Assembly (NCBI GenBank): GCA_018287875.1
Contig: JAGVVL010000018.1
Span: forward strand, 186,001 to 250,000
Reading direction: 5' to 3'
From: Nigrospora sphaerica
Taxonomy: Eukaryota; Ascomycota; Sordariomycetes; Amphisphaeriales; Apiosporaceae
Length of the DNA stretch: 64,000 nucleotides
Within the stretch, counting starts at the first letter, position 1, and each line of letters starts with the position of its first letter. This document shows positions 1-64,000 of this stretch, piece by piece. The notes beneath the pieces were generated by a model that saw only the letters and a program-made list of their open reading frames with translations, was not told where the DNA came from and made no database searches. The translations under genes and the position numbers were made by a program.

Positions 1-1739
1 CCCGGCCTGCTATTTCATAACTGGACGAGCGTATTCCCTGCGAATTAAAAGCGCGCTTGACTGGAGGAAGGGTTGCGGTCAGGTAGTCACACGCGCCTTG
101 GACTTGCTTGCTTACAGATGTGTTCGCTCCATCTCGCATGCGTCGTTGCCTCGTCACCGGTGGACGCTTATGACGAGCCATTTGGGCAACTTTGGTGCAT
201 CCTACATGGTCAGCAAGCCCCTTTAGCGGGGCTATATGCAGCGATTATAATCTGGCCACCCTCGCCGACGTTGAACCCTGCGGGATTCTCTTCGCTTCGG
301 CGTCTGGCTGTCCTGGCCAGATCACGTCTCAAGAGGGCGCAATTCTGTTGCCATGTTTATGTTTCCCTTGATAGCTTCTCTCCCCCGAATGGAGTTACTT
401 GACGTCTCCATCCCCGCTGGCTTCCATCATTGATTGACGATGGAGAGTGCCCGGTCCCGATGATGCATGGCTGGTGCGGAAGAGCTCGGACGCCTGGCGA
501 CCGGGCGCGTGACCCCCACGAGAGATTGCTAAGTCTGGGTGGCCAACCTACCTATTTGCCCTGACAGACCGCCGGAAGGAGCTTGAAACGTATTCGAGGT
601 ATCTATGACGACACCTCACGCAGTCGCGGCCCTTCTCCGTCCCATCCAGTGGGAACAACTCAGACTCGACCACTGTCGTGGGCAGCGCGCATGGCGTTGC
701 TACCCACTCATGGCTCCCAATCGCTAATCACATTGCTTGTTCTGGTGTAGAGGAGGGCACCTTCCCTCCTGGAGATACTGCATGTCTGCAGGTGCGTTAG
801 CTTCCTTGAATCTCGAATGTGCAGACAAACACTCCACCAGCTTCCATGCGGACAAGAAGTTTCCATGAAATGGCCGGTGGCCCGCGTCACCGGAAAGACA
901 TCGTGACTGCATTCTCATCCGTGGCCATCATCGGAGAGTTTCAGCTCGTGCTAGCTACCTGGAAGTTGTGACGTGTCAGTCTCGTTGCCGCCTGCCCGTG
1001 CTGACTCCCAATGAATGCGCGTGCTTGGTGGATGCTGGTGTTCAAGCCGGGGTGCTAACTTGGATGGACCTGAAATTGCTGCCACGGGCGACTGTCAGTT
1101 TTCTTTCATATATACCCTCCTCCATAGATTACAGTCCCCTTTGATTCATGACAACGTGTTCGTCATGTGGTAATATGCATTGCTAACTGGAACGATTGTT
1201 CGGACTTGCCGAGTCCCTGTTGACTCGCTGTGTGGTCTCCAAAGTCGGCGCCGATACCATTGAAATTGGCTGTTGCACACCGTCGGGTTCGCGGCTCGTG
1301 GTGCACCCCCGAGATAAAATGAGAGCTTGTGTCGCATGTCATCAACACAGTGAAACTGAAGGTGGAAAGAGCGAAGGTGTCCCTGCTGTTGCCTGCTAGC
1401 GCGTGGAAGTGACCCTGCATTTCCATCGCGCTCGCAGGTCCTCCATCAGGCCAACTATATTGAAAGCTGGTCAGAGAGGCGAATCCAGCGCCGCTTTCTT
1501 GCTGTGTCTTGCCTGTCCCTTCTAACCTGGACATCTACGGAAACCAAAAGGCGCGTTGCATACAAGTCCAGGACGTGGGAAGCAACCACCGCTCCGGAAG
1601 AATCGAACGGGAACTGATTCCATTCGATGCGTCGTTGGGGAGTCATGCCCATCTCTATCCCACCTCCCATTACGTCCCCCGTCCACCCGATCTACACGAG
1701 CGACCGACTTCACCATTTACCCTACCCCATCCACCTCCC
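1..1739. other. No gene recognised
   Basis: About 1.7 kb in which no reading frame shows a recognisable domain, signal peptide or convincing splice pattern. A pyrimidine-rich stretch just before 1740 looks like the leader of the next gene. Confidence 0.5.
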
Positions 1740-2032
1740 ATGGGGGCCCGCCGTGACGCAGCGGCGCTTCTGCGCATGCGCCTCCACGACTTCCTCGAGT
1801 TCCTGCCGCCGCACGACGAGGAGACGCTTGAGGCCTACTTCGAGCGCACGCAGGTTCCGGCCCCCGCCCGCCGGGGAGGGCTTCGCTAACCGTGAACACG
1901 GCGCAGGCCGACATACGGGCCTCGGCCGGGCGCCACCGGGCCTTCACACCCAAGGACATCCGCCGCTACTGTGGGCACAGGTTCAAGAAGGCGCCCGCTC
2001 CCGGCGAGGTGGTCCCGTGGGATGAGAAGTAG
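1740..2032 (+). CDS. Small two-exon protein of unknown function (79 aa)
   Basis: Predicted exons are 1740-1853 and 1907-2032, with a 53-bp intron at 1854-1906. The intron has a GCTAACC branch-like site near 1894 and a GCGCAG acceptor; the GTTCCG donor is weak. Splicing joins two phase-0 segments into a charged 79-aa protein starting MGARRDAAALL and ending VVPWDEK. The first exon holds an acidic helix-like stretch (EFLPPHDEETLEAYFERTQ) and the second is basic. There is no signal peptide or membrane segment and only one Cys. The ATG follows a CT-rich leader (CCACCTCCC), typical of filamentous fungi. Read unspliced, the frame stops after 49 aa. I do not recognise the family. Support comes from the codon composition of both exons and the frame-preserving intron; the function is unknown. 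Confidence 0.55.
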
Positions 2033-3574
2033 TCAGCGACGTATCAGCGCCGCCAGGGCTAGGGCGAGCCAGGACGACGGCCCGAAGGACGGAGAAGAGC
2101 ATTGTCGAGGGGCCCGGGTCGGCGTCGCTTCCGAGACGAAAGCCCATGGAGAGACTGATGGGGTGCAAAGAAAAGGCGTGCCCATGGGGGTTGCTCATGG
2201 TCTAGATAGGCGGCTCAGCCAGCATTTTGAGATAAATATATGAGCTAAATGTAACTTATGAGGAAATAAGAGTTACTCAGGGCGAAAAGAGCGAGCACCG
2301 TCGTCAACGTGCCACATATGTGTACGTCTACAGCTAATCCGTGGCACGTATCATGCGCTAGTAGGTCTCCTAACAAGTATGGGCCCACATGCTAAGAAGG
2401 GAAGCATTAAGTAGCGATGTGACATTGGCCCAGATTGCCAGAACCGCGCAGTCAATCCTTGTGCGACCTCAGACAACCTTGGTGTCATGGCCTTCGTCTG
2501 AAGACTCAAAGACTCGACACCGAGCAAAGCAGAGCGGCGTACGGTGCGGGAAAAGCCGCTGTTACCTTGAATCCCCGTCGTGAACAGCGAGACCAACTAA
2601 GCAAGCCTTGACGCCCTAGCTGAGTGCGAGACGGGCGAGCCGGCGGCGTGGGTATGGCACCCTTGATTCACCTTTCGCCGCGCCTTGCTAGGTCTTGCCA
2701 TCCCATCGAGGGTCCAATTGATGGCAGGAGAGCTGATGGCAAAGTACGTACGTACCTCTGTACCTGCTCTTCCGATTGGCGGTATCTGCCCTGCGCAGCC
2801 CGGCCGTGACCTCAAAGTACACTCTACTTAGTCCGTGACGATATGCACCGGCGGCCCGACGCCCTTCGCGTGCAGAGCCCACACGAGGTCCGGGTTGCGG
2901 GCAAGACGGTTTGCGCCACTGCCCCTGCCTCTTCCTGGTATCTGCAGTACTTCACAATCAAGGCAATGAGCGTCTTCATGGACTACCTGGTCTTCATGGC
3001 GTACCGTATCCATGGCCTACTGTAACAAGTATGTAGCAGACGGCTGTTTTTTCCTGCTACAAGGGCTTAGGCAACTGCCTACGGCCCCACGTTTACCTGG
3101 CCGACATTTGGTATAGCCGTCCATGATCATCAAAGGCAGGCGTGCCGTCCAATATGATGGCCGCCATGATAGAGTCACTCCTAGTTCCCATTACACGTCA
3201 CCGCTGATCCCCGGATGAACCCACGCGGTTCTCAACTTTACGCCATGTTCTTGGACATCCGAGATAAACGCTCGTTCACACGGAAAATATCCGTGGCCCT
3301 TGTGTAGACCTGCTTGGTGTGCTTGCTACCCCTCATTCCCACTATGCCCTTGCGCAATGGTTAGTGAACCAACCTTGGGGACCTACGGGGCCGCAACTAG
3401 CATTCAAGGCGGCTACGATAATGTGTGATCCACGGTGCGAGAACTCAGATGCCAGCGATGTAGGCATGACAACTGTTGCTACGGGGCGATTGTATATGCA
3501 CGTAAGAACAGGAAGGAAAGGTTGATGCCACAAGGTATTGCGATTGAGCCTCATAAAGGAACATTCCCGTCCTT
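2033..3574. other. No gene recognised
   Basis: About 1.5 kb of intergenic sequence. Short open frames exist on both strands but none carries a recognisable motif or splice pattern. Confidence 0.45.
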
Positions 3575-3970
3575 TCATTCGCATGCGTCGCGAAATTGTG
3601 CATTCCAGGCGCTCACTATGGAGTACTTTCCACCCGAATTGCAGGGCTCCTCTTTGAAGAGACGGCAAGCGTTGAGACATGTGCTTGTGCAGCCTTGGCC
3701 GTTGTTTTGCTTGACGGTGCATGTCAGCGTCCCTGGTGGTATTTTCCAAGGATACGGCGCACTTACGTCAACACAGCAGTGGGACCCATTCAGGTAGAGG
3801 CGTTGGCAGAAAGCGGCCGCCTGGACTCCCACGTCCACGGAGAGCAGAAAGGCGACGACGCAAAGAACGCAAACTGTGGTGACGGGTTCGGCGAGCGGAA
3901 GGGAAAGGTGGGAATCAACAGGACAAAGACGCAGATGACAGTGTGTGTGGAATGGAACAGCATATCCCAT
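3575..3970 (-). CDS. Small secreted Cys-rich protein, paralogue of 5443-5768; start codon uncertain
   Basis: Minus-strand exons are 3970-3767 and 3709-3575. The intron (3710-3766, 57 bp) has a GTAAGT donor, a CTGAC branch site and an AAG acceptor. The intron can also be read through in frame, so an unspliced form is possible, but the paralogue has its intron at the same place. The mature part has 8 Cys and shares GSHCC and VSAWNAQ with the protein at 5443-5768. The region aligned with the paralogue's start ATG reads ACC here. The first available ATG is 3970, which puts about 45 residues before the hydrophobic signal-like segment (CVLCVVAFLLSVDVGVQA). The copy may therefore have lost its proper start, or may use an unrecognised upstream exon. 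Exported effector-like proteins have this general form; no function can be assigned. Confidence 0.6.
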   Translation of the reverse strand: MGYAVPFHTHCHLRLCPVDSHLSLPLAEPVTTVCVLCVVAFLLSVDVGVQAAAFCQRLYLNGSHCCVDVSAPYPWKIPPGTLTCTVKQNNGQGCTSTCLNACRLFKEEPCNSGGKYSIVSAWNAQFRDACE

Positions 3971-5442
3971 TCAATGCTATTTGCATAAGCTGAGCGCCGT
4001 GGCCGTTGTCAAGATATCCGCCAGCCACACAGACTACAGAATAGACTGTTACATGCTACCCATAGGTCAAAATTGACGCTCGAAGCGCTGAATTCTAATA
4101 ACGAACGATCAACCAAGCGTGGGAGTGGTGTTCGTCACGCGCCGCCGCTCGTAGCAAGGTAACTTGCTATCGCGTGCTCGTCACGAGTCGAGACTGACCG
4201 CTCAGAGGCTAGTATGCCACCCAAGTGAAATGTGCGGCCCCAGAAACTAGGTGCCTTGGAGGTTAGATTCACCGACAATGTTGGTGACAACGGTTTCGGT
4301 GGAGGCTCGGCATACTCCGGTACTTTCTTTTGCACTACGCTAAGGTATTACCAAGCTGGGCAATTGACAGGCCCGCAACCCAGTTCGCGGGCCAGGTTCC
4401 AACCTTTCGGCACACTTGGCCGGCTGAAAAGAATATCGTCAGAACAGGAGGCATCCCCAGTGATGTTTGAAATGATCGTTTACGCATCCAACGTGATTGC
4501 ATGATAAGAGGGGGGGGTTGAAGAATCATCGCCCGACACGGTGTACGGCCATACGTCGTATACCGATCAGGAAATGGCATCCAACGGAAGAGTAACGGCG
4601 CGGATCGGTACTTCCCAGCCTGTCAAAAAACAGCACCGCCATGCTCTGCACCTCTGTCCCCCTTCCCTCTCAATACAGGGCGGTCGGCGACCCCGCATTC
4701 AACACACCGCCGTCCCGGTGGCTGCCCGGCTGACAGAATGGGCACAAAATCTAGCCCCACTGTAATTATTTAAGTTTTGTGCGGCTCTGGTGCATGGAAA
4801 TCTGGTGGGGTCATAAGCACACTGGGACCCCCGAAAATAGGCCTGAACCGGCGATTTTAGCTGAGAGGCCGATAAACCCCCCCGGACCCGAGCGTTGCTG
4901 ATATCGCGACTTGGCAGGATCACTAGCGCTTCTCCAAGGCATCCGGCGAAATCAGCCCCGCCATTTGTCAGTTCAGGCTGGAATGGAGAGAGATTTACCT
5001 GCCCGTGACCCCTGAACACGAGTCCCCACGGGACTGCCGCTAGTGCAGGTACATGGCAATGCCAAGCCGTCAAATCCCACTAGGAGAGTTGGTATCGTAT
5101 TGATCAGAATGCCCCGCCCCCCGGTATCTCTAAAGCGAGATGTTTCGATTGTGCAGCCCCCAAGGCCCTACAGCTATCCCTGCATGGGATGATAGTCGCC
5201 GCACCCGGTGGTTAAGGCCCGCAACGACGTCCGGCTCATGGTCAAAGGATGGGTGCTTCAGGTAATACGAGCCTGCAGATGGATCACGCGTTTGGTACAA
5301 GTGAGGAGTCTTCTATTCATGGACATCTACGGATATATACCACCTGGCCAGCTTGCAGACACATGTAGACAGAGGATCACAACACACACCCAAGTACTTC
5401 ATCCAACGCCTCGTCCCATCCGACCAAAATCCAACCTTCATC
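3971..5442. other. Divergent intergenic region between two paralogues
   Basis: About 1.5 kb between the two head-to-head small secreted protein genes. No other gene is supported. Any shared promoter elements would lie here, but none was recognised. Confidence 0.45.
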
Positions 5443-5768
5443 ATGGTTCGCGTGTCCACCGCCGTCGCGTTCGTTCTCGCCTTCGCTCTCGGTGTCCAAG
5501 CCTCGGCCATCTGCCAGTGCCTCTTCGCGGACGGCTCGCATTGCTGCGTCTACGTCGTGAGTTCCTCCCTACCATCGACCCGTCGACGGGGCTGCGAAGT
5601 TAACTAACCCTCGCATCTTTCCAGAACGCCAATGGCCCGGCCGAAGACTGCACCGTTGCCTGCCGCGACAAGCACCGGTCCACTGGCAACGTCGCCTGCA
5701 ACGCCAATGGCAGGTGGTCCAAGGTCAGCGCCTGGAACGCGCAGTGGCGCACTGGTTGCGCGAGATAA
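5443..5768 (+). CDS. Small secreted cysteine-rich protein (85 aa)
   Basis: Exons are 5443-5556 and 5625-5768, with a 68-bp intron (GTGAGT donor, CTAAC branch site near 5603, CCAG acceptor). The 85-aa product starts with a clear signal peptide (MVRVSTAVAFVLAFALGVQASA, probable cleavage after residue 22). The short mature domain has 8 Cys: two as CxC, an adjacent CC pair, then four spaced singly to the C-terminus. It ends in VSAWNAQ...TGCAR. Small size, secretion and paired cysteines suggest a disulfide-stabilised extracellular or effector-like protein. A diverged paralogue lies on the opposite strand at 3575-3970 with its intron at the equivalent position. The ATG context (CATCATGG) and the CT-rich leader support this start. 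The function is unknown. Confidence 0.8.
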
Positions 5769-7061
5769 GATGGCTGTTTCTGGGCCACGAGAAGCGGGGT
5801 CACGATGGTTTGGATGAACGTGATGGTATTGACGCGCACATTTGTATCTACGTCCGGAAGTGAAACAGATTTCGCCCGGCGGTGCTCCTCAGCGTCCAAA
5901 GTAGAAGAGGAGTTTGATCTGAGGGAGCCTCAGCAGAGACGACGAGGATATCGGCAGACCCACCAGACGAAACTCACGCCGGAGGTATATTATTTGCCGC
6001 AGTCCCTAAAGTTACCGAGCTCAAGTACCATTTGCATGCTTAACGTGCACCGCACGTCCATGCGCAACAGCGAACCATTTGACCACATCCATTGCGACCT
6101 ATTCGCTTCAACTGCTTCATGGTCCTCAATCTCAAAGGCGTGTGGTAAAAGATGCGGTATTTAAGAGTTTGCTAATACGCCTCCAAATTGACCAGTCCTG
6201 TCGGAGTCCGGAGCCCGCCAGCCATCCCACTTGTTCGGGCTACCGTGTGGCGCATTTGGAACTGCACAGCGACCGACCGTGGCGCATGGTGGATTGGCTA
6301 TCGGCGGATCGTAGATCTGCGCCCCCGTAAGGTCGCTGTAGCGCCTCGATTAATCTTCTATTACAAGAAGCCACCAACACAAGAGATAATGAGTAGCTTA
6401 ACCCCCGTTGTCTCTGCGCACCTTTTTCTTTCAGAGACAACTTCATAAGGTCAGATGTTTCCATTGGATCCTAGCACTGCCTGGGCCGGCAGCTGGTTGT
6501 CTGATGTCCGCCTGACCGTTTCGACGCCACACGAACCTTGGGGGCCAGGTTTTAAGACAAAGGGTTGGCTCGGCTAAGGCTGATGAGATGCCAAGCCAAT
6601 AAATGGTTTGTGCTTACCACCCGTTCAGCGGGCGGCATCCTCGTTATCTGAGAGGCGCGTCATCAGATGAGCTGAGCTGACCGTCGCCTTGAAGAAGCGG
6701 CGCACGGGACGTTGGCGCTTACCCGCACCACACGCAACTGTCTTGAGCAGCTGCGGGAACAGGCGAAGGATGAGAGAATTCGGCGTAAATTGCGGCCTAT
6801 CAAGTAGCTCGTGGACGGGTGGTTAAGTCACATGTCTCTAAAACTGAGCAGTTTGTTTTCAATCGTCAGAATCACAAGGTGCATGCGTTAGCCTGCTTTA
6901 CCTGTAAGCAGGGCGGATACGACGTTCCGCCGTTGACACACCTGGTTTTCCCTGTCAATATGGCCGTGGGGCCGACGTATTTAATGTAGACGCGCTCGGA
7001 AAGTCAAGAACCAGCTGCGTCCAACTCCAGTCAGCGTTGATCGACGAGCAATATTAGCACG
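5769..7061. other. No gene recognised
   Basis: About 1.3 kb without a supported gene. A TATTTAA element near 6977 is a plausible TATA-like site for the oxidoreductase gene that starts at 7062. Confidence 0.45.
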
Positions 7062-8523
7062 ATGTATCTCACCCTCCCCTTTCTTCTCACGTTGACAGGC
7101 GTCGCTGCGGCGGCCAATAATCCCGTATGCATTATCGGCGCAGGACCGGCCGGTCTGCGAGCCGCGCGCGCGCTCGAGGATAAGGGCCAGAGTGTCGTCG
7201 TCTTTGAGAAGCAGGCGACGGTGGGCGGCAAGTGCCAGGCCTACTACGACGGGCCCAACGGGGCCGCTTTCCACCCCCTGGGCGCCCTCCTACTCGAGAA
7301 CACAACGTACGTCGAGGCGGGCAAAGTCATTGCGCAGACCAACGTCCCGTACCTGCGCACCTCGGGCCTCGCGCCCAAGTGGAGCTTCCAATGGCGCACC
7401 GGCGAGATCGGGCCGTACCCAACCCTGACGGCCGAACAACAGAAAGTGCTGAGCGGAGAAGTCGCCCGCTACATCAGCTTCTGGAACACCGTTTACGCCC
7501 CCATCGGCACCGTCGGCTACCGTAGCCCGATCCCGGCCGAGCTGTCCGTCACGGTGGCCGAGTGGCTCCAGAAGAACGATTACCGCATCCTGGGCGTTGT
7601 GTTCAACCTGGGCATGTTCCCTTACGGCTAGTGAGTCCCGACCCCACAATTTCCTCCTATACTCGGGTCGGATGAAGCGCCACTGACAGGTCCCCAGCGG
7701 CGACGTGCGCGAGACACCCATCTGGTACATGCTTGCATACTTTTCTCCATCTATTTTGACGGCGTTCGTCGTCTCCAGTGGCGAGAACCTGATTGACTTC
7801 CATGCTGTCATGACGGAGTATTCCAAGACGATCAAGGGGCCAATCCGCACAAATGCCAAGGTTACGAGCATCGCCCGCTCCAAAGACAGGACTTGTGTCA
7901 CCTACCGGGCCGGGAACGGCCACAAGTTCAGGGCGACACAAGAATGCTCGGCCTTGATCCTCGCCTTCCCCCCGACCGTGGACGCGCTGGCCTCGGCTGG
8001 CCTCGACATCACCGCCGAGGAGAAGGCCTTGTTCTCGTCGGTACGCATCATCAACTACTTCTCGGGCGCTGTGTCCATGGACGTGCCGACGGGCGACCTC
8101 TACTACGCCAACAGCACGAGCCCGGCGCTGCCGCCGGCGGCCGAGGGCCAGCCCGTGGGCTTCATCCGGCTCTTCAACGCGTCGGACGTGGTGACGACGT
8201 GGTCGTGGGGCGCTCTCAACGAGACGTACACGGAGGCGCAGGGCCGGCAGCTCCTGCTGCGCGCCCTCTCGCCCGTCAACAAGCCGGCGCCCGGCGACCC
8301 CGCCAGCGCCGCCCTCGCCGTGTCCGACGCCGACGTCCGCGCCTTCCGCAAGAACGACTACTTCCCCCACGTGCGCGGCGGCGACCTCGCCGCCGGCTGG
8401 TACGCCCGCTTCGACGCCCTCCAGGGCCGCCGCCGCACCTACTACGCCTCGGGCTTGAACGGCTTCGAGACGGTCGAGTACGCGCTCCGCGCCGGCAAGG
8501 ACGTCGTTGATACGTATCTCTAA
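7062..8523 (+). CDS. Secreted FAD-dependent amine oxidoreductase (464 aa)
   Basis: Exons are 7062-7630 and 7698-8523. The 67-bp intron has a GTGAGT donor, a CTGAC branch site at about 7684 and a CCCCAG acceptor, and joins the frames to 464 aa. Residues 1 to about 18 form a signal peptide. Residues 23-31 (CIIGAGPAG) are the dinucleotide-binding GxGxxG loop, E49 ends the second strand of the Rossmann fold, and GG at 55-56 is typical of flavin amine oxidoreductases. The C-terminal SGLNGFETVEYALRAGKDV fits the FAD-closing motif of the family. Such enzymes oxidise amines or related C-N bonds. Secreted fungal members include beta-cyclopiazonate dehydrogenase-like enzymes, but the substrate cannot be told from sequence. 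No other biosynthetic genes lie beside it. The reading frame is intact. Confidence 0.85.
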
Positions 8524-8863
8524 GACGCGGCATAGCTGCGTGCGAGATTGTACTGGGAATAATACTGATAGAATATTCATCTCAAGGCTTATAGAAATTG
8601 ATTACATACATACCCACATGCTTATTCAATTGCTCCTCTCCGGGGTGTAGTATTCCTGCAGAGTGGGAGAGTGGAGAAAGTTAAGTAAGCACATGAAGTT
8701 CACTGCATTCCCAGCTGAATCATGGAATCTCGAGATCACTGGTTGCGAGACCAGCGGGTCTATCAAGTCAGTTGTTGGATAACAGCAGCTGAAGTTGATG
8801 CCGCTAAAGAAAGGCTTTCCACAAGTGGGCAAGGGATATCATCACAGCAAGACATAGTAGTAA

Positions 8864-8865
8864 TA
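8864..8865. repeat. TA target-site duplication, left side of pogo element
   Basis: TA directly before the left inverted repeat, matched by TA at 10727-10728. A TA duplication is the rule for the Tc1/mariner/pogo superfamily. Confidence 0.75.
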
Positions 8866-8910
8866 ACGTATATATCGGGTGAGTGGGCCATTCGGGTGAG
8901 TGGGCCACTT
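8866..8910 (+). repeat. Left terminal inverted repeat
   Basis: 45 bp, inverted copy at 10682-10726, containing two tandem copies of a GGGTGAGTGGGCCA core. Confidence 0.85.
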
Positions 8911-8954
8911 TCTACTCATTTCAACTCCTCCCACTTTAATCTCCTATAACTTAA

Positions 8955-10619
8955 CGAATAACTATAGAACACCCTCCTAACGAGTCTCAAATTATTCTAG
9001 CGATCCAGGCAATTCAGAAGAACCCTAAACTTAGCTACCGATAAGCAGCAGCCATCTACAACATCTCGCGAACTACCCTCCAACGTAGAATAGACGGAAA
9101 ACGCGCCAGACAAGATACCCGCCCTAAATCGGCTCGATTAACCGAACTAAAAGAGAAGACGCTTATCCGATACATACTGGACCTAGATACGCGAGGGTTT
9201 GCGCCGCGACTTCGTGATGTGGAAGATATGGCCAATATTATTGCCGAGTCGGGCGACGCGTCACGCGTCGGCACCGGCTGGGCCTCGAGCTTCGTAAAGC
9301 GACAACCAGAACTTCGAACGCGTTTCTCTCGCGTATACGACTACTATAGGGCCCTCTGCAAGGACCCTGAGAAAATCGCGGGCTGGTTCGTGCTTTTCGC
9401 GAACTTAAAGGCCAAGTACGGTATCTAGGACGAGGATATTTATAACTTCGACGAGACCGGCTTCATGATGGGTCAGATCGTGTCCACGATGGTCATTACG
9501 GGCACCGACTGTAACGGCAAACGAAAGAAGGTCCAGCCTGGCAATCGCGAATAGGTTACTGTAATCCAGGGTGTCTGTTCCGATAGCTGGTGTGTCCCGC
9601 CGTTTATTGTGGTAAAGGGCGCCTACCACCTTACCAATTGGTACATCGACAGCACTCTCCCGCGCGACTAGGTAATTAAACCAACCCTAAATGGATGGAC
9701 CGATAACGAGACGGGCCTGGACTGGATTCGGCATTTCGATAAACACACCGCGTCGCTAGTAACAGGCCGATATCGTCTGTTAATGATCGACGGATACGAG
9801 AGCCACGTTTTAGCCGAATTCCAGGCTTTCTATAAAAAGAAGAACATTATCGCGGTCTCTATGCCTCCGCACTCTTCGCATCTACTCTAGCCACTTAACG
9901 TTGGGTGTTTCGGCCTATTGAAGCGGGTGTACAGTCGCGAGATCGAAGGGTTTATGAAGTCACTCGTTAACCACATTACTAAGGCCGAATTTCTAATCGC
10001 CTTCTAAGCCGCCTTTTCGAAGGTTTTCACATTCAATAACGTTAAGGCTAGATTTTCCGGAGCCGGTTTAGTCCCTCTTAACCTAGAAAGAGTGCTCGCG
10101 AAGCTGGATATGAAGTTATCGACGCCTTCGCTTACTGGAAGCCTTCCGGCTACGAGCGTCCTATAGGCTTCTCAGACGCCACACAACCTAATTAAGGCGA
10201 CTTCGCAGACTGATTTTATTAAAAATCGAGTCCGCCGTTACTAAGGAAGCTCTCCGACACCAATTTTATCGGCAGTTGACCAGTTTGCGAAGGGTGCAAT
10301 GGCGATGATGCACGAGGTCGCCCTTCTTCGGGCGGAGAATAAGACGCTTCGAGAGGCGAATTCCAGCCTCGCAAAACGTCGGAGAACGAAAAAAGTACGT
10401 CTACGGCAAGGAGGAACACTCGAAATCGGCGAGGCTTAAGATCTTTTAGATCAGAAAGACGTCGATACGCAGTTAAAAGCGGAAACGCGCACAAGGAGTG
10501 GTCGAGCGACGAGGTCAGAACCGCGCGCGTAACGGTGTAGCGTCTGCGGAACGGCCGGGCATAATGCGCGAACATGTAAAATGGATGTAGAGGCATCCGG
10601 AGAGTCGGATTCCGATTAG
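8955..10619 (+). pseudogene. Fot1/pogo DDE transposase, many in-frame stops
   Basis: One frame can be followed from about 8955 to a stop at 10617-10619 without a frameshift. The order is a helix-turn-helix/CENP-B-like DNA-binding part (LAIQAIQ...), the DDE core with YNFDETGFM and MIDGYESH, then PLNVGCFG, and a C-terminal zinc knuckle (CSVCGTAGHNARTC, about 10527-10571). The third catalytic Asp, seen as PLDV in the copy at 61331-62986, is Asn here. At least eight stops interrupt the frame, among them 9426, 9552, 9669, 9888, 10005 and 10164. Most match TGG, CAG or CAA codons of the sister copy changed by one transition, which is the RIP pattern. The gene cannot give a functional enzyme. Confidence 0.85.
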
Positions 10620-10681
10620 TTTGATTTGATTTAAGGCGTCTTGGTTAAGTAATTGATTGATTTGTCGCGAAGGTTAGTAAG

Positions 10682-10726
10682 AAGTGGCCCACTCACCCGA
10701 ATGGCCCACTCACCCGATATATACGT
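10682..10726 (-). repeat. Right terminal inverted repeat
   Basis: Inverted copy of 8866-8910, followed by the TA duplication at 10727-10728. Confidence 0.85.
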
Positions 10727-10886
10727 TATACCGTATATGCCGCTTAAATCTTCATAAGTTTGAAATTATCAGTACCGGTAACCTCTGTCTGCAAGCTCCG
10801 GTTCATATTCGTCGTAACGAATCATCACCCCGTCCTCCAATACCGTACACCGGTTACCAACTCCCTCCCCCCCCACCCTATATTCT

Positions 10887-13800
10887 TCACTTCGCCTCCG
10901 CCTCGCGCCGTCCGCGCCAGGGCATGATTCGCTTGCGGTCCTGCTTCCGGATATAGCGGTCGAAGCGGGCGCTGACGCGCAGCACCTGGGAGAAGTGGCG
11001 GTAGGCGAGGCGGGCGCCCTCGATGCGGGCCACGCCTTGCGCCATGGCCAGCAGGTTGCGCATCTGCCTCCCGTCGAGCTCCTCGTGTGCCAGCTCCGTC
11101 ACGTGCGCCACCAGGTCCTCGTAGTCGACAGCCGCCGGCTGCGCCGTCTGCTCGGCGAGGAAGTACCGCCAGAGCTGCTGCCGCTGCGGCGCCCGCAGCT
11201 TCTCGAAGTGCACCGCCAGCGCGATGCGCGACCGAACCGTCGGGTCGAGCGCGTGGGGGCACGTCGAGGTAAGGAGGAGGATGCCTGCGATGACGAGGGC
11301 CATTAGGAGTCGGTTGCGGATATGAGGGATGTACGCGATGGTGACGAGTGTGCAATGGCACGGTGGCAGGGGTGGCAAATGCAGGGAAAACCCGCGGGTA
11401 AAGAATTTACCGTTGTAGGACTCAAGATGGTGTAGGAACACTAAGTCAACCGTTTTATTAGCCAGTATCCCGTACGCGGCCTCGACGTGAACAGCTACGT
11501 CTCGCGACTCACCTGAAACTAGTGCACTCCGCTTAAAGTCGTCCAGTTGTCTCTCCTCGAGGAGGGCGTCGACGTCTTCAAGCAGGACCACTTGCATCAT
11601 CACAATCAGCTCGACCGTAATACAGTCCACAGAAGGGAGACAAGAACACACCGCAACCCCACGCCTTAGCATACGTAAAGGCCGATTCCAAAGTCTGTGG
11701 TCCCCCAGTCGCGGGTTAGTCGGCCCAGCCCAGCTTCTGTGGAAGGGGTCCGGCGCCCCATCTCACCTTGTGCGCATCCTCGGCGCTCGTGCGCATCTCG
11801 CCGCTGGTCACGCGGTACAGCGTTCTTTGGGCCAGCTCAGCGATACTGCCGACATGTCAACGCGATGCCCTTCATTTGTTAGGCGCGTAGCGGTTTGCAG
11901 CTTACCATTCTGTTCACAGTTAGAAGAACGCCGAGAGTGGTCTCCGATTGAGGGGGCCTTACCAGCCGTGTATGTCTTCCCCCTCCCTGTCTTTCTGTAG
12001 GTGTAGGAAGTGAGTGGACAATGGTCAATAGGCTCATCCGAGATAGTCAGGGCAAGAACAACCTACCCATGCAATAGAATGACCAGGCTGTTACCCTCGC
12101 CCGCGCCGGTGGGCGCTGTAGGTCGTTCCTCCGTTATGTGACTTTTGACGATACTCTTCAGCAACGTCTTGGTCTCCTCGTTTAGAATCAACTTCTCGAA
12201 GTCGTTCTTCTTTCCCGATGTGGAGCTGAAGCCCCAGTTGACCAGCTGTTCGGGGCCCAACGGCTCAATGAGGTCGACTTGAATATGCACTGAATACCTT
12301 CCGTCAGCTCCCGCCGGCGTTCCGGTTCGTGATCCAAAACCTACCCCATTCCTTAAGTCTTAGGTTGTATCCCGGCAGTTTCGCCGGGAGCAGGGTAATG
12401 GTTTCGTCATCCGGAGCCCTCTCATAGTGCATCATCTCGTTATCCAGTTCAGCGTCCTCGTCCTCGACAAGTGTGCTTGTCTTTTCCGACGGGTGCTCTT
12501 CTTGGTAGCCAGAAATGTCAATCATGATTCGATCGCGAGCCTGGCACACAGTCAGAGATTTAGTCCTGTAAGACCACGCGCTGCTGGGATATGTACGGTA
12601 TCGGGCTCATCCGGAACGCTGTCTTTGCGCGGGTACGCAACCCACCCAGCCTCGTGGTAGTATCGCCAAAATCTCTGCCCCCTTTGGATGAGGCGCTCGC
12701 GGACCTCGCTTTTTGCGTGACGGAGCGGATAAACCTCCAAGGTATGGATATCCACCTCCCCGTAAGTGTCGAGCCCGATGCTGTATTCCTTGGCCGTTGA
12801 AGTTTTGAGCAGGCCGCCACCAGAAATAGCCCAGTTATAGCCCGATATATGCCATTTTGAACTGGTACTAGAAAACGATGCCGCGTCGCTGCATTGCTTC
12901 TTATCCACACCACCCGGCGCTGCCCAAGAACTCACCATAAAAGTGGTCAGCGCCGGCGAAGACTGAACCAGTATGTCCCCTGGCTTGACGAGGAAAATTA
13001 GGTCCTCTCGAGAGATCTTGCCGCGGCCTAAAAACTCTATCGCTCGCTCGTATCGAGGGCCGATGAGTCCCCTAATGCATTTCAGAATCGACTCAAGGAT
13101 CCCTTGGTCCGGCTCGGCCAGTCGCCTTAGGTTCATCTCCCACTTGTCGAACATGTGAAAGAGAATCACGTAAGGCTCGCAGATCTCCTCCTGGAAATTG
13201 ACGTGCGACAAGGTTGTTTCCAATTCGGGGTACGTCTGTGCCAACCGGGTCACCGCGTTGAAGGCTGCAGGAGACGAAAACCAGAGGGCTTGGTTCTGTG
13301 GGTCTGGGAGCGAGTACTCGTTCAGGCCGAGTCTTTCAGGCAAGGTTTCCGGTGTGTACTCGCGGATAAGGACGAAGAGTATCTCGGGGTGTCTTTCGAG
13401 ATAGCGCGCAACATCCCGTACGGGGATGGAACCGACAAGGCTGATGCCCGCATCGGTGTGTTGCCACTGTGGCGATCCCAGGTAGGCACGTCCCTTGATG
13501 CGGTAGATGATTCTCCAGGGGCATAGCCGCGGCTGCTGGTGAACCGTCGTCAGCGGCTCAGGGGGGTCGAACCCGGCAGAAGGGGCGTCGAGCCCGGCAG
13601 AAGGGGCGTCGAGCCCGGCAGAAGGGGCATCGTGTTTGGCAGACGGCGATCCCAAGCCCTCGAACTGCGCGGCCAACTCCTCGATGCGGCCGGAGAGTAC
13701 CGAGCAGTCGCTGGGCAGAGCCGAGGTCTTTCTGCCCGATTCGCCCGACGGCACCTTGGACTCCGGCAGCGACTCGTACTTCGGGCTGCGCGAGACACAC

Positions 13801-14108
13801 GGCCTAGAGTAAGAGGAGTTGTAGTGGAGCGTCGAGGCTGGCGTATTAACACGAGCTGAGGTACCGCTGCTGAGCCTTCCGACCCACTGCCCACTGGCGT
13901 CTCTTGAACTATCGGATATCTCCCCGCCATCTAGAGACGAAATGGTGTCAGGTGATTGCATGAAGCAGTCCTCCTCCTCGTTGATGGCGCAGCCCGTAAT
14001 CTGTTCCTCGACTTGCGGCGGGCAAATTAGTGCAGATGCACGTAAACTGGTTGTGGTGTGCATGGTCCTTGAAATTTGACATAGAGAAGAATGAGGTATC
14101 CGTCTCAC
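10887..14108 (-). CDS. AAA+ ATPase with N-terminal DUF7025-like region, ten exons (864 aa)
   Basis: Minus-strand exons: 14108-12597, 12540-12345, 12289-12067, 11994-11963, 11909-11906, 11845-11767, 11694-11652, 11590-11513, 11440-11411 and 11284-10887. They total 2595 bp, an exact multiple of three, and all nine introns (53-126 bp) have GT..AG ends. Residues 1 to about 180 are low-complexity with a DAPSAGL tandem repeat. The middle resembles the DUF7025 region of fungal AAA ATPases. Walker A is G-K-T-G-R-G-K-T at about 644-651, where the usual form is GPPGTGKT. Walker B is VVLLEDVD at about 697-704; the usual DE is ED, as in BCS1-type ATPases. The sensor-like LLLTS and the RSRIALAV arm follow. 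Exon 5 is only 4 nt (AATG); without it the frame breaks and the conserved TAE is lost. Such proteins are probably ATP-driven remodellers; the substrate is unknown. The start could also be a Met 15 codons further in. Confidence 0.8.
13558..13630 (-). repeat. In-gene tandem repeat (DAPSAGL units)
   Basis: A 21-bp unit (core GTCGAGCCCGGCAGAAGGGGC on plus) repeated about 3.5 times within the first exon of the AAA+ ATPase. It encodes DAPSAGL, DAPSAGL and DAPSAGF, with a diverged copy beside it. Its length keeps the frame, so copy number could vary between strains without breaking the gene. Confidence 0.85.
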
Positions 14109-16571
14109 TATGGTCGGACGAAGCTTAGCTTTTAGCCACGTTCCGTCCTAGGTACGAACGAACCACAGCCGGCGATGCAATGTAGATTGCGATGGCATGT
14201 GAAGTCATCATACCGTGCCCTGAACCTTGCTTACGATTTCGGACCTGGCCCGACTGGACGGTCATCGGCGGCATCGCAGGGTAGCCTGATGGTAATATGA
14301 CCTAGCTACGTGAATGGCTATCGGGAAACTGGCTTTCGGAGAAGCGCTACCGAGTCACGCTTTTAGCGTGCGCAGCACATGTTATGCGAGATAAGAGATG
14401 ACGACAAGGGTCGCGATTGGCGAGCCACAAGGGCCGCTGCGCCATTTCATCTGACTTGTGGCCCGCCGGCTTTAAAACGGCGAGGTTTGTTTCGTCCCTG
14501 CACATTAACATATGCAACACTAAACCGGACGGCCTTGGCCAAATGGCTTAATGAAACCTTGGCTGGTCTTCCATTGTCGAGGGGCCTTCTGTCGCTTCTG
14601 TGAAGCGGGATTTCATTGGCATCAGATACCTCTCTACTCCAGCTGTGCACAGGGCGACGACGTAGGCTGGAACAATTGGTTACATCCAGCGCCCTTGACT
14701 CGGAGGCCAGCTGGAAAGTTCATATTATAGGGAGCTTGTTACTTGGCTGCTTCAGTTTGTCGGCCACGGCGGCCAGAACACGCCAAGTATGACGGTTTTG
14801 CCTTTGTAGTGTTGACATTATCCACTGTCGGGCAGCATCGCGGGGAGCCTTCGTTTATGCCGGGCAAGAGAGCTGTGGCGGCTCTGTCCGGAATGCTTAC
14901 AGGTGGTGATCCGGGGCCGTGGTGGTAAGGGATGAAGCCCCTACGCCATATCGAGGAAAGACCCCGATTGCATGCCAACGGCACGGGCGAGGCGATCGTC
15001 TTTAGTCCGGGGCGACGCGGCCGCCTGAGTACACGAGACGTGCGCGATCTGCGAGGGTTTTCCATCCACTGGGAAGCTTTGCCTCTGTGACGCATCGGGA
15101 AATAAGCTACCCCGCACCAGATTTAAGGTTTGGAGCTGCGATGCGGCTCGCCTACGCCGATCGAGCGGCGAATCATCACTCATTGTTACGTACGCTACGG
15201 ACAGCGTGACGCTACGCTACAAAGGGCCCCTTATAGCGCAAAGTATCGCTTGAGATACCCAAGCACACGGTACTTCGCCTTTTTGCGATGTACAACACAA
15301 ATTCTGACGAACGGCGGACGTCCAGCCCGCCCTAGACAGCCGAGGCCCCGAATCCCCCCGCGAATCGAGACGCGCCCGCCATCCGACGCGCCTCACCCTG
15401 TATCTCGACCTGTAGTAGGCGCACGACGCGAACCCTTCCACGACCCACTACGTAAAGCAGCCAGGGGAGGAACAGGCAGGCGTGCGAAGCATTCCGCTCA
15501 CGGGGCGCGGGACGGCCTGTGGCTCAGCCTACCATAAGACGCACAGGCTCGATCGTCGTTACGGGGTAGACTCGCCTCGTAGTTGGCCGCCTTGCTGGCC
15601 ACGAAATCCCATCTTACACGTGCCGGTCCGAACCTGCCCCCACGAGAGGCTAGGCTTCGGCCCGCTGTTTTGCCGTCTTGCTGCCTTGGTGACGCAGCCA
15701 CGCTGGCATGGCCGAACGCGGCGGGAGACTCTAGTATGGCCTAGGCTGTGGTTCGCGCGCGCTAGCCTGCTCGGCCACCCGGGATATCGCAGCCTGGTAA
15801 GACATGCCTTGGGCAGGCGGGGGGGTCGCCGTTGTCTAGCAGCGAAAGACAGCCGATGAGTTCATAAGGAGAGGACCACTAAGCGAAAGACCACGTCGAG
15901 CCTTTCCAAACTCTACTATTATTATATTCCGCCTCAAATAAAGCCCAAATGGTGTATGGCAGTCGGCGGTGCGAGTGGACAAGAACTCTGAATGCGTGCG
16001 CCGTGTCTGCCCGTCCGGTATCGCCCTAGCCCACATCCGCCGTCCTCCGTATCCGCTCGACAACCAGGACCTGCTATGATACCGTGCTCTTATCACTTCT
16101 TTCTCTCCCAGTTCAGATGCGACAGAAAACCAGTGCGTTGCCTTGAAGTCTAAACCTATGCCGGCCTTGGCCAGCCACACCCAAGCCGTACTTCAAAATG
16201 TTGAAGGCACAGTGCAGCAGGAGTCATCTTGTTGCCAAATAATTCACAGTCTCTTGCGGCCGCGGTTTTCTAGTACTCAGAGAACTCAAAGGCGCATGCG
16301 GGGTCAATATAATGCGCGTAGCGTTCCATATCCACAAGTGTTCGGTCAACCGACAATCAATACCGGATGCGTTAAAAAGAACGTCATACGTCAATGGGCC
16401 GTTGGTGGTTCGTCACAACCAGAGGCGGAGGTCTGAAGTCCCTCGTACGGTAAAATTTCGAGGACAGCAAAAAGACCAAATTCGCTTTACAAGTCAATGT
16501 GTTGGACTACCAGAAGGACGAAATCTCGCCCGTCACAATACTCTACAGGATGGACGGGGACAAGGTCGGTG
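14109..16571. other. No gene recognised
   Basis: About 2.5 kb upstream of the AAA+ ATPase. At 16,330-16,570 (plus) short protein-like stretches occur in two frames (for example LQVNVLDYQKDEISPVTILY) and would need frameshifts to join. They may be a decayed gene, but no family is recognised. Confidence 0.4.
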
Positions 16572-17613
16572 TCAAGCGAGCCCATGTATGATGAGGGGGT
16601 CCAAACGCTGGACGGCTACTTGAGCAGTGGCCTGGACGAGCTCAGTGAAGTCAGTTACTATTCGTAACCTTGTAGCCACTTGACAGTCGATCTTACACAG
16701 GTAGTGTGGGAGACAGCGCTAGCGTCCGAACAAGCGTGCTGTTCCATCCGGCGGCATAACTCGTCGGCTCTGACCAAGGGCGGGTTTACAATCTGAAGGT
16801 AAAGGTCCAGGCGAAATAACCAAAGATGAACTGTTTGTTCCCACTGCCAACGGATCGTGCAACACCAACTAGAATAGTAGTTCAGCGCAGATCCTTAGAA
16901 GGCGTGGCAGAGGACATAGCAGTAGACTCACACTCGGCCGTCGCTATTATGAACCTCCCTGTATTTGCGTGCGTAAACGTAGCCCCGTAACCAGGCATGA
17001 TCAGCTCTTCGCCCCCAACGCGTCGACGGGTCGGCGGTATATACCGAATGCAGTCGACCTAGAATAGCCATTAGTATTCTCTTCCAGGCCCACGTGTGTA
17101 CACGAAGATGTGTACTGTGCACGTACTTGTTCTCAAAAGTTTGAATTCCCGCGCCGTCACATCCATGTGTGATCGTACCTCGATTGCATGGAAAGGGGTG
17201 TCGCCCGTTATTACATATGTGGAATTCGCGGCACCCGGGTAATCGTTTTCTACTAGCAGGGTGCGTTTGGCCGGAGGCCTCTTCGCGTCTAGTGCATGCC
17301 GCTCATGGGGATCGCCGGCAAAAAGAGCCGTCTCCCGCTTGGGGGCGTCCCAGTCCGGGAAACTCATTCTCCGTGCCTCTTCGGGTGAGACGTCGACGAT
17401 AGAAGTGATGTTGAGTGTTTCCCCTGTCGTGGGGTTGCTTATCAAACGGGTTCCATCGGCATTGGTAGAGGACGTCCATTCGCTGCTGGCTGGGGTGGCA
17501 CCTCGTCGTACAAAAGCTTTAGATGGGGAGCTATCCTTCGGCATGTAGAGGGAGGTGACGACATAGGCAAGATAAGAAAGCCAAAGCATTCTTATAGCCC
17601 CGAAGACAGTCAT
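16572..17613 (-). CDS. Predicted four-exon secreted or membrane protein (281 aa), unknown family
   Basis: Minus-strand exons are 17613-17127, 17058-16932, 16868-16697 and 16631-16572, giving 846 bp in frame. Intron 1 (68 bp) has a TACTAAT branch site and TTCTAG acceptor. Intron 2 (63 bp) has a GTGAGT donor and TTCTAG acceptor. Intron 3 (65 bp) has a GTAAGA donor, CTGAC branch site and CCAG acceptor. The N-terminus (AIRMLWLSYLAYVVTSLYM) is a signal peptide or membrane anchor. The rest is soluble and mixed-charge with no motif I recognise. The first exon is the best supported (162 codons open). The last exon is short and overlaps a protein-like reading on the other strand, so the 3' end is uncertain. 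Confidence 0.5.
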
Positions 17614-20600
17614 CGTAAGGAGGTATTGAGTATATCCAAAGATTTAACAAGATCAAGTACGGAGGGCAACATAGAAAAGTACCGCTAGGTGAGTGATGGC
17701 AATCAGTATAAAACTAAGAGCAAATATGCGTAGACCCGAGTGTCTCAGTTCATCCTTTTGGGGCACAATTGCCTAATCAGCAAAACATGTGCCATTCACC
17801 AACCATGGTGTTTTAATAATTTCCGGTCTACCCGCTCTGGCACATGATGGTATTTACAGCTCTGAGGTGAGGCTTCCAATGGTGAAGCAGTTCGAGCGAT
17901 GAGTCGCCAAGATGCTGTTGTCCACCTTTAAAATGCCGCTTCGCCTGAAATCCCGTCTTGCATGGCAGGGTGGAGGGTACATCGCACAAAGATGATTGGC
18001 GACTGCACGGCCGATGAGGGGCGATGGGCGCTTCCATAGAGTACGACAAAATAAAATAAGCTTTTATGCGCACGACGCCAGGAATCCAGCCAAGGAACTG
18101 GACTAAGGTTTGGCGCTATTTGCGGCTTTCATCAAGTAGGTTTCCGAAGCGCGCTGACGATAGTTAGGGCGGCCATGCTTAGCCCGAACCAAGCACTCTG
18201 CCCTCGACGTCGATGAAGGCTAGGAAAATGACGCTGGCAAAGCTCGCCCCACGATGCCAGCGCGTGGCAGATTCCCCCGCTGAACTCGCGGAAGACACTT
18301 TGCTCCTTGCATGAAGATGCGTCCTCTAGTTTGCGTCGCTTACGTTAGCAGTTATACCGTAGCACATCTGCCAGCTCGTGGATACCCGCGTCGAGGAACT
18401 GGCTGGATTCAAGAAGGGGGGAGAGGGGAGACTCCAAGTTCATGGCCGACAGCATGGCTTTCCGCATAGAGGCCTCGACCGCTTGAGCATGGTTCAAGTC
18501 AGTCAGATGGCAAAGCCACAACTGGCGCACCCACCAACTCGTCTGGGTTCTTGGCGCGGTGGCCCCTCCGTGGCGTTGCGGCTGGGCCCGCGTGGTCCGG
18601 CCCGGATGGATCCGTTACTTCATCATCTGGACCGCCTTCAGCCTCATGCTGCTCTGCCTCCGGTTCACTATGCAGCGCTACGGCGCCTAACTCTGCTCTG
18701 TGAGCCGGCCCCAGGGTGCAATGCCTGGCGGACCCCAGACCCAACGCCGCCGTCGTCGCCTGCGTACGTGGCATACACGCCGGATGAGGTGGGGGATGGC
18801 ATGGAACGCATGCAAGCCCGGGGCACCTCCGAGCATGATGGGTAGGTGTTGGGCTGCTGGTATCTGGAGTCCGACTGGGGGCGGGACCCATACGGCGCTG
18901 CCTTGCTCTCCTTTGACCCCTGCGCCGCCTTGAACTGGCACCATCAACCAACCCGGACAATGACCAGAACCTGCGCCACACATACAAAGTCCGTCCCAGC
19001 ATCCAACATATCCTTATCATCGCCGTGCCCCGAGGCGTCTTTACGCCCCAATTAGCCGCCATTATGGCGATGGCCACTGCTGAAGAGTTTGCTTCATTCG
19101 AGAATTCCTAGCTGGCTGTCTCAAAGGGGCCGTTTCTATTTCATGGTAACTCCTTCGATTTCGGCAAATCATTTGTCCTAGTAGCCAGAAATCACCATGG
19201 CTAGATTCCGAAAGAGATGTTTCGATAAGTAGACGGGGTTGGAATACGGAGAAGCCATTAGCGTATGAGCGCATTCGTGGGCGAGAATCGCCCGGTCGCC
19301 TCGCCGCCTTTGGCCGTCGCCGTCACCGCCAAGTAATTCTGAGCGATAAGAACAAGCGTGGAGAGAGGCACCACGAGTGTTGCCGGTGGTCTGTCTGGAT
19401 ACTTCTCGGCCACGCTAAGCGAGGTAGCGCCTCCTGAGACCACCGTCCGCGATTTTCACATCGCGCGATTCGTCGGCCGCGGACCTTGGCGAGTGCTACT
19501 GAGTACCGAGTAGTGAGACAAGTTCCGCAGCATGCCCGAGTGTTGGGCGTCCAGACACCGCGGCTGGGACCCCAGTTCCTTGCCCCAACGATCCTTACGG
19601 GGAACGCCTAATGGTGGAAATTAATCGTGATCCCTGTGGATTGTTTCATTTGGCCGCCTCTTATCCACTGAGCAGCCGAGGGTGGATGATGGGTGAGTTG
19701 TGGAAGTGGAAGACGCGGAAGGATTCTTGTGCTTGGCCGATGTTCTGTAGAAGCCTTGTTACGCTTACGTACCTACGCAGCAGGTTCTTCAATATATACT
19801 TGAATCTCCCAGCATCATTCTTCACTCGCTAGGAAGTAGCATTCATTGGAGGTCCTTGGCTACCTAGCTTTAGTAGTCTCTGTCCACGCTCAGCTCACCA
19901 CCTGTAGCAACTACTCATCTACCAATTCCGCGCAGCAGCCCTCCGGCACCTTTGTTGCCGGAAGCACCATCCGTTATGCACAGGCTGTGAAGTAGTCGCG
20001 GTTTCTTTCAGACCATCTACATGGCTGCCTAAATGACGCCGGGGTTTTGCATCGGGCGATTTAAATGGCTGCCTGAACAACCTTGAGGGATTGCACAGTT
20101 TTATCGATAAGTTAATAACCAATGTGTCGCACTGAAGGAGGCGTGGGAAGCGAAAGGTTCAAGGTTATCCATTAGAAAGGACAAAAGAAAGTGCCAGAGA
20201 TGGCAGACTATATACTCGTAGCTGGGGACCGCTCCCCACATGCTCCATAGGACCTACTGCAGGTACCAGTAGCTCCTCACGTGATCTCAGGGGCGAAACT
20301 AGTGATAGCCTCATATTGCCACACAATGGCATTGACACGTTCATGAGCGAGGCTTATCATGGGCTTCCCTTGGGCCTGGGTATATCCTGATCGCTGCATC
20401 GCTAGTGAGTAGTCGTGATCCTAGCCAACGGGCTCGACGATGGGGGCCAAATTTGCGAATAGGCCGTGAAATCCACCAATGGTGGAAAGATACTGGAACC
20501 GGGGGCATTTTCAGCTCATGCTGGATTTGATGAATGTTGAACCACGATGACTACTACAGTACTCAAAGTTATTCCTCTTTTCAGAAATATTGTTGCCTAC

Positions 20601-20941
20601 ACCATGAGGGCCACTCCGCTGCTTCTGCTTACTCCACCTTTCCCCTCCATAGTGGACCGGTCACGTAAGCAGGACAGGCGGCGGAGCTGGAGATATCCAT
20701 GGGGCAAAGTGACAGCGCCTTGGTATCGGACTTGGCATGGGCATGTTTCTCTGCCTTGTCAAAAGGCGAGAGAGTGTCCAAATTATCTTCGAACATAAAA
20801 GGGCATCGACGAGCCCACGATATCAAACCAGGACATCACCGGCACACACAACCACGAGCCTTACCACCTCACCATTCCCCGGCCCCTTTATCCGCTTCCG
20901 TCTTGTCATCTTTACGATTCCCGCCCCGTACCGTCTCCAAA
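17614..20941. other. Long stretch without a supported gene
   Basis: About 3.3 kb. At 18,378-19,077 both strands stay open for 150-190 codons because of high GC. One plus frame around 18,500-18,690 has a hydrophobic run (YFIIWTAFSLMLLCL) that could be the end of a lost membrane protein. No complete gene could be built. Confidence 0.4.
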
Positions 20942-21364
20942 ATGCACTACTCGGCTCTTTTCGCTTTGGCCGTGGCCCCTCTGGCCCTGGCCGCTCCGTC
21001 GCCCGTCACCGTCCCCGCGGAGCTTCAACGGCGTGTTGACAAGAGCAGCTGCTTCAGTTCCGGCATTAGCTGGGCGGGTGATGACAACAAGGCCGTCGCG
21101 CGCGACTTCGCCCGCCGCGTGTGTAAGGGCGACCTGGGTGGCCGCGACTTCAACGCCCATGAGACGCGTCGAGCCAAGGGCAAAATCGGCGGCGCCTTTC
21201 CCGGCAGCTTCTTTCCCGTCGTCGTGGATTACCGCATGACCTACGAAGGCAACGACGCCAAGCGCTTCATGTCCGAGGCCGACTGCATCCGGCATCTGAC
21301 CTGGTTCGTCGATAACTGTGCCAAGGGTGGCCATTGGTCGGACGGCCGATGGTCTTACAAGTAA
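20942..21364 (+). CDS. Small secreted protein with pro-peptide (140 aa), 3' end uncertain
   Basis: Starts MHYSALFALAVAPLALA (signal peptide), followed by a short pro-region ending in a Kex2-like LQRR site at about residue 30. The mature domain has four Cys (SSC, RVC, EADC, DNC), enough for two disulfides. The ATG is preceded by a CT-rich leader and CCAAA. The frame ends at TAA 21362-21364 (..GRWSYK). That codon overlaps a good donor (AAGTAAGTG), and a branch site (GACTAAC) and acceptor (TTTTAG) follow at about 21,400-21,416. A 57-bp intron is therefore likely, extending the protein, and the simple 140-aa model may be short. The context suggests an exported, disulfide-bonded effector-like protein; no catalytic motif is seen. 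Confidence 0.7.
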   Translation: MHYSALFALAVAPLALAAPSPVTVPAELQRRVDKSSCFSSGISWAGDDNKAVARDFARRVCKGDLGGRDFNAHETRRAKGKIGGAFPGSFFPVVVDYRMTYEGNDAKRFMSEADCIRHLTWFVDNCAKGGHWSDGRWSYK

Positions 21365-22713
21365 GTGCACCGCTGAGATGATTTAGCGCTGCATGACTAA
21401 CCGTTAAACTTTTAGGGCGACCCCAACATTGGGGATGTTTGATTGCAGATGGATGGAAAGGGAGGGACCGATTGTTGGAAGGGATACGGATTTGCAGCAT
21501 GCGCTGGACACTAGGAGCAGTTCCAGCCATCCATTCTATGAATATATGACCGCTGTAAATGAACTCTTCACACAGCCACTCTCACGGGGTTATTTTGGAG
21601 TGTAGGAATGAAGGGGCAAGTGGACACTGTCCGGGCTTACTGAGGGCAGTGGAAAAAGAGATAGTGGATGAATAGCATCAATTTCTGTCCTTCTCTTCTT
21701 TCTGTATTTTTCTACCATTTGCAGCGAATATTTACCCTGCATTGTCCCGCTGTTGTTTGTTCCTGCACCTTTTATTTTTTTTGGTCCTGGTTTTGAGCCT
21801 CACCTCGTCTAACAGGGGACACAAAAGTTTCGGCCCCAAAGAGGACATGAGTGGTGTTGCAGCTCACGATAGGTCCAGAGGAAGCTGGCATGGTGTGACA
21901 CTAATAAGAGATCGTGTGAATGTAACTGCTTACCTTCCATGTCTACTGTGCCAAGTTTGGAGAGGCGCTCGTATTCGCCGATTACTGACGTAAAGTGGGC
22001 TTGGGGGCCGGCGTGCCCGCTTCCGAGTGGCTCTCAAGTCTATCAAAATTTGGACCAAGTGACGTGGTAGTAGGCGATGATCACTTCAAAGTTATGTTGC
22101 GCCGCATGGGCCGACGGGATAATCAGATATCAAGAGAAGGCGCACCAAATCCCTTACCCAACTGCCTCTCACGCCCCTTCGCCATCAGGCCTTCCAGCCT
22201 AAGCACATGCCCGAAAAGACGATCCGATGGCCTCTCCAGACCCGCAGATGCCAAGCGCACACGTTCGATGAGCCGAGTCCCCGAACCATTCCCGTGGCGC
22301 CTGATCTGACGACGGAAATCGGGCGTTTTTGCCTTCCTGGTCGGCGCGGCGGCTCCCGTGGGTCCACTCTGAAGTAATACGCACCAGGCGGCTTTTCTCC
22401 GGTGGGGTGAAGCATCAGTCCCACCCCGTGTCCCAGCCCCAGACTCGCCGCCTGTCGTAGCCCTAGTCATAGTACCAGCGAACGTCACAATAGCCCCAAC
22501 ACTGTTGTATCAGGGACGAGGGCAGCTTTCACGCGCGTCGTAGTTTTTTGTCTTGGCCTGCGGGGAAGAGGTCATCGCGATTAACTAAACCACAGTGGGT
22601 GTACTCTTTCCAGCTTGTTCCTCGAGCCCATGTCAGAGCGAGCCGACTCTGGTATGCGGTGTGAGGCGGGGCGTCCCCTATTAGGATTCACCTCCACCGC
22701 AAAAATGCCCTCA
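21365..22713. other. No further gene recognised
   Basis: About 1.35 kb. It begins with the probable last intron and last exon of the secreted protein gene (to about 21,600). Nothing else is supported. Confidence 0.45.
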
Positions 22714-23694
22714 TTATCCTTGGTCTTTCGAATCTCTCTCGGTCGAGTTGTCAGGGTTGCGGTAGATGGGTCCTTGATAGCCCAAGGCCGGATAGCCTGT
22801 TCTGTAGGCAAACTCATCGTACCTGGGGTAGCATCCCCCGTCGTCGACATACGGCGGTATCGCGGGGGCCAGTGGGCTCTCGGCGTACCATTCATCATCG
22901 TGGGGGTGTCGCCTTTTGCACCAGATGCATCGGGGCGCCATGTCGTCTGGCACGGTCGAGCCACACGTGCAGAAGAAGCACATCTCGAATCCATGGTCCA
23001 GGATCATCTTGGTCGTTCCGGAAGCTGCCTCCCAAGCGCCCTGATCTGTGGATCGGTGGCCTTCCTTCAGTGTGTGCTTCTTTTCGTACTCGCGCACCTC
23101 GCGGCCCTCGGCGCGTCTGCACTTGGTGCATATCCAGCGGCGGTAGGTATCGCAATCACAGAGCTCACTCAGGAACTGGCCCCGCACCCTCTCTTCCATA
23201 GCCTCGTCGCATTTGGGGCATAGGCACATGACGTTATCTACTTGAGCAGATACGGAAAGGTGTGGACGCTGGACGGGATAATGACTCGGCAGCGTGCGGG
23301 GACAGTCGCGGCATTCTTCGCAAATGTTGACGCCGCAGCGAAGACAGGGCAGCGCGCCGGCGGCGTCGCATCGCCTCGCAAAGAGCCGCATTTCGATTTC
23401 CTCGTCATAGCAAATCACTCTTTCTCCATCCCAGCGTGTGAGGTAACCCCGGGGTCTTTCCAAGAAATAATCCCGGCGGCGTTGCAAGCCGCGTCCGTCA
23501 CAGAGGCATCGCCGTTTCAAGACGCTGAAAACCTCGGGGGAGCCGAGGATGAGGGCATAGTAGTAGCGTGAGGCGAGGCCCAGGTGGAAAAGGTCGAGCG
23601 TCGACAGCTGACTGGCGAGGGCCACGAGAATAGGGTGCTGCCCCAGCAGATGGAGTAGCGAAGTTTCTGCCATTTTCTTTTGGCGCAATATCAT
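22714..23694 (-). CDS. Cys-rich F-box-like protein (326 aa)
   Basis: A single-exon minus-strand gene. The N-terminal residues (LLHLLGQHPILVALASQLS and on to about 50, TLDLFHLGLASRYYY) read like a divergent F-box: a leucine-rich helix, then L-x-L..L-x-x-x-S-R-x. The remainder has at least five CxxC or CxC pairs (CLRCGVNIC, CEEC, CLCPKC, CTKC, CFFC, CIWC), which suggests several Zn sites. F-box proteins link substrates to SCF ubiquitin ligases; here that is inference from the N-terminus only. The start may be 23694 or the second Met (23673). The frame is intact. Similar Cys-rich F-box-like proteins are common as lineage-specific families in filamentous fungi. Confidence 0.65.
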   Translation of the reverse strand: MILRQKKMAETSLLHLLGQHPILVALASQLSTLDLFHLGLASRYYYALILGSPEVFSVLKRRCLCDGRGLQRRRDYFLERPRGYLTRWDGERVICYDEEIEMRLFARRCDAAGALPCLRCGVNICEECRDCPRTLPSHYPVQRPHLSVSAQVDNVMCLCPKCDEAMEERVRGQFLSELCDCDTYRRWICTKCRRAEGREVREYEKKHTLKEGHRSTDQGAWEAASGTTKMILDHGFEMCFFCTCGSTVPDDMAPRCIWCKRRHPHDDEWYAESPLAPAIPPYVDDGGCYPRYDEFAYRTGYPALGYQGPIYRNPDNSTERDSKDQG

Positions 23695-24085
23695 GCGTGG
23701 TGAAGGGCAGAGTGGTGTTGCGGCGCAGCGTGCCTTGAAAGAGGTATTGAGTAGTTGTCAATGTATTAGTGCCCCCGCACTGCTGCCTGCTAGAGTTGCG
23801 AGAAGCTTCTATGGAACTCCAAGTAGCTACTAGTAGTAAGATGGAACCCGAGCCTTGGCGTTAGGGCTACTAGCGCAGTCCCTCCGGACTCAGGGGCTCC
23901 TGAATAGTGGAGACAAGCGACTCCCTATCTTATGCCACCACATCCCCGCACCCTCTCTTACTTCCTCGCGCTGCTCGTCCCTCACGCTACTTGGAGTACT
24001 GGCCATGATTCTCGGCAGGGCTTTACACGATGGACCGGACTTCACAGGAAGGTCCATGGATAGTGGCCATCGCTTACGCCAAACA
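23695..24085. other. Intergenic, nothing recognised
   Basis: About 390 bp between the F-box-like gene and the remnant gene at 24086. Confidence 0.45.
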
Positions 24086-24253
24086 AATTGCTCCACAAAT
24101 CGGCACGAATAACAATAGGAGCATACCATCCGGATACCTTCAAGGCGATGGAGAGCTTCTTTCCTGTCGAACTATCGACAAAAGAGCAAATTCCAACGTC
24201 GTACGAGCAGACGGGCGCATTTTCGATCTTTGCATACCCGCAGATAACCAGGT
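24086..24253 (+). pseudogene. 5' remnant of a host gene split by two transposable elements
   Basis: An open plus frame reads a protein-like segment (AYHPDTFKAMESFFPVELS, then SYEQTGAFSIFAYPQ) and is cut at 24254 by a pogo element. Beyond that element and the Gypsy element, at 35641-35708, a short segment reads GYNATVKSLRDKTASTWHMV and ends in a stop. About 120 bp between the two elements (26117-26236) also reads as protein in part (VLDSDNNFNVIMTK). The pieces fit one interrupted gene with a small intron, but the family is not recognised and the joins are inferred. Confidence 0.4.
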
Positions 24254-24255
24254 TA

Positions 24256-24306
24256 AGTTCGAGGACCCCCATTCGGGCCCCCCCTACTTTCGGGCCCCCC
24301 AAAAAC
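24256..24306 (+). repeat. Left terminal inverted repeat
   Basis: About 50 bp with two copies of a YTTTCGGGCCCCCC-like unit; the inverted partner is at 26066-26116, differing by a few bases and by the length of the C/G runs. Confidence 0.75.
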
Positions 24307-26065
24307 CAGCCACCGAATTTTCGGCCTTTCGGACGTTCTTTCTATTTCTGAACTCAATTGGCGTCCAATTTTTCTATAAACTTATATTATAACAGTTATA
24401 GCTAATATGAAACAGTATTCCAAAGAAGATATGTAAAGGGCCCTTAGCTCTGTTATAAGTGGGCACAGAATTAAGCAGACTGCGCGAGAATACAGCATAC
24501 CAAAATCAACACTATAAAACAGACTTCGAGGCTAACAAAGCAGGTCAGATACGTTCGTATACCAACAGAGGCTTAGACTAGTCCAGGAAGAATTGCTTAC
24601 GACCTGGATCCTTACCTAAGCTGCCCTAGGGCTTCCACCTTCGCACGCCCAAGTGAAGGAGTTCGCCGAACGTATCCTCCGGGCTCAGGGCGACAACGAG
24701 CTACTCGGAAAGAGGTAGCTGTAAGCCTTCTTATATAGGAACCCAGCTGTACAGGTCTATAAGAGCCGGTTTATCGACTCACAGTATATTAATAGCGCCT
24801 TAGTCGAAGTAATTCGACTATAGTTCCGGTATTTTCAGTTACTGGAGATTTAGAGGGTAAAGCCGGCTAACCGCTATAATATAAATAAAGTAGGGCTCCT
24901 AGAAGGTGCTAGATTTAACAGTCTAGTACTTAGAGATTTAGAAAAGCACTCAGTTTAAAAGAAGCAGCCTGGTTCTTATATTTAGACGTCCTTTATCGAA
25001 TGCATCTCCGCTTAAGGCTATACCCTGCCCTTATTAGTCATTTTTAAGGGCAAGACGGTTTAGCAGTAATAGTTCCCACTCGATTTAAGCCAATTTAAAG
25101 GCTGGCAGTTTACTGCAACCGAAAACAGATGGATTACAGATTAAACAGCGCTCGAGTAGCTCGAGAAGGTCTTTATCCTAAATACCGCCCCTAAGAACCC
25201 TTCTAAGTACCGCCTACTTATAATAGACAGTTATAGTAGCCATATAACGACTGATTTAATATTCTAATGCTTCTTATATTGGATATATCTTCTTTTCTTA
25301 CCCCTATATACCTCTCACGTCCTTTAACCTCTCGATTTAGCTATTTTCAGTTCTTTAAAATCGGCGTACTAAGAAGAGCTCGGATTTTTAACTTAGTTAA
25401 CAGACTCGACAATAGTTAATAAGCGGAATTTTCTTGCCTGCTATAAGAAAGCTCGCTTAACTGGCCTTACCGGTTAGAATATCCGGAATAGGTGGAAAGC
25501 CGCCGGTCTCTAACCAGTTAATATAGCTAAACCGCCTCTTAATCAGAATTGAATTTAAAATGCATAATAATTAACACCCGATATAACAAATTCAAAGAGA
25601 TCCTACTTAAATAGAGAGTTCTTAATACCTTAAAAGACATCCTATACTTCTATAGTGGTTTAGTCGACTCTAAAGAAGACGTCGGACTTTAAAAACTAAG
25701 TACAGCTTTCGAACCAGCTAGCTAAACATTTAACCACATAACGATTACTCTTCCGGAAGATCTAAAAGGCCTTTAATAAGAAGAACGTCTAATTAGCTAC
25801 TGCTTAAAGGCAAATTCAAGCTCTCGAAGCTAGGATTGACACTATCAGACCAAGGAAAAGGAAGAAAGTGGATTTAAGCCCCAATTCGAAGTTCGCAAAT
25901 ATCGAAGACATCCACCGGGCTTAATTGGCAGTCGGAGAAGCCGAAAGTGGTCTAGATAAAGAGAGTGACAGCGAAAGCCTAAGTGAGGCTGGTTCGTGTA
26001 TTAGAGTTATCATTAATTAAGGCTATATTTGAAGTTCTATTGATAGGGCTGGTTTTCGCTGGCTG

Positions 26066-26116
26066 ATTTTTGGGGGGCCCGAAAGTGGGGGGGGCCCGAA
26101 TGGGGGTCCTCGAACT
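26066..26116 (-). repeat. Right terminal inverted repeat
   Basis: Imperfect inverted copy of 24256-24306, followed by TA (26117-26118). Confidence 0.75.
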
Positions 26117-26236
26117 TACAGGCCAATCCGTTCTGGATAGTGACAACAACTTCAACGTTATTATGACAAAGGTATGACGAGAGGGGGAACAGCGCCGTGG
26201 TAGGAATGTGATACTTTGAGTTGTACTCAAGCCAAG

Positions 26237-26469
26237 TGTAACGGAATGATACGAATCGAACGAGGTGACTATGTGCACGCAATTCCAATGACTGGCTGGC
26301 TGTATTGACTTCAATCTGGCCGTCCCTCCGTTTGCGGGCGCGGCCAGATTCTGCATAAGGGCGCCCCGGATTAACGTGGCGCCGCTCCGCCGTTTCGGCG
26401 ACCGCCCTGGCGCTTGCTTCCCGCCGGCGCGCCGACGCACCGCCGATCCGCCCGCCCGGCCCCTTTACA
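26237..26469 (-). repeat. 3' LTR of Gypsy element (233 bp)
   Basis: Starts TGTAACGG and ends CCTTTACA on plus; same length and apparently same sequence as 35403-35635. CCAAG precedes it. It also lies upstream of the antisense gene, so it could supply an antisense promoter. Confidence 0.92.
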
Positions 26470-26941
26470 ATGCCCCCCCAATTCCTGGGCCCGGTCTCCG
26501 GCGCCCGTGGAATTCCTATCGGTGGAGCGGTCTCGGGTGCGCCGCGCCGCGTGGGTCCTTGGCCCGCCACCTTGTGGTCGCCGCCCTTCGTGGGGTTGTC
26601 CTATGCGCTCGTTATGTCTGCTGGCCCGCCCGTCGGCGGCCGGTCGTTGCCTGGGCGGCGCTGCCCCGCGCTGCGTGTTTGTCTCCAGTCGCGCTCTCTG
26701 TCGCGGCGGCCTCGCCGCCTCGCCGCCTCGCTGCCTCGCTGCCCGTGTTGCTGCCTGGGGCGCCGAGGGCTCGGCTTTGTTTGTAGCTCCGTACTCCATA
26801 CCAACTCCTGGGTCGGCGCCTGGTTGCAGCTTTCCTTTGTTCCCGTTCCTTGTGGCAGGCGACCTCTCCATTCCCCGTACGTCTCGTGTTTCGTGACGCT
26901 CTCTGTTCCTCATCCATTCGTTCTTCGACTGTTCGCCGACA

Positions 26942-29900
26942 ATGCTGTACCCGATCTACTCGCGCGAGGACGCGCTTAACCGCATTCGCGAGTGGGAGGT
27001 CCTCCCCGCCTGTCACTCTGTCTTTCGTTTTGGACACTCCGGCGGCCCTTTGTCCCGGAACGCCGACGACGATCTTGTCGTTTCCTTGTGCGTCCCGCAT
27101 CCTGGTCGGCGCTCTATCGGGCCTCGCTCGGCTGCCTCGGGCGTTGCTAACCCTCCCCTCTAGCCCCAATGCCTTTTGTTGCAACAGTGTCACGACCGGC
27201 GCTGTTGATCCCTCTCTGAACTGTGAGGGTGCCGGCAAGTGCGGGATCTGCGCCATTGATCATCGCAAATGTGTCGCCGTTTGTGTTGCCCTTTGCCCGC
27301 GACTGTGTTGCGATGGCTGACGCGTTTAGATTCCCGAGGAATTGGTCGGTGCCGGCCGCGTCCTCACCGCTGGCATCGCCCATCTTCGCGTCCTTCAATA
27401 CCGCGGTACCCACATGGGCCAGGTGGGCAGTTCCAATTGGAACTGGCGATACGTCCAAGCCTATGGGTCGCTCAAGACGGTCTACCACGAGGCGGCGATG
27501 GCTTTCCGCCTATGCTGCAATGAGGAGGACATTGCCGTCTTCCAGGAGCGCAAGGAACAGAAAAAGCGCGAAGCCGCCAACTCCCTCGCCGTTGTTGAGG
27601 CGCAGAGCCAGCGCCGGTTCGTCCAATTACAAACGGACATCCTCGCCGTGAGTTTCCCCTCCTTTCGCCGCCGCGTCGGCGTACTGGTTCTAATCGTGTT
27701 CCGGTAGGGCGCCCATGGCCAACGGGAGCCTGTCAGTGCTGAGGAGTACCAGCGGCGATACACCCTCGCCCTTCCTGTCGGCGATCGCAGTGCCGATAGC
27801 CTGTCCCGCCTTATCGCGCACTGCGAGGAACTTTATCGCCTAACCGTCGACAACTACGACGACAAGCTGTACCGCTGGGCGCCTGGATACCATTTTCTCG
27901 CGGGCGAGGCCACATCGGATATCGATTGGCAGCGTCGGTTCAAACGATCGCAGAAAAAGGTGCTGCGAGGGTTGATTCGTGGTTTGGTGTCAACCACGCC
28001 CGGCGGGAGAAACATGGTAAGAGCCGCGTTGCTCGAGCAGGTCCCGCCGCCCCTGGTCGCCGTACCCCGGTGAGTCCTCCCCGTCTTCGTTTTGACGCGA
28101 CCGGTCCTTAGTTAACACTTCCGGTAGGGTAGCAAGGCGTCTGTCCGCCGATCCCATTCCGACGCACGAGTCGACTCCGCCGGGCCTTCGTCGCCCTTCA
28201 CGCCAGTCCCCGCCGCGATGCCTGGCGATGAATCGCCTTCCGACGACGAGGACTCTGACGACGACGCCTCGAGCCTGGGTGCGGACACTGACGACGATGG
28301 CGAGTACGTCCAGTCGCCGTCCGGTCGCAGCTCTCCTTCCGGCTCCAGTGCCCGTCCTGGCCCCTCCGGCCGGGGTGGCTCGGGCGCGCCTGCGCTAGAG
28401 GATCGCGACCTGCTGTCCTCTGCTGCGTCCCTGTCGGACGCGCCGATGTCCTCTGCGCCGGCCTCTCGGGTCCAGCGCTCCACTCGTGCTGCGACACCCT
28501 GGCCCTCCAGCCCTGCCTCCGGCGTCCGCTCTGCTAGCGGTGCTCTCTCCGCTAGCGGCGCCTCCTCGATGGTGGAGTGGCGGGCCGAGCGGCGGATCCA
28601 TCTCACGATGATCTCCAATACCTGTCCTCTGCCTGAGAAGCCTTGGTCCGCGGAGGAGTATCGCGACTGCGTCGCCGCGCGCTTGGAACTGTGGCATAAG
28701 TTCGACCAGGTCCCCACGACCGTCGCCGAGCCACCTCATTCGTCCGCTCGTGACCAGAAACTCATTGAGTTTCGCGATTTGGTTCCCCGCCCTTCCGAGG
28801 TTGGAGGCCACCATAATCCTGTCGCAATGTACGACGTTTACCATACTGCCCGACGCGGTTTCGAGACCTGGCTTCGACGTCTACACCCTTGCCTTCGTCC
28901 GGCGGCTCGCTGCCGTCCCCTCTCGTCGCCGGCGAACGGCCAGCGTACTTACAGCGCCTCTCCGGGCTATGGCAAGGCGAGTACGACCCGTTCGCTTCGC
29001 CTAAGCGGGTAAACTTCAGCATGCCCGGCGACGGCGGTCGCGACGTTTCCTCGCTGGACAGTAGCCGCTCTGGTTCCGATGTCGTGGACGGTCTGGACTC
29101 GTGCGGCCCTTCCTCTCCCTTGAGCGCGGTCGCCGACCCAGATGCGTCCGACGGCGGCAACGCCCTGTCCGTTGGCTCCGACACCGGCGGTGACCGCTCC
29201 CCTAGCCCTGATGGCGATGTTGACATGGTCTCGGGGGCACTGACGCGTCGGCGCAAATGCCGCCACCCGCGCAAGCTCTTGCCCCGACCGGCCCGTCCGT
29301 GGACCCACACTGGACTGCCGAGCAATGGGCGCTCGCCCGCCGACGGGCCATGAACCGCATCCTCGAGCTGTATCCTGACCCCGCTCCCCTGTCAGCGTTA
29401 CCGCCTTCCGGGATGTCCTTTGGGCCCGGCACTTCAGTCTCCACTCGGCGAACCGCGAGATAGACACGGCTATGCGCTGGGATTCCCATCCCGCGCCGCC
29501 TAGTGTTCAGCACACGCGAGACACTGAGAACCTCGACGTGGCCACCATCACGCTCTCGGCGACGGCTGACGTCCTTGGTTGTGCTCCCCGAGCTGGCCAT
29601 CTCTCTCTGGCTCGGCTTGCCCAGGCCGGCGGACGATCGCATGTCCTGCGCCGCTTCCCGATCGACGCTACCCGCCCCGATCCCATTGGAGCCGGGTACA
29701 CACCCCGGTACGTCTCCGAGATCGTGACTAGCCTTCCGGCGGCGGCTCCTCCCCTGCCGTTTAAGGACTGGTCCCCGGCCGCAATGGAGGAGTACTACAA
29801 CAGCGCCTTCTCGTCACTCGGCTTGCGACGGATCAACGTCCTCGGTGGCATCGCTCCGCCCGCCGTCTCGCCGTCCTCGTCGACCCGAGGTGCCAAACGT

Positions 29901-29993
29901 CGCCGCTCTGCCGCCGACGACGCGGCTCACGGTCCCTCGGCTGGACCCCTCCTTCGCGACGCCTTCGCCCGTCTCGCCGCTAGGTCGCCCTGA
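26942..29993 (+). CDS. Antisense accessory gene inside the Gypsy element, multi-exon, partly frameshifted
   Basis: This gene runs opposite to gag-pol. Predicted first exons are 26942-27087, 27164-27278, 27330-27647, 27708-28016 and from 28128. Their introns (76, 51, 60 and 111 bp) keep the frame; branch-like sites GCTAAC, CTGAC and CTAAT are seen, and two acceptors share CCGGTAG. Exon 2 carries the Cys motif KCGICAIDHRKC and the splice joins it to IPEEL. Exon 3 and exon 4 are mixed alpha-helical. From about 28,130 the protein is Ser/Pro/Asp-rich and low in complexity. Further frames continue to a stop at 29991-29993 (..LPFKDWSPAAMEEYYNSAF.., then a basic KRRR stretch), but joining them needs one unresolved intron near 28,830-28,970 and frameshifts at a G5 run (29232-29236) and near 29,390. 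It has no pol similarity. The protein at 57622-58488 in the Copia element shares the motif. Function unknown. Confidence 0.6.
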
Positions 29994-30162
29994 CGCGTCA
30001 CCTAGTTTGCCGTCCCCTCATCCGCTGCGTCCTGCGCTTTGGCGGATCCTCGTCGCCCGTACGCCGCCTAGCGGACCTCCTGCGTCCTACTCTGCATGCC
30101 GCGTGCGACCTTCCACAGCAATTGCATGGCTTAGCTCCGTGTACTTCTAGGCCCTGGCCTCG

Positions 30163-30765
30163 TTAATTGATCTGCTGCGCTTCGCGCCCCGCCACTCCGT
30201 GATTTCCTGTGCTCGGAGGGCGATCGTCGTCCCATTTACGGTGGGACCGCCGCTTACGATAGCGTGCCACGATCTTCGGCGCGTTCTCCAGGTTCGCCTC
30301 TGGCTCCCAGGTGTTATATTCCACCGGCCAGCCCATCCATTTCACGAGGTACTCCGCCCCTCGGGCGGTCGTCCTGTGTCGGAGGATATCCTCGACCTCC
30401 CACTCCTCTTGGTCCTCCACCAGTCCTGGGAGTGCCTCATGGTCCCCGGAGGCCTTGCCAGTCCATGGCTCCAACGATGACACTGGGAACACGTCGTGTA
30501 TCCGTTCGTACTGCGAGGGCAGGGCGACCCTGTAGGCCACCTTACCAATCCTCTCCGTGACCTTTACCCGAATGTACGTCGGGGCGAGCTTCGCACCGCA
30601 CTTAAATCGGAACCGCTTCGTCGAGAGGCCTACCCACTGACCTGGTTGGAACTCTTGGTCCTGGTGCCTTCGGTCGTAGCCCTTTTGTTGGGCTTTCACT
30701 GCGACGTCCCAGTGTTCTCTCATACGCGCGCGGACCTCTCGGCTCTTCTGTAGCCGTTCTAACAC
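30163..30765 (-). CDS. Gypsy pol C-terminus: integrase tail with chromodomain (fragment)
   Basis: Reads the SH3-like integrase tail (QKGYDRRHQDQEFQPGQWV...) and then a chromodomain (EWEVEDILRHRTT, AEYLVKWMGWPVEYNTWEPE), whose aromatic residues W..Y..W bind methylated histone tails in this domain class. It marks the element as a chromovirus and may steer integration to heterochromatin. It lies one frame off the integrase frame (junction at about 30,765), so pol needs a frameshift here or the copy is broken. Confidence 0.9.
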   Translation of the reverse strand: MLERLQKSREVRARMREHWDVAVKAQQKGYDRRHQDQEFQPGQWVGLSTKRFRFKCGAKLAPTYIRVKVTERIGKVAYRVALPSQYERIHDVFPVSSLEPWTGKASGDHEALPGLVEDQEEWEVEDILRHRTTARGAEYLVKWMGWPVEYNTWEPEANLENAPKIVARYRKRRSHRKWDDDRPPSTGNHGVAGREAQQIN

Positions 30766-31733
30766 GCCCGCGCTCCGAAAGCGTTCTGCTTGGGGGCGAA
30801 CTCCGTCATCCTCGGGTGAAATCCATACAGCGCCTCAAACGGTGACACCCCGATGGAGTCGTGGCGGCGGTTATTATAGGCGAACTCGGCTTCGTGTAGC
30901 CCGGATGCCCATGTCGCCTCGTCGCAACACGTGCGTAACCACTTCTCTAGTGTTTGGTGCGTTCTCTCTGTCTGCCCGTCCGTTTGGGGATGGTACGCCG
31001 TGCTCAGCCGGCGTTTCGTTGCCCTTGCCTCGCACCACTCTTGCCAGAACCGGCTCGTGAGTAGGGAGTCCCTATCGCTCACAATCCCGAGGGGCGTCCC
31101 GTACCGGCATTCCACTTCCTTATACAGGATATGGGCTAACTCTGCCGCAGTTAGGGTTTTCCTCGTGGGTAGGAACAGTGCCATCTTCGTGAATCGGTCC
31201 ACGATGACTAACACGGCGTCGCAGGCGTCGCCCTCGGGTCGGCAGCTGATCGGCAGCCCAGTGATGAAGTCCATGCTAATCTCTTGCCAGGGTCCCTCGG
31301 GTAGCGGTAGGGATTGGAGTAGGCCGTACGGTTTGTGCCTTGGTCTCCTTGCTCCCTGGCACTCCTGGCATGACTCTGCGTACTGTCGCACCTCCTCGGC
31401 GATCGCGGGCCAGTGGAACTTCCTCGTGAGCAGCTCTAAGGTCTTATTCGCGCCTAGGTGTCCCGCCCTGGGGTCATCGTGGTGTTGGTGGAGTAGTTGG
31501 GCCCTTAACGCTCCCTCATTAGGGATGACTAGCCTTCCTTTAAATCGGAGGGCTCCTTCCTCGTCTAGGTGGTACCCCGCAGCTTGGCCTTGCCGCGCCT
31601 TCTCCATTCGTTCCGCGATGTCCCGGTCCTGGGGTTGTAGCCCCCGAATGAGCTGGTAGAACGCCTCAGTGGGCTTATCCGCCCAAGTGGTCTCGTTTCT
31701 TGCCACGCTTCGAGCCACTGCTCTCGGGAGCAC
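30759..31733 (-). CDS. Gypsy integrase (fragment of pol)
   Basis: Contains the HHCC zinc-binding domain (H..HDDPRAGHLG, CQECQG) and the DDE core: D in SMDFITGLP, D in VSDRDSLLTS and E in TDGQTERTHQTLE. It integrates the cDNA into the host genome. In typical elements it is continuous with RT/RNase H upstream and the chromodomain downstream. Here it is in another frame than both, so this copy is frameshifted at about 31,750 and 30,765. Confidence 0.9.
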   Translation of the reverse strand: MLPRAVARSVARNETTWADKPTEAFYQLIRGLQPQDRDIAERMEKARQGQAAGYHLDEEGALRFKGRLVIPNEGALRAQLLHQHHDDPRAGHLGANKTLELLTRKFHWPAIAEEVRQYAESCQECQGARRPRHKPYGLLQSLPLPEGPWQEISMDFITGLPISCRPEGDACDAVLVIVDRFTKMALFLPTRKTLTAAELAHILYKEVECRYGTPLGIVSDRDSLLTSRFWQEWCEARATKRRLSTAYHPQTDGQTERTHQTLEKWLRTCCDEATWASGLHEAEFAYNNRRHDSIGVSPFEALYGFHPRMTEFAPKQNAFGARAC

Positions 31734-31758
31734 CTGTCCCCCCCACCGGCCTCGTCGA

Positions 31759-33573
31759 TCACTGCTCGGCGCCTCGTCGTGGGTGGCCCTCCTGGCCTTG
31801 TGCCCGGGTTACCGGGGCAAGGACCGCGTCCCCCTGGCCACCCGCCGACCTTTTGTCTGTGTGCGTCACCATCGCCCGCACCGCCCCCACGTACGTCGCG
31901 GTCCCGACGTTTCTCGTGGTGCTGATCCTTGCCACCTGGTGTCGGACCTCGGCCGGCAGCTGGTCGACGAGTGCCAGTTTCATTGCTAGTGACGGAATCA
32001 CGTCGTGGTAGCTGATCTCCCCAGCCATGTAGTCTGGTCGCCGCGATAGCGGATCCGCCGGGTTCGTGGCCCCCTTCCGATATTCCATATCGAAGTCAAA
32101 ATGCGAGAGCCTGTACACCCATCTTGCGAGGCGGCCTCGTAAGTCTCTCGCCGGTGCTTCCACGACCCCTTTCAGTGCCTGGTGGTCGGTCCAGACCGTG
32201 AACTTGGCGCTCAGCCCCTCAAGGTAGTGTCTCCAATGCTCGAGTGATTCGACAATCGCTAGCAGTTCCTTTTGGCCCGTGGCCCAGTTCAGCTCGGGCG
32301 CCGTGAGTTTCCGCGACCAGTAGGCGACTGGCCTCCACTCGCCACCTCCTTGTTTCTGTGATAGGATGCCTGAGACTGCCCTATCACTCGCGTCTGTCTC
32401 GACCCTGCTAGTTTTCTCCGGGTCCCAGTGTCGGAGCACCGTCGCCGAAGTGAACGCGTGCCTTAGCTCTTCGAACGCCTTCTGTGCGTCCAGGGGCCAC
32501 TGGAACGGGCCCTTCTTCCGGCCGGCCTCCATGCCTTTCAGTAGCGCCGTAATCGGTGCCGTGATATGCGAGTACTTCGCAATGAACTTCCTATAGAAGT
32601 TGGTGAACCCTAGGAACACTTGGATGTCCCGGTACGACTCAGGAGGCTGCCATTCCTGCACGGCTATCACTCGTTTCGGGTCCATCTTTAAGCCTACTTG
32701 GCCGACCACGAATCCTAGGAACTCGATTTCCTCTTTAAAGAATTCGCACTTCGAGATCTTCGCAAATAGCTCGTGCTCCTTCAGCCGTTCGCACACCATT
32801 CGGAGATGCGTCGCGTGTTCCTTCGCGTCCTGCGAGTAGATGACGATGTCGTCGAGGTAAACCACGCAAATGGTGTCAATGAGCCCTGCTAATGCCTTCT
32901 GCATATGGGCCTGAAACGTGGCGGGCGCGTTCGTGAGCCCCATGGCCATCACGTTATACTCGAAGTGGCCGTACTTCGTTCGGAACGCGGTCTTCCAGCG
33001 GTCGCCCTCTGCGATTGCGAGGCGAAAATAGGCGTCTCGTAAATCCATCTTCGAGAACACCTTCGCCGACCCCAGCTGATCCATCAGCTCGCTAATTAGC
33101 GGAAGCGGATATCGGTTCTTTACCGTGACCTTATTTAGGCCCCGGTAATCGACGCATAGTCGTAGACTGCCGTCCTTTTTTGGCACGAATAGCACGGGTG
33201 CCCCCGCCGGGCTCGTGGAGTGCCTAATGCGACCGGTTTCCAACGCCTTCGCGAGGTACTCCTCGAGCTCCTTTCGTTGCGGTTCTGAGAGGGGATAGAT
33301 AGGTCCGTGTGGAGGCTGTGCGCCGGGGATGAGGTCGATCGTGTGCGGTGTCTCTCCTAAAATAGGCGGCTCCGCGGCTGCGGACTCACTAAACACGACC
33401 TCGTACTCCTTTAAACAGGCTGGTAGCGCGACGGTCCCTATGGGCGGTTCGTCGTCAAGCCCAGGTATCGCCGACGCGTCACCTAACTCTAGCCTCGCTA
33501 GCTGGGCGATTAGCACCGGTTCGCCTTCGGTCGCTTCGCGGGCGAACTCCTCTGGCCCCACGAACTGCATCAC
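31759..33573 (-). CDS. Gypsy reverse transcriptase and RNase H (fragment of pol)
   Basis: 604 codons open. The RT begins with the TSPAGAPVLFVPKKDGSLR block, then SKMDLRDAYFRL, the catalytic VVYLDDIVIYS (YLDD) and FLGFTNFYRKFI. RNase H follows with TDASDRAVSG, GQKELLAIVESLEHWRHYL and WTDHQAL. It copies the element RNA into DNA. The N-terminal 100 residues link to the protease region, which is in another frame (33606-33965). Confidence 0.92.
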   Translation of the reverse strand: MMQFVGPEEFAREATEGEPVLIAQLARLELGDASAIPGLDDEPPIGTVALPACLKEYEVVFSESAAAEPPILGETPHTIDLIPGAQPPHGPIYPLSEPQRKELEEYLAKALETGRIRHSTSPAGAPVLFVPKKDGSLRLCVDYRGLNKVTVKNRYPLPLISELMDQLGSAKVFSKMDLRDAYFRLAIAEGDRWKTAFRTKYGHFEYNVMAMGLTNAPATFQAHMQKALAGLIDTICVVYLDDIVIYSQDAKEHATHLRMVCERLKEHELFAKISKCEFFKEEIEFLGFVVGQVGLKMDPKRVIAVQEWQPPESYRDIQVFLGFTNFYRKFIAKYSHITAPITALLKGMEAGRKKGPFQWPLDAQKAFEELRHAFTSATVLRHWDPEKTSRVETDASDRAVSGILSQKQGGGEWRPVAYWSRKLTAPELNWATGQKELLAIVESLEHWRHYLEGLSAKFTVWTDHQALKGVVEAPARDLRGRLARWVYRLSHFDFDMEYRKGATNPADPLSRRPDYMAGEISYHDVIPSLAMKLALVDQLPAEVRHQVARISTTRNVGTATYVGAVRAMVTHTDKRSAGGQGDAVLAPVTRAQGQEGHPRRGAEQ

Positions 33574-33605
33574 TCTAAACGTGAACGTGTCTGGCTTTCG
33601 TGTGT

Positions 33606-33965
33606 CTAAGGTAATTCCTCCCGCCCCATGCCCGGGCGGGACAGTAGCACCTGGGCCGCGTGCTTATCTCGGCGCACGACGAAGAACACCTGCGTGAACC
33701 TCCGTACCTGCCCTTGCACGTCTTGCATCTCTATCGCCGCTTCCACGGCGCCATAGCACCGTAGCGGCTGCCCGTCGACCCCTAAAAGTCGCGGCAGAGT
33801 TATGGGGACTTTCGTAACCCAACCCCTCGTGACGGCTCGATCCGCCGTCCGCTTTGCGATCACGTTGACCTCGGCCCCCGAATCCAGGTCGATCCGAATC
33901 GGCTTCTTCGCTCGGCCGAGTTCGTCGCATAACTGGCCCGTGGTGCGCATGGCCGCGCCTAGCAC
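33606..33965 (-). CDS. Gypsy aspartic protease region (fragment of pol)
   Basis: Carries the active-site motif LDSGAEVNVI and the downstream LLGVDGQPL..YG and VLLSRPGM blocks of a retroviral-type pepsin-fold protease. It releases Gag and Pol products. It ends at a stop just before the RT frame, so a frameshift separates them. Confidence 0.8.
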   Translation of the reverse strand: MLGAAMRTTGQLCDELGRAKKPIRIDLDSGAEVNVIAKRTADRAVTRGWVTKVPITLPRLLGVDGQPLRCYGAVEAAIEMQDVQGQVRRFTQVFFVVRRDKHAAQVLLSRPGMGREELP

Positions 33966-34014
33966 CCCTGTCGCGCGGTGTGTGTCCGCTGAGTCGTCTT
34001 GCGCTCCGTCCGGC

Positions 34015-35366
34015 TCAGCTACACATTTCCGCCTCGCTCGCGCTCCAGTCGGAGTCGGATCGGTACTGGGGCGTCTCTTGCTTCACCTCTGCCGCCTGGA
34101 TCCGCGCGCCGGCCGCTCGTGTAGCGCCGGTGTGCGCCGCCGGGGATTGCCTGCCCGGCGGCTTGGCCGTACAATCCCGCTGGATATGGCCCCCTCGCCG
34201 CATTTATAGCAACGGACGTACTTCGGGCGGGGTCTCCTCTCGGTGGCGCCTGGGCCGAACCCCCTCGACGAACCTTCGACGCTGGTTGCACCACCGCCTG
34301 GTTCACATACCCCTGTCGGGTCCCGCTAAACTCGTGCTCGGCCCGGGGTCGCTTCCTTCCTCCCGGAGTCCCGTCGCGTGTCCCTTCGCGATCCCTTCGC
34401 TGATAAGGGGAGAGGATCTGCCATCGACGCTCCGCCTCGTGGGCGACCGCTTGGGCGTCGGTGATAGCAACGTTATCCCGAATGATGTCCATCCGTAGCC
34501 ACGGTCGCAGCTTGAGTAGGAACTCGTGTGCGATGAGGGCTGGCCTGCGATGCTCTCTCGAACCCGTCGCTGCCACGCGGACCACTCGTTATAGAACTGT
34601 GTCGGCGATTGGTCGGCCGTTTGCCGGATCCGTTGTAGCGCCGCCATTGACCTCTGCATATTCTGAGCCGGGTCGATGTGTTCCCGTCGAATGAACTTTA
34701 AGAAGTCTGCCCACTTGGCCTGCTCGCTGTATTTCCCTTGCGGGTATAGATCTTCGGCGTGGGTGCGCCACTCGCTTTGCAAGGCGTAGTCCACGTTGGT
34801 GAGGGCCCATTCGATATAGCGAGCATCCGTCTGGTCGGGTCGGCTCTCGTTTTGTTGTTCCACCGCCACGATCCAGCTTCGGATCTCCACGTGGGTCGAG
34901 GCCTCCTCTAGCTTCTTGCATGCGTAAGTCGGTGGCTTCTCGTACGTGCGCGGTTCTCCGCTCGTGCTCCGACTGGGCGGCGTTAGTCCTTGACCCCGTT
35001 GGCGGTCGGCTCGGTCCGCCGTCATCATCTCGATCATCTTCTGCTGTGTCTTCAGCAGCGCGCGGAGAAGGTCGTTCTCCCGCGTGGCGACCCGGAACAG
35101 ATCGGACTCCGAGGGGTTGACATGTCGGGTCCCGGCGTTGGGCTTGGATCCGTTTCGCCGGATGGTCGCGGTTCGTCCGCGCCCGTGGGCCCTTCGTCCA
35201 TTGGGAACGGGCGCCCCTCCACCGTGCCCGCTCCGGTAGTCAGGGCGCCGGGGATCGCCGCGTTGCTCGGCGCGGCTGGCTCGTTGGCTCCTAACCCTAA
35301 GTTGGGGTGAGAGCTTGCTTGACCGGGCGTCGAGCTGTCGGGGCGCGATCGGGTAGCGGGTGCCAT
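34015..35366 (-). pseudogene. Gypsy gag (capsid and zinc knuckle), frameshifted
   Basis: Gag reads in three frames. It starts at 35366 (MAPATRSRPDSS) just inside the 5' LTR and shifts near 35,110 to the frame with LLRALLKTQQKMIEMM. That frame runs through the capsid-like part (IRSWIVAVEQQNE, YIEWALTNVDYALQ, WADFLKFIRREHIDP). It shifts again near 34,580 to HEFLLKLRPWLRMDI. The nucleocapsid zinc knuckle (CYKCGEG...GHIQRDC) is broken by a 1-nt change in a G run at about 34,178-34,182 (complement). Gag would package the RNA; as read it cannot be made in one piece. Confidence 0.8.
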
Positions 35367-35402
35367 AGCCGGCTCGTTCTCGTGGTGTAGAGATTGAAGA
35401 AT

Positions 35403-35635
35403 TGTAACGGAATGATACGAATCGAACGAGGTGACTATGTGCACGCAATTCCAATGACTGGCTGGCTGTATTGACTTCAATCTGGCCGTCCCTCCGTTTG
35501 CGGGCGCGGCCAGATTCTGCATAAGGGCGCCCCGGATTAACGTGGCGCCGCTCCGCCGTTTCGGCGACCGCCCTGGCGCTTGCTTCCCGCCGGCGCGCCG
35601 ACGCACCGCCGATCCGCCCGCCCGGCCCCTTTACA
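35403..35635 (-). repeat. 5' LTR of Gypsy element (233 bp)
   Basis: Same length and apparently the same sequence as 26237-26469; CCAAG follows at 35636-35640. For the minus-strand genes this is the promoter LTR. Confidence 0.92.
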
Positions 35636-35640
35636 CCAAG

Positions 35641-35708
35641 GCTATAATGCTACGGTGAAGTCCCTGCGGGATAAAACTGCATCTACCTGGCATATGGTTT
35701 CTCTATAA
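35641..35708 (+). pseudogene. 3' remnant of the host gene split by the pogo and Gypsy insertions
   Basis: A short plus frame (GYNATVKSLRDKTASTWHMV...) ends at TAA 35706-35708. It directly follows the Gypsy target duplication and fits as the continuation of the remnant at 24086-24253. The assignment rests on context only. Confidence 0.35.
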
Positions 35709-36022
35709 AGCCTGCACTGGCCCATAATCGCACATTCTGGACCCCGCGTTATCTTAACTAACATCTGGCTTGGAAATTTTTTGTTCATCTCATCCACCTT
35801 GCAAACTGGCGGTCTTTACTCGACAGGCATGAGTATAGTAACGAAATTAGCCGCGTTCGAACCCGCTCCGTTTTTGCCTGGTGTTCTCGGCGCCCTGAAA
35901 GGGTCCATAGACTGGAAAGCGAAAGCTTAGCCTCTAAAATCATGTTTTCTATTAATCGGGTCCTTCGACATTGCCAGTGAAATTTCGATCGTAGTGAACA
36001 TAAAGAGGTAAGTATTAAATAA

Positions 36023-38059
36023 TTATTCGAGCGTAGGATAGTGAACAAAATCGATAAAGCCCACTCCTTTCATCATGGCCTCGGTAGCGACCTTGCGCTC
36101 CAGCTCCATCTCCTCCCTCCAGTGATAAGCTTCTTCCATACCCATGGGCCACTCCTTGATGTATCCCAAGACCATGCTGTGTATTTCGGGCGGCATATTG
36201 TACTTTGTCCAATCAATTTTGGCGACGCCCGCCTCAAACCACCAGTCATGCTGCTGCGGCGGCACGTTGCTCGAGCTGGCTATGCGGTAGTGCGGGTCGA
36301 CGAGCTGGATTTCGAGGTAGCGCACTCGCCCGGGTTGCGTAACGTCGACGAGTTCCCAGGCGTCTAGCCTGTGCTGCATCGTGCTCGGGTGCGTGAGCAT
36401 CCTTCCCCGGGCGATTTTCACCGACCCCAGCTCTTGTACGGACTCTCCCTGCTCCTCTTCACCCATCCCGTCGATACCGTACATCTGGGCGAATAAGCGC
36501 GTGTCCCACAACCAAAGACTCTGTTCCTCGGGAATGAGGTCAGCGTCGACCCGAAACGACGCAGAGCCCCGAACGTTTTCGACGTCGAAGAACACGCGTG
36601 TGGTTGCCACGATGTGCTCGTTCAGAAAGCCGTCTGCTTGCCATTCTGTAGCTGGACGGCGCGGCTCGTGGGGATCCAACTCGACGTCGGCGATCCTCAC
36701 CATCACTTGGAGCCCGTCGTCCCGGAACTTCTCCTGGATTTTGATGGTGTAGAACTCGTGGTCGGGTTTCTCGGACTGCATGGGCTCGCCTGTCGATATT
36801 TGGCGTCCATTCACGATAGGCCTGCCAGCTTTGCCCCGCTTCCAACCATCGTAGGTGAAGCTCACGCCCGGTTCCGGATCGACCCTCCGTTCGTCACTGG
36901 GATAGGTTGAGCTGGACATCTGCGGTGATTGGGGGGTGCTGGGCTCTTCATCCATGTCCTCTGAATCCGAGTCGTCTTTGCGTGGCGTCCTTGGAGGATC
37001 CCACTGCAGTCCATGGGTGAGAATGCGCCGGGGTGTCCGTGGGCGGCCACAGTGGGCAAGCACCTCGTTCCACGGTTCGATGCAGTGATGCAATACCTCC
37101 TCGATCGTCTTATAGAGACCGGAATAACGATTGGGGTCCAAATTGTTGATGTACGAAGTAATTTTGACGCTGTTGGGATCTCCCTCCTGGGTGAATTTCA
37201 CTTCGCACGGTAGCCGTTGGAAACGATCAGATGCGCGGTAAAAATGAGCCGTTTCGTACTCTATTTGACCCGCCATATCGCGTAATCGAGTTTCGAAAAC
37301 GGCACCCATGCGAGTCTGCGGTCGTATCAGGCGTGGCACCGGGAGTATGTCTCCTTGTCCTGAATATTCCACGGCGTTTTGGCGGGGTACCTGGCGACCG
37401 TCGAGGAGCACACGTGTGCGGCCGAGGATAAGGGGGAACATGGAGGGATCGACAGGGTCGCACGGGAGCCCATCTTTCCGTCTGAATACTGGTAGCCGAT
37501 CGGCATCCGAGCAAAGAGCGTCAAGGAGCCGGCGAGGGATGAGGACGTCGGACTTGCAGATGCGTGAGCCCGAGTCAAAGGCTAGAATGTAGCCCGTCTC
37601 ATGGAAGCACTGTGCCATATCTCGTAGTTCCAGGCGGCACCATTCCCGGGCATCATCGCTGAGCTTATCCGGCCCGTGCCACTCGTTGATGGAGTATGGC
37701 AAATGCCAGCCTGGCTGGTCCGTGTAGGCATTCATGGCTTGCAGCATGTCCACCTCTCGTGCCACCATCCGGGGCTGGGTCCAGTCAACGAGTGCATGAG
37801 CGAACCTCTCCCCCGCCGGCTTCTCAGCCGACAGTGGGCAGTCAAGTAGCCCGGGAACGCATAGAGGGCGCGGCGGCATTCCCTCGTCGACGTGGCAATG
37901 GACCTGTGCCCCATTGTTGAACGAAAGGCCCTCGACCGCCCTCGGCCAACCCGAGTCCTCGGCCCATCGTACAAGGTTTGTGTACTGATTGACTGAGCCC
38001 CACTCCAACATGGGATCGAACACGTCGGGAGGCCATCGCCCGGCACGATGCGACCACAT
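36023..38059 (-). CDS. DUF4246 family protein (678 aa)
   Basis: One long uninterrupted minus-strand exon. The N-terminal GLLDCPLSAEKP, then VDMLQAMNAYTDQPGWHLPY, and the C-terminal EWPMGMEEAYHWREEMELE are hallmarks of DUF4246 proteins, a large family in filamentous ascomycetes of unproven biochemical role. There is no signal peptide, so it is probably intracellular. An acidic Ser-rich linker (DDSDSEDMDEEPSTPQSPQ) sits at about 370-390. The frame is complete, although a Gypsy element ends about 390 bp downstream and a LINE copy begins about 290 bp upstream of the start, in the probable promoter. Confidence 0.85.
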   Translation of the reverse strand: MWSHRAGRWPPDVFDPMLEWGSVNQYTNLVRWAEDSGWPRAVEGLSFNNGAQVHCHVDEGMPPRPLCVPGLLDCPLSAEKPAGERFAHALVDWTQPRMVAREVDMLQAMNAYTDQPGWHLPYSINEWHGPDKLSDDAREWCRLELRDMAQCFHETGYILAFDSGSRICKSDVLIPRRLLDALCSDADRLPVFRRKDGLPCDPVDPSMFPLILGRTRVLLDGRQVPRQNAVEYSGQGDILPVPRLIRPQTRMGAVFETRLRDMAGQIEYETAHFYRASDRFQRLPCEVKFTQEGDPNSVKITSYINNLDPNRYSGLYKTIEEVLHHCIEPWNEVLAHCGRPRTPRRILTHGLQWDPPRTPRKDDSDSEDMDEEPSTPQSPQMSSSTYPSDERRVDPEPGVSFTYDGWKRGKAGRPIVNGRQISTGEPMQSEKPDHEFYTIKIQEKFRDDGLQVMVRIADVELDPHEPRRPATEWQADGFLNEHIVATTRVFFDVENVRGSASFRVDADLIPEEQSLWLWDTRLFAQMYGIDGMGEEEQGESVQELGSVKIARGRMLTHPSTMQHRLDAWELVDVTQPGRVRYLEIQLVDPHYRIASSSNVPPQQHDWWFEAGVAKIDWTKYNMPPEIHSMVLGYIKEWPMGMEEAYHWREEMELERKVATEAMMKGVGFIDFVHYPTLE

Positions 38060-38337
38060 GGTGAGTTACGTGAGAGCCTCGGCTGCTAAAATATTGGGTC
38101 GCACAACCGTAGACGGCTAATAGATGGAGAAATAATGATGGGAAGATGAATGCTCTGGCGACTTGTGCGATGCGCGGTGGTTACTTAGGAAAGAAGAAGT
38201 GAAGGAGTAGGAGGTGGCGTTGCATGAGGGGATAGCCTTAATTCGAGCACCACCACGGAAGCTGACGGTTTTTGTTTGCAACCCATGTCGCTGGAGTGGG
38301 GTTATCCGCATCCAGCCAAGGTACCCACTACATGTAT

Positions 38338-38349
38338 CATCCCATGATA
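38338..38349. repeat. Target-site duplication of the short LINE copy
   Basis: CATCCCATGATA here and at 40319-40330 flanks the element at 38350-40318. Confidence 0.8.
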
Positions 38350-40318
38350 TTATTATTATTATTATTATTCTTACACCTAGCGACCTATTTAGGCCATGAG
38401 GACCCCCTGCGCATCTTAGCCTAGGAAAACCGTTCCGGGCTGACGTCCGGCCGGGTGAAAAACCTAGGTTCCGCTGCGTCGTACCGCTTCTATCTACTCT
38501 TTGACCTGCCATACCGAGATCGGGCTCAGCGCGCCCGCTTCCTAGCTGATGAGTTGATTCGCCAGCTGGAACATGTCCAGCCTGCCCGAGCGGAGTAGCC
38601 ATCTTGCGATAATTCCTGCTTTTCCGGGGGTGTCGAGCATCCTGTCCGTGTCTATCGGTCCTCCTAGAGCTTGGACGAGATGCTCTCGTCTTTCTCTTTC
38701 CCGTGGGCAGAAAACGAGGATATGCCGGACGGTCTCCCTACCCTGACCGCAGTCACACCATGGGCTGTCGAAGCCTGGAACCCTGCGCTTAAAAGGAAGT
38801 CTCGCAGCCCAATCTTGCCGGTCCTCGCTTGGACGAGGATCGAGCTCTCTGCCTTGTGAAGTCCTTTATGGAGCTTAAGGACGTGCTTGTCTGGCGGCAT
38901 CTTGGTTGCTGCCGGGGCTCGCGCTGTTCGGTTTTTCTGCGTTTGTTGCCATCTCTGGAGCCAGTCTCTCTCCTCAGCCTTATATGCTGAGTCTCCAGCT
39001 AGCCATTCGTTTAGCCACCTCTTGCGATCGGGAGTGTCGGGGCCTTTCGGTCTGCGCCGGCGATTCGGTCTTGTTAGAATCCATCTGGCTGCGTTATCGC
39101 ATCTTACTTGGATAAGCGTGGCGATGCGTGGCTGTTGGAGCCTCTCTTCCGAAGCCGCCACTCTTTTGTTAAGCCATACGTCTAAGGCCCCCTATCCCCC
39201 GGGTCTAGTTCTCTGCGCTTTCCATAGAAAGAGGTGGGGAATAGAAGGTTTGCACCTTAAGCAGCCCGCAAGGGCATATCCCTCTCTAGGACCACCGACA
39301 TGCGCATCCGTCCTCTCGAGCCATAGCACGACCTCCTCGACCTGCAGCCTCCCAGGATAGCACTTGCGCTAGCGACACTCCGATAGAGAAGATGCCCTTT
39401 GGCACAATCGAAGGCAGTCCGTCTTATCCTTGTCTCCAGGTCCCTAGGCTGGCCCCATCCAGCTGTTCATCCCCTTCCACGGCAAGTCCTCGAACCGGTT
39501 CCATCTCTAGTCGACCCTAGTGCGAGTAGGGGACGTAGGGGCTACCCTGTTCTTCTGCCGGTCCCGCGGTCGTCGTGCTATGCTACGGCCCACCGGTGTC
39601 CTAGGGTGGCGAGCCCTAGACCGGCTTCCCGTTGCTTGCCGCTATCTTTGCCGGCGAGCCGACTATGTCTTGCCGTAGGCCTTCGGTAAGGGGTACCACC
39701 ACGCCGGTATAGTACCCTGTAAGGCCTCGACTAACCTGCCCTGATCCACTATATGTTCGTCTCCGGAGCGGTGCGCTGTCACCCCGAAGGGCGACACGGG
39801 CAGCCAGCCGTAGCCACTATTGCCTTAACGACTCCGTTCCCGTGCTCTTAACAACTTCCATTACTCCGTACGCACGCCCACTTAGGTATTCGTTCGATAC
39901 CCTCGCGGCTGTTCACTGCAAGCCGTCTTAGAGCTCGGCAGGGCCGAGGGTGTCCTGTCGTCACCTCGAGAACCGAGTCGACGTCGGATGGTTTTTTTAC
40001 CCAAATCCCTCTATAAAGACGAGGGCCTTCGCTGCGCGCCTATTTTGTCGTCGATCCGGCGTCGCGCGGTGTCGATTTTCGAGGCTGCTTGCTGCGTTTG
40101 GCGGGGGCGAAAAATTTTTGGTCGTGCGACGCCCGAAAATCCCGCATCACAGACCGTCTCAGCACAACTCCGGTGCAGCGACATAGCGACGCAGCAATGG
40201 CGCCTCGCTACACTTTCGTGCAGAATGCGTCTCTATATCGGCTCCCCCTCAGTCAATTGACCTAGGAAGATTTCCAGCCGGCGCCGCGGGGAGGCTGTAG
40301 AGTCCGACTTCGCCAGCC
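38350..40318 (-). mobile_element. Internally deleted Tad1-like LINE
   Basis: A 1969-bp copy, minus strand, with a (TAA)n 3' tail (TTA repeats at 38350-38370 on plus) and a 12-bp target duplication. It keeps the 3' end of ORF2 (38,400-39,186, for example NEWLAGDSAYKAEERDWLQRW) and about 1.1 kb of 5' sequence (39,187-40,318). About 3 kb is missing relative to the copy at 40842-45814 (its 41,684-44,683), including endonuclease and RT. The join at about 39,187 lies at TCTAAG|GGCC. Both ends are intact and flanked by one duplication, so it probably moved in deleted form using enzymes from a full copy. Confidence 0.82.
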
Positions 40319-40330
40319 CATCCCATGATA

Positions 40331-40828
40331 GCCTGTGTTTATATTATCCGTCGATCTGTCGTCAATGGTACGGATGCTCGATGTCTATACCTAATTAAGG
40401 AAAACAGTACCAAATGCTGTTATGAGCTCATTATTCCGCTCACCTAGTGACTCGATTTTAGTATCCTAACAGGCCCGGGAATGCGAATTTTAATTTTGTA
40501 GCCTAATCTGACCAATTAAAAAACAGCGTCACAGAAAGGGAGGCTTAAAGACACTTGCGCCACATTTTGGGTACAGCACGGCCTGTACGGAACACTCCAG
40601 GTAACAAGTCTCATCTGAAATTCTAAAGTATAAGTGGGAACGCGCTATAAGTCGTATTTTCCGAACCGGTTGGGATACTCATTTAGCCGCTCAGCTCTCA
40701 GCCCCCCTTCTTTTTTTTTCATACCCATCCTAGCCCTGATGGTCAACCCGCTTCTTAGCACGGCGGGTTTTGGAGCTTTTTTCTCGCTCTTGTCAACGCG
40801 TGCAGCGCGGGCCTGTGCTTCCCGCCCA
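40331..40828. other. Spacer holding the severed 3' end of a host gene
   Basis: On the minus strand, 40828-40755 continues the reading frame of the secreted protein gene at 45729-46559 beyond the LINE (LGGKHRPALHALTRA...) to a TAA at 40757-40755. A T9 run and its 3' flank follow. Nothing else is recognised. Confidence 0.55.
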
Positions 40829-41037
40829 GGGTACGGGGATTATTATTATTATTATTATTATTATTCTTACACCTAGCGACCTATCAAGGCCATGAGGACC
40901 CCCTACGCATCTCAGCCTAGGAAAACCGTTCCGGGCTAACGTCCGGCCGGGTGAAAAACCTAGGTTCCGCTGCCTCGCACCGCACTTGTCTACTCTCTAG
41001 CCTGCCATACCGAGATCGGGCTCAGCGTGCCCGCTTC

Positions 41038-43240
41038 CTAGCTGATAAGCTGATTCGTAAGCTGGAACATGCCCAGCCTTCCCGAGCGGAGTAGCCATCT
41101 TGCGATAATCCCAGCTTTTCCTAGCGTGTCTAGCATCCTGTCTGTGTCGATCGGCTCTCCTAAAGCTTGGACGAGATGCTCTCGTCTTTCTCTCTCCCTT
41201 GGGCAGAAAACGAGGATATGTCGGACGGTCTCCCTGCCCTGACCGCAGACGCACCATGGGCTGTCGAAGCCTGGAACCCTGCGCTTGAAAAGGAAGTCTC
41301 GCAGCCCAATCTTACCAGTCCTCGCTTGGACGAGGATAGAGCTCTCTGCCTTATGGAGTCCCCTATGGAGCTTAAGGACGTGCTTATCTGGCGGCATCTT
41401 AGTTGCTGCCGGGGCTCGTGCTATTCGATTTTGCTACGTTTGTTGCCATCTCTGAAGCCAGTCTCTCTCCTCAGCCTTGTGTGCTGAGTCTCCAGTTAGC
41501 CATTCGTTTAGCCACCTCTTACGATTAGGAGCGTCGGGGCCTTTCGGTCTACGCCGGCGAGTCGGTCTTGTTAGGATCCATCTAGCTGCGCTATCACATC
41601 TCGCTTGGATGAGTGATGCGATACGCGGCTGTTGGAGCCTCTCTTCCGATGCCGCCACCCTTCTGTTAAGCCACGTGTCTAAGGGGGACACGTAGGCTTC
41701 CGTTTCTAGCACTGCGGCAGCCGTGGCTTTGAAAGCTCCTGTAACCTTTCGGAGGCACTCTGTCTGGACATCGTTGAGTGCCTTGGCTCTGTTTTTCGAG
41801 ATCTGGCGGTGCCACTCTGAAGCTCCATAACCTATCGCAGACTGTACGACGGCTGTATAGACTTGGCGGGCTCGCTGGAGAGACGCGCCCCATATCGAGC
41901 CGGCTATCCGGTCTAAGGCATAGACTTGCGTCGCCATTTTCTTCGATATTGACTAGATATGTACGTCCCAGCGGAGACGTCTATCCACCTGGATGCCAAG
42001 GACGCGGCAGGAGTCTTCTGGTTCGATTTCGTGACCTTCTAAGGCTATCTTCGTGTCCGGACCTTTCCGTCTTCGAGAGAAGTGGACTAGGTGATATTTC
42101 TGGACTGCGAAGGTCATGCCGTAGCTGACTGCCCATTCTTTGCAGATCCTGTGAGCGGCCTCCAGCCGCTTGCAGGTCTGCTCGGGGTTTAAGCCGAAGC
42201 CCACGAGGTTCGTGTCGTCTGCGAAGGCTATAGTAGCTATCCCTGGTACGGCGCAGAGAGCCTTATAGAGACCGGCTATATAGAGGCAGAAGAGGATAGG
42301 CGATAAGGGTGAGCCCTGTGGGACGCCTACCGGGACTGGGATCTCGTCCGATTCCTAGCCGTCGAAGAATAGCGTGGTGGACCGGTTAGATAGGAAGCTT
42401 CGGATCCAGCTGATAGTCCATATAGGGACCCTCAGCGCACGCAGGTTGGCAAGGAGCCTTCCATGGTCGACGGAGTCGAAAGCGCCTGAGATATCCAGCG
42501 ATAAAAGGGTTGCTACGCCTCCATACTTCCAGGCTGTACGGACCAGGTCCGTTAGCAGCCGTAAGGCCGTTTCCGTGGAGCGGCCCTTTCGGTTCCCTAT
42601 CTGTTCGTCTGGGAGCAGCCCGTTTTCTTCCGCAAAGCTGGCTAGCCGTTGCGCCAGCAGGCTCTCGATCACCTTCCCCATGGTGTTAAGCAGCGCGATA
42701 GGTCTCCATCCGCCGGCTTGGTGGTATTCGTTTGGCTGCTTTCCTGGTTTCCGGAGGATAACGGTCACTGCTTTGCGGAACGCTGTTGGATAGTATCCCA
42801 TACGCCAGCATGCTTCCGCTAGGGAGGCTAAGGCCTGGAAGAGGGGCTTTCCTAAGCGCTTAAGGAATCGGAAGCTGGTCTGGCCCAGGTGCTTTCCACT
42901 GGCCTGCCTTGCTTAAGACGTCTTGGACCTGCTCCGCTGTCACCTCGCCGTCGATATCGAGAGGCGCTGCGAGCCGGTTTGTTATACGGAAGCCGGTATG
43001 CATGGCCTTAGGGAGAGGGTAAAACCTCTCTCGGAAGGCCTCCGTTTTCTCCTTATGGGTTATTGCTTCGCCTCGCGGTGTGTGAAGTGTGGGGACAGCT
43101 GGAGGTAGCGGCGGTACGGCTCCTTCGGTTCTAGCCCATCTCGCGATATTCCAGACGCCAGCTGGCTGGCTAGAGGCCTCGTGAAGCATGTTTCTCCAGG
43201 TCGCTGTCTTTGCGGTGCGGATTGTTTTCTTTTTCACAAG
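41038..43240 (-). pseudogene. LINE ORF2: reverse transcriptase and C-terminal Cys domain, interrupted
   Basis: The RT is read from about 43,240 to 41,950: GYYPTAFRKAVTVILRKPGK, WRPIALLNTMGKVIE, LLSLDISGAFDSVDH and, after a TAG at about 42,355, VGVPQGSPLSPILF and FADD (catalytic). Downstream are the thumb-like region (41,937-41,434) and a C-terminal CVCGQGRETVRHILVFC motif (about 41,240), typical of these LINEs. RT makes cDNA at the nicked target. Several stops and frame changes disable it. No RNase H domain was seen. Confidence 0.82.
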
Positions 43241-43552
43241 GGATGCTTGCCGAAGAGCTCGCTAGGCTGCGTCTGTCCTATCGGATAGCCATGTTCGCTG
43301 GGTTCGTCTCTCCTCCTCTATAGCTTCTTTTGTTTCATGGTTCCACCATACCTTGCCTCTCCCCTTAGAGTAGCGGAGGGGGGCAACTAAGTTGGCTATC
43401 CGAGTTAGCTCCTTAGTTAACGTTTCGGTGTACCTATCGATTTCCTCCGATGTCTCGAGTAGTCCTGGCTGCGGAAGGTGTGTCGCCTCGGCCTTCGCTT
43501 GGTTATAGTCAGCTGTTTTCCAGCTGCGCCGTGGCTTATTCTGGGGGTCGTT

Positions 43553-44221
43553 TTAAGGTCCAGCCACGCGTATCACCTGCGGGAGGTGATCGGATCCAGC
43601 ATATGGGGCGTACCCGTCGTAGGCAGCTCGGAGATCGTCTGTGGCCCACGCTAGGTCGATTGTGGAGTCCATGCACCCTCTTCGAGTCCATGTCGGTGTT
43701 CCAGGGGGCGTGATAAGCTGGAGTCTCCAGGATTCTGCTAGCTGGAGTAGCTTATCGGCTGCCTTATGAGGTCGGACGTTGTATCCTCCCCAGACAGGGT
43801 GGTGGACGTTAAAGTCTCCTACGAGGACTGTTCGTCCTAGCTGGGGACCGGTAAGGAGGGCTTCGATAGCTGGCAGGTCTGATCTGCTAATCGATCCAGG
43901 AGGAGGCGAGTACACGCAGATGACTGTTATAGGACCATCTGGCAGCTGGATTGTGATATTGCACCTATCTGACTGTGCCTTATAAGTCCACTGCGCCGGG
44001 GGGTACTTCTTATTAATGTAAATACAAGCCCTGCCTCCCTCGGCGGTATAGAGAAGGTAGTACGGAGAGGATCTCGGGCAGTAGGTGGTCGGTATATGTG
44101 GGTTTCTCCAGGGCTCTTGGATAGCTAGGATATCGTACTCTTCGGAGATGGCATCGACTGCCGGGATCTGTGCTTTCTTACTTTTCTGCGTGTTCCAGTG
44201 TAGGATCCTTAGCGCTGTCAT
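43553..44221 (-). CDS. LINE ORF2: apurinic-type endonuclease domain (fragment)
   Basis: 222 codons open. Motifs of the exonuclease/endonuclease/phosphatase fold: ILHWNTQKSK, AIQEPW (catalytic E), VLVGDFNVHHPVWGG (D and N), CMDSTIDLAW and AGSDHLPQVI (catalytic D-H). It nicks target DNA for target-primed reverse transcription. The downstream frame is off by a shift near 43,550. Confidence 0.88.
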   Translation of the reverse strand: MTALRILHWNTQKSKKAQIPAVDAISEEYDILAIQEPWRNPHIPTTYCPRSSPYYLLYTAEGGRACIYINKKYPPAQWTYKAQSDRCNITIQLPDGPITVICVYSPPPGSISRSDLPAIEALLTGPQLGRTVLVGDFNVHHPVWGGYNVRPHKAADKLLQLAESWRLQLITPPGTPTWTRRGCMDSTIDLAWATDDLRAAYDGYAPYAGSDHLPQVIRVAGP

Positions 44222-44751
44222 AGTCGAGCGTAGATGCTGTTTAGTGTTAACTCCGGCGTTTCGATGTCCATGTCGTCTGTCTCTTCGTGGGCTCTGCTGC
44301 GGGCTCTGCCAGTGCTTCTAGTGCGGCAGCTGGTTGCTCGACGCTTCCGTAGCTGTACTGTCTGCCAGTCCTCGGCTGTTGGCTTAGGGGGTTCATGTGA
44401 GGGCAGTGCGAATCCCTTCGGTCTCGTGACATAAGCAGCCTTAGCGATCTGGACCTGCTCCTGGCGGACTGGACACTCCTTAGACCACGCAGTGTGTGGT
44501 CCTCGGCATGCTGGACAGCAATATCGGCTCTGGTTCTCCGTTTCCGGGCATTCTTTTTCCTCGTGCTTAGTCGAGGAGCAGAGCCCGCATCGTCGTGCAT
44601 AGCGGCAGACTCGGGCAATGTGTCCATATCGATAGCAGCGGTAACACTGCTTAAGCTGCGCTCCTTCAGCGAAAGGCTCGCATGGCCTCCTATTCCCCGG
44701 GTCAAGTTCTCTGCGCTTTCTATAGAAAGGGGGGGAATAGAAGGTTTGCAC
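44218..44751 (-). CDS. LINE ORF1: RNA-binding protein with zinc knuckles (C-terminal part)
   Basis: Cys/His clusters CYRCYRYGHIARVCRYARRC, CGLCSSTKHEEKECP and CCPACRGPHTAWSKECP form Gag-like CCHC knuckles, usual at the end of ORF1 in Tad1-type LINEs. A basic C-terminus follows. The N-terminal part upstream (to about 45,200) is in other frames and is only partly readable. The stop codon overlaps the start region of ORF2 (44221). Confidence 0.8.
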   Translation of the reverse strand: MQTFYSPPFYRKRRELDPGNRRPCEPFAEGAQLKQCYRCYRYGHIARVCRYARRCGLCSSTKHEEKECPETENQSRYCCPACRGPHTAWSKECPVRQEQVQIAKAAYVTRPKGFALPSHEPPKPTAEDWQTVQLRKRRATSCRTRSTGRARSRAHEETDDMDIETPELTLNSIYARL

Positions 44752-45728
44752 CTTAAGCAGCCCGCAAGGGCATATCCCTCTTTAGGACCACCGACATGCG
44801 CATCCGTCCTCTCGAGCCATAGCACGACCTCCTCGACCTGCAGCCTCCCAGGATAGCACCTGCGCCAGCGACACTCCGACAGAGAAGATGCCCTTTGGCA
44901 CAATCGAAGGCAGCCCGTCTCATCCTTGTCTCCAGGTCCCTGGGCTGGCCTAATCCAGCTGTTCATCCCCTTCCACGGCAAGTCCTCGAACCGGTTCTAT
45001 CTCTGGTCGACCCTAGTGCGAGTAGGGGACGTAGGGGCTACCCTGTTCTTCTGCCGGTCCCGCGGTTGTCGTGCTATGCTACGGCCCACCGGTGTCCTAG
45101 GGTGGCGAGCCCTGGACCGGCTTCCTGTTGCTCGCCGCCATCTCTGCCGGCGAGCCGACTATGTCTTGCTGTAGGCCTTCGGTAAGGGGTACCACCACGC
45201 CGGTATAGTACCCTGTAAGGCCTCGACTAACCTGCCCTGATCCACTATATGTTCGTCTCCGGAGCGGTGCGCTGTCACCTTAAAGGGCGACACGGGCGGC
45301 CAGCTGTAGCCACTATTGCTTTAACGACTCCGTCCCCGTGTTCTTAACAACTTCCATTACTCCGTACGCACGTCTACTTAGGTATTCGTTCGATGCCCTC
45401 GCAGCTGTTCGCTGCAAGCCGTCTCAGAGCTCGGCAGGGCCGAGGGTGTCCTGTCGTCGCTTCGAGAACCGAGTCGACGTCGGATGGTTTTTCTACCCAA
45501 ATCCCTCTATAGAGACGAGGGCCTTCGCTGCGCGGTCGATTTGTCGTCGATTCGGCGTCGCGTGGTGTCGATTTTCGAGGCTGCTTGCTACGTTTGGCGG
45601 GGGCGAAAAGTTTTCGGTCGTGCGACGCCCGAAAATCCCGCATCACAGATCGTATCAGCAAAACTCCAGAGCAGCGACATAGCGACGCAGCAATAGCGCC
45701 TCGCTGCACTTTCGTGCAGAATGCGTCT

Positions 45729-46559
45729 CTACATCGGCTCTTCCTCAGTCAATTGACCCAGGAAGATTTCCAGCCGGCGCCGCGGGGAGGCTGTAGAGTC
45801 CGACTTCGCCAGCCGGGTACGGGGATTGAGTAAGTAGTCTTTCTCTTCGGTTCTGAGTATCGCAAGCCTCCTCAAATATGTGGTCTCATCCATCGTATCC
45901 CGGACCCTACGCAGCGACCTCTCGAAGTCGGGCTTTCGAGAAGGTCTCCCCAGCGGCGAGGTCCCGGACACGAAGGCGAGCTCTGCACCGTACTTTGTCC
46001 TCCAACGGGCACTTCTGTCTCGTTCCATGCCAAACCACTGATCATAAGTCCGTTCTCTCGCGGCTGCGAAGACGGCGTCCTGGGCGTTGGTAATGACAGC
46101 CCCGCCAACACCGCGCTCTCGCGCTGCCTGGACCTCGTCGATGATTTTGTTGATGACTTCGTCATGCTTGGCCCTCGCGGTGAGGCCTTTCACAAGCTTC
46201 TCCTTGTTGTAATTGGCGTTGTTAAAGCCACCATCAAAGATGCGCCGGGCAGCCTCGTCGACTGTGAGGCCTTCCACATTGGGATGGGCATAGCCGGGCT
46301 TCTTCTGGTAGGCCTCGTTGAAGAACTCGTCGAAGGTACAGGGCTTTCGCACATTGGGAGAGCTGGGGTAAAAAGAGAAGCAACCCGGAGCGATGGTGTT
46401 GGTCGGGCCTCGATAGTCCGGCGTTCCCTCCCACTCGGCGAGATAGGCATGATAGAAGAAGAGGGCCTCGTAAGGACCGGTGTACAATGAGGCGAGAGCA
46501 GTTTGGACTGTGCAAAGCGAAAGCACCAGGGCTTGGAATACAGTAATGTTAGGCTTCAT
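45729..46559 (-). CDS. Secreted protein with LINE-derived C-terminus (276 aa)
   Basis: Starts at 46559 with a signal peptide (MKPNITVFQALVLSLCTVQT..A). The mature part begins SLYTGPYEALFFYHAYLAEWEG and has two Cys (GC.., KPC) and a helical, charged second half. No family is recognised. At 45,815-45,827 the frame enters the LINE target duplication; the last 29 residues (LAKSDSTASPRRR...) are read from LINE 5' sequence to a stop at 45731-45729. The original end is severed and lies on the far side of the LINE (40828-40755). The present gene is therefore a host-LINE chimera whose transcript would end inside the element. Whether it is still made is unknown. Confidence 0.72.
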   Translation of the reverse strand: MKPNITVFQALVLSLCTVQTALASLYTGPYEALFFYHAYLAEWEGTPDYRGPTNTIAPGCFSFYPSSPNVRKPCTFDEFFNEAYQKKPGYAHPNVEGLTVDEAARRIFDGGFNNANYNKEKLVKGLTARAKHDEVINKIIDEVQAARERGVGGAVITNAQDAVFAAARERTYDQWFGMERDRSARWRTKYGAELAFVSGTSPLGRPSRKPDFERSLRRVRDTMDETTYLRRLAILRTEEKDYLLNPRTRLAKSDSTASPRRRLEIFLGQLTEEEPM

Positions 46560-48660
46560 GATCAGTCCAAGCGATTGGCGCTGCAGAGGCCTGGTATAGG
46601 GCTGTTGTTGCAAAGGAGGGCAGGCTCACACCTTTATACTTTTCGCTCGCCTCTTTTGAGCCAGCATGCAGGCAGGCTTAACGGAAGGGAACCTATATAG
46701 CGCTCATTTCGGGCTATATCCGCCGACATCTCGGTAAAGCAACGGACGGTTCCCGACGCGGCATCTTGCCAGATGAAGCACGAGGGCTTTGCTAACCGAC
46801 TTAACCCCTTTATCTGTCGAGCATTCGAGGTCCCCGCCTTGTTTTGCGCGCAGTCATCCATGGTCTCGTCCCGAACGGCCTTTAGCCCTGCATCTTCGTA
46901 CCCCAAACCAGCGTAGACCGGGGATGGGCCGCTTTAGACCCTGACCAATTGTCCACCTGATCAGAGACTATCCACTCTCGTGCTGCGTATGCTCTTGCCG
47001 AGATTTGACATACACCGTGCCTGTGTTTTTATCGAATTCAGCCGGCGTGCCTGGGGACGAGTGGAGCCATGTTCAACGGGCCGAGATGCCGTTTTCGCCA
47101 ACCCGTAAAACCCTGCATGGCGACAGGCGCCAGAATAACTTTGGATATCCTTAAGCGCCCAATGCTGGTCGTACTAGAGATTAGACGAACTCTCGTGTAT
47201 AGGACGCCCATATTTAGTGCACTATTGACGGTTGGCACCTTCCTGGCTTGTTAGCTGACCCACTGATACGAGCCACTAGACCTAGGCAGGCAGATGGACC
47301 CTTTTGAAAGAAATGCACCTGTCCTTGTCTGTAATAAGCCTTGACGGCTGCAGCTTAGGTTATTCCCAGTGTGGTAGGTCGAACCTCCCAGCTCCATCGT
47401 ACTTGCTGTCGCACGGGATCGGTTCGGTTGACAGGCACGGCCGGTGTAGGGGGTCATGCAAAAGGGGGACCGAGCCGAAACCATAGACAAGGGCGCGTGC
47501 ATGCGGCCCGATTGCCTGCGAGCCATCCCCGGTCGTGTTGTCTCTGGCACGCGCCACATTATCGCCGAGGATCCTTGCCCTGCCTCGGCGCGACGAGAAC
47601 CAGGGTCCGGGCCGGGGATGCAAAAACTATGCGGATGCGGAAATGATAGCCCATCAGAGCCATGGCTCATTAGCTAACTGCTTAGGGAACCAGCCGGTCG
47701 GGACGCGGTTGGGCCCACGTCATTTCGCTTGTCCCCAAGCATGCATCTAAGCGGGGACCCCAGGTTGAACCACTAAACCCTATTGATGGCCAGCCGGAGC
47801 TATTGTATAAGCAATTCGGCGGATCCTGCCTAAAAATTTGTAAACCCCATTGTGGCATCCGGTGTTATTGTACTTATATAGTCCTCCAATAACATGGACG
47901 CGGGAAGCGGCCCTACGCTGGCCGGGACCCATGACCCCTTGTCCTCTGGATGCATATCCATCGAAAACATCCCATGCGACATTCATGCCTGATAGAATGG
48001 TATGCGTGCTATAAGATGAAGGTGGATAGGATGGCCTAAACGAGCGGCAACAAAGGCTTCACTAAGCGGGCGTCAAGGTTTTATTAAGTAAGGCAAGGGG
48101 CTAAAAAACTGTCAGAATAACCCGTATAAGTGTCTTTCCCTACTTATCGTCTATTGATAGCCCTTTTCTCCCGCTACATGCTGCCCAACGGCTTTGATAC
48201 GCTGCAGAGATATCCTGCCTCGACTACACTAGGTTCTTGCTCACCTGCGAGTGTGCCGAGATGGTTCGATTTACTATGCAAGCTGCCCTTATAGTCGCAT
48301 AGTTCGCAATTTTCGTCCATTCCGCAACTCTACCTTTGAACCGCTTCTCGTCTTTCCAAGCCCCTTCCCCTTAGACGTACAACGTATCCCATTACGCTCG
48401 ATCAGCCGTCTTAGATAACAGCGCTTCTCCTTTAAGGAAAGCAGCCAGCTCTTCGGACATCCAAATAGCTCGCCAGATTGTTAAGGACGCCATCGCTAAA
48501 GCTTCAGTTTTTAACAAAGAACGTTTGGAAAATCTTACCCTAACCCCGTAAGTCGCGTGTTGGCCTACTTCGTAGAAACACTTTGTTCTTAACCACAGTT
48601 TTTAGTCACGGTCGCGGTCCATTATCCAAACTCCGGCGTTCGGAAGTGTCACCGCTTCTT
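46560..48660. other. No gene recognised
   Basis: About 2.1 kb. Frames are short and without motif. The last few hundred bases may contain decayed N-terminal sequence of the GH55-type gene that follows. Confidence 0.45.
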
Positions 48661-51639
48661 ACGGTGACCCCCGAGATTGTATCGGCGGCTGCACTTCTGG
48701 CCGAAGCGGACGCGTAGGATGAGAGTTTTGGAAACAGCACCAAGCGATCATTGCATGCCCGGGGATCCTACTGGATGGAAACAATCGCTCGTAAAGGCAG
48801 TGTTCCGTGGGGCAGCGATCCTAACTACCGGGTATGGTTAATTTCCATAACGAAACGTTGTTTTCTTTTTTTGGGGGGGGACGTGAGGCTAACCGCGCAT
48901 GTGTGGTACTGCGGCTACAGGTTTTCTGTAACGTCAAAGACTATGGGGCCAGAGGTGATGGTCGCACAGACGACACTGCCGCCATCATGAAGGCCATGAC
49001 CGAGGGCAAGCGGTGCGGCGAGAAATGCAATGGGTTTACGACGAAAAATGCCATTGTGTATTTCCCCCCCAGCACCTATCTTGTCTCCAGCACTATCGAC
49101 GTCTATTTCGGAACCCTGGTCATCGGTGATGCTGAAGATCGCCCCATTATTAAGGCCGCGGCCAGTTTCGTCGGTCTTAGTGTTCTTTCAACGGATAAGT
49201 GTGTATTTCCATCCCATCATGTATATAACAGAACGCATTTTTCTAACACGTGGTGCTCTTCAGATACGCTGGCGGTGTGGGAACCGACGGTAACGACAAC
49301 GAATGGTACGTCAAAACTGCCAGTTTCTACCGGCAAATTCGGAACTTGATTATCGACATCACCTCGACGGACCCCAACGCGTACGTCTGCGCTCTTCACT
49401 ACCAGGTCGCCCAAGCCACGAGTATCCAGTACCTAGATTTGGTCGCTAAAAGCGGCACCACCTAACAGGGCATCTATGCCGAGAACGGCAGTGGTGGCCA
49501 CATGTCCGACATCATCTTCAAGGGTGGAAACTTTGGCTTTTGTAAGTGCGCGTTATATAACCGCTTGTTGTCGGCTAACCCTTTTCTTAGATGGTGGCGC
49601 CCAGTAGTTTACGGCACAGCGTATACACTTTATCGGCTGCAAAACAGCGGTGCAGCTCATTTAGGACTGGGGCTGGGTGAGTCTCGTCTTCTAAGCTGAT
49701 ATTGTGCGACCTGGTCCGCTAATCCGAAATATGTAGCTGTGGAAGGAGATCAGCATCCAGGACTCGGACGTGGGGTTCCGTCTTCTCGGTGAGGGGGGTT
49801 CGGAGACCATTGGATCCGTAACCATTATGGATTCCGTCTTCACGAATGTTGATACTGGCGTCATTGTAGCGCCAGCCTCGGAAAAGCCCGGAGCGGGTTC
49901 CACGGGCATCGTGCTGGATAATGTCAGGTTCACCAGCGGCGCGGCCCTTGTTAAGGACAGCGCCGGTGCCACGCTCCTCGGCGCACAGAATGCCGACAGC
50001 TGGACCCTGGGCCCGAAATACAGCGCTGGATATAGGGGCTGGGCCAAAGGTGATAACACACCGTATGTCAGGGACGCTAGCACTCTCCTTGGCGATGCCT
50101 GGGGTGGTCTTCCTAACAAGCCTTACTTTGAGCGTCCCAGGCCGACATACGGGGGGTTTTCGGCGGGAGATTTTGTCTATCTAAAGGACTACGCCTTAGG
50201 TGAGTTCGCACAACTACTAGCGCGGACCCAAACTAACGTGTGGTTTAGGAGACGGTGTGTCGGATGACACAGCAGGTATCCAAAGAGCGTTGAAGGAGAA
50301 CGCTGGCCGCAAGATCATCTTTGCCGATGCCGGCACTTACCTCGTCATGGATACCATTTTTATTCCACCTGGCACGCGCATTGTCGGTGAGACATGGATG
50401 CAGTTTGCAGCTGTTGGTGATCGGTTTTCCAATATTAAGTGAGTTACCGACTTTTTACCAGCTCCGAAATCCAGGGGGATGGACTTTAACTAATACCTCT
50501 GAAAGTAATCCACGTGTTATACTGCAGGTCGGAGAGGAGGGTGCCGTGGGTGACGTGGAAATCCAAGATCTCATGTTCACTACAAAGGGCGCCACTGCGG
50601 GTGCCGTTTTGTTGGAATGGAACATCTAAGCTGCGTCACCTGGAAGTGCAGGCATATGGGGTGAGTTTTGCATACAAGACACGAGATAATTTTACAAGGA
50701 GATAATTCACTGACGGTTTCACAGACTCTCATGTGCGCATTGGCGGTGCGCTTAGAACGGATCTCACGCCTGCCGAATGCCCTGCCCTTACGAACGGCGA
50801 GGTCAGGTCGGGGTGCATTGCAGCTACCATGATGATGCATATCACGCGAGAGGCATCTGGCTACTTCGAAAACATGTGGTTATGGGTTGCCGACCATATA
50901 GTTAAGTGAGTAAAGCCCCCTAATGACCAGTGTAGAATGAAGCAACTGACCATCACTACAGTGATCCCGATTTGGAGAGCGATAACAATGAAATGGTATG
51001 TATTGGGATTTCCCGCAGCCTGATCCCCTCTAACATGAGCTTGATAGACCCAAATTTCAGTCTATGTCGCCCGTGGGCTGTTAATCGAGAGCCAGAACGC
51101 TGTCTGGCTATATGGCACTGCTTCGGAGCACGCCACATTATACCAGTACAGCTTCTATGGCGCCACCAATGTACTTGCGGGCTTGGTCCAGACTGAAACA
51201 CCGTATTACCAACCTACCCCGCGGGCTCCCATCCCCTTCGAGAACACTGTTGGCATGTTTTTCGGCGATACCGACTTCGACTGTGGGAAAGTCGAATTCG
51301 ACGGGTGCGACTCCTCCTAGGGTCTCGTACTCGACGGATGCAAAGACGTATATATTCCGTCGGCAGGTATTTACTCGTGGTTTAGCACGTACTCTCAAAG
51401 CTGCAGTGAGTTACCCCCACACTATGAAGTCGTTACGTGGCCTTACTGATCCGTTTTGTCTGCAGTCGACGGCCACGAATGCTAGAAAGCCTTAGTTTAT
51501 CTTGGCAAGAATGACAAGAACCTTAGGATTCAAAACCTAATCACTATAGGCGCTGCTAACTCGGTTATTTACGATAAAGGCGCCCAGACCGTGGGTGCCC
51601 TGGATAACCTGGCGGTGGAGGCGCATCCAGCTTGGTCTC
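48661..51639 (+). pseudogene. GH55-type exo-beta-1,3-glucanase, 5' part, broken by stops and by a Copia insertion
   Basis: Reads TPEIVSAAALLAEADA, stop 48715, then SYWMETIARKGSVPWGSDPNY. A 92-bp intron (GTATGG donor at about 48830) leads to the first pectate-lyase-like repeat (NVKDYGARGDGRTDDTAAI, FPPSTYLVSS, ENGSGGHMSDIIFKGGNFG). The second repeat starts at about 50,170 (FVYLKDYALG, then DGVSDDTAGI after an intron), followed by EIQDLMFTTKGATAGAVLLEWN, MMMHITREASGYFENMWLWVADH and WLYGTASEHATLYQY. Two such beta-helix repeats define GH55, whose members release glucose from beta-1,3-glucan. In-frame stops include 48715, 49463, 49605, 49662, 50627, 51318 and 51483. Most are explained by Q or W codons changed by one transition. 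The Copia element interrupts at 51639; the 3' part is at 59179-60416. Confidence 0.85.
51635..51639. repeat. Copia target-site duplication GTCTC
   Basis: GTCTC before the 5' LTR and again at 59174-59178 after the 3' LTR. The two host halves continue across it in frame (AHPAWS to ITIFDALPIVSG). Confidence 0.88.
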
Positions 51640-51829
51640 TGTCGCGAGACGAGCCTATTGTCACTAACAAGCCTACCAGGTCACGTGACTTTATGTAAGC
51701 TCAAGAGCCTAGCCTGTCAGGCAGGCTACGGAACTACTATATCTACGTCTGGATCCTCAGATAGTTTTCCTTTGTTTTTCCTAATAGAACAACTAGAATC
51801 TCGTTCCTCACGTCCCCTGAAGTGCGACA
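51640..51829 (+). repeat. 5' LTR of Copia element (190 bp)
   Basis: TG...CA ends; same length as, and apparently identical to, 58984-59173. Confidence 0.92.
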
Positions 51830-51979
51830 GTTATGAGCCCGGACTTTACTTGCGTCTCTCAACGCACTTAAAACGCTGCACAAGTCTCAGGATCGTGAGG
51901 ACTCTCTTCAAACCCCATTTCCATCCATCCATCCATTTACTCGCAGCTGAGACCAGCCTCACTGCGAACCCTGTTCAAC

Positions 51980-52654
51980 ATGTCCGACCAAACGCTCACG
52001 AAGGTCCTGCTCGTCAGCAAGTACGACTGGCCTGATTGGTACAACTCGCTTCGGAGAGGAGCTGAAGATCGACGTATCTGGGATTACATCAACCCAGACG
52101 CGGAGCCTAACAGCTACATCAACACTCCCCCAGAAAGGCCAGTCTACCAGGAGCCTCAAGGAGCGAATTCAGACTCTCCGACTGCACTGGACGCAGCAGA
52201 GAGGCGCTTTCAACGAGAACTGCGAACCTTTGCCGCCGACACAAGCACTTGGAACACTCTCAACAACCATTATCTGTTTCTGACCGAATGGGTCAAGCAG
52301 ACGGTCAAAAAGGAGTATCTCACGGCAGCTTACGGACGCATCGAAGCCCAGGAGAAGAAACTCGAGCTTGTCAGAATGGCTACCGATGCCACCGCTGCTA
52401 TTGAGAGTGGAACGACCACGACTGTCGAGCGAAGCAAGACCAACACGCTCCAGAAGCTTCTTAAGGAACTAAGGAAGCAGTATCAGCCGGCGGACTCCTC
52501 TGTCCTCTCCGCAATACAAGAACGCTACCAGCGAGTCCTGACAAGCGCGTCAAAAGGGGAATCTCTCCAGAAGCCTGGCACGCCGAGTTCACCGCTATTC
52601 ACGCTCTCGCCGATGCCCATGGGATCCCTGAAGTGCAAGGCGCACTTTCAATAA
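51980..52654 (+). CDS. Copia Gag N-terminal part
   Basis: Starts MSDQTLTKVLLVSKYDWPDWYNSL, the usual opening of Copia capsid proteins (W..W near the start). It continues with helical segments (FLTEWVKQTVKKEYLTAAY, NTLQKLLKELRKQYQP). The frame ends at 52654 and continues after a shift near 52,630 in the next frame (MQGALSIKAFLKAVRERMAPQ). Gag packages the element RNA. Confidence 0.82.
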   Translation: MSDQTLTKVLLVSKYDWPDWYNSLRRGAEDRRIWDYINPDAEPNSYINTPPERPVYQEPQGANSDSPTALDAAERRFQRELRTFAADTSTWNTLNNHYLFLTEWVKQTVKKEYLTAAYGRIEAQEKKLELVRMATDATAAIESGTTTTVERSKTNTLQKLLKELRKQYQPADSSVLSAIQERYQRVLTSASKGESLQKPGTPSSPLFTLSPMPMGSLKCKAHFQ

Positions 52655-53769
52655 AGGCGTTTCTAAAGGCAGTTCGTGAGCGCATGGCTCCACAATGGGC
52701 TCAGATTCAATTGGACGATATCCTCAAAGCCGAAGTGACGGGAAAGGAACTACTCACGCTAACTCAGCTGAGCTCCATCTTTCTTGAGCAGGTGACTTCT
52801 TCTAGCACGCTAGACAGACGTCACAAGTCATTCGCCACGTTAGGAGATCAAGGAGAAGCCCATCAGACCACCTCACAGGCGAGAAAGCGGAAGAATGGCA
52901 CTTTACACGCCTGTCCCTGCCTGCCTCGCGGAGAGAAGCACCAATGGGAACCCAGGGTGTGCAGACGTCTCCAGTTTGCCCTGAATGGCTCTGCGGACCT
53001 CCTACCTAACGGAGTCAAGTTCCGAGGCCTCACCAACGCTAAGGCAAAGGAAATACGAGAAAGAGCCATGTCCAATCACTGGGGCACACTCCGCAAGCTC
53101 ATCGAGGGGAAGAAGCCGGGTGAGGAAGCAGGACAGACCACCTCTGAACCGTTCGTCGCGGTTACTATCGTCCCTGAGACCTTTCCCATGCCTGCCAACA
53201 TTAACCTGGCTGTTACCGCTCAAATCGGCCCGCACAACCTCTCACAGTCGACTGTCGTTGACAGTTGCGGTTCCTCGCACATTGTCAACTCTATGGAGCT
53301 ACTTGAGGAGGGAAGCTACACTCCTGCGCGTCCTGGATCAGTTGTGGAGGCAGGTTCGTCGGCCTTTTCCATCAAGGGATCAGGCATAAGGATCCTAAGG
53401 GGCTTACTGAATAGTCCCAAGGGTGGCAAGGTAGACCTGGTGCTACATGACGTGCAACTAGTCGAAGGATTCCACACCAACATCATCTCAGAGGCGAAAC
53501 TCCTGAAAGCAGGGATCTGGTACCATGGCAGAGAGTGCTCTCTACGCTATGGTGAGCACGGAGAAGGCGTCCTGGTGCGAAAGTTGGAAAGAGTAGGCAA
53601 CCTTACGTTCTTCGAATACAAGCCTCTTTACTCCTACTTCTCTTTCGCCTCTCAAGTCATCTCCGCACCGGCTGGGACAGTGAGAGCGTTTCCCGCTATA
53701 CGAAAAGCACCCACGGGTGAAGCTCAACAAACAAGACCAAGGATACGGATGGATTCTGAGGCACTCTAG
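52633..53769 (+). CDS. Copia Gag C-terminal part and aspartic protease (fragment)
   Basis: Continues Gag (LDDILKAEVTGKELLTLTQL), with a Cys/His cluster CPCLPRGEKHQWEPRVC at the knuckle position. The protease follows with STVVDSCGSSHIVNS; the usual Copia motif is DSG[CA]SSH, so the Gly and the following Cys appear swapped. Next is the pre-integrase region (VQLVEGFHTNIISEAKLLKAG). It ends at TAG 53767-53769; the integrase follows in other frames. Confidence 0.8.
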   Translation: MQGALSIKAFLKAVRERMAPQWAQIQLDDILKAEVTGKELLTLTQLSSIFLEQVTSSSTLDRRHKSFATLGDQGEAHQTTSQARKRKNGTLHACPCLPRGEKHQWEPRVCRRLQFALNGSADLLPNGVKFRGLTNAKAKEIRERAMSNHWGTLRKLIEGKKPGEEAGQTTSEPFVAVTIVPETFPMPANINLAVTAQIGPHNLSQSTVVDSCGSSHIVNSMELLEEGSYTPARPGSVVEAGSSAFSIKGSGIRILRGLLNSPKGGKVDLVLHDVQLVEGFHTNIISEAKLLKAGIWYHGRECSLRYGEHGEGVLVRKLERVGNLTFFEYKPLYSYFSFASQVISAPAGTVRAFPAIRKAPTGEAQQTRPRIRMDSEAL

Positions 53770-54545
53770 CATGCTAGGGCTGGACACCTAGGCCGAGATG
53801 CGCTCAGAAAACTCGCTGAGAGAGGACAGAATGTCGCTTTCAAAGGCGAGACGCTCACGGAGTGTGAGACTTGCAGACTTACGGACGCCAGACGACTTAT
53901 CAGTCGAATTCCAGCAGAAAGAGCCCCAAGACCATTCTTTAGGGTGCTCTGGGACCTATTTGACTATCCACGTGGGTATGATGGGTCTCGCTGGTTAATA
54001 GTCCTGAAGGATGATTACAGCGGAAAGCTTTGGTCGTTCACTTCGCCTACCAAGTCACACACGCAGCTATTTCGAATACTGCGAAGCTTCGAAAGGCATG
54101 TCCTCAGGCGCTACAACCTTCACATCGCAATCCTCAAGCACGACGGGGAGAAGGGGTGATAGCAATCCAGGGCATGACCGAATATGAGCGTTGGGCAGAG
54201 GAGGAAGGAATCGAACTGGAGATATCCCCTCCGAACACCCATGAGCCGAATGGGGGCTCAGAAAGAGCAGGTCAGGAGGTCATCAATAGGGCACTGAAGC
54301 TAAGGGAGCACGCCAAGCTACCCGAGGCGCTCTGGCCGGAAGCAACGAGAGCGGCAACGAAGCTCATCAACATGTGCCCATCACAGGCGCAACGCTTCCG
54401 AAGCCCAGATGAGGTGCTAGACTCCTGGTTTTTGCAGAATGAGGAGCGGTACAGCCCAGCTCAGGTGCGTGACATCCACGCAGACCTGCGGCCAGACTGG
54501 TCTGGGATATACGTGTTCGGCTGTAAAGCGTATGCGTTACACTAG
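53770..54545 (+). pseudogene. Copia integrase, frameshifted
   Basis: Read in several frames: GHLGRDALRKLAERG and CETC (zinc-binding part), LWDLFDYPRGYDGSRWLIVLKDDYSGKLW (first Asp region), HIAILKHDGEKG (second), and PPNTHEPNGGSERAGQEVI (catalytic Glu) to 54545. Shifts occur near 53,900 and 54,150 (the second next to a G run, AAGGGG). As read it cannot give one polypeptide. Confidence 0.8.
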
Positions 54546-54647
54546 AGACGAGCGGCTGGGCTGGACCGACGAGCGTTCAAAGTTCAACCAAGGGCTCAGA
54601 TCGGTTATCTAGTAGGTTACGCCGCTAGGAACATCTACAGGATCTGG

Positions 54648-55796
54648 TTGCCCAAGCACGGCAGAGTCATTCAGATGCGAGACGTCACCTTCGACGAGAC
54701 GCAGTTCTATTCTAGCCGAGACTCGCAACGTCTTGAGCCAGAGGCGATAGAATATCTGGAATTTCAGCCCTTAGAGATCCCATTGAGCGAAGCAGGCTTT
54801 ACAAACGAGTCGATGCCGCTCTGGGAAGCTCTTGAGGAGCTAGACGACGCCATAAGTCCTGAAACACGTCCCGACTCCACTCGAGAGGCTCATCTCGTGG
54901 ACTCGGGGGTGCCGGACACACCTGAGGGACCAGTCGACAAGAACTCGGGGGTGAGATGCGCACCTGAAGACATCCAAGGAATTCATGGGCCTAGGATGTC
55001 GGATGCACAGACAGGACTTCTTACGCCTGGTCGCCAGTCAAGTGAGCCGGAGGGCGAAAACAGCATGCTTTACCCTACGGAACACCTCACAAGCGAACCA
55101 CGGCATAGATCCAGTGATCACCAGCCAGTTGCAACTGCTGGAGAGTCAGGGTCAGAAAACACGGGACGAGCAGCAGAGCGGCCACTCTCAGGCTCACCCG
55201 AAGTGTCAGAACCAGCAGGCATCTCGGCGCGCAGGCCGACGAGCTCAACTGGGACACCAGACCGGAGCATAGCTCCTCAGAGACTGCATGGTCAGTCTCC
55301 AGACCAGAGGATAGCTCCTCAGAGACTGCAAGGTCAGACTCCAGAGACGGATCTACAAGAAGAGATCCATGACGAAATTATTGTTCGGCCTCTTGACGAA
55401 GAGACGGACCAGAGACCGCCTGAGAGCCGCAGAGCAACTAGGGGTAGGAGATCCCGAGCCTCACAGCCGACGCAACCGGCGAGGAGGAGCTCGAGACTCC
55501 AGAGAGAACAGGAAACGGATCAGCAGTCGTTCCTTTCGCTGCTATTCGGGCTCAAGGAGATAACCCAACAAGAGACTGATCATCTCGATGCTCTCCTAAG
55601 CACCTGTCTCGCTAAGGAGGCCACAAACCAAGATGAGGACCTCCTGAGAACCATTCATGCGCGAATATTCGCGTCAACACGGTCTCAAAGAGCACTCAAG
55701 GAGCTAGACGAACTAAGCGGACCGCAGGGCTTCGCTCCTCCACCTAAGTTCTGGCGTGAATTAGCTACTCACCCCAGAGGAGAGCAGTTCAGATAA
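54648..55796 (+). CDS. Copia linker between integrase and RT (fragment)
   Basis: 382 codons open. It begins with the integrase tail (PKHGRVIQMRDVTFDET). The rest is hydrophilic and low in complexity with a duplicated segment (IAPQRLHGQSPDQ / IAPQRLQGQTPE). It ends before the RT with TAA 55794-55796, so RT is reached only by readthrough or the stop is a mutation. Confidence 0.78.
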   Translation: MPKHGRVIQMRDVTFDETQFYSSRDSQRLEPEAIEYLEFQPLEIPLSEAGFTNESMPLWEALEELDDAISPETRPDSTREAHLVDSGVPDTPEGPVDKNSGVRCAPEDIQGIHGPRMSDAQTGLLTPGRQSSEPEGENSMLYPTEHLTSEPRHRSSDHQPVATAGESGSENTGRAAERPLSGSPEVSEPAGISARRPTSSTGTPDRSIAPQRLHGQSPDQRIAPQRLQGQTPETDLQEEIHDEIIVRPLDEETDQRPPESRRATRGRRSRASQPTQPARRSSRLQREQETDQQSFLSLLFGLKEITQQETDHLDALLSTCLAKEATNQDEDLLRTIHARIFASTRSQRALKELDELSGPQGFAPPPKFWRELATHPRGEQFR

Positions 55797-55823
55797 GCTA
55801 CCAAGCTCGAGATTAACAAGGCA

Positions 55824-57359
55824 GTGGCTATGAAGGCCTGGGAGGAGGTTCCAGACACTCCCTCGCTCTTCAAGCTGCCCTTAAAATGGGTTTTCACCGA
55901 TAAATTCGATGAGAACAACAAGCACCTTCGCTGCAAAGCAAGGATCTGCGTGCGAGGAGATAAGCAGATTGTCACTTCACTAGCTAGCACGTACGCTGCT
56001 ACGCTAGCCTCGAAGTCCTTCAGGATTATCATGGCCCTAGCGGCCTACTTCGACTGGGAAGTCAGACAGTTCGACGTTGTCAACGCATTCCTGAACGCAC
56101 TTTTCGCAGAAAACTCCGAACCAATCTTCGTGGAACATCCACCAGGCTATGAAAGACCAGGATACTGTCTCAAGCTGAACAGAGCACTCTATGGACTTAA
56201 GGAATCACCTCAACTATGGTTCCGAGACTTCTCGAGCTCACTTCGAAGACTTGGGCTTATCAGCACACCTGAGGAACCCTGCCTGTTCTACAACGAGAAA
56301 CGCACGATCTTCGTTGTGTTCTATGTGGACGATTTCCTGGTCTGTTACAGCCCACAAGCTAAAGAGGAGGCACTAGCCTTAATCGAAGCCCTCAAGGGTA
56401 TCTATGAGCTAAAGGACCAAGGATCTGTGGGCTACTACCTAGGGGTCAGGGTCACTCGTAAGAGAAACGAGGGATTACTCTGGCTCTCGCATGACAGCTA
56501 TCTTGAGAAGATAGCGAGACGTTTTAACCTCCAGGACGACAAGTCACCAGCGACGCCACTCCCGTCCACAGCCTTGCAAGCTTATCAAGACACTGCTCCA
56601 GCTCACCGAGTTAAATCTTACCAGGAACGCGTTGGGAGCATCCTCTACAGCGCTATTATGATCAGGCCGGACCTTTCCTTCGCCTGCTCACAGCTATCTC
56701 GCTTCCTCACGAATCCAAGTCAAGAGCATCTCGAGGCAGCTGACTGGTGCATACGGTACGCGTTTAGCACTCGATACGTGTCGATACGCTACGGAATGAA
56801 GAAACCAGTGCAGTCTATCCCACAAGCGCTAGTTATCTTAACGGATGCTTCATTTGCAGACGATCCGGAGACGCGTCGTTCTTCCCAGGGATACCTCATC
56901 CAGCTATTCGGAGGACCAGTAGCCTGGAAGGCCAGCCGACAAGCGACAGTTACCACTTCCACCACGGAGGCAGAGCTTCTGGCGCTCAGCGAGACAGCCA
57001 AGGAGACCATGGCACTTCAGAGGCTATTCAGAGACATCCAACTCGTCCTGGACGTGCCTTTCAGCATCTCCTGCGATAACCAGCAGACGATACGCCTTGT
57101 CATCGGCAATCAGGAGAGGGTATCTACGAAGCTAAGGCACGTTGATATACACAACCTCTGGCTCCGCCAAGAATACTCCAGGGGCTCATTTCAATTGATC
57201 TATCTCGCCACAAAGGACATGCCAGCCGACGGACTAACGAAGAATCTACCACGGGCGAAATTTGAGCAATTTAGAGCGACTCTCAACCTTCAGGACATCC
57301 GACAAGCGATTGAGGAAGCAGAGAATGGAAAACAACGCATATGGATTGAAGAATCTTAA
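55824..57359 (+). CDS. Copia reverse transcriptase and RNase H
   Basis: 511 codons open. RT: LKWVFTDKFDENN, KARICVRGDKQ, QFDVVNAFLNA (catalytic D), LNRALYGLKESPQLWF, FVVFYVDDFLV (YVDD). RNase H: LTDASFADDPETRRSSQGY, STTEAELLALSE and DNQQTIRLV, followed by the usual LRHVDIHNLWLRQEY and ADGLTKNL end. The domain looks intact, the best preserved coding part of the element. Confidence 0.92.
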   Translation: MAMKAWEEVPDTPSLFKLPLKWVFTDKFDENNKHLRCKARICVRGDKQIVTSLASTYAATLASKSFRIIMALAAYFDWEVRQFDVVNAFLNALFAENSEPIFVEHPPGYERPGYCLKLNRALYGLKESPQLWFRDFSSSLRRLGLISTPEEPCLFYNEKRTIFVVFYVDDFLVCYSPQAKEEALALIEALKGIYELKDQGSVGYYLGVRVTRKRNEGLLWLSHDSYLEKIARRFNLQDDKSPATPLPSTALQAYQDTAPAHRVKSYQERVGSILYSAIMIRPDLSFACSQLSRFLTNPSQEHLEAADWCIRYAFSTRYVSIRYGMKKPVQSIPQALVILTDASFADDPETRRSSQGYLIQLFGGPVAWKASRQATVTTSTTEAELLALSETAKETMALQRLFRDIQLVLDVPFSISCDNQQTIRLVIGNQERVSTKLRHVDIHNLWLRQEYSRGSFQLIYLATKDMPADGLTKNLPRAKFEQFRATLNLQDIRQAIEEAENGKQRIWIEES

Positions 57360-57372
57360 AGCATCGTGGACA

Positions 57373-57410
57373 AGATACTACCTGCTGCTAAGAGCAGGGC
57401 TTTAGTATCT
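57373..57410 (+). terminator. Hairpin just after Copia pol
   Basis: AGATACTA and CCTGCT pair with AGCAGG and TAGTATCT around a 6-nt loop, with a 4-nt bulge (GCTT). It lies 14 nt after the pol stop and before the A18 run. A role in transcript ending or stability is inference. Confidence 0.6.
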
Positions 57411-57443
57411 ATGAACGAACCGCAAAACATCCCACAAGCTACC

Positions 57444-57461
57444 AAAAAAAAAAAAAAAAAC
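57444..57461 (+). repeat. A-run (about 18 A)
   Basis: A homopolymer of about 18 A, 85 nt after the pol stop. It separates the normal Copia part from the region holding the antisense gene. It could be a captured poly(A) tail. Confidence 0.8.
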
Positions 57462-57621
57462 GCCATCGTTAACCCCAGCTAGGACCCTGCTTTCCCTTCC
57501 TCCGAGCCTCCTTCGTGTGGTACTGCACGCGAGGAGCGCGCTCCCTGAGCTTCACGATGGGACCAAGCTCCGCAGGATTGTCGCCGGAAACACTGGAGAA
57601 ACTGGAGCTCGAGCTCAAGTC

Positions 57622-58488
57622 CTACTTTCTCCGCTCGCTACGCCTCTCAGGCAGCTTGGTACGCGCACTAGGGCCAGGCGTAGGCGTCTCGGGCGCTGGA
57701 GAGGACTCAGAAGGCGGAGGGGAAGAGAGCGGCGAAGAGCTGTCGGACGCAGGAGCGCTGCGAGGCTCAGGAGAGCCCACGTCGCCTCCAAGAAGCGTGT
57801 GGTCATCGGGAAGGCCATGCAGGTCGCGCAAGCCCTTCACGGTTGCTCTCATACGACGAATCTGAGGCTTCAAGCCTGTCAGGACAGCCAGCAGGAGAAT
57901 CAGCAGCAAAAAGGTACTCACAACGTTCTGGACCGGGCGGTTCAGCTCACGCAACAGGGAACGAGCAGCCAGGGCAAGCCACTCGGGCACCTCCTCGCAC
58001 TGATGGTTGTTTAAAGTGCACTCGTAGCACTTCAAGGCACCTGGCAAGCGAGTATCGTGGCAATGGCCACGAGAATGACGCTCGGCACCACGCAAACAGG
58101 GGAGACAGGGTGTGAAGCGCAAGTCACCTTTCTGGCGCCGCAGAATAGCCATCTCAGCGCGAGACGGGCTGGCGGCCTTGCGAGCCTTGTCCTTGGCCCT
58201 GGCGCGCTTGATGAGCTCTCTGGCGCGCTTGAGTTCCTCGGGGTCTATGTCGGACTCGCTGTCCTCGTGATCGCGGCCAGGCTTGCCGCTGCCCTGGAAA
58301 GGCGCACGCCCGCCACTGCCCTGGCCAACCGCTATGAAGCGAAAAGTTAGCAAAATGAGCACCAGAGAACAGGCGAGGTGCGAACAAACCGGCAGACATT
58401 GCTGATGATACTGGAAAATGGCGAGAAGAAGCTGGATGGATGGCCTGAAAGGCGAGAGAAGAAGTGCAGAAGACAGTGGGAAGCGCAA
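57622..58488 (-). CDS. Antisense accessory gene inside the Copia element (288 aa)
   Basis: Minus strand, opposite to pol, between the A18 run and the 3' LTR. One open frame of 288 codons. Residues 1 to about 55 are hydrophobic (may be leader or intron-containing); an acidic-basic helix follows (DIDPEELKRARELIKRARA). Next is the Cys cluster (CLPCLRGAERHSRGHC, then KCYECTLNNHQCEEVPEWL), a hydrophobic segment (VVSTFLLLILLLAVLTG) that could cross a membrane, and a Ser/Pro-rich basic tail. KC-x2-C-x6-C-x2-VPE matches the antisense gene in the Gypsy element with identical spacing. No retroviral function is recognised. The start could be a later Met or a spliced exon. Confidence 0.68.
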   Translation of the reverse strand: MRFPLSSALLLSPFRPSIQLLLAIFQYHQQCLPVCSHLACSLVLILLTFRFIAVGQGSGGRAPFQGSGKPGRDHEDSESDIDPEELKRARELIKRARAKDKARKAASPSRAEMAILRRQKGDLRFTPCLPCLRGAERHSRGHCHDTRLPGALKCYECTLNNHQCEEVPEWLALAARSLLRELNRPVQNVVSTFLLLILLLAVLTGLKPQIRRMRATVKGLRDLHGLPDDHTLLGGDVGSPEPRSAPASDSSSPLSSPPPSESSPAPETPTPGPSARTKLPERRSERRK

Positions 58489-58983
58489 TGATGATGATAA
58501 GGGGAAGAAGAAGCCGGGGAGGGCTTCCTTTATACCCTTAAGCCTCTGAGGACACGCCCCATTCGAAGTTGTTCACCGAAGCTGCTAGACTCGCGATGAA
58601 TCCACCTGGGCAGCGAGTGACGGGACACTGACTCACTCAGAAGCAGCGCGAGAGTTTAGACGACTAAGATATCGCTAAGCAACGCGTGCAGTGAAGCAGC
58701 ACAGCGGCTCTCACCGACGAGAGGAGTCAAGATGCGGACGTGCCGCATTCAAAGAGAGGAGTTGTGATTTCGCATGAGTTGCGGCTGCGAGGAGTTCTGA
58801 CGTGCTATTGATCAGAACAACTCATCGTCTGATCTCAATGCGCGGCTGTTACTTACAACAACTCATCGTCCGATCTTAGGGATGATCGCAGCCCGCAAGC
58901 GAAAACTCAAAAGGATCGCTTCACAGGACCCTTACCAAGCGATTTTCAGCCACACCGAGCGGATCGGTTCGGCTGAGGGGGTG

Positions 58984-59173
58984 TGTCGCGAGACGAGCCT
59001 ATTGTCACTAACAAGCCTACCAGGTCACGTGACTTTATGTAAGCTCAAGAGCCTAGCCTGTCAGGCAGGCTACGGAACTACTATATCTACGTCTGGATCC
59101 TCAGATAGTTTTCCTTTGTTTTTCCTAATAGAACAACTAGAATCTCGTTCCTCACGTCCCCTGAAGTGCGACA
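58984..59173 (+). repeat. 3' LTR of Copia element (190 bp)
   Basis: Same length and apparently the same sequence as 51640-51829; followed by GTCTC (59174-59178). Read on minus, it lies upstream of the antisense gene. Confidence 0.92.
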
Positions 59174-59178
59174 GTCTC

Positions 59179-60416
59179 AAATTACCATTTTTGACGCGCT
59201 ACCTATTGTCTCCGGCGACGACGACTCCGACGATGACGGAGTGCGATGCAATGATGAAAAGTACTGGAGATCATCTTTGGAGACGATCTAGACTAACCTG
59301 GGTGACATGGACGAATTTTGTGTCCCCATCTACGCGGTCCCAGTGCTTGATGACATGCTCACCAAGGCCATGGATGACTACAACGACGTTAACCAGGGTT
59401 ACGATAACGTCTTCAGCTACTACGTCAAGTCCGTCAAAGATATGGTGCAACCGCGTATTGACGAGTTCATGAAATGGCCCATGACAACGGGGTTAAAGAC
59501 GGATTGGACTGAAGGCCCTGGAAACAAGTATTTTACCTGCGAGCGCATTGAGCAGGGAAGGGTAACAATGCGAGGGACATGCACCATGGGATGGGTCTGG
59601 AACGCCGAGGATGACGCCCATGTGCGGTACACCCTTGTGGACGAAGCCGGATTCTTCAAGGAGCTGGCGGATGACTATGGGATCCCGAAGGACTGGATCA
59701 AGTTTGGCACGTACACGCAGCGTTCCGACTGTTTCTACGTTCCCGATAAAAGGACATGCGAGAAATGGGTCCACCAGCGAGACGGCTACCCCCTGATGGC
59801 AGACGATATTAACGTCCCCAACCCCAAAGACATCATCAGCAAGGCGCAGTCCGGTGTCGAAACACTTCACGACACCATGACCATCACCTTCCTCGGCATC
59901 ACCGACGACTCATGGGAAGGTTTGGCTGGTGACGTTGTCGAGGTCCTGGGCACGCCCGTGAGCCTGATGGAGCAGGCCATCGAATCGATGCGGCAGGCCA
60001 AGGAGATCGCCGAGAGGAGGCACGACGACGAGACGCGCCAGCTGATCGCGACCGTCATCAGCTCCGTCTTCATGTTGATCCCGTTTGCGGGCGAGGCGCT
60101 CGGGCTCGCGGCGAGCGCGCTTATCAGGACGCTCGGCAGCATCCTCGTCATAATCGGTGAGTTGGGCAACGCCGCTCTCGCTATCAAGGACGTGATCGAG
60201 AACCCCGAGCTCGCCCCCATGGCCATCATGGGCATGCTGGCCGGCTTTGGTACTAAGGGCGGCAAGGGCCCGCGCCGGTCCCCCGAAGACTTCAGCGAAA
60301 TGGCTAAGACGAAGCGGCTAATGTCGGCCGACGACGTGGCCAAGGCTGGCGCTATATTCAAGAAGAATGACGACAGGATAGCCAACATAGTCTCAACCTG
60401 TGTTAAGAGATTCTGA
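59179..60416 (+). pseudogene. GH55-type protein, 3' part (C-terminal extension) separated by Copia
   Basis: Continues the gene cut at 51639: ITIFDALPIVSGDDDSDDDG, stop TAG 59289-59291, then an open frame from 59307 for 369 codons. It reads DEFCVPIYAVPVLDDMLTKA, GPGNKYFTCERIEQ and LIATVISSVFMLIPFAGEAL, then AMAPMAIMGML-like repeats. Long C-terminal extensions of this kind occur in large secreted GH55-type proteins of filamentous fungi; their role is unknown. The hydrophobic stretch (about 60,050-60,240) may form membrane-active helices. If transcribed alone, 59307-60416 would give a protein without the catalytic beta-helices and without signal peptide. Confidence 0.75.
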
Positions 60417-61232
60417 GAGTTTCGTGGTATGTGGACACAATTTAAGAGAATATGGAGGCGATGCTTAATATACTATATGTGCTCGTCATAATGCAGTAAC
60501 CAGCTGGGTTCTGCGACACGGCTACTAGGCCTGAGTATGTTATCGCTTATTTTGTAAAGGCTGATGTTATAGCATGGGTACATAGGTACAAGGGCATGGG
60601 AACGCATGGACGACTTACCGCTGCCTGGCGGTATGTACCGCCGCTGGCTGGATATATTCCTGCCAAACAGTGACTTAGAGGAGCCTGTTCCTCTTCTTTC
60701 CCTCTTCACCTGTAGTTTTCGTATCTCAATAGAACCCTTGGGTCATCAACAGATTCTCCGTTCCTTCAACCGTGACAGCTGAGGACATTCCAGATCTAGT
60801 ATGAGATTTCATTCAAACTTATGCAACCAGCCTGGATAGAACCTAGCAAAGCTAGTTTCACTATTAATGATTCCGCGCTGTTCTTCAATACACCAGTCTC
60901 TGGCGTCTTGGACATTCCAATGAAAAAGGAGGGGAAGCCCCAAAGAATAAGCCCCGTATATCTAGTTACGCACAGCAGCCTAGTAAATGGTGTGAATAAA
61001 AAAGAGGTTCACCGATAGTATAACGAACGCTATACCTAAGTACTGCGTGACGTAGGGTTTGTACAATCAGGGATAGAGAGCGTCTGTCTACTTAAACACT
61101 AGTCGTAGAGTAACTAATAAGCTAAGGGTGCTTAACTAAGTAACTAGTCTAATCTTCATAATAGGTTGTTAAGAGGTCACTCTTATCTATAGTTAAGATA
61201 GATACTTAAGTTAACTATTAAGGTAGTAACTA
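60417..61232. other. AT-rich spacer, no gene
   Basis: About 0.8 kb. From about 61,020 it is strongly AT-rich with TTA/TAA steps, resembling RIP-degraded repeat DNA, but no element could be identified. Confidence 0.45.
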
Positions 61233-61277
61233 ACGTAATCGATAAGCGAGTGCAACAGACAAGTGAATGCAACACTA
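61233..61277 (+). repeat. Left terminal inverted repeat
   Basis: 45 bp, inverted copy at 63047-63091. Confidence 0.88.
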
Positions 61278-61330
61278 ACCAAATTCCACGCGACACTTGC
61301 ACTAAAACCAAGATTCCATCACAACCAAAG

Positions 61331-62986
61331 ATGCAGCATAGGAGCGACGAAAAGGATATAATCCTAGCCATTCAGGCTATGGAAAGAGACCCGGAACTTA
61401 GCGCCCGCGGCGCTGCAAGGCTTTACAGCGTGGACCATACAACCTTATGTCGCCGCCGGCGCGGTCGCCTTTCGCGACGCGATTCTGTACCGAAATCACG
61501 AAAACTGACGGACCTGGAGGAATCAACGATTGTTCAATACGTTCTTGACCTGGACTCTCGCGCTTTCCCTCCAAATCTCGCTCGCGTGGGGGATATGGCC
61601 AATCAACTGTTACGCGACCGCGACGCGTCGCCGGTTGGCAAGCGCTGGGCTACAAACTTCGTAAAACGATAACCCGAGCTCCGGACGCGTTTAAATCGGA
61701 GATACGACTACTAGAGGGCCCAGTGCGAAGATCCAGACGCGATAAACGCGTGGTTTCGGCTTATACGGAACATAATCGCGAAGTATGGCGTACAAGAAGC
61801 GGATATCTACAACTTCGACGAGACAGGCTTCATGATCGGCATCATCTCCACGGGCATGGTCGTTACAAGCGCTGAGAGGCGTGGAAGGCCGAAGATAGCC
61901 CAACAAGGCAATCGGGAATGGATTACAGTGATTCAAGGCGTCAACTCCCAGGGCTGGGCGATCCCGCCATTCATCATCGTTGCCGGCAAATTCCACCTCT
62001 CCTCCTGGTACGAAGATAGCCAGCTACCTGAAGACTGGAGGATTTCCGTTAGCGAAAACGGCTGGACAACAAACGAGCGAGGTCTGGAATGGATTCAACA
62101 CTTCGACCAACACACCAAAGGGCGTATAACCGGGGCGTATCGTCTTCTCGTCCTCGACGGCCACGAGAGCCACCACTCGACTGCTTTCGAGCTCTATTGC
62201 TAAGAAAACAGGATTGTTACTTTATGCATGCCTCCACACTCGTCCCACCTCCTTCAGCCGCTTGACGTCGGTTGTTTTGGTCCGCTTAAGAAAGCATACG
62301 GTCGACAAATCGAAGAGTTGATGCGCAGGCATGTCACGCACATCACAAAGGCTGACTTCTTCCCGGCCTTCTATAAAGCATTCCAAGACGCCTTAACTGC
62401 TCAAAATATCCAAGGAGGCTTCCGAGGAGCTGGCCTTGTCCCTCTCAGCCTAGAAAGTGTCATATCGAAGCTGGATATCAAGCTACGTACGCCGACGCCA
62501 CCGGAGTCGGTTACAGAGCTGCCCGCACCATGGTTTTCCAAGACACCTGACAACCCAATTGAAGCAACTTCGCAGACGCAATATATTAAGCGTCGCATCT
62601 CGCAGCATCAGAATAGCTCGCCGATGTCAATTTATCGCTCGATTGACCAGCTTACGAAAGGAACGCAGGGTATAATGCACTAAGTTGCATTACTCCGCGC
62701 CGAGGTACAAGACCTTCGACAGGCAAATGAGACGCTAAGTAAGCGTCGTAAGGCAAAAAGGACACGTTTACACTAAGGAGGATCACTGACGCTACAAGAG
62801 GGACAAGATCTTATAAGACAAACAGGCCCTCCAGAGTACTTACAGCAAGACGGGGAAGAAGATTGTATCGTTGTCGGGGGGGTTCAGCCGAGGCAACAGC
62901 GCTGTAGACGATGTGGAAATGGAGGCCATAATGCACGTACTTGCGGAACTGATGTCGGTGCATTTCAGGAAGGGGATTCGGAATAA
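61331..62986 (+). pseudogene. Fot1/pogo DDE transposase with five in-frame stops
   Basis: A single frame of 551 codons without any frameshift. Helix-turn-helix/CENP-B-like N-terminus (DIILAIQAMERDPELSARGAA), DDE core with YNFDETGFM, LVLDGHESHH and QPLDVGCFG (all three Asp present), and a C-terminal zinc knuckle CRRCGNGGHNARTC (about 62,909-62,951). Stops at 61670, 61712, 62201, 62681 and 62774. The first and last match CAA/CAG-type Gln changed to TAA; the others are less clearly RIP. It would cut and paste the element at TA sites if intact. Confidence 0.86.
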
Positions 62987-63046
62987 ATCAGCTTGATTTG
63001 AGCTTTTTTGGTTGAGATATAATGATAATAGTTCGGTCGGTGAGAT

Positions 63047-63091
63047 TTAGTGTTGCATTCACTTGTCTGTTGCACTCGCTTATCGATTACG
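63047..63091 (-). repeat. Right terminal inverted repeat
   Basis: Inverted copy of 61233-61277; TA follows. Confidence 0.88.
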
Positions 63092-63093
63092 TT

Positions 63094-64000
63094 ATTTAAT
63101 TAAGAAATCCTTTTAACTTATATACTATGTTATTCCCTTACTAATACCGTGGATATATTAAATAGCTGGCGATTCTATATATCCACCCCTATAGATAGCT
63201 TAGATAGCTTACGTTCCTTATATCTATCACGTGACCTCCTGTCTTAATTAGGAAGTTTTTCTAATCCTAGTAATGTTTCCCTTGCCTAGGCTATGTTCCT
63301 TACCAGGCTTGTTTCCATTGTTGCTTGCCTTATCGATAGTTTCCTTTGTGGCTGGAGAAGTCCTTAGTGGCTGGTGCAGTGCTCAGCCACCTTCTTGGCT
63401 CGGATCTTTTGGGGCCGTAACAGATGGGCAGCCATGATCCATTCATTAGCAAGTGATGTCCTGTCACCATTATGAAGAAGGAAATTCTGGCCCACCCTCG
63501 CCGCGTACAGGCGCTGCTGCAACGTGTGTGTCGTTACTACGCCTACCTTTGCACTCAATGAGGACGGGCTCTCACTCATTCCGGCTGCGTAATCTGCTCG
63601 TGGAACACTGCTTATTAGCACTGTTACTGGTTGTACTGAGCCGTGATGGGGCACTTTGGAGGTTTTTTCATCCCCGGACAGGTTCGTCGATACGGCGTGA
63701 CGCCCAGGGGATCAACTTCGAAGTCGTCATTAAGTGCACTCTACGCGATGGAGATAGTTGAAACTGCTGAAGTTTGCATATCGGTGGTTCTAGATAAACT
63801 TACTCCCAATCGCCGACACTTATTTTCAGGTTGCAAGGAAACCCTGGGTGCTACACAAGCCTTGACAGGTTGATTCCCTCATTTCAGCATGATCGGCCAC
63901 GGAGTCGCTAACATGTTAACGGGGGTTAAGAGAGAAGCAGTGCTCAGGTAAAGGTTCGCTCGCCGAGATTTGATACGCGGACACACGGGTACGAAATCCA
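63094..64000. other. No gene recognised
   Basis: AT-rich to about 63,300, then mixed composition. No frame carries a recognisable motif. Confidence 0.45.

Follow-up and report, generated by a model that had tools for sequence, protein, structure and literature searches.

Two LTR retrotransposons of different superfamilies, one Gypsy and one Copia, lie within a 64,000-nucleotide stretch of the Nigrospora sphaerica genome (the window), and each carries, between pol and the 3' LTR, an accessory gene in antisense orientation whose product contains a cysteine region. In our judgement there is a good, even chance that these antisense accessory genes encode zinc-cluster-like proteins, probably nuclear DNA- or RNA-binding regulators of element expression.

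The Gypsy element is inserted on the minus strand between two copies of the target duplication CCAAG (26232-26236 and 35636-35640), and its 233-bp LTRs, the 5' copy at 35403-35635 and the 3' copy at 26237-26469 (both minus strand), show 0 differences. Its pol comprises reverse transcriptase and RNase H (31759-33663, minus; RVT_1, E 5.9e-37), integrase (30759-31808, minus; Integrase_H2C2, E 8e-18, and rve, E 1.5e-08) and a chromodomain end (30163-30834, minus; Chromo, E 8.5e-19). The antisense gene is read from the plus strand, with a predicted exon 1 (26942-27087) that opens with an ATG at 26942 and runs to a GTGCGT donor. Acceptors ending at 27163 and at 27187 both keep the frame; the former, preceded by a branch-point-like GCTAAC, is the more probable end of the first intron and would give an exon 2 (27164-27278, plus) that starts PNAFCC and carries the cysteines NC-x5-CGIC-x6-C-VA. 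Exon 3 (27330-27647, plus; IPEEL..TDILA) displays a codon-position signature relative to another copy, L059, and exon 4 covers 27708-28070 (plus), although past 27953 its frame hangs on an A-run of variable length among copies. The Ser/Asp-rich remainder (28129-29993, plus) has no single open frame, and copies differ in length here.

The Copia element, on the plus strand, is flanked by the target duplication GTCTC (51635-51639 and 59174-59178) and bounded by 190-bp LTRs, likewise with 0 differences, at 51640-51829 (5') and 58984-59173 (3'). The pol part at 54546-57359 (plus) includes the SH3-like integrase end (SH3_retrovirus, E 7.6e-12) and the reverse transcriptase (55797-57359; RVT_2, E 7.3e-35), with an in-frame stop between these two frames in the window copy. 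The antisense gene, on the minus strand, has a short predicted first exon, ATG TCT GCC G (58390-58399), which together with its intron is alike in two other Copia families, F2 and F3. Exon 2 (57922-58331) encodes C-x2-C-x11-C-x10-C-x2-C-x6-C-x2-VPE and is followed by a predicted frame-keeping intron of 54 nt (57868-57921), corresponding to introns of F2 and F3, and by exon 3 (57622-57867), which reads from RRMRATVKGLRDL to a Ser/Pro-rich end; the protein ends of F2 and F3 are acidic. If retained, the 54-nt intron would read VSTFLLLILLLAVLTGLK, and a membrane segment considered for the Copia protein was rejected, being this same predicted intron.

The preliminary description had taken both genes for cargo read in antisense from the segment that separates pol from the 3' LTR, and the mapping of hits in the fungus's own genome bears this out as the rule: an antisense position 3' of pol was recorded for 35 of 40 Copia antisense loci (distance limit 3 kb) and for 20 of 26 Gypsy loci (limit 5 kb). 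The Copia count leaves aside three weak matches (C1:3958808, C9:2911510 and C33:3439001, all of them away from the pol hits used in the comparison) and becomes 35 of 43 with them. The Gypsy count leaves aside two weak matches with E > 2 (C33:2390970 and C10:1590994; 20 of 28 if neither is linked) and used 45 of the 72 pol rows, the others lying at a great distance from the six loci without a match. The antisense gene is kept, with coding conservation, in many element copies, and antisense cysteine genes occur in at least three Copia families. It nevertheless seems dispensable, since no antisense match was obtained at 31 of the 66 Copia pol loci, among them C9:54533, with a 92% identical pol, and three at 81-84% (2-kb flanks inspected). 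A decayed Copia-type relic at C13:4068240 has no Copia pol hit nearby. A bZIP-like frame 3' of a distant Copia pol (L065) was judged by eye to be a host gene.

Both antisense genes look real, judging from their predicted splicing, their recurrence in element copies and substitutions that fall mostly at third codon positions. Between the window Gypsy gene and L059, mismatches at codon positions 1, 2 and 3 number 5/114, 6/115 and 38/115; two mutated relatives (L060 and L073) were left out of the selection tests. Over 109 codons of the three Copia families, identities at the three positions are 60/66/40 (F1-F2), 61/64/42 (F1-F3) and 81/72/51 (F2-F3), so that third positions agree at 40, 42 and 51 of 109 and amino acids at 50, 50 and 65. 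Predicted introns, moreover, correspond within each superfamily. The codon-position pattern indicates selection on the protein, which argues against the reading that the antisense transcript is what matters, as double-stranded RNA or small RNAs, and that the frame is incidental. LTR-element antisense transcripts can feed silencing, according to passages of PMC7264820, but with frames selected in this way we find such a reading most improbable.

A six-frame scan of the window returned six matches to C-x2-C-x6-C, including 27240-27272 (plus) in the Gypsy gene and 57997-58029 (minus) in the Copia gene, the two places where a shared motif had been described. In unspliced sequence only the Copia match is followed directly, after its last cysteine, by x2-[VI]P; the gene reads KCYECTLNNHQCEEVPEWLALAARSLL there, with no intron at that point. 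The Gypsy motif is complete only after splicing, when 27278 is joined to 27330 and the product reads KCGICAIDHRKCVA-IPEELVGAGRVL. This splice, for which the motif itself had earlier been taken as support, is now backed by two other Gypsy families, whose predicted intron occupies this very position (phase 0, with two codons between it and the last cysteine), and a decayed relative (34%) retains the exon start AG|ATTCCC.

As far as the sequences go, the likeness of the window proteins at this motif is real, short, and by itself weak evidence of descent. BLASTP of the two spliced proteins (one comparison) aligns 12/29 identical residues at E 0.001, with nothing meaningful elsewhere. The window Gypsy protein scores 7.2 bits against a profile of the three Copia families, a value reached by 10/3000 plain and 26/3000 cysteine-fixed shuffles, and 6.0 bits when the second half of the profile is used by itself (7/3000 and 38/3000). 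An hhalign comparison of Gypsy and Copia covers 31 columns at 39% identity (E 0.0017, probability 16%), and Copia against five Gypsy rows gives E 0.00046, with scores as high in 0/498 plain and 0/500 cysteine-fixed shuffles. That a short cysteine motif matched here by chance or composition is very unlikely in view of these three-family and Gypsy-family profile tests and of the recurrence of the six-cysteine pattern, in predicted exon structures, in other Gypsy families; on the other side, the spacing is common, and a profile of ten sequences, seven of them without the VPE half, misses the window Gypsy protein (-0.8 bits; 1522/3000 plain and 1190/3000 cysteine-fixed shuffles).

The 3' flank was inspected in three chromodomain-Gypsy families (those of the window, L074 and L075), and each proved to have an antisense cysteine gene. 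The genes of L074 and L075 have six cysteines and a predicted intron that matches the window Gypsy gene in place and phase; the cysteine domain is common to both superfamilies, as originally claimed, and present in two further Gypsy families outside the window. Such a distribution, together with the Copia families and with the BLASTP and five-row results, would be expected if one antisense accessory family had crossed between the Copia and Gypsy superfamilies, by template switching for instance, and had diverged fast while the cysteine domain lasted. The Gypsy genes do diverge fast: an own-genome search with the protein of family Gy2 recovered its own two loci only, yet an intron is common to Gy1-Gy3, and weak similarity therefore does not exclude descent. 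The single mobile family of the preliminary description is nonetheless not established, and we regard it as rather unlikely. Four Gypsy rows against Copia are equalled by 7/497 cysteine-fixed shuffles, and single Gypsy rows other than that of the window score only 12 to 14. With either protein as query against the own genome (E up to 10), the loci of the other were not listed. The introns beside the motif differ as well, lying in Copia F2 and F3 one base before the last cysteine codon in phase 2, and no intron position is shared between Copia and Gypsy in the families compared. The Copia profile gives canonical Zn2Cys6 domains a score equal to that of the Gypsy proteins.

Zn2Cys6 domains combine a first half C-x2-C-x6-C with a second half C-x(5-12)-C-x2-C-x(6-8)-C, and C-x2-C-x6-C followed by P is present in GAL4 too. 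In hhalign the Copia profile scores 23.78 against GAL4/PPR1/PUT3 (E 0.00038; as high in 0/400 plain and 0/400 cysteine-fixed column shuffles), or 11.1, 22.0 and 24.4 against PPR1, GAL4 and PUT3 singly. The Copia-Gypsy score is 23.77 and the Gypsy-Zn2Cys6 score 15.70 (E 0.023); that the antisense proteins are nearer to each other than to Zn2Cys6 thus holds for the Gypsy profile and fails for the Copia profile. Since Zn2Cys6 domains fit the Copia profile as well as Gypsy does, the spacing marks a domain type. It is in domain type that the Gypsy and Copia proteins are alike.

Separate zinc-cluster-like host genes, taken up in antisense by each superfamily, would explain the equal Copia scores, the differing introns and the empty BLASTP result outside the 29-residue stretch, and we place such independent capture only a little short of an even chance. 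It makes the same domain type, place and orientation a coincidence unless selection favours them, and it has to contend with the Gypsy profile being nearer to Copia than to Zn2Cys6. Nor did own-genome protein searches return a strong host-gene match; what they listed were copies of the elements, relics and a small number of weak matches (E 2 to 3).

Whichever their origin, the cysteine regions resemble Zn2Cys6 domains more in one half than in the other. The second half fits, with a spacing of x10 in Copia and x5 (window) or x9 in Gypsy, then C-x2-C-x6-C in Copia families F1-F3 and in Gypsy Gy1, Gy2 and Gy3a-c. The first loop is unlike the x6 of Zn2Cys6, being x11 in Copia, x13 in the window Gypsy protein, where the first cysteine is absent, x16 in Gy2 and x19 in Gy3a and Gy3c. 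The Pfam Zn_clus model had no match to F1-F3 or Gy1-Gy3 at E up to 10, in a search whose filters discard the majority of matches beyond an E of about 0.1; with a cut-off of E 1 it had none to the complete Copia ORF either. A structure model was of low confidence (mean pLDDT 61, pTM 0.30), and a fold search with it had no match at E <= 0.001. PDB sequence profiles gave four matches for Copia (E 0.14 to 9.3, none Zn2Cys6 by name) and no match for Gypsy. A protein collection contained eight Copia-type relatives on short contigs, six of which keep PC-x2-C..GHCH..C-x2-C, and, with the Copia ORF as query, one protein identical over the covered part, on a 1.5-kb contig; the Gypsy protein had no relative there, and an IMG/VR scan with the Copia domain produced 23 pattern matches and no relative.

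On our preferred reading, that of antisense zinc-cluster-like regulators, each element carries one genuine accessory gene, which is antisense to gag-pol, sits upstream of the 3' LTR beyond the end of pol, and has its introns spliced out by the host; these predicted introns are antisense to the genomic RNA and hence are not removed by retrotransposition. The Copia protein starts with a basic stretch, to which a zinc-cluster-like domain with six cysteines, a short helical portion and a tail that is acidic or rich in Ser and Pro are added in turn, and the Gypsy proteins have a six- or five-cysteine region related or analogous to this domain. Position, orientation, cysteine pattern, selection on the frame and, by comparison, exon structure are shown by the present data. 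The most likely role of such proteins, if their genes are transcribed and the products zinc-binding and nuclear, is to bind DNA or RNA and regulate the element's own expression in the manner of small zinc-cluster regulators. Of the roles suggested earlier, a zinc-binding regulator is a reasonable one and anti-silencing a more speculative one. One Gypsy branch, Gy3, has a conserved in-frame UAG within the cysteine domain. We consider quite unlikely the bolder proposal that one gene for a zinc-cluster regulator, a transcription or anti-silencing factor, has passed between Ty1/Copia and Ty3/Gypsy elements in filamentous fungi, with synthesis of the protein throttled in one Gypsy branch by UAG read-through in the zinc domain.

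LTR elements with antisense accessory genes have been described before. The additional antisense gene brtn of Boty-like elements in Botrytis cinerea (Zhao et al. 2011, Virology 417:248, as cited in PMC7264820, PMC8365987 and PMC4227169) likewise belongs to a filamentous-ascomycete LTR element with a chromodomain (PMC4227169) and lies between pol and the 3' LTR (PMC7264820); the likeness noted is one of position and orientation, and these citing accounts of brtn include no Copia counterpart such as that found here. The plant aORF-3R genes (Grande gene23, RIRE2, Retand TRP28 and PvRetro13) are also antisense, between pol and the 3' LTR and present in many copies, the Grande protein being nuclear and TRP28 predicted to bind DNA, whereas the relevant passages mention neither a cysteine domain nor a Ty1/copia carrier (PMC7264820, PMC11963269). 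Bdelloid rotifer ORF3 offers a parallel in that one type of extra ORF occurs in unrelated retroelement classes, although the types described in that account are GDSL, DEDDy, CC and TM, not zinc-cluster (PMC5408684). Fungal Zn2Cys6 proteins (GAL4, PUT3, PPR1) share the six cysteines, the C-x2-C-x6-C second half and profile similarity to the Copia domain, and differ by the shorter first loop and by matching a Pfam model that is silent here. No description of a fungal Copia antisense gene was found in the literature searched, mostly outside subscription papers, and "antisense" and "additional ORF" are absent from the main texts of two surveys of fungal LTR elements (PMC5445492, PMC3248453).

The function of antisense accessory genes in LTR elements is stated as not known in the pertinent parts of PMC7264820 and PMC11963269. 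A zinc-cluster-like domain in the antisense genes of both Copia and Gypsy elements of one fungus would give this question a concrete biochemical hypothesis, that the proteins bind DNA or RNA of the element that encodes them, and the young elements with identical LTRs provide material for testing it.

The window, positions 186001–250000 of contig C10 in this 51.6-Mb genome (33 contigs), contains a Ty3/Gypsy and a Ty1/Copia element. The Ty3/Gypsy element lies on the minus strand; its two 233-bp LTRs (26237–26469 and 35403–35635) are identical, its target duplication is CCAAG, and Pfam recognizes in it a reverse transcriptase, an RNase H, an integrase and a chromodomain. The Ty1/Copia element lies on the plus strand; it has two 190-bp LTRs without differences (51640–51829 and 58984–59173), target duplication GTCTC and the Pfam domain RVT_2. 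In both, an antisense coding region lies after pol and before the 3' LTR, as do the antisense genes that passages of PMC7264820 and PMC11963269 describe for plant elements and for Boty of Botrytis (brtn, treated also in parts of PMC8365987 and PMC4227169). By eye, the surroundings include what looks like a mutated DNA transposon (24254–26118; AT-rich, bounded by 64-bp inverted repeats that are 95% complementary, and ending some 110 bp away from the target duplication of the Gypsy element), LINE-like frames repeated as partial copies (38348–45020), and open frames resembling a DDE-type transposase (61202–62683).

A preliminary description had placed the same cysteine motif in both antisense genes and read it as the sign of one mobile accessory family. 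The placement is correct: a six-frame scan of the window returned six C-x2-C-x6-C matches, two of them at 27240–27272 (plus strand) and 57997–58029 (minus strand). The Gypsy gene, once 27279–27329 is removed, reads KCGICAIDHRKCVA-IPEEL, and the Copia gene reads KCYECTLNNHQCEEVPEWL.

Comparison of three Copia antisense families (F1, that of the window; F2, e.g. L033, L061 and L062, whose pol, in the full matches listed, shows 72–74% identity to that of the window; F3, L032 and L035, the pol of L032 being 73% identical) gives a gene that begins with a very short exon encoding MSA or MSTA and continues, after an intron, with a cysteine exon and a last exon, the domain following the pattern C-x2-C-x11-C-x10-C-x2-C-x6-C-x2-[VL]P. 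Since F2 and F3 have an additional predicted phase 2 intron directly before the last motif cysteine, and F1 (57922–58331) is without it, the predicted structures point to an intron lost or gained within the antisense gene of a retroelement. Predicted splicing leaves F1 with 221 codons in one open frame; the run VSTFLLLILLLAVLT was considered as a membrane segment and ruled out, being a predicted 54-nt frame-keeping intron, the counterpart of the F2 and F3 introns. Among 109 codons aligned without gaps, positions 1/2/3 agree in 60/66/40 cases (F1–F2), 61/64/42 (F1–F3) and 81/72/51 (F2–F3), and 50, 50 and 65 amino acids are identical, as would be expected of a selected protein. Searching the protein collection with F1–F3 yielded eight proteins, from contigs of 0.5 to 2.0 kb, and PC-x2-C..GHCH..C-x2-C is kept in six of them; the exceptions are P0005, which ends ahead of the second C-x2-C, and P0008, in which tyrosines stand in the cysteine positions. 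Five (P0002, P0003, P0004, P0006 and P0007) have an HNHT-like end followed by tyrosine, like F2 and F3 across their intron.

When two own-genome searches were merged and three weak matches left out, 35 of 40 Copia-type loci were found in antisense orientation no more than 3 kb 3' of a Copia pol match. No antisense match was found at 31/66 Copia pol loci. These include C9:54533, whose pol is 92% identical to the window's, and L063 (C12:26182), L064 (C10:179715) and L068 (C5:1043551), with pol 81–84% identical; in the last three, the 2-kb 3' flanks, partly LINE sequence, showed no such gene. Such copies either lost the gene or never gained it. A decayed gene of Copia type (L038, C13:4068240–4068587) has no Copia pol match nearby.

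The Gypsy antisense gene (plus strand, 26942–29993) is present over its whole stretch in 20 copies, 19 near-identical (the window's included) and one at 93%, besides partial or mutated copies. The frame breaks in exons 4–5 may be assembly errors, because 24 of the 29 indel columns among the 20 aligned copies fall in runs of at least three identical bases. In the comparison with L059 (85% identical DNA), mismatches at codon positions 1/2/3 number 5/114, 6/115 and 38/115. After exclusion of two matches whose E exceeded 2, 20/26 Gypsy-type loci lie in antisense orientation no more than 5 kb 3' of a Gypsy pol match. Two further Gypsy families whose 3' flank was read share 50% and 53% pol identity with the window's element, and each has a chromodomain (Pfam Chromo matches at E 3.9e-14 and 8.2e-18). 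The product of L075 (family Gy2) reads LPCCRCAARLVTWSKDDGAPSLCEDND-SASVKCDYCQKLGKPCAD before a predicted intron, and a further intron is inferred upstream; the products of L074 (Gy3a) and L076/L077 (Gy3b/Gy3c) read [PA]CRRC..C..DRC-x2-CC..K-x-C-x2, again before a predicted intron, whose donor is GC in Gy3a and Gy3b. As this predicted intron has the same place and phase in the window's family (Gy1), Gy2 and Gy3a–c (phase 0, two codons past the last cysteine), it is probable that the antisense genes of the Gypsy elements form a single old set, even though a Gy2 search of the genome listed only its own two loci. In antisense orientation, at least 7/15 Gy2/Gy3 loci follow a Gypsy pol match on its 3' side, up to 5 kb away (70/283 pol candidates scored).

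In Gy3a and Gy3b (L074, reverse strand, about 900–1130; L076), a TAG directly after PCRRC breaks the domain frame. The differing codons between L074 and L076 are 8 synonymous and 4 not upstream of it (28 codons), and 15 and 8 downstream (41 codons), and codons neighbouring the TAG carry synonymous changes. The more distant L077 has ATT at this position and its own TAG about 20 codons further on. An intron spanning the TAG is unlikely, since no common splice donor was seen there by eye. Our best guess is a candidate read-through or regulated termination; an inactivation common to L074 and L076 might also account for it.

Direct comparison of the two spliced window proteins by BLASTP gives 12/29 identities (E 0.001, a single comparison), and in genome searches run with each protein up to an E of 10, the loci of the other were not listed. 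The window Gypsy protein scores 7.2 bits against the three-family Copia profile, a value reached by 10/3000 plain and 26/3000 Cys-fixed shuffles (7/3000 and 38/3000 for the profile's second half), and −0.8 bits against a ten-sequence profile, seven rows of which are without the VPE half (1522/3000 and 1190/3000). Profile comparison by hhalign gave low probabilities, 17% for four Gypsy rows (E 0.0015; 0/499 plain and 7/497 Cys-fixed column shuffles as high) and 33% for five rows in another alignment (E 0.00046; shuffles 0/498 and 0/500). As the decisive control, the canonical fungal binuclear zinc cluster Zn2Cys6 (GAL4, PPR1 and PUT3) scored 23.78 against the Copia profile, reached by 0/400 shuffles of either kind, and Gypsy 23.77; singly, PPR1 scored 11.1, GAL4 22.0 and PUT3 24.4. 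Because Zn2Cys6 matches the Copia profile as well as Gypsy does, and GAL4 itself has CAKCLKNNWECRYSP, the motif is, judged by sequence comparison, the mark of a domain type and not of a particular family. The preliminary reading is supported in part: the antisense residence is borne out, and one mobile family is a possible reading that the motif does not establish. Common descent of the Copia and Gypsy proteins could nevertheless hold, as the Gypsy profile is closer to Copia than to Zn2Cys6 (15.70).

In the passages of PMC7264820 and PMC11963269 on known antisense genes, functions are given as not known, one product being nuclear and one predicted to bind DNA. The zinc-cluster-like domain of the present genes, preceded by a basic stretch and followed by an acidic or Ser/Pro-rich tail, is not recognized by Pfam, and a structure model of low confidence gave no fold match; the arrangement fits a predicted nucleic-acid-binding regulator.
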